Shown here: positions 1 through 35,614 of the stretch, one piece after another | Layout: every line of letters starts with the position of its first letter | Position numbering within the stretch: the first letter of the stretch is position 1 | IMG/VR virus record: IMGVR_UViG_3300033571_016909 | Span: 1 to 35,614 of that record | Strand: one strand, 5' to 3' | Length of the DNA: 35,614 nucleotides | Origin: a virus | Translations under genes and position numbers: made by a program | Notes under the pieces: generated by a model | Databases searched by the model: none | What the model saw: only the letters and a program-made list of their open reading frames with translations | What the model was told of the DNA's origin: nothing

Positions 1-426
1 CTTAAACAAGAAGGTATTGAAATAGATGATGCACAGAAGAAGAAGTTTGTAGAGCTTGTAAAAGCTAACTTCCCGGATCTTCGCAAGGCTATTAACGAGA
101 TTCAGAAGAATTGTATTAATGGATCGTTAGCTATTACTGCTATTAATGTAGATAATTCCTTACTTAACGCAATTTATACAGCTATTGAGCAGAAGGATGT
201 TATTTCACTTAGAAAGCACCTTATCGAGAATGAGAATTCGTTCTATGGTGATTATGATACACTAATGCGCGATTATCTTAACTATCTATATAATCAACCA
301 GTACAAGATCTTAAAAAGAAAGAGATGATCGCTGTTATTGCTGATCATTTATACAAGTCTGCATTCGTTTTAGACAAAGAAATTAACTGCTTTGCTTGTT
401 GGATTAGCCTCGAAAGAGTATCTTAG
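1..426 (+). CDS. 44: Clamp-loader small subunit gp44, C-terminal part (5' truncated by window edge)
   Basis: The reading frame is open from base 1 to a TAG at 424-426 and gives 141 residues with no start in the window. The residues LRKAINEIQKNCINGSL and the helical stretch after them match the C-terminal collar region of T4 gp44, where an FPDFRK/LRK segment precedes the oligomerisation helices. Gp44 is the AAA+ ATPase that, with gp62, loads the gp45 sliding clamp onto primer-template DNA. The AAA+ ATPase motifs would lie upstream of the window. The gene ends tail to tail with the next minus-strand gene and shares 4 bases with it. Identification rests on recall of the family, not on an alignment. 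Confidence 0.85.
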   Translation, partial: LKQEGIEIDDAQKKKFVELVKANFPDLRKAINEIQKNCINGSLAITAINVDNSLLNAIYTAIEQKDVISLRKHLIENENSFYGDYDTLMRDYLNYLYNQPVQDLKKKEMIAVIADHLYKSAFVLDKEINCFACWISLERVS

Positions 427-1004
427 GCTTTAGCTAGATCCTTGAGATACTCGTGGGTGTATGAAGTAACGGCAGGTGAAGGAGTCGCTTGAACTGAAGG
501 AAGTACTGTATTATCCTTAGCAAGCGATCTTTCAGTATCCATATAAGCTCCGGTACCTCTATCTGTCTTATTAGCTACATTATCCATCTTTTCTAGCTCC
601 TCAGGCTTAATATTTACCTTATTCTTGCGTACTACTTCATCAGGAATCGGAGGTAGGTTAGGGTAGATATCAAGCGGCTGACCCATCTCAGGTGAGATGT
701 TAATATAATTTGTATATCTACCACCGCCTGTATCAAGGGCTAGTGTGAGCTCAACATCGCTAGATGATGTTTGTGGATTCCCCGGATATCTAGGAGAAGT
801 AGTATCTTTGATACCCACAACTCTAACATTAAGACCTGTTTCGATCATTTGATCGATCATATCTTTAACGTTTTGCCCTAATTTTTTGTAACAGTCAAGA
901 GTCTTAAAATTATCGTTAAATTTAAAAACATCACCAACGAGGAATCCACCGCGTTGAAATCTACTAAGGTATGCCTCTACCAGTGTAAGATACTTTTTAG
1001 CCAT
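423..1004 (-). CDS. Conserved T4-like phage protein, probable virion component
   Basis: A 193-residue protein beginning MAKKYLTLVEAYLSRFQRGG. A longer reading from the ATG at 1025 is possible. I prefer 1004 because a perfect TATAAATA box ends 5 nt before it, the same spacing as at the other late genes, and because the 1025 codon lies inside the divergent promoter. It has no signal peptide or membrane segment. The C-terminal third is Pro/Thr/Ser-rich and looks flexible. I recall similar proteins (N-terminal ...GDVFKF..., middle GGGRY..., then KVNIKPE) as conserved hypotheticals in marine T4-like phages, but know no function. The late-type promoter argues for a structural or morphogenesis role. 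Confidence 0.7.
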   Translation of the reverse strand: MAKKYLTLVEAYLSRFQRGGFLVGDVFKFNDNFKTLDCYKKLGQNVKDMIDQMIETGLNVRVVGIKDTTSPRYPGNPQTSSSDVELTLALDTGGGRYTNYINISPEMGQPLDIYPNLPPIPDEVVRKNKVNIKPEELEKMDNVANKTDRGTGAYMDTERSLAKDNTVLPSVQATPSPAVTSYTHEYLKDLAKA

Positions 1005-1009
1005 ACTAT

Positions 1010-1017
1010 TATTTATA
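1010..1017 (-). promoter_or_regulatory. T4-type late promoter box TATAAATA
   Basis: Perfect TATAAATA on the minus strand, ending 5 nt (atagt) before the ATG at 1004. It decides the start of that gene. Confidence 0.8.
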
Positions 1018-1022
1018 CCGAA

Positions 1023-1030
1023 CATAAATA
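1023..1030 (+). promoter_or_regulatory. T4-type late promoter box CATAAATA
   Basis: CATAAATA ends 5 nt (attat) before the ATG at 1036. It is divergent from, and only 5 bp away from, the minus-strand box at 1010-1017. Confidence 0.8.
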
Positions 1031-1035
1031 ATTAT

Positions 1036-1305
1036 ATGGAATTTGATTTGTTAGTTGAAGAAATTCTTTTAGAAAAGTCTGCTAGATGCACCAAGGTAAC
1101 AGGCCAGCAATCATCTACTAGATCAGATAAAAAATACATGAGATGTGTAAAAACAAAGACTGGCTATAAGCGAGTGCATTATGGCGATCCTAATCTTAGG
1201 ATTAAAAAATCTAATCCAAAACGCCGCAAATCATTTAGAGCTCGACACAAATGCTCTACCGCAAAGCCGGGAACGGCTAGATATTTTTCATGTAAAAACT
1301 GGTAA
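1036..1305 (+). CDS. Small basic Cys-containing protein with N-terminal capsid-targeting-like motif
   Basis: An 89-residue, strongly basic protein. Residues 2-13 (EFDLLVEEILLE) form an acidic amphipathic segment ending in LLE, a match to the (I/L)xE consensus of the T4 gp21 prohead protease. The rest is rich in Lys/Arg with Cys at about residues 18, 37, 73 and 86, and ends RARHKCSTAKPG...RYFSCKNW. That tail recurs, as I recall, in marine phages and some large DNA viruses. It is the first gene of a late operon that runs into gp25 and gp6. I infer a packaged DNA-binding or head-internal protein whose N terminus is removed on maturation. Function is not established. Confidence 0.75.
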   Translation: MEFDLLVEEILLEKSARCTKVTGQQSSTRSDKKYMRCVKTKTGYKRVHYGDPNLRIKKSNPKRRKSFRARHKCSTAKPGTARYFSCKNW

Positions 1306-1306
1306 T

Positions 1307-1549
1307 ATGACACAAGTAGAACTTTTAGAAAATCTTAGAGACTGGTTTAAGCCTCACACAGATAAAAAAGGTAAAAAGTTTCGTGGTTGGATAAACTGCA
1401 AAACTGGAGGGCCTTGCGGGAGAGCTGATACTTCTAAGGGCTCATACCCTGCTTGTCGCCCTACTAAAGCGCAGTGTAAAAAAATAAAAGGAAAAATGTA
1501 TACTAAAAAAAGCTCAAAAAGAGTTTCATGGAAGGGAAAAAAAGACTAA
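1307..1549 (+). CDS. Small basic Cys-rich protein, DUF5872-like
   Basis: 80 residues. The start at 1307 is chosen because it follows the previous stop as TAATATG, the same junction used by the next two genes. A longer in-frame reading from 1181 would overlap the previous gene by 125 bases. It has about 23 Lys/Arg against 6 Asp/Glu. The segment GWINCKTGGPCGR...YPACRPTKAQCKK, with four regularly spaced Cys, and the ending SKRVSWKGKK resemble the DUF5872 domain known mostly from viruses, by recall. An early LLE (residues 6-8) could be a prohead-protease site. Probable metal- and/or nucleic-acid-binding virion protein; function unknown. Confidence 0.75.
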   Translation: MTQVELLENLRDWFKPHTDKKGKKFRGWINCKTGGPCGRADTSKGSYPACRPTKAQCKKIKGKMYTKKSSKRVSWKGKKD

Positions 1550-1550
1550 T

Positions 1551-1727
1551 ATGAACGAGTTTAATAATATGTATAAATTAATTTTAGAGAAATATACTAA
1601 AAGACGTAAGTCATCTCTAAGAAAGAAGTGCCAATCCAAAGCTAAGGCTAAATATGATGTATGGCCTAGTGCCTATGCGTCTGGATATGTACAAAAGTGT
1701 GTAAAGCGTAAAGGAAAGATAAAATAA
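1551..1727 (+). CDS. Very small basic protein with capsid-targeting-like N terminus
   Basis: 58 residues, too short for most gene-length cut-offs. Start follows the upstream stop as TAATATG and the gene ends with the same TAATATG into the next one, so it is embedded in a coupled series. Residues 3-13 (EFNNMYKLILE) form an amphipathic helix ending in ILE, matching (I/L)xE. After it come a basic stretch (KRRKSSLRKK) and a motif YDVWPSAYASGYVQKC, which I recall from other marine viruses including large eukaryotic ones. Its composition and position suggest a head-internal, DNA-binding protein. Function is not known. Confidence 0.7.
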   Translation: MNEFNNMYKLILEKYTKRRKSSLRKKCQSKAKAKYDVWPSAYASGYVQKCVKRKGKIK

Positions 1728-1728
1728 T

Positions 1729-1896
1729 ATGCCCTATATACGAAAAGGTAAATGCGTTTATAGAAGAGATACTGGTAAAAAGGTAGGCTGTTCTAATAGC
1801 GTGTCTAGAGCTAAAAAATACCTCAAGAAACTTTATATGGTAGAGAGCAACTTCAATAAAACCTTTAACCTAATAATCGAGCGTTATGGCAATTAA
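1729..1896 (+). CDS. Very small basic protein with C-terminal (I/L)xE motif
   Basis: 55 residues beginning MPYIRKGKCVYRRDTGKKVG. The first 35 residues are basic with two Cys. The last 15 (residues 41-55) read NFNKTFNLIIERYGN and contain an F-x-x-x-F-x-x-I-I-E pattern like the N-terminal motifs of the two related genes upstream, but here at the C terminus. It starts one base after the upstream stop and its last 11 bases overlap the start of gp25 (ATGGCAATTAA), so it is translationally coupled on both sides. Likely another packaged basic protein. The tag position is an inference worth testing. Confidence 0.65.
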   Translation: MPYIRKGKCVYRRDTGKKVGCSNSVSRAKKYLKKLYMVESNFNKTFNLIIERYGN

Positions 1897-2371
1897 ATTA
1901 AACGTAATTAAACCTACCACAGCGGTCGAAACTGCATTGCAGCAGGGGTATCTATATAAAGATATAGATTTTGATTTACAATACGGTTATAGTACTAATA
2001 AACAACTGTACTCTAATAGAGAAAAGAAAGACTTAGCAGCTTTATACGATGTCAATTCAGTTATAAACTCTTTAAAGAATATTCTCACCACATCACCAGG
2101 CGAAAAGCTATTAAATCCTGAATTTGGACTCGACTTGAGAGACTATTTATTTGAATCGGTAACGGAGACCAAGGGATACTTTATTGGTGAAGAAATATTT
2201 ACTGGCTTACCTCTTCAGGAGGAAAGAATAGAAATTAATTACATTGAAGTAATAGTTAATGCTGAAGAGCAGGAATATACTATTAACTTAGATATAGGCA
2301 TACCATCTCTAAATATACCTAGTATAACATTGAATGGTGTATTAAATAATGATGGATACGTCTTTGTATAA
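1886..2371 (+). CDS. 25: Baseplate wedge protein gp25 (gpW/gp25 family)
   Basis: 161 residues, compared with about 132 in T4. The central segment around residues 52-90 (YDVNSVINSLKNILTTSPGE, then LLNPEFGLDLRDYLFE) is the signature of the gpW/gp25 family. In T4, gp25 joins the gp6 ring of the baseplate wedge and helps nucleate the sheath. The N-terminal 45 residues are longer than in T4. It overlaps the preceding small gene by 11 bases. The gp6 start (TAATG) overlaps its stop by one base, the usual 25-6 adjacency of T4-like phages. Confidence 0.9.
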   Translation: MAIKLNVIKPTTAVETALQQGYLYKDIDFDLQYGYSTNKQLYSNREKKDLAALYDVNSVINSLKNILTTSPGEKLLNPEFGLDLRDYLFESVTETKGYFIGEEIFTGLPLQEERIEINYIEVIVNAEEQEYTINLDIGIPSLNIPSITLNGVLNNDGYVFV

Positions 2372-4182
2372 TGAATATTAAAAACTTTACAGAATATAGC
2401 CTACCTAGAGATGCATACACGACCTTTGATGCTACGACATTAAAGGATCTAATTATAGCTCGCTTAGGTGAGAGCGAAGTATTTAGAGATCAAGTATATG
2501 AAGGCTCTAATATTAACGCGTTTATAGATGTGGTAGCTTACATGTATCATGTGCTCTTATTCTATTTAAATACTACTTCCTCCGAATCTACATTTACTAC
2601 AGCATCCTTGTATGAAAACATGAACAAGATTGTTAGTAATATCGGATATAAGCCGGTAGGTAAGCAAACATCTCTAGCAGTAATGTCTTTATCAGGTAAC
2701 GCGTCTATGACAGCAGGCGTCTACACTCTACCAAGATTCTCTTCTATAAACGCCGGAGGACAAACATTTGTAATTACTAGAGATGTTAATTTTGAAAAGA
2801 CTACTACAGGTGCACCGGAAAAATTATTCGTGGATAACAGCTTTGCATATCAGGGAAGTATTACAGAATATCCTACCTATACAGCAACAGGCGAAACCTT
2901 TGAGGTGGTAACTATAGTAGATAATTCACCTATCAGCAATAGTACTACATTTGTTTCAGATAACTCCTTTTCGTTATTCGTATATGACACCGCAACACAG
3001 CTCTGGTCAGAGTGGCAAGAAACTGCTTCTCTATTTTTAGAAGATGGATCAGCAAAGAGATACGAAAAGAGACTTAACGAGAACGGTAATTACGAGTTTA
3101 AATTCGGTAACGATATTAACGGATTAAAGCTTAAAGTTAATGACCGTGTACAAATCTACTACGTAACATCTAACGGTACTAATGGCGTGGTTGGAGCAAA
3201 TTTAATGGCAGGAAATCAATTTTCCTTTTACAACTCTATCACATTTAATTCTATTGCTAGTAACATATACAATAGTTCTGTTACATTACTGCCAATATCG
3301 CAACTACCTAACTTGATAGCAAACAATCCAAATGCATCTTCCCCTATATCTGATGCAGAAACGGTAGATGATATAAGAAAAAATGCTCCTAAGCTATTTG
3401 CTTCCCAGAATAGACTGGTTACAGGAGACGATTATAGAGACTTTGTAGAAAGAAATTACAATATAGTTGTTAAGAGTGTTAGTGTTTTAGATAATACCCA
3501 GTATACGTCTAGATTCTTAAAATATTTCTACACTATAGGGTTGAATAAGCCTAACAACGATACGAGAGTTCTGTTCAATCAGGTTGCATTTTCAAATTCA
3601 ACCTCTTTTAACAATGTCTATTTGTTTTGCGTACCCAAAACAGCAACTATAATTAACGAAACACTTCCCAACTATTTAAATTCAGCTCAAAAGCAACTGA
3701 TTATAAACCAATGTAGTAATAAAAAAGATATAACACATAACGTTGTATGTGTGGATCCAATTTATAAAGCATTTGATATTGGACTACAACAGGTAGGTGA
3801 AGATTCTTGTATAGACTTAAGAGATAAAACAGCTTTAGTTATTAAAAAGTTCAATAACTCTAATATAAGTAACGAAAGAATTACAGATAGAGTTGTTAGT
3901 GCAATAAAGAATTATTTTGATAAAGTTCAATTAGGTCAGATTATAGATTTAGGTGAGCTTAGCAATAATATAAAGAGCTTAGATGGAGTCAAGGACATAG
4001 CAACCAGACGAACAGATAGCAACTTTACAGTACCAAAATTAAATATGGTTTTGTGGAATCCTATATATGAAGAAGATGACGTTGTATTTACTTCACAAAA
4101 TTATACTCTTGAGGCTTTTCAATACGCATTCTTCTACGAAATAAGCAAACTTAGACAGAAAATTATAGTAGAAAATGAGTGA
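2371..4182 (+). CDS. 6: Baseplate wedge protein gp6 (baseplate J-like)
   Basis: 603 residues against about 660 in T4. The segment near residues 325-360 (SDAETVDDIRKNAPKLFASQ followed by RLVTGDDYRDFV) is the hallmark of gp6 and baseplate-J proteins. The C-terminal part holds the expected alpha/beta core with LGQIIDLGELSNNIKSLDGV. In T4, gp6 dimers form the iris-like ring of the baseplate that changes size on sheath contraction. It starts on the gp25 stop codon and overlaps the next gene by 8 bases (ATGAGTGA), so it is part of the late operon from 1023. Confidence 0.9.
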   Translation: MNIKNFTEYSLPRDAYTTFDATTLKDLIIARLGESEVFRDQVYEGSNINAFIDVVAYMYHVLLFYLNTTSSESTFTTASLYENMNKIVSNIGYKPVGKQTSLAVMSLSGNASMTAGVYTLPRFSSINAGGQTFVITRDVNFEKTTTGAPEKLFVDNSFAYQGSITEYPTYTATGETFEVVTIVDNSPISNSTTFVSDNSFSLFVYDTATQLWSEWQETASLFLEDGSAKRYEKRLNENGNYEFKFGNDINGLKLKVNDRVQIYYVTSNGTNGVVGANLMAGNQFSFYNSITFNSIASNIYNSSVTLLPISQLPNLIANNPNASSPISDAETVDDIRKNAPKLFASQNRLVTGDDYRDFVERNYNIVVKSVSVLDNTQYTSRFLKYFYTIGLNKPNNDTRVLFNQVAFSNSTSFNNVYLFCVPKTATIINETLPNYLNSAQKQLIINQCSNKKDITHNVVCVDPIYKAFDIGLQQVGEDSCIDLRDKTALVIKKFNNSNISNERITDRVVSAIKNYFDKVQLGQIIDLGELSNNIKSLDGVKDIATRRTDSNFTVPKLNMVLWNPIYEEDDVVFTSQNYTLEAFQYAFFYEISKLRQKIIVENE

Positions 4183-6382
4183 TATTAACACAGTATACAG
4201 TTATTTTGATACCTACAACTATACAGGTACTCTTGCCGCTAGTAGTTACGCACTGCCCTTTACCCCTTTTAGCTTTAGACCTAGATTAAATCTTCTATCA
4301 ACCTCTACAGGTACGGGTATTATTCCGGTCTCACAGAACACACTCTCAAGAAAAAGGATAGTTTGGGACCTCGGTGACGGGACTACAGTTGAAGCGGTGA
4401 CAGCTACACATGCATATAAAGAGCCAGGTAGGTATAAAGTAACCTGTTATCTTTACGATCGTGATGGTGAGGGATACTATGATACCTTCTATCAACAAGT
4501 AAATGTGTATAACTACTTACAAGATACACTATCTCTATCAGCGTCTAACACTACAAATACTTTCTTAACAGCAGGTAAATATATAAGACCTATTCTAGTA
4601 ACGAGATCTACATCTTGGCAGTACTATGAAATTCCTTATACACCAGACGAGCAAAGCGATAATTTTTTCACTCCCCCGATAAAGAATAAGCCGGTTTCTG
4701 AGGAATCAATTACTACAAAAGTAGCTTCTCATAAATTTAATATTGACAAGCCTGTAAGTATTATCACATATGTCTCAGGAGCGAGTGCAGTAAATTATTT
4801 TGATAGCGGGCTTAGTACTACCCACTACGGTCATCTATATCCCTACTCATCTACCTTTATACAAAATGTAGGAGATAGTGGAAACACAGAGTTTTTAGAA
4901 GTCTCATCATTTACTACTACATCAACTCCTATTTATATAAAGCTAGTAGGTACGCAGATAGTAAGAACTACTAGTGGAGATGCAGATTCCTTTTTCTGTG
5001 GTACGACAGGATCAAGACTATTATATTATAAGGATGATTTTCCATCACTGGCAGCTAATGTGCTTCTAGGCATTGATGCTAGCGAATTAAAACCCTATTC
5101 AAATACCAATACTATAGGCTATAAGACTACAACAGCTAAAAATCGCAGCTACGCAAAATTATCTATAACTTCTAATGGTTTAGACAGTGAAGGAACCTTA
5201 CCTAACCTGTTTCCGATAGATAAAAATAAGTTTGCTGAAAGCAGAATAGGTATCGTTATTAAGGTTAAAGACTCGGAAAACTTTACAGTAAAAGATATAC
5301 CTCTAATAAAGTACCCTGATGATTTTGTAGAATTTAAGTTAACTAACGGCAGTACTCAGTACAGTTTCGATATTTTTTCAGATTTCGGTACTCTGTCTTC
5401 CCTGGATAAAGGTGGTTTTTGGAAGGGATACATTATACCACATACAAATGTACTCGCAGAGAATGTTTATCTATCAGCATCGGTCAACATTCAAGGATCG
5501 CCTGTAAAGGGAACATCTAACACCTTTAATATATACCCATCAGGTGGGTATTATAATATAGCTAAAAAAGGAGAGGATATTGATTTTAAAGAAATATTTA
5601 AAGAGATAGCAATACAACCTTTATTTTTAGATAAAACCGTTCTATTTAATGATTTTCTCGGTACAATATTTGGTGACATAGAATCTATACAAGATTCTAT
5701 AGGAAAAGTCACCTATGAAAAAATTAAGAACTTTGTAGATAATAACTCGGTGTTAGATTATAGTAATATAGATCAGCTTCTATCAATATTTAAAACCTTT
5801 GATTTAAACGATCCAAAATATAGCAGTAATAACTTCAACACGCCTAAAGAACTAAAAAGGTTAATTGACTTACTATCGATAAATCACTCACGGTTGTTCG
5901 GAACACAAAATAAATTTAAAGAAAACTTTAAGAGCTTCGGGTACTTAAACAATCCTCTATACGGAAAAAACCTAGGCGAGGAAGTGACTATTAGTCACAT
6001 TATCACGGCGGGTCAAGATCTAGTTGCTTTTGAAAAATTTAGTGGTGAGTACAAGTACTTAAACTCATACTTACCTCTATGTGCATCATATATTACTTTA
6101 TTATCGAATAATAGATACTATCTTTCAAGCTATAACAGTTCTTGGGGTTGGAATCTAGTAATTCCGCAAAGTGGTGGTGATGTCTTATCTACTTACTATC
6201 TATTTTACAAATACGATCCAGGTATAGACGGTACTATAGAAAATAGTATAATAAATTTTGAAGATTCTAATACAACTCTGAGTTTTAATAACTCGTCTTA
6301 TGAAGCTTGGTCACAAGAAAGCGGTATAATTTCTAATATAGTAGCTCAAAAGCTATATAGTAAGCTAAATTTGTTTGTGTGA
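4175..6382 (+). CDS. Large baseplate/tail structural protein with N-terminal PKD-like domain
   Basis: 735 residues. Residues about 60-108 form a PKD-type beta-sandwich: VWDLGDGTTVE, then THAYKEPGRYKVTCYLYD. The remainder is Tyr/Ser/Asn-rich beta structure typical of baseplate and tail proteins, with a helical section around residues 470-580 (FKEIFKEIAIQPLFLDKTVL...). It sits where gp7 lies in T4, immediately after gp6, but I do not recognise gp7 itself. It is coupled to gp6 by an 8-base overlap and is the last gene before the next late promoter. Probable structural protein of the baseplate periphery; exact role unknown. Confidence 0.7.
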   Translation: MSDINTVYSYFDTYNYTGTLAASSYALPFTPFSFRPRLNLLSTSTGTGIIPVSQNTLSRKRIVWDLGDGTTVEAVTATHAYKEPGRYKVTCYLYDRDGEGYYDTFYQQVNVYNYLQDTLSLSASNTTNTFLTAGKYIRPILVTRSTSWQYYEIPYTPDEQSDNFFTPPIKNKPVSEESITTKVASHKFNIDKPVSIITYVSGASAVNYFDSGLSTTHYGHLYPYSSTFIQNVGDSGNTEFLEVSSFTTTSTPIYIKLVGTQIVRTTSGDADSFFCGTTGSRLLYYKDDFPSLAANVLLGIDASELKPYSNTNTIGYKTTTAKNRSYAKLSITSNGLDSEGTLPNLFPIDKNKFAESRIGIVIKVKDSENFTVKDIPLIKYPDDFVEFKLTNGSTQYSFDIFSDFGTLSSLDKGGFWKGYIIPHTNVLAENVYLSASVNIQGSPVKGTSNTFNIYPSGGYYNIAKKGEDIDFKEIFKEIAIQPLFLDKTVLFNDFLGTIFGDIESIQDSIGKVTYEKIKNFVDNNSVLDYSNIDQLLSIFKTFDLNDPKYSSNNFNTPKELKRLIDLLSINHSRLFGTQNKFKENFKSFGYLNNPLYGKNLGEEVTISHIITAGQDLVAFEKFSGEYKYLNSYLPLCASYITLLSNNRYYLSSYNSSWGWNLVIPQSGGDVLSTYYLFYKYDPGIDGTIENSIINFEDSNTTLSFNNSSYEAWSQESGIISNIVAQKLYSKLNLFV

Positions 6383-6393
6383 TAGTTTCAGCA

Positions 6394-6401
6394 AATAAAT
6401 A
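6394..6401 (+). promoter_or_regulatory. T4-type late promoter box AATAAATA
   Basis: AATAAATA in the 25-bp gap after the 735-residue protein. It ends 6 nt (tatagg) before the ATG at 6408. The AGG touching the ATG is too close to act as a Shine-Dalgarno sequence. Confidence 0.75.
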
Positions 6402-6407
6402 TATAGG

Positions 6408-9338
6408 ATGAGTAGTGAGATCGTCTTTACTAATGCTATAATAAAAGACTCGGTAATAAGTAATACAAATACCTCTATTACTAAGGATAATACTGCTCCT
6501 TTTAGTTTTTTAGAGTTTATAACGAATACCGGTGTTGATTATTCACCTGAACAGTATAATAAATTTTATCTTTATTATCTTGAAGAGTGGGCTAACTATA
6601 AAAACTCTATAAGTAGCGATAGATCGGTTGAGTTTATAGACTTGTATGTTGATTTTCTTAAGGAGCTAACAATCACATACTCCACACAACAAGAGCTTAA
6701 ATTCCTATCAACTTTAGATTTTAATAATCCTGTTGACCTCGACGTTGCTATTCCTTTTTATACTGAAAAAATAAGACAGGTTATTTTATTTTATAAAGAT
6801 AAGAGAGATACTGCTAAATTTGTAATTGAGAGAAATAAAATAAAGGGAACTGCACTATCTGTTGAAAAAGCGCTTTTTGAGAAAATCTACGACTATGCTT
6901 TCTCGTCGCAAGACACTCCAACCTACGCTTCTCTTAACTACTCTCTATCATCTTTACAAACTTATCTCAAAATAGACATACAGGAGTTTGTTGATGTATA
7001 TTCCGAATATTTTGATCTTCCTAAAGGTACCGATCCCTTCACCACTGTAAATAGAGAAGATATAGATACAGACTTATTTTTCGAAGATCCTTTTAATGTC
7101 TTTAGAAGTAATGTTTTCTTAACCGAAATACCACTTACAGTTAATACCATATTAAATTATAGTGACGCTTGCGACCCCACAAATCCACTAGCGCTAATTA
7201 GAAATGACTGCGAGAATAAGACAGGCTTTACAGACGCCGAGCGAGTTTCTCTAAAGATTAACTACCTTAAAAAATACGCGGGTGTTGATATGCATTATAT
7301 CGATACTACTTCTTCACCCCCTGTAACAGGAATTCTGTTTACGGCTAATGATCCAACTAGTAATTTACAAAACCTGCAAAATATATACACGCCGACCGCA
7401 GAGTCAAATCAAATAAAGCTTCTTAGAGATATAGGTCTATTCTTTAAGCCTGATAAGACTGGTATATTTCAATTAAACGCTAACAACTATACGTATAGCA
7501 TCGATCGCAGAAGACTTGAGCCTAATAAGGTCTATATCTTCCCTAACCCAAGTGTTTATGGTAATGTAACGATTAACATGAAGGATGATTATCCTTTAGT
7601 ATTTACATACGATAATAGACCTGATATTAAGAACGTATCTTCTTCTTTTGCTTCTGGTGATCCAGACGTTAAAAATACTGATCAGACCTTTTCTCCTTAC
7701 TATTCTAGAGAGCAAACCATACAAAGAACGGAAGCTAAAGACGCTTCTTATAGCTTAAATTTTAATGACCTCTTTAACAAAGGGTATATTACCAAATACC
7801 AGACAGATATTTACGGTAATGAGTATGCTCTGTTTAAGGATAGCTTCGGACAATCTTTTAAAGAAATAGAGCAAATAGAAACGCAGCCTATTTTAAACCT
7901 GTTATTAAACGGTCACGCTTTCTATGATTTTGTGGAAGGTTATGACTTTGATTATTCTACAGCATCTAGAGACGGAACTACAGTACGTTCGGGGCTATCT
8001 ACATTAACAGTAAATTATCCTTTCCCACCAAGCTCCCCATCTCTTTCTGCTAGCTTTTTACTTAGTGGAGCTCCATATCACTTATACTTTAGAGAGTTTT
8101 TACCTTATCAAGAGTTAAATTATTCAGGAGGATTTTCTACTACAACAGCTGATAGTAAAAACTATGTTGGAATTTTTAGAGACGCAGGCGGTTTTACCTT
8201 TATTAATGGTTCAAGGCTACCTGATCCACTCTCAACAGACAATCCTAGCTACCCTGGTTCAGATAATAATATTTACTATTACAGTCTCTTAGTAGATGCT
8301 GTCGAAACTAAGCCCAACACAGGTGTTATTATAACCGAAACTACAAATCAATCTGTTTTAACTGAATCTCTTCTCGAGCTAAACGCTGACCCGGTAGTAA
8401 ACTACGATTGTGGGTACTTTACCGATACTGTGGAGTTAGTAAACGATTATAATTACGGCAGCCAATACGAATATTACAACAATCTCTTACCTAACAGTGA
8501 AACTGTAGTTAGCTCTATTACTGGTAGTGATGTTTACAGAGCTATGACTTATAAGAACGAGCTCGAAGGTAGAATATTTGTTAAGAATGCAACAAATGCA
8601 CGATCACAGCCTATATCTAGTGCTCTTGATGTAATATTCAGTAAGTACTCACAAGCTGTACAGAACGAGGTATACAACACTCCTAGAAATATTGAAGTTT
8701 TCTATGATAATATATGTGTTGAGACAGACAACTACATAATTATCGATAAAATAATGTATGAAGACGGTGAGTTTGTATTACCATCAACTAAAAACAATGT
8801 ATTTTCACGTACCGGTAAAGATATTAGTACATTCTCAAATAAATTCTACAACGAAAAGAATAATACCTTAACCTTCTGCACCATCCAGCAAGTTAATTCT
8901 CTTTCAGCAAGGAATAGTAAGGCTCTATACCCTAATATATATCAATACGATTTAAACACCGGTATATCTGAGGTTATCTTTCCTAAGAGCACAGATATAG
9001 CTACACTATCTAGTGGTTTTAATCTCAGCGCTCTATTTACTAATAACTTCAACATTAATATTGTTAATGTTGAGAAACCCGCTTTAACATATAATTCTCT
9101 CAACGATGTCTTTAAGATAACATACATTGGAGTAGATAATAATAACTATTTCCATGTCTTTGATACAGAATTCGATGTATACGAGAACGATGTTAGAATA
9201 TTAAATAATAAATTCTATAGATCGGATAAGAAATACTTAACTACCAACTTTACTAGTACTAATACGGTATTCACTTATATAAATAGCATATCTGGTACAT
9301 ATACCATAACCGCAAGCGCAGGAGTACTTTCCTTATGA
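6408..9338 (+). CDS. Large baseplate/tail structural protein (976 aa)
   Basis: 976 residues. The N-terminal 170 residues are helical and charged (SPEQYNKFYLYYLEEWANYK, then FIDLYVDFLKELTITYSTQQ), like proteins that dock on the wedge. The rest is Asn/Ser/Tyr-rich beta-type sequence without a domain I can name. Its size and position after gp6 would fit a gp7-like wedge protein (T4 gp7 is 1032 residues), but I see no diagnostic motif. It has its own late box and overlaps the next gene by 4 bases (ATGA). A perfect TATAAATA near its 3' end (9278-9285) is not followed by a start codon at the usual distance. Confidence 0.7.
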   Translation: MSSEIVFTNAIIKDSVISNTNTSITKDNTAPFSFLEFITNTGVDYSPEQYNKFYLYYLEEWANYKNSISSDRSVEFIDLYVDFLKELTITYSTQQELKFLSTLDFNNPVDLDVAIPFYTEKIRQVILFYKDKRDTAKFVIERNKIKGTALSVEKALFEKIYDYAFSSQDTPTYASLNYSLSSLQTYLKIDIQEFVDVYSEYFDLPKGTDPFTTVNREDIDTDLFFEDPFNVFRSNVFLTEIPLTVNTILNYSDACDPTNPLALIRNDCENKTGFTDAERVSLKINYLKKYAGVDMHYIDTTSSPPVTGILFTANDPTSNLQNLQNIYTPTAESNQIKLLRDIGLFFKPDKTGIFQLNANNYTYSIDRRRLEPNKVYIFPNPSVYGNVTINMKDDYPLVFTYDNRPDIKNVSSSFASGDPDVKNTDQTFSPYYSREQTIQRTEAKDASYSLNFNDLFNKGYITKYQTDIYGNEYALFKDSFGQSFKEIEQIETQPILNLLLNGHAFYDFVEGYDFDYSTASRDGTTVRSGLSTLTVNYPFPPSSPSLSASFLLSGAPYHLYFREFLPYQELNYSGGFSTTTADSKNYVGIFRDAGGFTFINGSRLPDPLSTDNPSYPGSDNNIYYYSLLVDAVETKPNTGVIITETTNQSVLTESLLELNADPVVNYDCGYFTDTVELVNDYNYGSQYEYYNNLLPNSETVVSSITGSDVYRAMTYKNELEGRIFVKNATNARSQPISSALDVIFSKYSQAVQNEVYNTPRNIEVFYDNICVETDNYIIIDKIMYEDGEFVLPSTKNNVFSRTGKDISTFSNKFYNEKNNTLTFCTIQQVNSLSARNSKALYPNIYQYDLNTGISEVIFPKSTDIATLSSGFNLSALFTNNFNINIVNVEKPALTYNSLNDVFKITYIGVDNNNYFHVFDTEFDVYENDVRILNNKFYRSDKKYLTTNFTSTNTVFTYINSISGTYTITASAGVLSL

Positions 9339-10033
9339 ATAGTGTAACACTTAACTACGATTTAAATAATTCCTTCAACAATATAACTATGCAGGTTAAA
9401 CCTGTTATACTTAAAGGAGCTACCACTCTTAATATATCACTTACCGGTGTCTTAGAAAACGACTTTAAAGTTGATCAGGTGGTTATAGACTGGGGAGATA
9501 ACACAAAACAGGAAGTTTACAAGAGGGAGATTTTTTACAACTATAGAACACAATCTATTTTTAATGAAGTACTATACGGTAAATTAAACGGTAGTATATT
9601 AGGAGTATACAGTCATGACTACGTTAACGAATATAATACCTACGAAGCTGACTATGTTATTAGTATAATAATACAGAAGAATAATGGTAAGTTTATATAC
9701 ATTAAGCAGCCTGTACGTAGCTTTTGGGGATCGTTCTATGATAGCTTAGAAAGACTAACAATACTAAACACGCAGATACTGCCTCTTACGTCTAATAACA
9801 GCTTTGTTAATTTCGAAGGTGTAGATGGAACGACTTTTGCGGCTAATTTAAAGGATACAGGAGTAGCTTTATTAAGCGGTGGAGTACAAGATGTAACGCC
9901 AATTGATATATTTGGATATCTCGATCTAGGACTTCTTGCAACATCTGATAGTATTGATATTGAGATTACTCTTTCAGATAATACAACCTATACCGTAGAT
10001 TGTGTGTTAGGGTACAGTCAATTTACTACGTAG
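9335..10033 (+). CDS. Tail/baseplate protein with PKD-like beta-sandwich
   Basis: 232 residues, coupled to the preceding gene by an ATGA overlap. Residues about 45-95 have a PKD-like pattern: VDQVVIDWGDNTKQEVY followed by a conserved His-Asp-Tyr strand (YSHDYVNEY), comparable with the domain in the 735-residue protein. No signal peptide or transmembrane segment. Probably an accessory baseplate or fibre-attachment protein. The gene meets the inverted fibre cassette head-on, only 12 bases from the next stop codon, with no convincing terminator between. Confidence 0.6.
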   Translation: MNSVTLNYDLNNSFNNITMQVKPVILKGATTLNISLTGVLENDFKVDQVVIDWGDNTKQEVYKREIFYNYRTQSIFNEVLYGKLNGSILGVYSHDYVNEYNTYEADYVISIIIQKNNGKFIYIKQPVRSFWGSFYDSLERLTILNTQILPLTSNNSFVNFEGVDGTTFAANLKDTGVALLSGGVQDVTPIDIFGYLDLGLLATSDSIDIEITLSDNTTYTVDCVLGYSQFTT

Positions 10034-10045
10034 AGTATACGGCTA

Positions 10046-10723
10046 TTAAAGTTCTAAATTTGAATTTAATCCTAAAGTAAAGGTAGCTGTAGCAATATTT
10101 GTAAACAAACTAGGAGGTATAGGATTACTAATTAAAGTATATATAGCATCATTTACACCACCCCGATCAGGTGTATTAGCGATTGTAAATGCTCTGGTTG
10201 TAGTACTATTAATATCGCTTCCTGTATAGAAAGACTTTTCCACATCCCACGTAGCTAAAACCGCCGTCTTGGTGTTATTAAGTAGCTGAACTTGATCAAA
10301 GTAAAAAGTCATACCTGCACTTCCCTGATTTATAATTTCATATATTTCTGTATCGGTTGTTGTTGGTATAAAATCTTTGATTTTAGACCCCGAAACTCTA
10401 AAAAGTATTCTATAAAGTAAGTTAGGCTTAGGACCGCTTACCCGCACCCGCCAGCAATCTCCACTAAACTGAATAACACTAAATGTAAGTGTGTCGGTAA
10501 AGGGCGTATACCCAGCTCTTTGAAAGAGTCCTTTTAGGTCTGTAACTCCGGAATTAAATGCTGTAGTGTATGATATCTGGTCACTTGCTACATTAGATTT
10601 TTCGTATAAATTAGATATATCAACACCGTTTGAATCTACATACCCGACATCAGCTCGTTTAGCTGTAACTCTAGCTCTAAATATACTATCTAGATCAGTT
10701 GTACTTACCTTAAACCCAGCCAT
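10046..10723 (-). CDS. Tail-fibre-associated protein, second gene of inverted cassette
   Basis: 225 residues starting MAGFKVSTTDLDSIFRARVT, an N-terminal style I know from phage fibre/adhesin proteins that share an attachment module. The remainder is predicted beta structure with a Cys-Trp strand (SGDCWRVRVSG) and a C-terminal sandwich. It follows the S74 protein by 4 bases and shares its promoter. It may be a fibre tip, adaptor or accessory adhesin that works with the S74 protein. Function is inferred from context only. Confidence 0.55.
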   Translation of the reverse strand: MAGFKVSTTDLDSIFRARVTAKRADVGYVDSNGVDISNLYEKSNVASDQISYTTAFNSGVTDLKGLFQRAGYTPFTDTLTFSVIQFSGDCWRVRVSGPKPNLLYRILFRVSGSKIKDFIPTTTDTEIYEIINQGSAGMTFYFDQVQLLNNTKTAVLATWDVEKSFYTGSDINSTTTRAFTIANTPDRGGVNDAIYTLISNPIPPSLFTNIATATFTLGLNSNLEL

Positions 10724-10727
10724 AATA

Positions 10728-12197
10728 TTATTTTAACTTACTCTCTAGATCTGATACTTTTTGTGTTAGTTCTTTAACTGCTTCTATAAGAACCGCTGTA
10801 AGCTTACCGTAATCAATACCTTCAGGAGCGTCATCTTCGTCTTTCTTTACTAGCTCAGGAAGAATCTCATTAACTTCTTCAGCTATAAGACCGATATCAG
10901 ACTTACCAGTTTCTTTCCACTCGTAAGCAACCCCTTGTAATTGATTAATTGTTTCTAAAGAATTAGTTAAATTATTGATATTAGTCTTAAAACGCTTGGA
11001 TGAGCTAGATGTAAAAGAAGGAGCGGTTACTGCACCTCTAGCGTTTAACGTACCGGTTCTACAGTTAATAAATACTGCATTTTCACCTTGTGGAATAGTT
11101 TGACCTGTGATATTAGGACTAAAGCCGATCCCAAACCAAGATTGTATTTGTACATTGGCTAGTGTATTAGAAGCTCCATCTTGATTCTGACCTCTAATAG
11201 AACCTCCACCTGAAGCGTTTAGATTAATTCCGCTAGATTGCGCCACGCTAATTCCTCCTGCTACATCTAACCTATTAGAAGGAGATGATGTACCGATACC
11301 AACATTACCACTAGTATTAATATAACATCTAGTTGATGCAGCAGATGATTGATATATGTAAAAATCTTTTGTACCGTTTCCGTTCGAGTCTTGACCTACA
11401 TTCCAGTCATCAAGAACTATACTCGATCTTTTTGTTGCACCTAGAGTATTTGGTGCAATAACTAATCCGGGGTCTCCAGCAGTGTTATTACCAGCTATGG
11501 TAACTGGCACGTTAAAATTAAAGGTTGAAGTATCACTACGCTGAAATATGCTATAAATTGCTCTATTATTACCGGTAGAATTAGTACCGTAAAATACAAA
11601 GTTGTTATCAGATTGCATGGTTAGCCTAGGGAAAGTTCCGCTAGCATCAGTAAATCTTATAGAGTTGTTATTTTGACTTAAGGTGATAGTACCTTTAACG
11701 TCTAGAGCAGATGATGGTACTGCAACACCTATTCCAACTATACCCGTAGAGACTGTAAAATTATTGGTTGAGGCTAGAGCATCTCTAAAATAAACAGCAT
11801 TAGCATCAATATACGCCATACTTGGACTTCCTGAGTGTGCACTTCCGTAAAGCTCAATATTAGCTCCGTCTGTTCCGTCTCCTCCCGCTAAAACAATGTT
11901 AGATGTATTTGAGTTAGAAGAAATAACTCTGCTAGTATTAATTTTTATTCCTGCAGAACTAATATCTAAAGGACAGGTTGGGGAGGTTGTGCCAATACCT
12001 ACATTACTCGTGGTCCATTTTAAAGGGCAACTAGACAGTGCGGTAAAAGGAATAGCATTATTAAAGAAAAAATTCTTTATAGGTGTTTTATATGTATAGT
12101 ACGCTGCACCTACCTGCTGCACTAAAGGTACTGTCTCATTACCCGTGACACTAGCTGCAGCAAGATCAGTAATAGATTGAATAGGAATACTTGGCAT
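10728..12197 (-). CDS. Tail spike/fibre with C-terminal S74 intramolecular chaperone
   Basis: 489 residues. The middle holds repeats of the NVGIGTTSP...LDI type, common in receptor-binding fibres. The C-terminal 91 residues are a Peptidase_S74 domain: SSKRFKTNINNL, then GVAYEWKETGKSDIGLIAEE, then IDYGKLTAVLIEAVKELTQK. The family cuts itself just before a Ser with a Lys five residues later; here these are about Ser399 and Lys404. The chaperone trimerises the fibre and is then released. The start is fixed by a TATAAATA box 6 nt upstream. The gene is inverted relative to the flanking baseplate and adhesin genes, which suggests a module that can be swapped. Confidence 0.85.
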   Translation of the reverse strand: MPSIPIQSITDLAAASVTGNETVPLVQQVGAAYYTYKTPIKNFFFNNAIPFTALSSCPLKWTTSNVGIGTTSPTCPLDISSAGIKINTSRVISSNSNTSNIVLAGGDGTDGANIELYGSAHSGSPSMAYIDANAVYFRDALASTNNFTVSTGIVGIGVAVPSSALDVKGTITLSQNNNSIRFTDASGTFPRLTMQSDNNFVFYGTNSTGNNRAIYSIFQRSDTSTFNFNVPVTIAGNNTAGDPGLVIAPNTLGATKRSSIVLDDWNVGQDSNGNGTKDFYIYQSSAASTRCYINTSGNVGIGTSSPSNRLDVAGGISVAQSSGINLNASGGGSIRGQNQDGASNTLANVQIQSWFGIGFSPNITGQTIPQGENAVFINCRTGTLNARGAVTAPSFTSSSSKRFKTNINNLTNSLETINQLQGVAYEWKETGKSDIGLIAEEVNEILPELVKKDEDDAPEGIDYGKLTAVLIEAVKELTQKVSDLESKLK

Positions 12198-12203
12198 ATT
12201 ATA

Positions 12204-12211
12204 TATTTATA
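12204..12211 (-). promoter_or_regulatory. T4-type late promoter box TATAAATA
   Basis: Perfect TATAAATA ending 6 nt (tataat) before the ATG at 12197. It drives the inverted S74 fibre cassette and diverges from the box at 12247-12254. Confidence 0.8.
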
Positions 12212-12246
12212 CCTATGTATTTTTTTACTAGTAACTTATATCCGCA

Positions 12247-12254
12247 AATAAATA
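12247..12254 (+). promoter_or_regulatory. T4-type late promoter box AATAAATA
   Basis: AATAAATA ending 7 nt before the GTG at 12262. The sequence GCAAATAAATATAT is shared with the box before 6408. Confidence 0.75.
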
Positions 12255-12261
12255 TATTATA

Positions 12262-15200
12262 GTGACTAATTTAGAAGTTTATAGTGTATCTGCAATTAAT
12301 ACTCTAAGTGCGAGTTATTATGATTCCTTTTATAAGTTTAGACAGTATAGAGAAGGGTTCGAGCAAGGTTATTCTTTAAATAAAATCTACGCTTTAAATG
12401 ATACAGTTGATAGCACTATAAACAATTATTCAACACAATACCTTACCTCTAAAAAGAGTATTAAGGATATGTTTGTATCTGATGCCAAATATGAGCCTAT
12501 TCGAACAATAACAACGCAGCTTATATTCAACACTCTCTACGACGCATCTAATCCGAAGTATCTTTATATATACAAGGATACCGTCAATAAGGATCCAAGA
12601 GTTACTACTTGCAGAGCCCTACTATCAACTTATACAGGTTATAAAAATAACACTTACTTTGAGTTAGAAATTGTTGATGATTTGTTCCTTAGAGTTAAAC
12701 ACAACAACGGTAAGGCTGATTATTACATGAACTATTTGCCAAATGCAGATAGTGTATTTTTCTTAAACTATTATTCTGATGTTACTACTTTAAGTAGTGA
12801 GCGTAATGATATGTTTAGATATATTCTCGATAAAGATGGATATCTGCAACTATTTAAAAATACAGTATACGGTAATAAGGTGTTAACTTTATCAGCTTCT
12901 TACGACGGGTTAGGAGGAGATATATTAACATTTGTAACTGTTACAAGCTCCTCTCTAGTAACATCTCCTAGTAATGTAATGCAGATTAATTATAGCATTA
13001 AAGAGTTAGAGCCAAAAGAATACTCTTCTTGGGTTAGTTATGATGTAAATAAGCAAAATGATCTAAGTTTAAACGAAAATAAAAGTATATTTGATAGAGC
13101 AGATCAGTATTTATTACACGCGAATGTAAATGAGTCTCTCAACGATCTTAATTTAAATTATGTAACTCTAAACAATATAAGATCAGAGAAGAACTACATA
13201 AAAAGAGGTACAAATATAATTGATAGTAACCCATCTGTACCTGGGGTTGAGTTTAGAGAGTATATGTCGTTACAGACAGGAAACAGTCAAGAGCTAGGCG
13301 ACGATAATATATCTCTTACATATGTCTGGTTCGATAAAGATATAAAGGTAAAAAATGGCTCAGACACTATATTTACAGCTCCATCTTCACTATACCCTTA
13401 CAGTAAATTAAACATAAATGATACTAAGTTTGTAGAGAACGGTAGCTTAGCCGGGTTGACTCCTAAGCTAGCTGATAACATCTACCAACTAAGAAAAAAC
13501 AATACAGTCTATAATAACGGAAGATATCTCGTTACCTGGCTATCTGGCGGTACTAATACGCCAGGTATATGGGTAGATAGATATTATTACCCTGATTACA
13601 TTACAAAGCGTGCAGCTCTGAGCACTTTACCAGTATACGCACCATCTTATAGTGATCCTATTGATAGTCTTATATTTACTGACCCGCGTAGTGTAGCGGC
13701 CGCGGCGTTTTTTGATAAGCGAAGTGATTTGTGTTTAGAGCCGAATAATTCATACAAGTACTCACGCGTTGGGGTTGATGATATAATGGAATATGTTAGC
13801 TCTACTATGCCTATTGCAAGTGGCTTTGATAACTACTATACCACTAGTAATGTATCTGAAGTATATAATTCTAAAGAGATATTTTACGACGGATTAAAAT
13901 ATAACAAGTTTAATGTTGCAAGATCTATAAATGACAGCAATGCTTTTACTGTCTCGTTTGACCTTTATGTTGATCCAGAAGGTGATTATGGCTATCAAAT
14001 ATTTGGTAATATTACTAATAAAGGATTCGGTGTTGTAAGTGATACTAGAATCACCCCGTTTATTAACTCTTATAGTGGAAAGACTCTTAAAGTATATAAT
14101 ACTGATTTGGTTTTATTGCACACAACAGTATTTGATACAGATATACTAGATATTGCGAAGGGTGAAGGTCTAGATGATTATTATGTTGTATGTAACGGTG
14201 GACGCATTTATAAAGTAAATGCTTTGGGAGTTAAAATGAAGATGGAGTCCGTACCGGAGATTGTTGGTTATATAAACTACTTCTATGATGGGAGCTACCT
14301 ATACTTTGTTAAGGCTTCTAACACTAATGATGTTATAAAGGTTGACAAAAACACTTTAGGGGTAGTATCCACGCCGACTTCTGTTAGGTTTAAAAACACC
14401 TATGAGAAGAATCCAGGACTATATGATGTGAAAAACGGCATTGTGGTATTTGATGATGTTATTTATAGACTACCATCATACGAGGTAAAGTATTACTCAC
14501 CAGAAGTAGTATATTATGTAATAGGAGGACAAGATCTAATAAGACACGATATAAAGATCGACGATATCACCTATGTTATGCATAGTAATACTAGAATTAT
14601 CGATTTTGTGGTTGATGATAGTTCTATCTATGTTCTTCATGATACTAGTAAGTTATCTATATACTCACATTCTCTTGAATTAATTTTTTCGGATAACTTT
14701 TCAACTACTATAACTAACTTAAAGGGATTTGTAAGTATAGATCTTATAAAACAATATGTAAGTACGTTCGCTATCAATAAAACAAATAAAGATATAGTAA
14801 TAACTTACCTCGATAATACAGATAGTATTAACTTATTTACAGCCTCTTCATTTAATTTTATCAATACACAGCTTAAGGGATATCTAACAGATCAAAATGA
14901 CAATTCTCGTTTTAAAACCGGTTATATAGCAACAAACTATAGCTATTTAAATCAATCATATAGACCTAAGAGTCTTAATTTTAATCTTACTCTTACTAAC
15001 TACCTCTCAACCGAAGATATACTACAAAAAAATATATCATTCGACTACACAACCTTAGATAGAGGTTATCATACATTCTCATATAGATTTGATCCTATAC
15101 AAGGTAATATAACGTTGTTTGTAGATGGAATTCAGCACGAGAACCTAACAGTTCAACCAGGTAAATACGGAATTCAAGATATACTCAACGACGATTTTTA

Positions 15201-15603
15201 TGCTGGTACAGCAGGGTTTTACAATAATACCGATCTAGCTACCTACTTAAATCAACCAGGCTATTACTATTTAAACAATACTAGATTGAAGAATGTTTTT
15301 CTCTATGATAGAGCGTTACGGGATGATGAGATACTAGCTCTTAATGTGTTCGACACGCCAATTAACGACCTTGTACTATCTTTACCAGCGGGTCAAAGAA
15401 ATAATATTGAAGAGATAGAGAGATACTTTAAGTTCCGCACTAAAGATAGCTCTTCGAAGAAGGTTAATATATATGTTAAAAATACAGGTATAATTAACTC
15501 GGATATGCAGAATAATATTAAGAACCTAATATTACAGGAATCATCCTCTATACTACCTCTCGGTGTAAATATAAATGATATACAATTCCTAGACTTTAAA
15601 TGA
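12262..15603 (+). CDS. Giant tail adhesin with C-terminal LamG-like domain
   Basis: 1113 residues from a GTG start set by the late box 7 nt upstream. Long beta-rich body. Residues about 580-850 contain strand repeats suggestive of a propeller (for example YVVCNGGRIYKVNALG, FYDGSYLYFVKASNTNDVIK, VDDSSIYVLHD). Residues about 890-1025 look like a concanavalin/LamG fold: GYHTFSYRFDPIQGNITLFV with DG following, then NTRLKNVFLYDRALRDDEIL, the usual end strand of LamG-3 domains. Such domains bind sugars, so a host-surface adhesin is likely. Overlaps the next gene by 4 bases (ATGA). Confidence 0.65.
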   Translation: MTNLEVYSVSAINTLSASYYDSFYKFRQYREGFEQGYSLNKIYALNDTVDSTINNYSTQYLTSKKSIKDMFVSDAKYEPIRTITTQLIFNTLYDASNPKYLYIYKDTVNKDPRVTTCRALLSTYTGYKNNTYFELEIVDDLFLRVKHNNGKADYYMNYLPNADSVFFLNYYSDVTTLSSERNDMFRYILDKDGYLQLFKNTVYGNKVLTLSASYDGLGGDILTFVTVTSSSLVTSPSNVMQINYSIKELEPKEYSSWVSYDVNKQNDLSLNENKSIFDRADQYLLHANVNESLNDLNLNYVTLNNIRSEKNYIKRGTNIIDSNPSVPGVEFREYMSLQTGNSQELGDDNISLTYVWFDKDIKVKNGSDTIFTAPSSLYPYSKLNINDTKFVENGSLAGLTPKLADNIYQLRKNNTVYNNGRYLVTWLSGGTNTPGIWVDRYYYPDYITKRAALSTLPVYAPSYSDPIDSLIFTDPRSVAAAAFFDKRSDLCLEPNNSYKYSRVGVDDIMEYVSSTMPIASGFDNYYTTSNVSEVYNSKEIFYDGLKYNKFNVARSINDSNAFTVSFDLYVDPEGDYGYQIFGNITNKGFGVVSDTRITPFINSYSGKTLKVYNTDLVLLHTTVFDTDILDIAKGEGLDDYYVVCNGGRIYKVNALGVKMKMESVPEIVGYINYFYDGSYLYFVKASNTNDVIKVDKNTLGVVSTPTSVRFKNTYEKNPGLYDVKNGIVVFDDVIYRLPSYEVKYYSPEVVYYVIGGQDLIRHDIKIDDITYVMHSNTRIIDFVVDDSSIYVLHDTSKLSIYSHSLELIFSDNFSTTITNLKGFVSIDLIKQYVSTFAINKTNKDIVITYLDNTDSINLFTASSFNFINTQLKGYLTDQNDNSRFKTGYIATNYSYLNQSYRPKSLNFNLTLTNYLSTEDILQKNISFDYTTLDRGYHTFSYRFDPIQGNITLFVDGIQHENLTVQPGKYGIQDILNDDFYAGTAGFYNNTDLATYLNQPGYYYLNNTRLKNVFLYDRALRDDEILALNVFDTPINDLVLSLPAGQRNNIEEIERYFKFRTKDSSSKKVNIYVKNTGIINSDMQNNIKNLILQESSSILPLGVNINDIQFLDFK

Positions 15604-17630
15604 TAGACTATACTGCTAGAAAAAGATTTTATACTACTGGAGGTGAGTTTACTACCCTGTCGGGAGGAGACTACGTGGGTTACGTAGTAACTCTAAGCGG
15701 TGTACCGTACATTGATAAATACATCGCTCCGCTGACTCCTACAACAACATACGAGAGTAATTTATATACCTCTAAATATTTAAAAAATAGAGATATAAAT
15801 GAGCCTTTTAGCTTACCTTACAATTCTTTTGAGATTTTGTTTGGTGCTAATGATTTTTTAACGCATAGCTTGCTTATAGACAAGCTAGGCAAGTTACACG
15901 ACAATAATACCTTTGTATACTCTAAGTTGTTTATGGCTAGTAACGATTTACCCGTGAGGATGCTATCTGCTGGTAATTTAGCTGATTATACCTATGCATG
16001 TTTACCAACTAGCAATACCCGATCATTAACTGCTGTATCAAGCTTAGTACAAAGCGTGCCGTTCGCATCTAGCTCTATAGAATCTTTCAGAGCGCTCGGT
16101 AATATAAGAAGATTTGCTGCAAAACTTAAAGACGATACCCCTACAGACTACACAGTATATGCTATAACGAGTGGTGGATTCACTACGCTATCAGGAAATA
16201 ATAGAGTCTGTCAAGTTATAGAGCCACACTCACGCTTTATAGAAAGCACGCAGAATGAGTTAACTTTTGGATCTTTATTTGATATCTCTCTATCTAGAAA
16301 TTTTATTTTTATAACTGATGAGCTTAATAGCGTTATTTACAAGTATGACATCGGCGGCTATTATAATGGTGATCTAGCACTAGCTAATAAAAGAAATCTA
16401 TTAGAAATATTAGGGGGTGATGGACCACAAGGATCGAAGAACTTATTCAAGTCGCCTAAGCATATTGCATCAAATGATGATGTTATCATAGTAAATGATT
16501 CTGGTAACAGTGTAATAAAAGTTTTTGATTTAAATTTTAATTTTATTACTAGAATTGGTAGTATTCCTCTGACTAGAGAGCCTGTAGTAGCGCTTCAAAT
16601 TAATGAATTTTATAATAACCTCTATGTATTCACTAGGGAAATTAAGAGTAAAAAACTAAATCTGTACATAATTGATCTCGACTGTTTTAGAATTCAGGAG
16701 ACTTATAAAGATATAGCGGTACCTCTGCAAGAGACGGAGACTATAGCAAATGTAGAGTTTAGCAAAAACAATAGCGACTATTATTATATATGTACAGATA
16801 GACAAGTCTATAAGCTCTTCGTCAGTAAGCCTAATGTGCTTATAGGCAGATATCAAGAACTAAACACAGATTATATATCAGGCACTAAAACCGTTCAGTC
16901 CGGTGATAAGGTGGGTACAGAATCTTACCTGAAGGAAAGAAAGGCATCTACACCTGATAATCAATGGGGGATTGTAAGCAAATCATACAGTAATGGCAAT
17001 TGGGCTTGGGGAGCAGCTGCCGGCACGACTTATATTGATGTTTACGCGATAAGAGACGTGTACGCTACTACTACGACTCAGGTACCTAACATAGTTATAT
17101 TTAATGATGTGTATAAAGGTATAAGCTTTTTACCAACATCTAATAACTTTGATTCAGTAGTGTTTATTACAGATGGTAGAATTTATTTTTATAACGAGCC
17201 CAACGAATTTAAGCAGGTTATTAAAACCAACAAACTGCAAAAGTTTGGTAAAATTAATATGACGCTTTCTTCGGAGGAGTATATACAAGCATCCACCATT
17301 AATAAGGAACTTTACAAAGTAGTAAGAGATATTCTCGTGCTTAAAAATAATTTAGTAGGTAGATTTACTGGTGAATATGATACAAGTAATATATTTACTT
17401 TGACTGATTATAATTATAATCTAGATTTTAACAGCTTTAGCTTAATACAGCCTGAAGATTATTACGTTCATGAAAATGAAAAGGCTTTAGTAACAGTTAT
17501 TAATAGAGCATTTAGAAATATTTTAGATTTACAGGAAAAGCTTATTAACCTCACGGCGGTAGATAAAGGTATAACTGTTAAAAAAGAACTAACTGTTACT
17601 CCGTATAATAGTGCAATAGAAATCAGCTAG
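15600..17630 (+). CDS. Tail structural protein with NHL/beta-propeller-like region
   Basis: 676 residues, coupled to the LamG-like protein by an ATGA overlap. Residues about 223-325 carry NHL-type blades: NFIFITDELNSVIYKYDIGG, then GGDGPQGSKNLFKSPKHIAS, then VIIVNDSGNSVIKVFDLN. A helical C-terminal region (about 560-676) includes a likely coiled coil (RAFRNILDLQEKLINL). Early residues have a repeated TTLSGG/VTLSGV strand pattern. Propellers in tails usually mediate contacts between fibre parts or with glycans. The co-operon LamG-like protein is a plausible partner. Confidence 0.6.
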   Translation: MIDYTARKRFYTTGGEFTTLSGGDYVGYVVTLSGVPYIDKYIAPLTPTTTYESNLYTSKYLKNRDINEPFSLPYNSFEILFGANDFLTHSLLIDKLGKLHDNNTFVYSKLFMASNDLPVRMLSAGNLADYTYACLPTSNTRSLTAVSSLVQSVPFASSSIESFRALGNIRRFAAKLKDDTPTDYTVYAITSGGFTTLSGNNRVCQVIEPHSRFIESTQNELTFGSLFDISLSRNFIFITDELNSVIYKYDIGGYYNGDLALANKRNLLEILGGDGPQGSKNLFKSPKHIASNDDVIIVNDSGNSVIKVFDLNFNFITRIGSIPLTREPVVALQINEFYNNLYVFTREIKSKKLNLYIIDLDCFRIQETYKDIAVPLQETETIANVEFSKNNSDYYYICTDRQVYKLFVSKPNVLIGRYQELNTDYISGTKTVQSGDKVGTESYLKERKASTPDNQWGIVSKSYSNGNWAWGAAAGTTYIDVYAIRDVYATTTTQVPNIVIFNDVYKGISFLPTSNNFDSVVFITDGRIYFYNEPNEFKQVIKTNKLQKFGKINMTLSSEEYIQASTINKELYKVVRDILVLKNNLVGRFTGEYDTSNIFTLTDYNYNLDFNSFSLIQPEDYYVHENEKALVTVINRAFRNILDLQEKLINLTAVDKGITVKKELTVTPYNSAIEIS

Positions 17631-17638
17631 TATAAATA
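17631..17638 (+). promoter_or_regulatory. T4-type late promoter box TATAAATA
   Basis: Perfect TATAAATA starting at the base after the upstream stop codon and ending 6 nt (tataca) before the ATG at 17645. Confidence 0.85.
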
Positions 17639-17644
17639 TATACA

Positions 17645-18379
17645 ATGGCAGGAACAGCAGCAACAAACTTAGCAAGCGTAAACATAAGTGATACTTATTA
17701 CGGTGTGTTACATGCAGGTGGTCAAAACCTTCCACCTACAGGTCAAGCTCAGATATATGATGGTTACGGAACATTTGCTGCAATAAGAGTAGGAGCAAAC
17801 TGCAATGGTGTAACTATATGCGGTCCTCTTTCTTGTGGATCGGTTTCAGCTAGTAGCTTATCAGTAACTGCAAAACTATCTGCTAGTACACAGTTTGACA
17901 TTTTTAATTTACTAAACGTACTACACCCTGTAGGTTCCGTAATCTTTACTTTCGATAGTGGCAATCCTGGTCTTAGACCAGGATGGTCTGGTACGGGTTG
18001 GTCACAGATAAGCCAAGGAAGATATTTAGGAGGAGTTGGAAGCTCTACCGATACAAATGGAGTATCGAATACATTTATTGCTGGAAATAACTCTGGTAGA
18101 TTTACACAGGATATATCAGTACCCGATCACTATCACGGTACAGGAGCCTTTACCGGAGCTAATAACGATGACTTTGTAGTTATTAATGGTGGTTGGGATG
18201 ATGGTAGGGGTTGGACTAGAGGTCGCTGGATTCCAGGCGAATCTCAAGCCAATAGAACTTTAAATGGAAACAAACAACTTTACGGTGCAATAACTTCATA
18301 CCCAGTAGCAAAATCTTCATACTCTATAGACATTGAACCTCCTGCCTGCGCTCTATATGTATGGCAACGAATCTCATAA
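17645..18379 (+). CDS. Tail fibre/baseplate protein with collar-type C-terminal domain
   Basis: 244 residues. From about residue 94 it follows the short-fibre/gp10-type collar pattern: LHPVGSVIFTFDSGNPG, PGWSGTGWSQISQGRYLGG, then SVPDHYHGTG and a C-terminal PPACALYVWQRIS that matches the PPY...YMWKR ending of the family. The N-terminal 90 residues are a short attachment segment. In T4 this fold occurs in gp10, gp11 and gp12, and binds cell-surface receptors or links fibres to the baseplate. It has its own late promoter. A perfect 10-bp inverted repeat lies inside the coding sequence at 17964-17984. Confidence 0.75.
   Translation: MAGTAATNLASVNISDTYYGVLHAGGQNLPPTGQAQIYDGYGTFAAIRVGANCNGVTICGPLSCGSVSASSLSVTAKLSASTQFDIFNLLNVLHPVGSVIFTFDSGNPGLRPGWSGTGWSQISQGRYLGGVGSSTDTNGVSNTFIAGNNSGRFTQDISVPDHYHGTGAFTGANNDDFVVINGGWDDGRGWTRGRWIPGESQANRTLNGNKQLYGAITSYPVAKSSYSIDIEPPACALYVWQRIS
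17964..17984 (+). repeat. Perfect 10-bp inverted repeat inside collar-protein gene
   Basis: ATCCTGGTCT and AGACCAGGAT flank a single T. As RNA it can fold into an 8-bp stem with a 5-nt loop. It is GC-richer than its surroundings, not followed by a T run, and encodes NPGLRPGW. Confidence 0.5.
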
Positions 18380-18382
18380 ATA
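18375..18382 (+). promoter_or_regulatory. T4-type late promoter box CATAAATA
   Basis: CATAAATA ending 7 nt (aaaatat) before the ATG at 18390. It overlaps the stop codon of the upstream gene. Confidence 0.75.
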
Positions 18383-18389
18383 AAAATAT

Positions 18390-19457
18390 ATGCCAGATAT
18401 TACCATAGTAAAATTAAAAATTAGAAGAGGTACAGACGCACAGCGTAAAACTGTCGTGTTAGAGCAGGGAGAATTAGGCTACGCTACAGATACACAAAGA
18501 GTTTTTATAGGTAACGGCGTTTTACTAGGTGGTAATCCTATAGGCAGTGTGATACATCCACCGCTACCTGTCGCGAATACAAGAACAAATCAAGCTAACG
18601 CTACTATAGGTGATATTGTATATGATAACTCTGTGTTGTGGCAATTGACTGGAACGTCATTCAGTAACGCAAACTCATGGACTGCTCTAAATACAAAGGG
18701 TGATGAGGTGACCATTACAACTAATGCTAGTAATAGACTTACAATAAAAGATAATAGTATATCTCCAAGCAAATTAGCCGGTTCTATTGTTAGTCCTATA
18801 GGTGGCTTAAATTATAACTCGGCTGGGTTATCTGCTAATGTAGATAATACTTACGTTACTATTAACTCTAACAGAATTACTATTAATTCTTTAGATGAAA
18901 GTAAAATAACCTCTAGTGCCTTGAGTCAGGGTTTAAAAGGAGGTTCGGGTACAAAACTATCTGTTGATGCTGATCCGTCGCAATTCGGCTTTATCACTAA
19001 CGTACTATCCATAACAGCACTTCCACTAGGAACTGTAAACGTAAATACTTTAAGTAGTAGTTTTGTAGGAACTGGCTTAGCCATCGAAGGTAACACGATT
19101 GCTACTACAATACAAACTTATGATACAAATTCTTTTAACATAGATGTAAAGACTTTAAGACTTAAGCCTATTATTACGGGAGGTACTACATCATTTAGCA
19201 ATGTCACCTATAATAACTTCGGACAAATAAGCGCTGTTAGCTCAGCTATTTCCGACACTCTATCCGGTTCGAACACTGGGTCTTTAAGCACATTTAACGG
19301 TAGATGGAATCAATCTACTTTTTCTAATCAAACATTACTAACAGCAATATCCACTAACTCTATCGGAAGTACAGCTAGAACAACTCTAACATCGGCAGGC
19401 TTTATGTCGATTCAAACATCTTTAGGATTATTTGCAGTTCCAATCTTTAAATACTAA
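18390..19457 (+). CDS. Tail fibre protein with Mtd-N-like N-terminal module
   Basis: 355 residues. Residues about 8-55 (VKLKIRRGTDAQRKTVVLEQ, GELGYATDTQRVFIGNG) have the pattern of the N-terminal domain of major-tropism-determinant-like and many other fibre proteins, which anchors the adhesin to the tail. The rest is Ser/Thr/Asn-rich beta fibre with no collar domain. The same module begins the next gene, so the two are partial paralogues. First gene of a late operon continuing through 19459 and 21130. Confidence 0.7.
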   Translation: MPDITIVKLKIRRGTDAQRKTVVLEQGELGYATDTQRVFIGNGVLLGGNPIGSVIHPPLPVANTRTNQANATIGDIVYDNSVLWQLTGTSFSNANSWTALNTKGDEVTITTNASNRLTIKDNSISPSKLAGSIVSPIGGLNYNSAGLSANVDNTYVTINSNRITINSLDESKITSSALSQGLKGGSGTKLSVDADPSQFGFITNVLSITALPLGTVNVNTLSSSFVGTGLAIEGNTIATTIQTYDTNSFNIDVKTLRLKPIITGGTTSFSNVTYNNFGQISAVSSAISDTLSGSNTGSLSTFNGRWNQSTFSNQTLLTAISTNSIGSTARTTLTSAGFMSIQTSLGLFAVPIFKY

Positions 19458-19458
19458 A

Positions 19459-21126
19459 ATGGCTAATAAAATTGAAATATTCGAAAACACTCTTTTAAAG
19501 CTTCTTGTTAGAAGAGGCATGGATGTAGATCGTAAAAATATAGTTCTTTCAGAGGGAGAGCTCGGCTACACTACCGATACAAAAAGACTATATGTAGGTG
19601 ATGGACAGACTAAGGGAGGTATAGTAATCGGAGGTAATAAGTTCCTGGGTAGTGTACCGAGTGTAACAACACTCTTTTTAGCAACATCAGGAGACTTGGC
19701 ATACTCCACTAGTACTAATAAGCTCTATACATACAAAAGTGGAGATTATAGCGATATTAATAATTGGTCCGAGGTAGGAGGAACCTATGTCAGTCAAAAT
19801 AATTCTATTAATATAAATGCTACAAATGGAATAGCAGTAGGTACAATTTCTGCTAATAACATTTCGTCTGATATCGCAGGACCTAGTTTAACACTAAGCA
19901 CTGCAAATAGACTTACGCTTTCATCACAAATTGCTGTAGATACAATAAAGGGGCTAAACAGCTCTTATATTAATCTACCAGGTGCTCTTCGAGTTAATTC
20001 GGTAAGCTATCAATGGCCTGCGGGTGGTATATCCAATAACAGCTATCTTCAATCAGATATCGCAGGTAACCTTACTTGGACCTCGTATATTAATACTGAA
20101 ACAACTAACTTTGTCTTCAATTCAGCAGGTATTATACCGGTTGGTTCGATAATGCCGTTTATTTCCTCAGCGAACGCACCTACTGGCTGGTTGTTGTGTA
20201 ACGGTCAAAGTGTTGCTGGCTCTGCGTACCCTGAGCTGTCAGCTGTAATAGGTACATCTTTCGGAGGCAATACTACTAACTTTAACGTGCCTAATTTAAT
20301 TAATAAAGCACTATATGGAGTTAATACATCACCTGCGACATCAACACTATACAGCATGTCATCGGGTACTAACTCCACTTTAAGTGCAACCGGAGCGCTT
20401 TATATTATAAAAGCAAAACCTGATGGTGTTATTAATGTGTCAATGTCAGTTAGTACGCCGTTATGCGCCGCAGTCAACGGGACGCAAACATCAGGCTATT
20501 TTAACCCACTATCAGGTAGAATAGATTTAGGTCTAACGACTCCTCTCACTGCAACAACTACAGTTCTTGGTGGCTTTGAAGCGGATATGTATGGGCGCGT
20601 GACTGGTCAAGTTACTACACCAGCAGGCACTACAAATATACCGGGTCCAGGAACACGCTCAGTATATAATGGTTCAAGCTCTCCTATTGGATTCTTTCAA
20701 ACACCTGCTCTTATATTAACGAACACGAACAATGTAACTTTTACAATATCTGCTTTTCCGTTTATTACAGACAGTGCAGGTAGCAGAGTTGGTTCTCCTG
20801 ATTTTTATTCTGTTCCATCTAACGCTAAAAATCTTATAGTAGATACTATAATAAATAAAAATTCACCCGATTCTGGAAACGTAAAAAGAATAATTGCTGC
20901 AGCTCCTAATAGTAGCTTGCTAAATGGAACGAATCAAACGCAAGGTACGACAGAGTATATAATAGGATGGGCAGAGTCCTCAAGTTCTGGTGATAGTATT
21001 GCGAACTCTCAACAATCCATGATCCCACTTTCTGCTAATCAATTTGGGCACCTAACAGCGGCGTTTAGAGTTAATAATTCTAGTAGCGATACCTTTAATA
21101 TCAGAGTAGTTGGTTATACCCTTTAA
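19459..21126 (+). CDS. Tail fibre with Mtd-N-like module and tail-collar domain
   Basis: 555 residues from the ATG at 19459, one base after the upstream TAA. An in-frame ATG 27 bases earlier overlaps the previous gene and is less likely. Residues about 8-58 repeat the module of the preceding gene (LLKLLVRRGMDVDRKNIVLS, GELGYTTDTKRLYVGDG). Residues about 227-285 are a classic tail-collar domain: VGSIMPFISSANAPTGWLLC, NGQSVAGSAYPELSAVIG, NFNVPNL. The C-terminal half is a long beta region, likely the receptor-binding head. Paralogy with its neighbour suggests duplication and divergence of a fibre gene. Confidence 0.75.
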   Translation: MANKIEIFENTLLKLLVRRGMDVDRKNIVLSEGELGYTTDTKRLYVGDGQTKGGIVIGGNKFLGSVPSVTTLFLATSGDLAYSTSTNKLYTYKSGDYSDINNWSEVGGTYVSQNNSININATNGIAVGTISANNISSDIAGPSLTLSTANRLTLSSQIAVDTIKGLNSSYINLPGALRVNSVSYQWPAGGISNNSYLQSDIAGNLTWTSYINTETTNFVFNSAGIIPVGSIMPFISSANAPTGWLLCNGQSVAGSAYPELSAVIGTSFGGNTTNFNVPNLINKALYGVNTSPATSTLYSMSSGTNSTLSATGALYIIKAKPDGVINVSMSVSTPLCAAVNGTQTSGYFNPLSGRIDLGLTTPLTATTTVLGGFEADMYGRVTGQVTTPAGTTNIPGPGTRSVYNGSSSPIGFFQTPALILTNTNNVTFTISAFPFITDSAGSRVGSPDFYSVPSNAKNLIVDTIINKNSPDSGNVKRIIAAAPNSSLLNGTNQTQGTTEYIIGWAESSSSGDSIANSQQSMIPLSANQFGHLTAAFRVNNSSSDTFNIRVVGYTL

Positions 21127-21129
21127 TTT

Positions 21130-21291
21130 ATGAATGAAGTAATAGTAGAAGGATTAGAGCCAAATGACTTTATTATTCTTGAGAAAATTCTCAAAAGCTA
21201 TAAGGTCTCTATTGATAGTGAAGTAACGTTTGCTGATATAATTGACTTACATAGTAAGGTTAAGCAGGTGATAGATTATTTAGAAGAATAA
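21130..21291 (+). CDS. Small acidic hypothetical protein (53 aa)
   Basis: 53 residues beginning MNEVIVEGLEPNDFIILEKI, Glu/Asp/Ile-rich and predicted helical (IIDLHSKVKQVIDYLEE). It starts 3 bases after the fibre stop codon and its stop codon lies inside the late box for the next gene. No known family recognised. The tight packing and lack of frame breaks support it as real. It might be a fibre-assembly helper, a guess from position only. Confidence 0.55.
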   Translation: MNEVIVEGLEPNDFIILEKILKSYKVSIDSEVTFADIIDLHSKVKQVIDYLEE

Positions 21292-21294
21292 ATA
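21287..21294 (+). promoter_or_regulatory. T4-type late promoter box AATAAATA
   Basis: AATAAATA overlapping the upstream stop codon and ending 6 nt (atctat) before the GTG at 21301. It is the main reason for accepting that GTG. Confidence 0.7.
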
Positions 21295-21300
21295 ATCTAT

Positions 21301-21513
21301 GTGGGTAGCATACGAGAATATACACTAGGTGAGGAGTTCTCTGACTTCGTGTTAATAGATGAAAAGCGTAATAGTATCATCATTAATATTGAAACCGAGT
21401 TCTTTAAAACTGTATATCGTGAATATAGGAAGCTAGGCTTTAAGCTAATGCATGTAACTAGGTTTAAAGACGAAGAGAAGGGTATGACTTGTGTCTTTGT
21501 AAAAGAGCTGTAG
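21301..21513 (+). CDS. Small hypothetical protein (70 aa)
   Basis: 70 residues with a GTG start supported by a late box 6 nt upstream. The sequence (MGSIREYTLGEEFSDFVLID, then FKTVYREYRKLGFKLMHVTR) suggests a compact alpha/beta protein with no signal peptide or membrane segment. It is monocistronic: the next late box begins on the base after its stop. Having its own late promoter inside the fibre array points to a virion or tail-assembly role. I do not recognise the family. Confidence 0.55.
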   Translation: MGSIREYTLGEEFSDFVLIDEKRNSIIINIETEFFKTVYREYRKLGFKLMHVTRFKDEEKGMTCVFVKEL

Positions 21514-21521
21514 GATAAATA
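21514..21521 (+). promoter_or_regulatory. T4-type late promoter box GATAAATA
   Basis: GATAAATA ending 6 nt (tataat) before the ATG at 21528. The ATAAATATATAATATG context is the same as at 12197. Confidence 0.8.
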
Positions 21522-21527
21522 TATAAT

Positions 21528-22265
21528 ATGCAGTACCCGGTTATGAATAGCAGCTCAAAGGCTATTAATTTAGCTTCAAAAGATAGCTATTCTTGTATGT
21601 ACGATGTAGTATGGTCTTTTGATTACGCTATAAGCGGTAATCAAAATACAGAGGCAGGATTTACTGTATTCTTAATGACTTCTAGCACTAGACTTTCAGG
21701 TGGGGGTTCAGGCATTGACTTAGGATATTCAGGATTGTCAAGCTTTGGACTCTCATCCAGTATCCGACCTGGTGTTTCTGGTGCTGTTTTAGCAGTAGGA
21801 TTTGACACTACCGGATTATTTGCAGCGTCTGCGTTCTCTGGAGGCTTTATTAGAGACGGTATAGACTATCGCAATGTCAAAAGAAACTCTATCACTATTC
21901 GTGAAGGTGCACCGTATTTTGGTTATAACTATTATTCATATAATGTTTCTTTATCTAATCTAAATACTACTTTTTCGATAGTTGAGAGCGCAGCAATTTA
22001 CAAAACCGTACGAGCGCGTTTAGGGAATATAGGTAGAACGCTGTATATTGATTATAGAAATAACCCTACAGAACAATTTCAACCGATTTTCGAACAAAAC
22101 GTGTCGCTTGGATTGCCTTTATCGGCATTCGTGCATGTAGGTGTATCATTTGCAACACCTATAAGTTCAGTATCAACTAACGCGATAGGAAATATCTTTT
22201 TTAAGAATTTTCATGTCGAAGGATCTACTAACCCTAACCTTCTTAGAACAGTAATTTCTAGCTAA
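21528..22265 (+). CDS. Tail adhesin, lectin-like (L-type/concanavalin-like) fold
   Basis: 245 residues. The pattern GFTVFLMTSST, then GGGSGIDLGYSGLSSFGL, then GAVLAVGFDTTGLFA resembles the carbohydrate-binding core of legume/L-type lectins, where an AVEFDT-like strand follows a glycine-rich loop. The canonical Asp/Asn metal-site residues are not clear, so sugar binding is uncertain. It starts a late operon that continues with the 156- and 906-residue proteins, which may assemble with it. Confidence 0.55.
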   Translation: MQYPVMNSSSKAINLASKDSYSCMYDVVWSFDYAISGNQNTEAGFTVFLMTSSTRLSGGGSGIDLGYSGLSSFGLSSSIRPGVSGAVLAVGFDTTGLFAASAFSGGFIRDGIDYRNVKRNSITIREGAPYFGYNYYSYNVSLSNLNTTFSIVESAAIYKTVRARLGNIGRTLYIDYRNNPTEQFQPIFEQNVSLGLPLSAFVHVGVSFATPISSVSTNAIGNIFFKNFHVEGSTNPNLLRTVISS

Positions 22266-22266
22266 T

Positions 22267-22737
22267 ATGCAAATTCTTCCTATTGATGATAGTAATTTAA
22301 TTCCGGAAATAACTACTATTCCGGAAATATTTCAATTACAAGAACCAGTTATTTCTGTACCGCCTAGAGTTGCTAAATTGTTTCCTACTAGATCAGAAGG
22401 GGAGGATAATAGCTTTATTAACATTAATATGATAGGTGGAGGTGCAGTGGGAGTTAATACTATAGGATTACCTGGTTGTGAGAATATAGCTGTACTAGAC
22501 GATCTTTACAATTTTAGTTATAAAGTTAAGATTACAGAAATAGATACCATTTTAACTCGGACTGGTCATTTCACTTATATAGATGGCCTAAATACTTATA
22601 CGTTAAGTTTAGTAGACTTTTCAACAGGGTGGTGTTTAACGGATTATAACGGTCTTACCTACTTTAACAGTAATCAGACACCGCAGGGCTTATTTACCGG
22701 AATTCAAAATTTAAGTGTTATTTATATAAATGAGTGA
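22267..22737 (+). CDS. Hypothetical tail protein (156 aa)
   Basis: 156 residues starting one base after the upstream stop (TAATATG). The N-terminal 45 residues are Pro/Ile/Glu-rich and extended, with a short repeat (IPEITTIPEIF) encoded by two copies of ATTCCGGAAAT. The remainder is beta-type with Cys at about 76 and 126. It overlaps the 906-residue fibre by 8 bases with the same ATGAGTGA junction seen at 4175. It may be an adaptor between the lectin-like protein and the repeat fibre. No family recognised. Confidence 0.55.
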   Translation: MQILPIDDSNLIPEITTIPEIFQLQEPVISVPPRVAKLFPTRSEGEDNSFININMIGGGAVGVNTIGLPGCENIAVLDDLYNFSYKVKITEIDTILTRTGHFTYIDGLNTYTLSLVDFSTGWCLTDYNGLTYFNSNQTPQGLFTGIQNLSVIYINE

Positions 22738-25450
22738 AATTAACTATAATATAGGCCTATGCGGTGAATATAGACTTACTGTTTTAGATAATAAAACTGT
22801 TGTAGGTGACACGGGATGGTGTAAGAATACTATTTTATCTGGAGGCTTGGAGTACCTCTCAACCGGTTCGATTCTTGGAGGGCTGAGCTATGTAGATTTT
22901 GGAACAAGTACCTTACATAGTGGTGAGTATAATCTCTCCGGGGTATTAATACCGAGTATTAATACAGAGCTAATTAATGTCTCAAGTAACAATATTCAAT
23001 ATTACTCTCTCAATAGCAGTACACAGGTTTATTACGCAACATTTAGTACAAAAAACGCTTCTAGTAGAACTGAGACCATAAACGAATTTTGCATAAAGAC
23101 ATCGAATCAGGTTGGATTTTCTAGAACCGTACTACCCACTCCAATAGACGTAAATATTGGTCAAAATATAAACTTTGAATATAGAGTAACAGTAGATTAT
23201 TCTAACGAACATCAGTCTAATATAGAATTCACCACCTATAATGGTAGTAGCTTTTATATACCTGTAACATCTAAATCTTACAATCTACCGAACTTTGATA
23301 ATGATATTGCTAGTGTGGGTAAACTCATTGACTCGTACCCACTCTATTTGTTACAAAATAATGAAGAACTACCAAGTTTTGGTAGTAATTATCCACAGGA
23401 GAGAGTTTATGGTGTAAACGATTCTCAAACCCAGTCAATATTCTACCCATCTGTCGTATACAGCTCATTAGACGCTGCGACAAAAAGCTATACTGTAATT
23501 ACAGAATACAATAATTTATCTGCTCCATTAGATTCTGGTATCTTTAATAACATTAATACAGCTCTTTTAACTTATAAAGATTCAGGATTCTATGCTTCAA
23601 GATTTGGATTTCCTTTAGCTTTATATAACACGTCTCTTTACGCTAATAACACCTCTGTTAATAGTAGTAATTTAATGTCGCTGTACTATAAGTATACTTG
23701 GAGTGAAACTCTTTCTTCTACGTTTACCACGCCTATTACATTTACACTCTCTGCTCCGCAACTAATTGAATGCAATATTAATCAATTTGTTGATTTATAT
23801 CCTAATAGCTTTATCACCTTATATAGTAACAGCTTTACCACCACGACTACTAACGGTAACACTACCAGAATAAGAGTTAATCTACTCGGAACTAATGTAT
23901 TTGAAGCTATAGACTTTAATTATTTTACACCGCAAGTTAATAAGGATGTATTTGAGTTTGGACCTAGTCCCTATAGAGTGGTAGTATATGATAGTAATAG
24001 TGAGGTACTTAGAGATACGGGGTATGTCTTTCCAAACATTAACCAAGAGTGGAACTATAACAACACTTCTACTACATCGTTAAACTACTACAACACCCAG
24101 CTCTTAGCGCTAGCTAATCAAAGTATAACTGGAGCTACCTCTGGAACTACTACTCTAACTAATTTATCAGTATACCCGGGGAGTAACTATATTGATGTTG
24201 TTATTAACTCACCCTTTATAGGAACTTCTTGGGAGCTCATTCTCAATACTATAAGACCAGTAGCGATAGTGGAGCCGATTCCCACTCCACCTGAACCTCC
24301 GGTAATACCGTGCAATGAGATCACAACATCTGGAGGTATGGGTGTAACAGAAGAAATATTAGCACTATCTCCTGAAGGAGGTATAGTAATAATTGACTTT
24401 AATTCGCAAAGCGTACCGGATAAATTAGAGCTAATACATAATGGCACTAAGGTAGCAACTTCAGGAATGACTACGCCAAATAGCGGACCATTCGATAATG
24501 TGTATGGTAGTCCTACCGTGCCGACAGAAGCACAGACTTATGCCGTAGATCAGTTTATAGGAGCTGCTAAGGGAGCTATACCCACAAGAGATGAAGAATT
24601 CTTTATCGAGACTAGTATAACTGACGTAACTAGAGTTTATCAACAGCTAATATGGTGGACTTACACTCCAGAAAACTACACTACCTCCAGTACCTTAACG
24701 GCAAGGGTAACAGGTCCGAGCGGAACCGCTTGGAATTTTGCGAGACGCTGTACCGATCAGATACCGACACCAGCGCCTCCAAGTAGTGAAGTTATTTACG
24801 CAACGTTTAATAACCAAAATAATATTATCACTGATGACGGTACAATCAAACCGTCTGTAATAAAGCCTTCTATCTACGGTTTAAATATTATAAGCGTAGA
24901 TAACGGTACATTTAGATCATCTGTAGTATCGTCTAATTTCTACGGTTTAAATAATATAAGCGTAGATAACGGTACATTTAGATCATCTGTAATATCACCT
25001 AATTTCTACGGTTTAAATAATATAAGCGTAGAAAATGGATCGTTTATTCCATCTGTTATATCATCTGATTTCTACGGATTAAATTACGTAAGCATAGACG
25101 ACGGATCATTTACATCACCCTTGCTGTTACCTAATTTCTATGGACTTAATGATATAAGTATAAATGATGGGTCGTTTATATCGTCTGTAATATCACCTAA
25201 TTTCTATGGACTTAATGATATAAGTATAAATGATGGAGTCTTTAGATCGTCTGTAATATCATCTAATTTCTATGGACTTAATGATATAAGTATAAATGAT
25301 GGAGTCTTTAGATCGTCTGTAATATCACCTAATTTCTATGGACTTAATAATATAAGTATAAATGATGGAATCTTTAGATCGTCTGTAATATCACCTAATT
25401 TCTATGGACTTAATAATATAAGTATAAATGATGGAATCTTTACCCCATAA
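22730..25450 (+). CDS. Large tail fibre with nine C-terminal 22-residue repeats
   Basis: 906 residues. The N terminus (YRLTVLDNKTVVGDTGWCKN, then GGLEYLS) follows a common tail-protein opening. A Pro-rich linker (EPIPTPPEPPVIPC, about 519-532) leads to a beta domain at about 535-680. Residues 708-905 are nine tandem 22-residue repeats of the form SSVISPNFYGLNDISINDGV plus two residues, then a Pro and the stop. The last four copies are nearly identical in DNA, so the array is recently expanded and probably length-variable. Such repeats usually build a beta-helical or beta-roll shaft. Third gene of the operon from 21514. Confidence 0.7.
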   Translation: MSEINYNIGLCGEYRLTVLDNKTVVGDTGWCKNTILSGGLEYLSTGSILGGLSYVDFGTSTLHSGEYNLSGVLIPSINTELINVSSNNIQYYSLNSSTQVYYATFSTKNASSRTETINEFCIKTSNQVGFSRTVLPTPIDVNIGQNINFEYRVTVDYSNEHQSNIEFTTYNGSSFYIPVTSKSYNLPNFDNDIASVGKLIDSYPLYLLQNNEELPSFGSNYPQERVYGVNDSQTQSIFYPSVVYSSLDAATKSYTVITEYNNLSAPLDSGIFNNINTALLTYKDSGFYASRFGFPLALYNTSLYANNTSVNSSNLMSLYYKYTWSETLSSTFTTPITFTLSAPQLIECNINQFVDLYPNSFITLYSNSFTTTTTNGNTTRIRVNLLGTNVFEAIDFNYFTPQVNKDVFEFGPSPYRVVVYDSNSEVLRDTGYVFPNINQEWNYNNTSTTSLNYYNTQLLALANQSITGATSGTTTLTNLSVYPGSNYIDVVINSPFIGTSWELILNTIRPVAIVEPIPTPPEPPVIPCNEITTSGGMGVTEEILALSPEGGIVIIDFNSQSVPDKLELIHNGTKVATSGMTTPNSGPFDNVYGSPTVPTEAQTYAVDQFIGAAKGAIPTRDEEFFIETSITDVTRVYQQLIWWTYTPENYTTSSTLTARVTGPSGTAWNFARRCTDQIPTPAPPSSEVIYATFNNQNNIITDDGTIKPSVIKPSIYGLNIISVDNGTFRSSVVSSNFYGLNNISVDNGTFRSSVISPNFYGLNNISVENGSFIPSVISSDFYGLNYVSIDDGSFTSPLLLPNFYGLNDISINDGSFISSVISPNFYGLNDISINDGVFRSSVISSNFYGLNDISINDGVFRSSVISPNFYGLNNISINDGIFRSSVISPNFYGLNNISINDGIFTP
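24851..25444 (+). repeat. Nine tandem 66-bp repeats in fibre gene
   Basis: Nine in-frame 66-bp units (9 x 66 = 594 bp). Units 1-5 are diverged. Units 6-9 (25181-25444) differ at only a few positions. Each encodes a 22-residue repeat with the core FYGLN and ISINDG. Confidence 0.9.
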
Positions 25451-25502
25451 CCTAATGTACCTTTTTTTAATATTTTTAAACATAGGAAAAATAACTCTCT
25501 AT

Positions 25503-25510
25503 AATAAATA
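25503..25510 (+). promoter_or_regulatory. T4-type late promoter box AATAAATA
   Basis: AATAAATA ending 5 nt (aagat) before the ATG at 25516, in the 65-bp gap after the repeat fibre. The rest of that gap is AT-rich with a run of seven T but no clear stem. Confidence 0.75.
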
Positions 25511-25515
25511 AAGAT

Positions 25516-26364
25516 ATGGCAACACCTATAGGTTATACACTTGGAGCTTTATTATGTGGTAGTATACCAGATCTATCAACAGCGGCTATTAGATCTATTA
25601 TTACATCAGATTCTGATACTTATAATAATTATTTCTTATCTAATATTACATCGAGTTCGAATAACTTTACCAGTTCTATATATAACACTCAACTAATAAG
25701 AGATACTGGTTCTACATTTTCTTCTTCTAGCGGAGTATATCTCTCTGCATCACCCACGCTGTTCAGTAATATAACCTCTACTTATTATGATGGTAACAAT
25801 ACTTTTTACATATACAATTACGTCGATACAGGTAATCCAAGTACAAGTAATATAATATCATATCAAGCTGTTTATTCTACAACTGTCCAAGGACCTACTA
25901 CCTATAGAATAAACAACGATAAAATAGCATTCTTTACAGACACGGCTGATAATACTAAATTTACTTATAGGTACTTTAATGAGGTATTAATGGAGGATCT
26001 TGTAGGTAGTTTGCAATATGGTACCGTAGGAGTCGCACTACTATCAACTTCATATACACGAGATATTAATCACACGCTATATACAGATATTTCCGCTCAT
26101 ATAATAGCAGAAGGCTCAACAACAACCTATGTTACGAACGATTCAACTACAGCTTCTCTTAAGACCCTCAGCTCATTTACTCCTCTACTAGCAACTACAA
26201 CAGGCTCAGGTGGTAGTGTAGTATTTTACACATCTCCTAGCGCACCAGCTGCTAGCAGAGTATTGATATCTGCTCTTAGCGGAACGCAAATAAATTACAA
26301 TACCACGGCTGCTGAGCTTGTATATTTTAGAGCGTATCAAAATACTATAATGTATATTCAATAA
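25516..26364 (+). CDS. Hypothetical tail/virion protein (282 aa)
   Basis: 282 residues beginning MATPIGYTLGALLCGSIPDL. Ser/Thr/Tyr/Asn-rich beta-type sequence like the other tail proteins here, with no signal peptide. A Gly-Ser segment (TTTGSGGSVVFYTSPSAPAA) precedes the C-terminal strands. It is monocistronic with its own late box and the last plus-strand gene of the adhesin array, meeting the minus-strand genes head-on. Probably a virion protein by context; no domain recognised. Confidence 0.6.
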   Translation: MATPIGYTLGALLCGSIPDLSTAAIRSIITSDSDTYNNYFLSNITSSSNNFTSSIYNTQLIRDTGSTFSSSSGVYLSASPTLFSNITSTYYDGNNTFYIYNYVDTGNPSTSNIISYQAVYSTTVQGPTTYRINNDKIAFFTDTADNTKFTYRYFNEVLMEDLVGSLQYGTVGVALLSTSYTRDINHTLYTDISAHIIAEGSTTTYVTNDSTTASLKTLSSFTPLLATTTGSGGSVVFYTSPSAPAASRVLISALSGTQINYNTTAAELVYFRAYQNTIMYIQ

Positions 26365-26378
26365 ACAATTTAATTGTT
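26364..26378. terminator. Weak AT-rich palindrome between convergent genes
   Basis: AACAATT and AATTGTT around a T, in the 27-bp gap between convergent stop codons. As RNA it gives only a 6-bp AT stem. It could be a poor bidirectional terminator. Confidence 0.25.
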
Positions 26379-26391
26379 AGATTGATAGTAC

Positions 26392-26634
26392 TTAGATTCT
26401 TCCTAGCGCTGCCTCAACAGTGAGATCGTGCTTCATGGAGTGAAATCTCTCTTCAAGATATTTTTGAAATGCAAGAGGCTTAATCCAGTCGTCTGTATCC
26501 ATACTTTCGCCGAGTTCTTCGTATTTTTTTGATACTTGCTCAACTCCTTCAATAAGACAAGCCCATCTTGCAAGCTCGTCAATGTCCATCTCTTTTACTG
26601 TTCCGTTTTTTAGTTCGAATTTGAATTTCTTCAT
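26392..26634 (-). CDS. Small hypothetical protein (80 aa)
   Basis: 80 residues, charged and mostly helical (MKKFKFELKNGTVKEMDIDE, then FQKYLEERFHSMKHDLTVEA). The first 20 residues look like two beta strands. The start overlaps the upstream stop (ATGA), so it is the third gene of a three-gene late operon from 27391. No transmembrane segment, no known family. It could be an assembly or chaperone-like factor; this is speculation from size and context. Confidence 0.55.
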   Translation of the reverse strand: MKKFKFELKNGTVKEMDIDELARWACLIEGVEQVSKKYEELGESMDTDDWIKPLAFQKYLEERFHSMKHDLTVEAALGRI

Positions 26635-27047
26635 ACCTTATTATCAGAGAGTTCCTTTTCCCTAAGTTGATTGAAAATATTCTCAATATTCATTGGTTCA
26701 GTCAATAGAACTGTATCGTAATTTAATTCAACCTTAAATCTACTACCACACTTATCGCAAAGAAAGGAATTATCTACATTAAAAAAAACTGGAGAAGTAA
26801 ATGTATTCTTACCGCATGGGCATGATACAGGTATTGTTTGAAGTTCTATAATATCAGAGCTAATGTCTGGAGCTGCTGCTGCAGCAATACTATCTCTTCT
26901 AAGAGAGAGAAAATAAAATCCAAGAAACTGTATAATAACAGACCCTACCAAACCCTGCCAAAAACCGATAATATCCTTTAAGACAAATCCTACCCCTACG
27001 CTTATTAATAGCGTTATACCTAGCGAAACTCCTAGTGTTTTTAACAT
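26631..27047 (-). CDS. Two-helix membrane protein with cytoplasmic zinc ribbon
   Basis: 138 residues from the ATG at 27047. A TTG at 27065 that overlaps the upstream stop would add six residues and cannot be excluded. Residues about 4-24 (LGVSLGITLLISVGVGFVL) and 29-48 (FWQGLVGSVIIQFLGFYFLS) are two hydrophobic helices followed by positive charges (LRRD). Then CPCGKNTF and FLCDKCGSRFKV, about 25 residues apart, form a Cys4 zinc ribbon. It is probably an inner-membrane protein facing the cytoplasm. Membrane proteins of unknown role are unusual among late virion genes. Lysis control, superinfection exclusion or a head-assembly initiation site are possible but unsupported. Confidence 0.55.
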   Translation of the reverse strand: MLKTLGVSLGITLLISVGVGFVLKDIIGFWQGLVGSVIIQFLGFYFLSLRRDSIAAAAAPDISSDIIELQTIPVSCPCGKNTFTSPVFFNVDNSFLCDKCGSRFKVELNYDTVLLTEPMNIENIFNQLREKELSDNKV

Positions 27048-27061
27048 AAAGATATTATATA

Positions 27062-27391
27062 TCAAATATACAATTTATCAATAGAATTAGATAAATCCAT
27101 AGTTATTTTCTGACCTATCTCATCTATAATTTGTAGCACCTCTTCAATATCCTCTTTTTTCGCGCTTGGTTCCTTTTCTGTTTGAATAGCTATATGTTTA
27201 ACCTCCATTAAGTTAATATACATCTGACTTATATACTCCTTCAAGGATTCTGCAGTGTGAGGTAATATTTTAGATGATTTTTGCGCTTCCTCGTCCTTTT
27301 GTTGCGCCTTAACTTGATTCTGTACGTTCATATTTAAGTTAGGTGCTGCGTTAGTAGAGTATGTACTGTATGGATTAGTTGCACTATTCAT
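27062..27391 (-). CDS. Hypothetical protein with Asn/Gln-rich N terminus (109 aa)
   Basis: 109 residues. The first 40 are Asn/Ala/Gln-rich and probably disordered (MNSATNPYSTYSTNAAPNLN). The rest is helical and acidic, with a probable coiled coil (EEVLQIIDEIGQKITMDLSN). The start is fixed by a CATAAATA box 6 nt upstream. It leads a three-gene late operon and is divergent from the 27425 gene, with only 33 bp between the two starts. Family not recognised. Confidence 0.6.
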   Translation of the reverse strand: MNSATNPYSTYSTNAAPNLNMNVQNQVKAQQKDEEAQKSSKILPHTAESLKEYISQMYINLMEVKHIAIQTEKEPSAKKEDIEEVLQIIDEIGQKITMDLSNSIDKLYI

Positions 27392-27397
27392 TATAAA

Positions 27398-27405
27398 TAT
27401 TTATG
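27398..27405 (-). promoter_or_regulatory. T4-type late promoter box CATAAATA
   Basis: Minus-strand CATAAATA ending 6 nt (tttata) before the ATG at 27391. It is back to back with the plus-strand box at 27412-27419. Confidence 0.75.
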
Positions 27406-27411
27406 CAGTTG

Positions 27412-27419
27412 AATAAATA
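27412..27419 (+). promoter_or_regulatory. T4-type late promoter box AATAAATA
   Basis: AATAAATA ending 5 nt (aatgt) before the ATG at 27425. An out-of-frame ATG at 27421 lies closer and is not used by any long frame. Confidence 0.75.
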
Positions 27420-27424
27420 AATGT

Positions 27425-27859
27425 ATGAGTAAGTTTGAAAATAGATTCTTTAAAGTACTAAACGAGCAGGACAAAGAGAAAGCGGCTATGCTTGCTACTT
27501 TAGATAAAGATACAAATCCAGATGAATTTGATGTTGACCCTACTCCATCTGCAGATACTGCAGCTGCTGATCTAACTGTACAAGCTGCAAAAATAAAGTC
27601 AGCGCAGTCACAGGCCATGGCACAAGAACTTAGTGGATGGGTTGAAGAGTGTGATAAGTTCTTAGAGTTTCTTAACGGTACTAGTGGTGAGTCAATACAG
27701 ACCAAATTAGCAAATGCTGAGCCAGACACTATCTTTGATAGAATGAAGCAATCAGAGCAACGTAAAATTGCTCGGGTAGCAACAGAACTCGCTGCATTAA
27801 CAGAATCATTTAGAGGTTATATATCACAGACTGAGAATCCTGCTTTCAAATACGTATGA
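27425..27859 (+). CDS. Candidate prohead-internal/scaffold-associated protein
   Basis: 144 residues. It opens MSKFENRFFKVLNEQDKEKA: an amphipathic segment ending LNE, a match to the (I/L)xE prohead-protease consensus and similar to the motifs of the small basic proteins at 1036-1896. The middle (about 35-80) is Ala/Asp-rich and helical, and the rest is helical with no Cys. Overall it resembles T4-like core or internal head proteins in style, but I cannot match it to gp67, gp68 or an IP. Late box 5 nt upstream. The homing endonuclease gene lies directly downstream. Confidence 0.55.
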   Translation: MSKFENRFFKVLNEQDKEKAAMLATLDKDTNPDEFDVDPTPSADTAAADLTVQAAKIKSAQSQAMAQELSGWVEECDKFLEFLNGTSGESIQTKLANAEPDTIFDRMKQSEQRKIARVATELAALTESFRGYISQTENPAFKYV

Positions 27860-27877
27860 CTCTAACCATACTGGTTG

Positions 27878-27885
27878 ACTAAATA
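27878..27885 (+). promoter_or_regulatory. Degenerate late promoter box ACTAAATA
   Basis: ACTAAATA ending 5 nt (ctagt) before the ATG at 27891. It departs from the consensus at the first two positions but keeps the spacing. Confidence 0.45.
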
Positions 27886-27890
27886 CTAGT

Positions 27891-28727
27891 ATGGTAATAC
27901 AGATATCTAAATATATTGATACTAAAACTGCAGAGAAAATAATAAGGGATTATAATAACCATTTAACAATTAGGTCAATTTCTAAAAAATACAATATTAA
28001 GTATAACAGAGTAAACAAGATTTTAATAGATAATAATATTGTTAAAAGATCAGTTTCGGAAAATAATAAGCTTTCTGACTATAAAAAAAACTGCAAGTCT
28101 CACTTTCTGGATAAAAATTTAGAAGTTTGTGAAAAGCTAAAGTTTCTATATAAAGAGGGAACACCTTTGAAGGAATTAGGTGAGCTTTTCAATGTATCTC
28201 ACGTAACTATTAAAAATTGGCTAATTAAACTAGGAGTTGAACTTAGAACAATTAAGGAATCTAACGGTCTTGTATCTACAAAAAAAAGAAAGTTAGATAG
28301 CATGCGTAATAAATACGGTGTAGATAATCCGATGCAATTATTAGACGTGCATTTAAAGGCACAAAAAAGCGGTTATAAACTTAAAACAGTTTATATCGCG
28401 GATCGTCTGTTTACAGTTCAGGGATACGAACCTCAAGCGATTGAATATCTAGTAAGTAAAGGTATTCTTGTTGACAAAATAAAAACAGGTTTAGATGTAC
28501 CTGTTATACCCTATGTATATAAGAATAAAAATAAGAAATATTTTCCTGATTTTTTTATTAGTGAAAATAATATAATATATGAAGTTAAAAGTTTATACAC
28601 ATATACAATTAATAAAAAAATTAACAAGCTCAAAGCTGAAGCAACTGCTGCAGCAGGTTATAAACATATAACGCTCATATTTGATAACAATGGTAAAGAC
28701 TTAGTAAATTCAATTATTACTACCTGA
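27891..28727 (+). CDS. Free-standing homing endonuclease, PD-(D/E)xK type
   Basis: 278 residues. Two helix-turn-helix-like segments (about 15-48, SISKKYNIKYNRVNKIL; and 85-116, LKELGELFNVSHVTIKNWLI) precede KYGVDNPMQ, a motif common in phage homing endonucleases. The catalytic domain follows: VQGYEPQAIEYL (about 176-187), KYFPDFFISENNIIYEVKS (about 216-234) and a Lys/Ala helix. P219-D220 and E231-x-K233 form the PD...ExK pair, as in Vsr-like phage endonucleases. It is Lys/Asn-rich and unlike its neighbours, consistent with a mobile gene. It sits between a late gene and the primase and probably cuts genomes lacking it at this junction. Confidence 0.8.
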   Translation: MVIQISKYIDTKTAEKIIRDYNNHLTIRSISKKYNIKYNRVNKILIDNNIVKRSVSENNKLSDYKKNCKSHFLDKNLEVCEKLKFLYKEGTPLKELGELFNVSHVTIKNWLIKLGVELRTIKESNGLVSTKKRKLDSMRNKYGVDNPMQLLDVHLKAQKSGYKLKTVYIADRLFTVQGYEPQAIEYLVSKGILVDKIKTGLDVPVIPYVYKNKNKKYFPDFFISENNIIYEVKSLYTYTINKKINKLKAEATAAAGYKHITLIFDNNGKDLVNSIITT

Positions 28728-28742
28728 CGTTCACATATCTTT

Positions 28743-29792
28743 TTAATTAGATCTATACTTCTTTATTTCAGCAAGTCTAAAAATTCCTTCGAGTCCTTCG
28801 AAGGAATTTTTTTGTATAAACTCGTGCGTTACCTCATTAATTTTACACGCTATACAAATATCGTTAAAGTCTTTAAACCGCTTACCGAATTTCTCAGGCC
28901 ATATAAACACTTTTTCGCCGTTTTGTAATAATATCTCTGATTTGCTTAGTGATGCATCATCTATCCACTGACTATCTAGTACCCATATTTTATCATACCA
29001 CCTTAGAACAGTATCGACTTGCTGCTGCTGCCTCTTAGTAAATGTGGCTGTACCTTTATCCGTGATGCCAGCTACAGCTACACTATTTTTAGTAAAGAAA
29101 GCATTGAGAGGACCTTCGAAGATAAAAACACTCTTATAGCTGTTATCTATTTTATCTATATTAAATAAGGTCTTCTCAGCACCTATTCTAGATATATACT
29201 TAGGCTTCATTTTATTATCGCCCGGTATAACAGTTCTAGACTGGTAGAACTCAATATCTTTATTTTCATTAATAAAAGGTATAACAAGCCTATTCTTATG
29301 CACTCTATCTACAAGCGATACATATAAAGAATCAGGCTTATTAACAGCTGTGTCTAGTCTTCGTTCTTTAATTAACTTAGCACATGCACCTACTATTGGA
29401 TTATCTTTGTAGAACTTAACTTGAGTTGCATCGCAAAGGTTTATTGAATCTTTAGGAAGTGTCTCAGTCTTTATTTTTACAACCTCTTGTTCTGAGACTT
29501 CTATCGTGTCTTGATCGTCTACATACTGCTTTATTTCTTCAATAATTTCTACATCTGTCTTACCCGATACCTCTTTTATCCATTTTATGGGCTTACTCGA
29601 CCATCCGCAGTTATGACAGAAGATGTTATCATTTTTAGGTATATAGTAACATCTACGCTTCCTACCCAAGGAGCCACCCTCTCTACAAATACAACAACCA
29701 CCTTGATAGGTGCTATTAAATTTATTAAATCTAGGTTGATATATATACTGAAAGAATTTACTCACAGTATATTCCTCTGGAATACTTATCAT
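28743..29792 (-). CDS. 61: DNA primase gp61
   Basis: 349 residues (T4 gp61 is 342). N-terminal zinc-binding region with Cys at 33, 34, 36 and 48 and the pair C59/C62 (FCHNCGW). A TOPRIM-like core follows, with FIFEGPLNAFF (conserved Glu) and WVLDSQWIDDASLS (acidic metal ligands). Gp61 makes RNA primers for Okazaki fragments on the gp41 helicase. It overlaps RNase H by 4 bases and is the last gene of the gp32-led operon. A strong stem-loop lies within its last codons. The phrase FEGLEGIF near the C terminus is encoded by that stem. Confidence 0.9.
   Translation of the reverse strand: MISIPEEYTVSKFFQYIYQPRFNKFNSTYQGGCCICREGGSLGRKRRCYYIPKNDNIFCHNCGWSSKPIKWIKEVSGKTDVEIIEEIKQYVDDQDTIEVSEQEVVKIKTETLPKDSINLCDATQVKFYKDNPIVGACAKLIKERRLDTAVNKPDSLYVSLVDRVHKNRLVIPFINENKDIEFYQSRTVIPGDNKMKPKYISRIGAEKTLFNIDKIDNSYKSVFIFEGPLNAFFTKNSVAVAGITDKGTATFTKRQQQQVDTVLRWYDKIWVLDSQWIDDASLSKSEILLQNGEKVFIWPEKFGKRFKDFNDICIACKINEVTHEFIQKNSFEGLEGIFRLAEIKKYRSN
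28779..28813. terminator. Strong bidirectional stem-loop terminator inside primase 3' end
   Basis: Perfect 12-bp inverted repeat, AAATTCCTTCGA (28781-28792) and TCGAAGGAATTT (28798-28809), with loop GTCCT. It extends to 14 bp with flanking A/T. On the plus strand seven T end the stem; on the minus strand five T do. It should stop plus-strand transcripts from the endonuclease side about 80 nt after that gene's stop. On the minus strand it would cut before the primase stop codon. Confidence 0.8.
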
Positions 29793-30661
29793 GCAAAAAG
29801 AGATTGTAGCTTACCTTTAAGAAAAAACAACGAATACCACGATTCCTTTTTCTTTAGTATAGAGTTAAAATCGCGGAGTTTACACTCTTCTTGAAAATCT
29901 CCCCAATTATTTAATACTTCAACACTAAGCTGGTCTTCGTAATATTTAATTTCATCGAGATTTTTTTCAAACGCGTCTAATCTAAAAAGCGAAAGATTAC
30001 GATCATATATATTTTTTTCCTCTTCTGACATTACAATCTCACCTTTAAGCCACTTAGTAATTTTAGCCTTACCGAATTTAGGAATACCTGCTACGTTATC
30101 AGATCTATCTCCGGTGATGCATTTAACTTGTAGCCACTCCATCGTATCCTTTAAGCCGGTTCGCTCTTCGAAGTTCTTATCTGTATATTCTAACTTACGA
30201 ATAGGGTCATATAAAGTAATATTAGCGTCAACTAGCTGAATAAAATCTTTATCTACAGATACTATTATTTTTTGACCAGTAGTACGCTTACATATATAAG
30301 CTACAATATCATCAGCTTCGAGTTGACGAGGAAAGATAGAAGGAATACCTAAATAACGCAACATTTCTTTTATTGCGTTATTGTTTTGATGCGGTGCAGT
30401 ATCACCGGACCTGTTACTCTTATAGTTTTCGTATTCTGTCTTTCTCTCGTTTACTTGATACTCAGGTTTTTCATCCCATACAAAAATAGTCTTATCAGGA
30501 TTAAATTTTGTAACATAAGAGAATACAGCATTAAGAGTAAAGTAGATATGAAAATTATTAATCTGCTCAGGTGTATTTGTATTAGTTCGTTGCGACTGAG
30601 TCTTCGCTGTCCAATACGTCCGATGTATCAGATTGTTTCCGTCTATGATTAATTTTTTCAT
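29789..30661 (-). CDS. rnh: RNase H / 5'-3' exonuclease (FEN-like)
   Basis: 290 residues (T4 Rnh about 305). The acidic metal-site series of the FEN/PIN family is present: LIIDGNNLIHR at the N terminus, FVWDEKPEY (about 81), EADDIVAY (about 122), IVSVDKDFIQL (about 138) and the helix-hairpin-helix GDRSDNVAGIPKFG (about 193). In T4 this enzyme removes RNA primers and some adjacent DNA from lagging-strand fragments, stimulated by gp32. The start MKKLIIDG is natural for the family. It lies 80 nt inside the 3' end of the preceding gene in another frame. Overlaps the primase by 4 bases. Confidence 0.9.
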   Translation of the reverse strand: MKKLIIDGNNLIHRTYWTAKTQSQRTNTNTPEQINNFHIYFTLNAVFSYVTKFNPDKTIFVWDEKPEYQVNERKTEYENYKSNRSGDTAPHQNNNAIKEMLRYLGIPSIFPRQLEADDIVAYICKRTTGQKIIVSVDKDFIQLVDANITLYDPIRKLEYTDKNFEERTGLKDTMEWLQVKCITGDRSDNVAGIPKFGKAKITKWLKGEIVMSEEEKNIYDRNLSLFRLDAFEKNLDEIKYYEDQLSVEVLNNWGDFQEECKLRDFNSILKKKESWYSLFFLKGKLQSLFA

Positions 30662-30911
30662 TTTTTATGAATTGTGCTGTTGATGTTTTACATACATAGC
30701 TAGGAACTCTTTCTACATATCTAAGTATATTATTGTTCCTTCCGTGATCAAATACAATTTGTGGTATTATTCTGTTCACCAGATTAGGTACTGAGAGAAA
30801 GCAATAATCAACAGTCTCACTTTTAATAAAGATAAGCATTTCACCTGCATACGTACCAGTATGAACTGCATATACGTCACCAGGAATAAGCTTTTTATTA
30901 ACCTTCTTCAT
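30582..30911 (-). CDS. Hypothetical protein (109 aa), 3' end overprinted on rnh
   Basis: 109 residues. The first 75 look like a compact beta-rich fold (KLIPGDVYAVHTGTYAGEML, then DYCFLSVPNLVNRIIP). The last 30 are polar and Asp/Ser-rich (QSDTSDVLDSEDSV) and share 80 nt with the start of rnh in a different frame. The gene starts 14 nt inside the upstream gene. Family unknown; the N-terminal part resembles SH3-like or KOW-like small domains only in composition. Its place among replication genes suggests an accessory replication or regulatory role. Confidence 0.6.
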   Translation of the reverse strand: MKKVNKKLIPGDVYAVHTGTYAGEMLIFIKSETVDYCFLSVPNLVNRIIPQIVFDHGRNNNILRYVERVPSYVCKTSTAQFIKNEKINHRRKQSDTSDVLDSEDSVATN

Positions 30912-31182
30912 ACATTAAATATGACATATATTTTATAGCTAGAGAGGTTAGTGCGTCTCTCTCCATTTGTGTCTTAGCATGTTTTAAAATTAGCGGCTTC
31001 CCGTTAAGGTCGTAACCTATAATTATAAAATTTGTTAAAAACTCTTTTACTGTAGAAGCTAGAGCGCTCTCTAATTGTATTTTTTTATTATACTTTTTTT
31101 TACTCTCTAGATTAGTTTTTAGAGCGTCCTTAATAAGGTCTCTTATATCATCCTCAGAGAACGTTTCATCATCAGGGTTCAT
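30898..31182 (-). CDS. Conserved hypothetical replication-region protein (94 aa)
   Basis: 94 residues from the ATG at 31182, which overlaps the upstream stop (ATGAACCCTGA) like its neighbours. A TTG at 31227 would add 15 residues and seems less likely. Mostly helical and charged (FSEDDIRDLIKDALKTNLES), then FIIIGYDLNGKPLILKHAKT, a strand-turn-strand motif I recall from small conserved proteins of marine T4-like phages. Function unknown. Possible roles near the clamp include a late-transcription co-activator such as gp33, but I see no supporting motif. Confidence 0.6.
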   Translation of the reverse strand: MNPDDETFSEDDIRDLIKDALKTNLESKKKYNKKIQLESALASTVKEFLTNFIIIGYDLNGKPLILKHAKTQMERDALTSLAIKYMSYLMYEEG

Positions 31183-31510
31183 AATTATATTCAGTAGCAC
31201 TATCGAGTTGTGAAACACCTCTTTCAATTAGAGTAGTTACGACAACTTCAATAGATGCTGTTTTAAGAGAAAAGTTTCTCGGAAACAGTCTACCACCATC
31301 ATTAAACTCAAACATTTTTTCGCTCTTAAAGTCTCTATTTTCGTAACATGTAACAAACACCGAAGTATTACCAGGATCGATCATAATTGTCCACTTACGA
31401 GGATCTGATTGCGCGTAATTATTACATATCTTCCATACATTAAAGCCGCTATCTTTTAAGCGTTTAACAAAATATGAAAGGGTAGTGATTTTATTTTTAT
31501 TAATATTCAT
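31172..31510 (-). CDS. Conserved hypothetical replication-region protein (112 aa)
   Basis: 112 residues, ATGA-coupled to the upstream clamp-like gene. It opens MNINKNKITTLSYFVKRLKD, and a beta-rich body follows: WTIMIDPGNTSVFVTCYENR, then MFEFNDGGRLFPRN. I recall close relatives (INKNKITTLSYFVKRLKDSGF..., then FNDGG..FPRN) in many marine T4-like phages, where they are uncharacterised. A conserved neighbour of replication genes, so a replication or late-transcription accessory role is plausible but unproven. Confidence 0.65.
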   Translation of the reverse strand: MNINKNKITTLSYFVKRLKDSGFNVWKICNNYAQSDPRKWTIMIDPGNTSVFVTCYENRDFKSEKMFEFNDGGRLFPRNFSLKTASIEVVVTTLIERGVSQLDSATEYNYEP

Positions 31511-32244
31511 TGTGTGAGTGATGTTATAATATACTTTAATTTAATGTTGTCATTTGAGATATCAATAACGGTTACACCGTATTCAGTATTAATACCAAAA
31601 TTTATTTGATCACTAATAAATGATAGCAATTTAATATTATCAAAATTGAGTGGTAGAGGTGATAGCTCAAAATCTACTTCACCTAAATCTATAGCAAAAA
31701 CATCTGTATTGTGTCTTGCACGATCTGTTAGTTCGCCTTTTAAGTGACCATCCTCAGTATACAAATATAGCTTATTTGTTTCTGTAGCAAACGTGCTTCC
31801 TTTAATAATGGAATTAATAGTCTCCTTTTTAAGAGTAAACTTAATATTATAATTAAAGCTTTTAATTTTTTCAATATTAATAGACGGCTTAGTTAAAAAG
31901 CCATCCTCATATAAATGGTATTTAAACTTAAGAGATTTACCTTTATACTCTATGTTGTTAGAGTTAACTAGTAGTGATATGTCTTTAGTATCTACCGAAT
32001 CAACAACTCTAATTAATTTCTTTATATCGGGTATATTAATACTACCATTATAATTAACCCCTACACCAGACAATTCACTATATAGAATTAATGTATTATC
32101 TGCTGAAGAAACTAAAGATGTAATTAAGCCAGGATCTCCTTCGTGAGCATTTAGTATCGTTGACTCGCTGATCTTTGATACTGCCTCTAGGTACTTGATG
32201 CAGTCAGGCCGGCTTGGTAGCTTTAGTTCTCTTTGTGTTGACAT
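31507..32244 (-). CDS. 45: Probable sliding clamp (gp45-type), divergent
   Basis: 245 residues (T4 gp45 is 228). The sequence is weakly conserved but has the clamp layout of two similar alpha/beta halves. The N-terminal half has LILYSELSGVGVNYNGSINI and the helix DIKKLIRVVDSV. The C-terminal half has FTLKKETINSIIKGSTFAT, LYTEDGHLKGELTDRARHN, then a strand series ending YIITSLTQ. The clamp tethers the polymerase and, in T4, activates late transcription. Position between gp32 and primase supports a replication role, but clamp loader gp44 is at the far end of the window. No long motif is diagnostic, so I rate this as probable. Confidence 0.6.
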   Translation of the reverse strand: MSTQRELKLPSRPDCIKYLEAVSKISESTILNAHEGDPGLITSLVSSADNTLILYSELSGVGVNYNGSINIPDIKKLIRVVDSVDTKDISLLVNSNNIEYKGKSLKFKYHLYEDGFLTKPSINIEKIKSFNYNIKFTLKKETINSIIKGSTFATETNKLYLYTEDGHLKGELTDRARHNTDVFAIDLGEVDFELSPLPLNFDNIKLLSFISDQINFGINTEYGVTVIDISNDNIKLKYIITSLTQ

Positions 32245-32647
32245 TGTATTTTTCGATTGTATCTGCTATTCTCGATAAGTTCAAGTTAATTTCTTTCAAC
32301 ACATCAACAATATTACTATCTACAGGTACAGAAACTGGTTCATGCTTAACTTCAATATGCTGTATCGGAGAAGCCTGCTGCTCAATAGTATGTAGCTCTT
32401 GCATAGCTTGAGCTACCTCTACAGGATGTAATACCTGTGGTTGCTCTGGTACGGGTTGATGATATTGTGGTTGTGAAGCTTGAACAGGCACTCGTAATGC
32501 CTGTTCAAGTTCGCGCTGGATCTGTGGACTAACCGGTTTAACAAACGGTGAGCTACCTACGATCATTTGATCGGTTTGTCTAGCTTGCGCATGCATAGTT
32601 CCGAAGAACTGAACTAATGCATTTTGCTCTTCGGGGGTTATGTTCAT
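32204..32647 (-). CDS. Hypothetical Gln/Pro-rich linker protein downstream of gp32
   Basis: 147 residues. Short helical N terminus (MNITPEEQNALVQFFGTMHA), a Pro/Gln/Val-rich disordered middle (about 50-100, with QPQYHQPVPEQPQVLHPVEV), a helical acidic coiled-coil (VDVLKEINLNLSRIADTIEK) and a basic tail (KRTKATKPA). It overlaps gp32 by 4 bases and the clamp gene by 41 bases. Its architecture (two small helical ends joined by a flexible linker) suits a tether between replisome proteins. Not recognised as gp59 or gp33. A strong stem-loop sits in its coding region. Confidence 0.6.
   Translation of the reverse strand: MNITPEEQNALVQFFGTMHAQARQTDQMIVGSSPFVKPVSPQIQRELEQALRVPVQASQPQYHQPVPEQPQVLHPVEVAQAMQELHTIEQQASPIQHIEVKHEPVSVPVDSNIVDVLKEINLNLSRIADTIEKYNVNTKRTKATKPA
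32479..32509. other. Perfect 12-bp stem-loop inside gene after gp32
   Basis: CTTGAACAGGCA (32479-32490) and TGCCTGTTCAAG (32498-32509) are perfect inverted repeats with a 7-nt loop. No T run follows on either strand, so it looks like an mRNA structure (processing, stability or translational control) and not a terminator. Confidence 0.65.
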
Positions 32648-33489
32648 AGGTCTTTAAGTAATTCCTCAATATCATCTTCAGTTGTACTTTCTGTATATGT
32701 ACTTTCTGGCTTGCTAAATGAAGGAATAGGATCGCTATCGGAAAAGCTGCCCTTACTAGTAACGACCTCTTCACTATGGCTCTTCACGTAGAAATGTTCG
32801 TCAAGCATCTGCTTAAGTTCATCATACGATTTGAGAGTATATACTTTAGTGAGATCAAACACACCATCATAGATCTTTTTCTGTTCATCGTCACTGAGAT
32901 TCAGCTTACCGGCTGACGTAAACCTTGAGGAAACATAAGTAGGATATTCACCCTGATTCTCACATTTAATTTTAAAGTTAACGCCATTAGTACCTAGATC
33001 GAAGATACGAGGACCAAATTCTTCGGCATCCTCACCTTCAATAGCTTCCATAATAATCTTATGTACTTGTTTACCGTAGCGAAGCATCTTAACCTTGCCG
33101 TTATTATCTGGGTTGGTTGGATCATCAATAACATAGACATTGACGAGATACTTTTCGAGCCTCTTGATAGCTTTAACCTTTTCCTTTTCATCCTCTGTAC
33201 CGGTACGAAGAATACGGAATCTTTCTTCTGCAATAGGATCACGCTCGCCGAACGTCATAGGCGAAAGAGATTGTACGTACTGACCGGTTGCAAATGATAC
33301 CCATCCGTGATTAAAATAATGGAAGAATGTATTTTTTGGGTCTTTAGCGAAAGGCAACAATCTAACAGTATAGGTGTTACCTGGAGTTGTTTTTAAGATC
33401 TCAGTATATGTTGCTGGACCGTTTTCATTATCATTTTTAGCTAATGCGTCTTTAATTGATTGGAACATTGATGTATTGAATGTACTCAT
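32644..33489 (-). CDS. 32: Single-stranded DNA-binding protein gp32, lacking the zinc cysteines
   Basis: 281 residues (T4 gp32 is 301). Landmarks align with T4: NHGW (T4 NHGF), then YLVNVYVIDDPTNPDNNGKV (T4 [20 protein letters not shown]) and YGKQVHKIIMEAI, GVNFKIK, and an acidic C terminus ending DDIEELLKDL (T4 DDTDLDDLLNDL) that recruits partner proteins. The T4 zinc module (H64, C77, C87, C90) keeps the His but has no Cys: the region reads SPMTFGERDPIAEERFRI. The only Cys is C174. Gp32 coats ssDNA and organises the replisome. It has a sigma70-like promoter and leads the operon down to primase. Confidence 0.92.
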   Translation of the reverse strand: MSTFNTSMFQSIKDALAKNDNENGPATYTEILKTTPGNTYTVRLLPFAKDPKNTFFHYFNHGWVSFATGQYVQSLSPMTFGERDPIAEERFRILRTGTEDEKEKVKAIKRLEKYLVNVYVIDDPTNPDNNGKVKMLRYGKQVHKIIMEAIEGEDAEEFGPRIFDLGTNGVNFKIKCENQGEYPTYVSSRFTSAGKLNLSDDEQKKIYDGVFDLTKVYTLKSYDELKQMLDEHFYVKSHSEEVVTSKGSFSDSDPIPSFSKPESTYTESTTEDDIEELLKDL

Positions 33490-33511
33490 AATTTTATTTG
33501 TTATATGTTTT

Positions 33512-33539
33512 ATTATAGGCTGGTTATTTTATTTTTCAA
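33512..33539 (-). promoter_or_regulatory. Sigma70-like promoter for the gp32 operon
   Basis: Minus-strand TTGAAA (33539-33534), 16-bp spacer, TATAAT (33517-33512). The expected start is about 16 nt before the gp32 ATG. It overlaps the last codons of the upstream gene. The short leader (catataacaaataaaatt) has no Shine-Dalgarno. An early or middle host-polymerase promoter fits a replication gene. Confidence 0.65.
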
Positions 33540-34175
33540 TAGTTGTTTTTCAATTATCGAAAAAGCTTCACGTATTACTGTTTTTAATCTAACAGAGCGT
33601 TGAAAATTTATTCTTGTATCATTTAGTAGATTTTCAAAGTTCGATATAAAAAAATCTAATAGATCAGGCTCTACTTGTCTGATAGTTTTTTCACACTGCA
33701 GACCATGTAGCGTGTAAAAGTTTATTTTGTGATCTCGTAGATGCTGCAAAACTAGGGGAGTTGTACCGTTAATAATATTTTTATAGTCGTGTAGGGTAAG
33801 ATTATTTTCTTTGCAGTATCTGTATATAAAGCTGCAGCACTCTTTGCAGTTTACAATAGTACCATCATTATCGGGGTCTTGCGTTTCTTTCTTCTTGGCG
33901 TAAAGAGAGTAACATTTTATTGCTCTAGGAGTGATAAAGAAGTGTATATCAAAATAATTATCTGATCCGTAATAATCAAAAGGTGCCGTGAAAAAGTCAA
34001 CCTGCTTTATATTATTATTCTTTTCAAAAAACAATCCTAGCTTTTTAAGTGTTGTGTAAATCTGGTCGTCAATAGCACTAAAATCTTGACGTAGTTTAAA
34101 AGGCTTATTTTTTATAGTTCTGCTCGCAATCAGATATGAGTTGTATATATTCTTTTCTTTATCTGTTAAAGGCAT
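33513..34175 (-). CDS. Conserved hypothetical protein (220 aa) between gp41 and gp32
   Basis: 220 residues beginning MPLTDKEKNIYNSYLIASRT. Helical N terminus, an alpha/beta centre (VDFFTAPFDYYGSDNYFDIH, FFITPRAIKCYSLYAKKKE), a Cys-rich stretch CKECCSFIYRYC (about 109-120), and a helical C terminus. I recall proteins that start like this and contain FFTAP...YFD in marine T4-like phages, close to gp41, without a known role. A helicase loader (gp59-like) would be expected near here and has a similar length (217), but I see no sequence resemblance. It starts 10 bases inside the upstream gene. Confidence 0.65.
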   Translation of the reverse strand: MPLTDKEKNIYNSYLIASRTIKNKPFKLRQDFSAIDDQIYTTLKKLGLFFEKNNNIKQVDFFTAPFDYYGSDNYFDIHFFITPRAIKCYSLYAKKKETQDPDNDGTIVNCKECCSFIYRYCKENNLTLHDYKNIINGTTPLVLQHLRDHKINFYTLHGLQCEKTIRQVEPDLLDFFISNFENLLNDTRINFQRSVRLKTVIREAFSIIEKQLLKNKITSL

Positions 34176-34462
34176 TTTCTCTTACTGTTATTAATGTACT
34201 TTGTTATGTACTTACTCTTCGTTATTGTAGGGTCGTACTCTAAGAAGATTTTAACTATTTCAAAATTAGAATCAACTCCTAAAAGATCTCTTAATATATC
34301 TCTTAGTTTATCGTCTTGAAGTACTAATATAAACACGTTTTGAAAAGATAATTTTTTACCCTTCAAAAGTGTGCAGAAGGAGCAGAAAGATAATAAAATA
34401 TGCTCACTCTCTCTATCAATAATATCTTGAGATGGATTAACTGGTAAGGATTTTACGAACAT
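34166..34462 (-). CDS. Small hypothetical protein (98 aa)
   Basis: 98 residues, helical, Leu/Ile-rich, with CSFC (about 27-30) and a basic C terminus (NNSKRKCL). It starts 10 bases inside the upstream gene and overlaps the next by 10 (ATGCCTTTAA), so the three genes from 34890 form one coupled unit. No family recognised. Confidence 0.55.
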   Translation of the reverse strand: MFVKSLPVNPSQDIIDRESEHILLSFCSFCTLLKGKKLSFQNVFILVLQDDKLRDILRDLLGVDSNFEIVKIFLEYDPTITKSKYITKYINNSKRKCL

Positions 34463-34890
34463 TGTCTAAAAGTTTTTGTAAGGTTAAGAAATTTTTCTGT
34501 TATTTTACCTTCTGCGGTATCTGTAGATGAATTAATACAGTCACCGTCACATAAGAGTTTAGCTAGATTGCACAGGTTAATAGCGCATACGTTGTTATTA
34601 CTCTTAAGAAGTATTTTTTTCTCTGTTAAAACAACTACTATAGCTATAGCAGCGTTAAGTTTATTTAGCATATGTGAAAGAATCTCATCGTAAAAGCCTT
34701 CAGCAAAGCAACTAACTACTCTGTTGTCCTTTAGGTTACCCTCGAAAAATTGTGTACTTTCTAATGCATCTTTATACTTTAGAAGATAGAGCTTTATATC
34801 GTTAAGCTCCTGCACACTAAAATCCTTCTTACCCTTTTTGAAGGATTCAATATTAGCTTTAAGCTTATTATCTATATTAGATGGTTTCAC
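34453..34890 (-). CDS. Hypothetical protein (145 aa) with late-type promoter in replication region
   Basis: 145 residues from a GTG start set by a TATAAATA box 6 nt upstream. N-terminal helices, then a hydrophobic core (LNKLNAAIAIVVVLTEKKIL) and INLCNLAKLLCDGDCINSST...EGKITEKFLNL. The order of strand, SNNNVCAINL and NLAKLLCDGDC faintly recalls DHHA1 nucleic-acid-binding domains, with their GGGH motif replaced; I hold this loosely. First gene of a three-gene unit that ends at 33513, just before gp32. It is the one replication-side gene with a late-type box. Confidence 0.6.
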   Translation of the reverse strand: MKPSNIDNKLKANIESFKKGKKDFSVQELNDIKLYLLKYKDALESTQFFEGNLKDNRVVSCFAEGFYDEILSHMLNKLNAAIAIVVVLTEKKILLKSNNNVCAINLCNLAKLLCDGDCINSSTDTAEGKITEKFLNLTKTFRQCS

Positions 34891-34896
34891 TTTACC

Positions 34897-34904
34897 TATT
34901 TATA
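34897..34904 (-). promoter_or_regulatory. T4-type late promoter box TATAAATA inside a palindrome
   Basis: Perfect TATAAATA ending 6 nt (ggtaaa) before the GTG at 34890. It is flanked by perfect 7-bp arms TTTACCT (34891-34897) and AGGTAAA (34905-34911), which could be an operator or an RNA hairpin. Confidence 0.75.
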
Positions 34905-34920
34905 AGGTAAAGGAACTTTA

Positions 34921-35614
34921 TCAACCCGCAAGAAACTGCAACGTATTAAGAGTCTGATCGTCACTACTAACAGAATCACTTTCTGCTTGAGTAATAGTAA
35001 GCGTTGAATAATCAATTCTCATAGGTTGAGTATGACCTCTCGGACCGTATCTATTTTTCATCATACCCAATCTAATGATTCCAAGATCTCTATCCTCTTC
35101 GTTTTGGAAGATTGAGACGATAACGTCAGCTGTTGCTGCTAATCCTACTGATTCAGAGATTGTAGCAAGGTCTGGATTATCTGTATTAAAGCCTGATCTA
35201 TTTAACTGCGTTGCTGATATAATAGGGCAGTTAAAAATATAAGACATAGCTCTAACCTGCTCTGTGACATTTTTAATTCGTTCGTAAGAATTAGTACCTA
35301 CAGATGAGTGAAGCAAGTTAAGGTAATCTAATACAATAGCATGAATAGGTACGCCAGTATCAGTAAGTTTCTTTACAAAGGCTTTGAGTTGATTAGGGGT
35401 AATAGTTGACGGCGGAAACTCCTTAATAAAGATTCTACCTTTATTAGCTTCCTTCTGATCTCTGATAGTCTGTCTAAGAGAGTGTGTATTAGTTGATAGA
35501 TCTTTAAGTGGTATCTTACTCACGTTTGTACAAATACGTCGAGCATAGAGTAATTCAGACATCTCCAATGTAACTAACAATACATTTTTTCCTTGATTAG
35601 CGATATTAGCGGCA
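34921..35614 (-). CDS. 41: Replicative DNA helicase gp41, C-terminal part (5' cut by window edge)
   Basis: 231 residues, open to the right edge. A TTG at 35580 is internal, since the frame continues upstream as ANIANQGKNVLLVTLEMSEL. DnaB/RecA-fold features: LLVTLEMSE (after the Walker A region, which lies outside), VPIHAIVLDYLNLLHS (Walker B), CPIISATQLNRSGF (motif with the Gln/Arg sensor) and MMKNRYGPRG near the C terminus. Gp41 is the hexameric 5'-3' helicase of the T4 replisome, working with primase gp61. It is separated from the next gene by 30 bp containing the palindromic late box. Confidence 0.92.
   Translation of the reverse strand, partial: AANIANQGKNVLLVTLEMSELLYARRICTNVSKIPLKDLSTNTHSLRQTIRDQKEANKGRIFIKEFPPSTITPNQLKAFVKKLTDTGVPIHAIVLDYLNLLHSSVGTNSYERIKNVTEQVRAMSYIFNCPIISATQLNRSGFNTDNPDLATISESVGLAATADVIVSIFQNEEDRDLGIIRLGMMKNRYGPRGHTQPMRIDYSTLTITQAESDSVSSDDQTLNTLQFLAG

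Follow-up and report, generated by a model that had tools for sequence, protein, structure and literature searches.

Comparative sequence analysis revealed that T4-type late promoter boxes end 5, 6, or 7 nt before start codons in a large uncultured clade of T4-like aquatic phages, an arrangement that is real, conserved, and unusual. The window, i.e., the whole stretch of DNA analyzed (a virus record of 35.6 kb; 35,614 nt), belongs to this clade and is probably a fragment, since gp44 and gp41 are broken at its ends. The arrangement very probably reflects T4-type late promoters placed such that leaderless mRNAs would be produced, with a second, sigma70-type promoter class placed likewise, and leaderless expression in the clade is well predicted from the sequences.

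The window, its relatives, and the position of the late boxes

PHROGs and profile searches identified genes for the clamp loader gp44, gp25, gp6, tail-fibre proteins, primase, RNase H, gp32, and gp41 in the window. T4-like kinship was apparent from the baseplate wedge genes gp25 and gp6 (1886..4182, plus strand), which lack an abutting box, and an open-ended replication block (28743..35614, minus strand) encodes primase, an RNase H-type exonuclease, gp45, gp32, and the DnaB-type helicase gp41. In the stretch from gp41 to RNase H, the majority of the small genes received no name from Pfam or PHROGs. The core genes that the window or its relatives share with T4-like phages (Straboviridae and Kyanoviridae relatives) include gp4, 6, 13, 15, 17, 18, 19, 20, 21, 23, 25, 32, 41, 43-47, 55, uvsW, and uvsY, and the clade is a member of this group. 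Similarity to isolates was remote for gp32 (identity at most 39%, over part of the protein) and the helicase (~30-38%), and gp23 of a relative shared only ~33% identity with the best isolates listed, which are cyanophages, such that the clade lies outside any cultured group that could be named. IMG/VR contained 33 relatives by gp32 and at least 597 by gp23. A search of GTDB genomes with the gp32 and gp23 alignments found no relative, and the tRNAs pointed out no host. Twelve related contigs were analyzed, comprising ten plus G017 (155 kb) and G015 (204 kb); among them, G005 is almost identical to G001.

The earlier note on this DNA had listed fourteen NATAAATA-type boxes 5, 6, or 7 nt before named starts, and all positions were confirmed, with thirteen exact ATAAATA matches and one degenerate ACTAAATA; the perfect TATAAATA boxes numbered four (starts 17645, 1004, 12197, and 34890) rather than the five claimed. 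An offset of 5 nt was observed on the plus strand for CATAAATA at 1023..1030 (ATG 1036; kept in 5/5 aligned orthologues), AATAAATA at 25503..25510 (ATG 25516; 1/1), and AATAAATA at 27412..27419 (ATG 27425; 10/10), as well as for the degenerate box at 27878..27885 before the endonuclease-like gene at ATG 27891, for which no orthologue was found among the relatives, and on the minus strand for TATAAATA at 1010..1017 (ATG 1004; 5/6). Boxes at 6 nt included plus-strand AATAAATA at 6394..6401 (ATG 6408; 3/3), TATAAATA at 17631..17638 (ATG 17645; 7/7), AATAAATA at 21287..21294 (GTG 21301; 7/9), and GATAAATA at 21514..21521 (ATG 21528; 4/7). On the minus strand the same offset was found for TATAAATA at 12204..12211 (ATG 12197 of the tail-fibre gene named by PHROGs; 1/1), CATAAATA at 27398..27405 (ATG 27391, divergent with 27425; 9/9), and TATAAATA at 34897..34904 (GTG 34890; 6/9). 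The two plus-strand boxes at 7 nt were AATAAATA at 12247..12254 (GTG 12262; 6/7) and CATAAATA at 18375..18382 (ATG 18390), a doubtful promoter that includes the stop codon of the gene before it and may be accidental, as it was kept in only 1/8 aligned orthologues.

Exact ATAAATA ended 5-7 nt before 13 of the 36 curated starts in the window, compared to expectations of 0.036 starts given how often the 7-mer occurs across the window (Poisson P ~3e-29) and 0.09 given its frequency in the region 12-79 nt ahead of these starts. Overall, the window showed no excess of the motif (24 seen vs. 29.7 expected), such that its position is raised and its abundance is not. The spacing scan of related contigs upheld the dominance of 5-7 nt over random sites: an ATG followed at offsets 5, 6, and 7 in 62, 39, and 16 cases, respectively, among 412 ATAAATA boxes in nine contigs, compared to 1-11 at each other offset up to 24. 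Comparable A/T 7-mers lacked this peak except for AATAAAT, which is a shifted overlap of the box, and TTAAATA, which had a weak peak at offset 5. Counted by called genes, abutting boxes reached 14.5-31 per 100 kb in the clade vs. 0-0.6 per 100 kb in T4, Syn9, S-CRM01, KVP40, and RM378 (0-1 boxes at 5-7 nt each). In total, G017 had 26 and G015 had 35 such boxes. Among 30 distinct orthologues of the gp18 tail sheath gene, 29 had the box exactly 5 nt from the ATG and the remaining one had it at 6 nt, with the spacing kept while the DNA upstream had diverged. For the window box genes together, a box at 5-7 nt was kept in 65/82 N-terminally aligned orthologues; its absence from the other 17 counts against the leaderless reading.

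The boxes precede late and not early genes, as in T4-type systems. Abutting boxes were present before gp18, gp21, gp13, gp15, and gp10-like genes and absent from all copies of gp43, gp45, gp46, gp47, gp55, and uvsW, while one copy of gp62 that starts with TTG matched an abutting late box. Of the gp55 and gp33 homologues suggested as a check, the late sigma factor gp55 was identified in nine distinct related contigs (it is absent from the window, a fragment), and a profile search of the clade gave no significant match to gp33, which is short and fast-diverging. A gp45-like sliding clamp is encoded at 31507..32244 on the minus strand (hmmsearch E=3e-7; profile-profile probability 85%), with E values down to 1e-9 in the relatives.

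Promoter anatomy, early genes, and translation signals

Alignment of 221 clade boxes displayed no -35 signal, consistent with T4-type late promoters, along with a preference for G just before the box and a weak A/T bias near -27. In genes with an offset of 5 nt, C or T preceded the start codon in 134/146 cases (92%; P=2e-22) compared to 53% at the equivalent position downstream of boxes that lack a start, which fits a pyrimidine/purine initiator whose +1 is the first nucleotide of the start codon. This bias at -1 was not found for offsets 6 and 7, which counts against the leaderless reading, such that leaders at these offsets may be 0, 1, or 2 nt. The T4 late box begins at -13 (PMC2988020) and runs to -6, with +1 six nt past its final base and roughly one helical turn from where it begins, and by this numbering offsets of 5, 6, and 7 would give leaders of 0, 1, and 2 nt, respectively; the box-to-+1 spacing applied to the clade is that of T4, which counts against the leaderless reading. 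The initiator base and the gp23 leader lend indirect support to such a +1 position in the clade. The clade also has the -10-like element ~10-12 nt before the start codon that is an established mark of leaderless bacterial genes, where it is known as the TA-box (PMC3160421).

A second motif, TTGA-N18-TATAAT, of sigma70 type, emerged from genes without a late box, with 59 matches in the clade of which 3, 18, 7, and 4 were followed by an ATG at offsets 5, 6, 7, and 8, respectively. The reference phages had 0-6 matches each and no start-codon peak. This motif lay 6 nt before the GTG of uvsY, which heads a unit continuing through uvsW, gp55, gp47, and gp46, in all five distinct contigs with a correct start call (G007 was left out due to a wrong start from the gene caller), and at 8 nt before gp43 in 3/3 cases. 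The occurrence of two unrelated motifs at an equal distance argues that the transcription start is positioned, not a translation element. The proposal of leaderless late mRNAs was thus too narrow, as sigma70-type early promoters also abut start codons.

Shine-Dalgarno tetramers at -17 to -4 were found before 0-14% of genes per clade contig vs. a background of 0-16%; the values were 8% vs. 7% in one long contig and 4% vs. 3% in the other. Clade box genes were at 4% against 5% background, as expected of leaderless genes, and non-box starts of the clade are A-rich upstream. In contrast, tetramers preceded 70% of genes in T4, 57% in KVP40, 57% in HTVC008M, and 71% in Melnitz. The expectation that T4 genes are usually led by a Shine-Dalgarno site held, with the T4 late box lying mostly 21-60 nt upstream of the start.

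In the proposed mechanism, host RNA polymerase with a phage sigma factor of the gp55 family would read the boxes and the gp45 clamp would presumably activate the late promoters. Since the T4-type late promoters abut start codons, mRNAs with a leader of ~0-2 nt are predicted: +1 would fall on the start codon or 1-2 nt ahead of it. The TTGA-N18-TATAAT early promoters would act with a geometry equal to that of the late boxes, and this shared geometry suggests that the leading gene of a transcription unit generally has its 5' end at the start codon. To translate such mRNAs, the host would have to accept a 5'-terminal AUG or GUG with no dependence on Shine-Dalgarno pairing, and gp23 would be an exception with a structured leader.

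Exceptions and alternative explanations

The pattern is neither late-specific nor universal, with gp23 and operon-internal genes excepted. In most of the closer relatives the box of gp23 (major capsid), where present, lay ~64-85 nt from the ATG and was followed by CCCUGAACAAUGAGG and then a hairpin with compensatory changes, including one pair with four pair types and 11 double changes in 18 sequences. Rfam had no family at gathering strength for this leader, and nothing was found in the window. In the shortest gp23 cases the conserved leader begins ~5 nt past the box, providing an internal ruler for +1. Box offsets for gp20 were 7, 8, 9, and more, and the box is missing from genes inside operons such as gp6 and gp4, a situation shared by many late genes. 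The suggestion of the earlier note that the whole structural programme is leaderless was therefore not sustained, and neither was its restriction to late genes, while T4-type late promoters abutting start codons remained the preferred interpretation, backed by strong comparative evidence. Its statement that no box precedes operon-internal genes also failed, since the starts at 6408, 17645, 18390, and 21528 sit 10-25 nt past a same-strand gene.

Closely spaced genes bear on two alternatives. The boxes could be late promoters from which initiation occurs further downstream, or the 5' end could be processed, or upstream read-through could supply most of the message. Among clade box genes, 73/182 have a same-strand gene ending within 40 nt upstream, so long-leader read-through mRNAs must occur as well; however, orthologue alignments show that the protein begins at the abutting start codon, and the spacing and the initiator base show conservation at the single-nucleotide level, making this alternative unlikely. 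The same close spacing would also suit an A/T-rich translation-initiation element, as in bacteria without Shine-Dalgarno sites, in place of a promoter: in 16 cases the gap from the preceding gene is 8 nt, which puts its stop codon inside the box, and the missing Shine-Dalgarno enrichment and the A-rich sequence before non-box starts point the same way. This explanation is nevertheless quite improbable given that the motif is the exact T4 late promoter and is absent from gp43, gp45, gp46, gp47, gp55, and uvsW, that early genes have a different sigma70-type -35/-10 pair at an equal distance, that a hairpin leader parts the gp23 box from its start codon, and that 54/182 box genes are paired with a divergent start no more than 90 nt away, with a separate start on either side. 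Chance or base composition, by which A/T-rich DNA yields boxes near starts, is next to inconceivable despite the lack of 7-mer over-representation in the window and the poorly conserved box at 18390, as it is refuted by the density (13 seen vs. 0.04-0.09 expected), by conservation in diverged orthologues, and by the lack of boxes at 5-7 nt in other A/T-rich T4-like phages and of a comparable peak for other A/T 7-mers.

Comparison with known systems and implications

T4 is the textbook example of replication-coupled late transcription, and its relatives are taken to be led by Shine-Dalgarno sites. The late system of the clade is that of T4 and is already known: late promoters with TATAAATA that involve gp55, gp33, and gp45 (PMC2988020). 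The clade has the identical 8-bp box before late genes with no -35 signal and encodes gp55 and gp45; it differs in that its boxes lie 5-7 nt from the start with no Shine-Dalgarno signal above background, compared to mostly 21-60 nt and 70% of genes in T4. KVP40 and two cyanophages also have the late box mostly 21-60 nt upstream, unlike the clade. Cyanophages S-PM2 and Syn9 are known to have the NATAAATA form (PMC2984593) and share the degenerate first base of the box with the clade, although Syn9 and S-CRM01 had no box at 5-7 nt in the identical scan. An ordinary T4 or cyanophage layout was ruled out by this direct spacing comparison. A likeness in spacing was found in the cultured HTVC008M, a Pelagibacter phage with approximately ten late boxes 5-7 nt before starts, nine of them at exactly 5 nt; however, these are a minority of the boxes in this phage and 57% of its genes have Shine-Dalgarno tetramers.

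Leaderless bacterial genes share with the clade a -10-like box at 10-12 nt and the lack of a Shine-Dalgarno site, but they are cellular and use host sigma factors, whereas the clade has two viral promoter classes, one of them phage-specific. The lack of Shine-Dalgarno sites in Flavobacterium psychrophilum is accompanied by only 5.5% leaderless mRNAs (PMC9723704), which does not help the leaderless reading. A Bacteroidota host, prompted by the missing Shine-Dalgarno sites and by the Far-T4 phage literature (PMC7198788), was not adopted because the Bacteroidetes promoter TAnnTTTG showed no enrichment ahead of non-box units and the early promoters resemble the sigma70 type. We found no literature on leaderless late genes or systematically leaderless promoters in T4-like phages, in full-text searches that extended to papers outside subscription and thus not to the Syn9 transcriptome study cited by PMC5312081.

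It is reasonably likely that leaders have been lost from most transcription units of both promoter classes across a widespread, uncultured T4-like lineage, with a structured leader retained chiefly for gp23. If so, a promoter shift of a few tens of bases would alter translation wholesale with the transcription machinery unchanged, and abutting boxes would mark true start codons for gene finding in clade genomes. The cultured HTVC008M offers a laboratory route to the arrangement. The arrangement would also amount to a prediction about host ribosomes, namely that the host translates 5'-terminal AUG and GUG starts at high efficiency.

Promoter boxes adjoining start codons

Among the clade genes carrying a T4-type late promoter octamer (core ATAAATA) that ends 5-7 nt before the start codon, 16 of 182 showed an 8-nt gap to the preceding same-strand stop, such that at these operon junctions the stop codon of the preceding gene falls within the box, as at positions 18375-18390 of the window. 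Closeness to the start codon was found for sigma70-type early promoters as well as for late boxes, with TTGA-N18-TATAAT ending 6-8 nt from start codons, including those of uvsY (71653, minus strand) and gp43 (65247, minus strand) in the related contig G001, and equivalents were identified in G002, G003, G004, and G006.

The gp23 leader RNA

A leader RNA was conserved in the 100 nt upstream of the ATG of the major capsid gene gp23, including CCCUGAACAAUGAGG and a hairpin with compensatory changes, at loci L160, L162, L163, L170, L171, and L188 and at other gp23 loci. A second leader hairpin was identified in the wider group, and comparison of the leader with Rfam gave no family reaching gathering strength. 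The T-run directly 5' of gp23 differed in length between contigs G002 (approximately 44901-44935) and G006, and therefore the upstream reading frame is not common to both; this mismatch would fit either a leader that is non-coding or a fault in assembly.

Repeats within proteins

Box-like octamers recurred with a 66-nt period at window positions 24880-25430, within the ORF 22730-25450, and this periodicity points to a putative 22-residue protein repeat. Close to each end of the 204 kb contig G015 (194644-203736 and 276-3193), many small paralogous proteins carrying repeats of the LNGKLHREDGPAVE type were encoded, several with a start-adjacent TTGA...TATATT motif.

Late boxes in a cultured pelagiphage

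The cultured Pelagibacter phage HTVC008M (NC_020484) contained 10 late boxes at a distance of 5-7 nt from the start codon that follows (plus-strand starts at 6280, 7562, 19456, 31132, 49760, 75559, 117049, and 142360; minus-strand starts at 16007 and 18916), where they coexist with normal Shine-Dalgarno genes.

Follow-up and report, generated by a model that had tools for sequence, protein, structure and literature searches.

The DNA analysed here (the window, 35,614 bases) is a whole IMG/VR record and represents a fragment of a T4-like phage, in which gp25, gp6, tail-fibre, primase and other replication genes were identified. Four small genes lie in series in its baseplate region, outside the head module, flanked by a minus-strand gene and gp25 (Table 1), and they raise the question of whether the short Phe-led segments on several of their products could carry these basic proteins into the phage head. 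The preliminary description of this DNA had proposed such a role for the proteins beginning at 1036, 1551 and 1729, and its open reading frames and quoted segments are exact, the 1729 protein ending in ...NFNKTFNLIIE-RYGN; it left out the fourth gene, 1307-1549 (MTQVELLE-NLRDWF; hyphens in sequences mark the position of the putative cut). An overlapping open reading frame at 1181-1549 was rejected: it arises artefactually from an ATG further upstream, and conservation points to 1307 as the start. The bodies had been called rich in Lys, Arg and Cys, and computed values agree: net charges are +22, +19, +16 and +10 (+22 for the 76-residue body of the 1036 protein after the predicted cut), pI is 10.2-11.0, Lys plus Arg make up 31-38 % of residues and each of the four proteins has 2-4 Cys. 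Elsewhere in the window, a 906-residue protein (22730-25450, plus strand), possibly a fibre-like or surface protein, has a C-terminal array of repeats of about 20 residues of the type SSVISPNFYGLNDISINDGVFR and no PHROG match.

Table 1 Features of the window and of the four-gene cluster
Feature	Position	Strand	Description
Window	1..35614		Whole IMG/VR record, 35,614 bases (35.6-kb); T4-like phage fragment
Neighbour gene	423..1025	-	200-aa protein, divergent neighbour of 1036
Late promoter core	1010..1016	-	ATAAATA, divergent, for minus-strand gene 423-1025
Late promoter core	1024..1030	+	ATAAATA, T4-type, 12 nt ahead of 1036 start codon
1036 gene	1036..1305	+	89-aa basic protein; N-terminal tag MEFDLLVEEILLE (1036-1074), then K; predicted cut before Lys14
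1307 gene	1307..1549	+	80-aa basic Cys-rich protein, LRDWF...GWINC...CGR...YPACRPT; possible minimal tag MTQVELLE (1307-1330)
1551 gene	1551..1727	+	58-aa basic protein, PSAYASG body; tag MNEFNNMYKLILE (1551-1589), then K; predicted cut before Lys14
1729 gene	1729..1896	+	55-aa basic protein; body MPYIRKGKCVY...KKLYMVE (1729-1845), then C-terminal Phe-containing helix SNFNKTFNLIIERYGN (1846-1893)
Tagged acidic protein gene	27425..27859	+	Tag MSKFENRFFKVLNE-Q..., acidic body (charge -9); late promoter core at -12

A segment of this kind is N-terminal and ends in [IL]xE in the 1036 and 1551 proteins and in their relatives, and lies away from the N terminus in the 1729 protein. At least 592 relatives of the 1036 protein were found in IMG/VR, and in the 80 inspected by reading the body is nearly invariant and the N-terminal segments are highly diverse, most of them being Phe-led and amphipathic with [ILV]xE immediately ahead of the body. 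The association was measured by locating [ILVM]xE upstream of the body in non-redundant proteins, with each upstream segment shuffled as the null. For the 1036 type, 33 of 42 proteins have the site no more than 8 residues from the body, versus 8.8±2.5 after shuffling (maximum 17 in 500 rounds); for the 1551 type it falls within 12 residues in 34 of 62 proteins (15.1±3.2 shuffled), and for the 1307 type within 16 residues in 16 of 20 proteins (7.6±2.1 shuffled). At the distances tested, the motif is absent from about one-fifth of 1036-type and nearly half of 1551-type junctions, and at some junctions P1 is Asp instead of Glu (the EED-AEYR type, seen in 8 of 19 members of this subtype), a change that in T4 stops processing and leaves targeting intact (PMC9026906). 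In a hand-picked list of 45 tags, for which P3 formed part of the selection, P3, P4, P7 and P11 are mainly hydrophobic, P11 being most often Phe, and P5, P9 and P12 are seldom so. The 1307 protein may also be tagged, as its relatives begin MITFQEYILE-NLRDWF and MKTFEEFFTE-NLRDWF; its own short segment is ambiguous, since a DUF5872 protein that has no tag begins in a similar way. The tags first noted in this cluster thus exceed what composition-preserving shuffles produce, and the proposed search of relatives, now carried out, recovered the same tag on varied cargo bodies.

A regular expression for the tag was also run genome-wide and matched 4.1 % of N termini in the related record G005 (background 1.2-1.6 %) and 2.3 % in G014 (background 1.8 %); it was dropped as evidence for any single protein because the pattern is too permissive. 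Ten other tagged proteins were compared with Pfam and PHROGs and almost nothing matched. The acidic protein of the window listed in Table 1 is a candidate prohead core or head protein, and its homologues in G001, G005 and G014 bear other tags. Tag-like N termini were also seen on two large proteins of other records, L325 14964-16655 (MINFRQYFNLLIE-GG) and L328 10791-11885 (MITFKNFIIVQE-GG), neither of which has a Pfam match; the second contains SVKFDGLN, which recalls the KxDG motif of nucleotidyltransferases and ligases, and both are possible packaged enzymes.

Cutting at these sites would call for a gp21-type protease. Neither gp21 nor gp23 was found within the 35.6-kb window, because the window is a fragment; among 22 related records, mostly fragments themselves, the gp21 protease family occurs in 11 and gp23 in 11. 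One gp21-encoding record among them, G001, aligns co-linearly with parts of the window, the DNA being 72-83 % identical. At the cluster locus it has the 1036 protein (99 % identical to that of the window) and the 1729 protein, and 1307 and 1551 were not detectable there, so these two genes come and go. L020 and L049 carry gp21, gp22, gp23 and a 1036 homologue in that order, with a 1551 homologue just past the last on the opposite strand and, in L020, a 1307-type protein there as well. With cut positions assigned from T4, gp23 of the relatives has LNE-A, LSE-A, INE-A or LNE-S near the T4 gp23 position and gp22 has FVDIIKE-A or FVDVIKE-A.

The start of the body was compared with the presence of gp21 in 15 named phages. 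In all six that have gp21, the body stands behind an extension or within a fusion, and in 8 of the 9 that lack it the protein is untagged and begins at or near the body (Fisher p=0.0014; site test p=0.011), a count that is partly a judgement because CRP-2 was placed with the latter despite about 18 residues ahead of its conserved part. The exception is Roseobacter phage CRP-6, without gp21, where the 1036-type body is fused N-terminally to an XkdF-type prohead protease (PF14550; L305 1935-2624) just before the capsid gene. Where it can be read, the predicted cut is in exact register with a natural N terminus: tagged junctions read LTE-AEYQGKKVTLN (phage C48C1) and LLTE-AKYKGRTVKLN (L159), and free N termini read M-AKYQGRTVKLN (Kolga) and M-AKYKGRTVKLN (HTVC111P). 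Scaffold and capsid genes flank the homologue in HTVC041P, and in CRP-738 and HTVC111P it is found near the terminase gene.

The core of T4 late promoters is ATAAATA, and copies precede both the 1036 gene and, divergently, the minus-strand neighbour, the true start of which is probably ATG 1004. By automatic calling, the core lies 12-14 nt ahead of the ATG in 8 window genes, versus 0.07 expected, and at -16 to -11 it precedes 21 genes in G001 (0.19 expected), 28 in G005 (0.23) and 36 in G014 (0.32). Only this placement before start codons is enriched, as the window holds 24 copies overall versus 29.9 expected; examples are found at 1024-1030, 6395-6401, 12248-12254, 17632-17638, 21515-21521, 25504-25510 and 27413-27419. 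The core precedes the 1036 gene and 17 of 37 distinct relatives, and it was found at 10 of 23 tagged N termini versus 96 of 750 other genes (p=0.0004, an optimistic value given the relatedness of the genomes and the partial use of the motif in choosing start codons). Judged from the promoter sequence, the 1036 gene would be expressed late. Since the core stands just 12-14 nt ahead of starts in the window, G001, G005 and G014, transcripts would begin at or beside the ATG, and the late mRNAs of this phage group are predicted to be leaderless.

The bodies are also modular. They are fused to one another in L144, L146 and L152, stand behind a long domain having its own N-terminal tag in L017 and L022, and stand behind a homologue of the minus-strand neighbour in L240 and L243 (neighbour versus the L243 fusion protein, 36 % identity, E 2e-31); homologues of this neighbour are joined to a 1551-type body through the tag-like NIYDEILQE-K. 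Cyanophage cytidylyltransferases of the T4-GC190 cluster (cluster number as given for P-RSM4) start with an exact T4-type tag, MKKFNAFLIE-A or MKKFSAFLTE-A, and this cluster was detected in purified S-SM1 virions (PMC3037559). In phage Melnitz the homologue starts MKKFSEIIE-A and has a C-terminal 1036-type body. This fusion, together with the virion-detected T4-GC190, comes nearest to experimental evidence, the virion detection being limited to the T4-GC190 homologue family. A second cluster, T4-GC119, annotated as 'structural protein' in S-P4, was dropped as proof, as it is called hypothetical in the text of PMC3037559.

Taken together, we consider the cluster probably to encode head-internal cargo of a T4-like phage, with proteins that would be tagged, cut by a gp21-type protease and retained in the capsid as bodies. 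The proteins would be made late, the short amphipathic segment (N-terminal in 1036, 1551 and possibly 1307) would bind the prohead core, the protease would cut after [ILV]xE, and the Lys/Arg-rich, Cys-containing mature body would stay inside the capsid, most likely alongside the packaged DNA, and could be ejected together with it. The sequences strongly suggest targeting and cleavage; from charge and the T4 analogy we infer that the bodies may associate with DNA and be ejected with it, and may have a role in host take-over or as 'chromatin'. The head-cargo reading first offered for this locus is accordingly supported in part: the set of small basic proteins with T4-type tags stands, backed by gp21 in the phage group, the late promoter and the adjacency to gp23 in relatives, and the view of the C-terminal tag as a new signal is not supported.

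That view concerned the 1729 protein. Its three nearest relatives read IVK-Q or IVN-Q where the window protein has IIE-R, and a cut there was therefore rejected as unconserved and is unlikely to matter, whereas the site ahead of the helix is retained (MVE-S in the window; VTE-S, IKE-Y and VHE-V elsewhere). L219, L226 and L229 have the 1729 body, then a tag, then a 1551 body, and the C-terminal segment of the 1729 protein looks like the linker tag of the fused next domain in these relatives. Possibly the helix acts as a C-terminal tag that can be removed. In T4, gp21 trims a C-terminal propeptide of Alt and the same is proposed for gp21 itself (PMC5694885, PMC9026906), so the 1729 helix would be a variant of known C-terminal processing, not the first of its kind.

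It is improbable that the segments are ordinary amphipathic helices, with [ILV]xE arising from a Leu/Glu-rich composition, on nucleic-acid-binding proteins that act unpackaged in the infected cell. Chance alone does give the loose tag pattern at 1-2 % of N termini, with scarcely any enrichment in G014, and untagged basic bodies do exist in phages lacking gp21, but shuffling that preserves composition fails to reproduce the site at the body boundary, tag presence tracks gp21, the predicted cuts are in exact register with natural N termini, late promoters are present, and bodies are fused to virion or head-protease proteins. T4 gp22 is mostly cut up and lost during maturation, and the cluster products might similarly be prohead core or scaffold parts and not retained cargo, which we regard as quite unlikely; gp22 of the relatives also begins with a tag-like IKE-A and mutants of the T4 internal proteins affect head assembly (PMC9026906), yet in the cluster proteins the body is the conserved part and has few internal [ILV]xE sites, and bodies occur free in phages without the gp21 protease. 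That the products are tail or baseplate accessory proteins, as their place directly before gp25 and gp6 in the window and likewise in G001 might indicate, is very improbable given a tag of head type, the homologue adjoining gp23 in L020 and L049, and the neighbouring scaffold, capsid or terminase genes in HTVC041P, CRP-738 and HTVC111P.

The bodies can be compared with known families. By profile comparison, the 1036 body probably belongs to the Tlr6F/DUF5754 (PF19058) superfamily through an intermediate: the window protein scores 13.1 bits against the Pfam model (curated cut-off 27.4) and 17 of 28 relatives match it weakly, and an elemovirus homologue that scores 44 bits, above the cut-off, aligns to the 1036 family profile at E 2e-10. 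The 1551 body resembles the N-terminal part of DUF5872 (PF19197; hhalign 98.9 %) and 1307 perhaps, weakly, the C-terminal part; neither directly reaches the Pfam cut-off, and as they are linked solely through L198, L209 and L201, this is treated as similarity and not as membership. A 1551-type homologue in L230 has PSAYA split by about 290 residues that start CVPESSSKALTRDGW and end TGNSGYVQKC, and the insertion looks like an intein within a tiny protein. Predicted structures of the 1036 protein (pLDDT 70) and the 1551 protein (pLDDT 88) gave no usable match in the PDB (best E 0.4, and a single match at E 8, respectively), and thus no match to a DNA-binding fold. We know of no function for DUF5872. 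Almost every Polinton-like virus encodes Tlr6F, the name used for DUF5754 in PMC12220804, as do many giant viruses, several virophages and some phages, and the protein has no known function (PMC4642659); members of both DUF5754 and DUF5872 are encoded by one haptophyte virus (PMC12085832). No paper connecting either family with capsid targeting was found in the literature searched, which included few subscription papers.

The capsid-targeting tag of T4 is well known, and its natural cargo outside the coliphages is, to our knowledge, little charted. Here the tag marks families of no known function that span phages, virophages (Tlr6F) and giant viruses, and its occurrence on Tlr6F-type bodies therefore gives a first clue to their site of action, the capsid interior. 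We tentatively propose, at somewhat less than even likelihood, that Tlr6F/DUF5754 and DUF5872 proteins are in general capsid-internal and genome-associated, and that this comes to light in T4-like phages, where a removable capsid-targeting tag is attached to these bodies, singly or as strings of cargo beads cut by the protease. Should the tagged forms be confirmed in heads, cultured marine phages would offer a test of where Tlr6F-type proteins reside, and a new group would supply natural tags and cargo bodies for study.

The closest known counterparts are the T4 internal proteins IPI, IPII and IPIII (PMC9026906), which like the cluster proteins are small and basic, with a short N-terminal Phe- or Tyr-led segment ending in [IL]xE and a gp21-type protease to cut it. 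IPII and IPIII start MKTYQEFIAE-A and IPI starts MKTFKEF, to which the tag of L063, MKTFKEFYLEE, is a near match. As far as seen the body sequences are unrelated, and cluster-type tags are often 3 residues longer; unlike the T4 proteins, cluster-type bodies also occur in multi-domain fusions, and the 1729 helix is C-terminal. T4 Alt (PMC5694885), from which gp21 removes N- and C-terminal propeptides, is a precedent for the C-terminal propeptide proposed in 1729, although Alt is a large ADP-ribosyltransferase and the 1729 protein is small. The Tlr6F/DUF5754 family as known has no capsid-targeting annotation, unlike the tagged 1036 protein, and DUF5872 is one protein with both parts, which in the window would correspond to the separate genes 1551 and, perhaps, 1307. 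The polyvalent proteins of phages (PMC5512222) are likewise multi-domain, inferred to be packaged and possibly processed, and a term search of that paper met none of the present small basic bodies; cluster-type cutting, unlike theirs, would be by a prohead protease at [ILV]xE.
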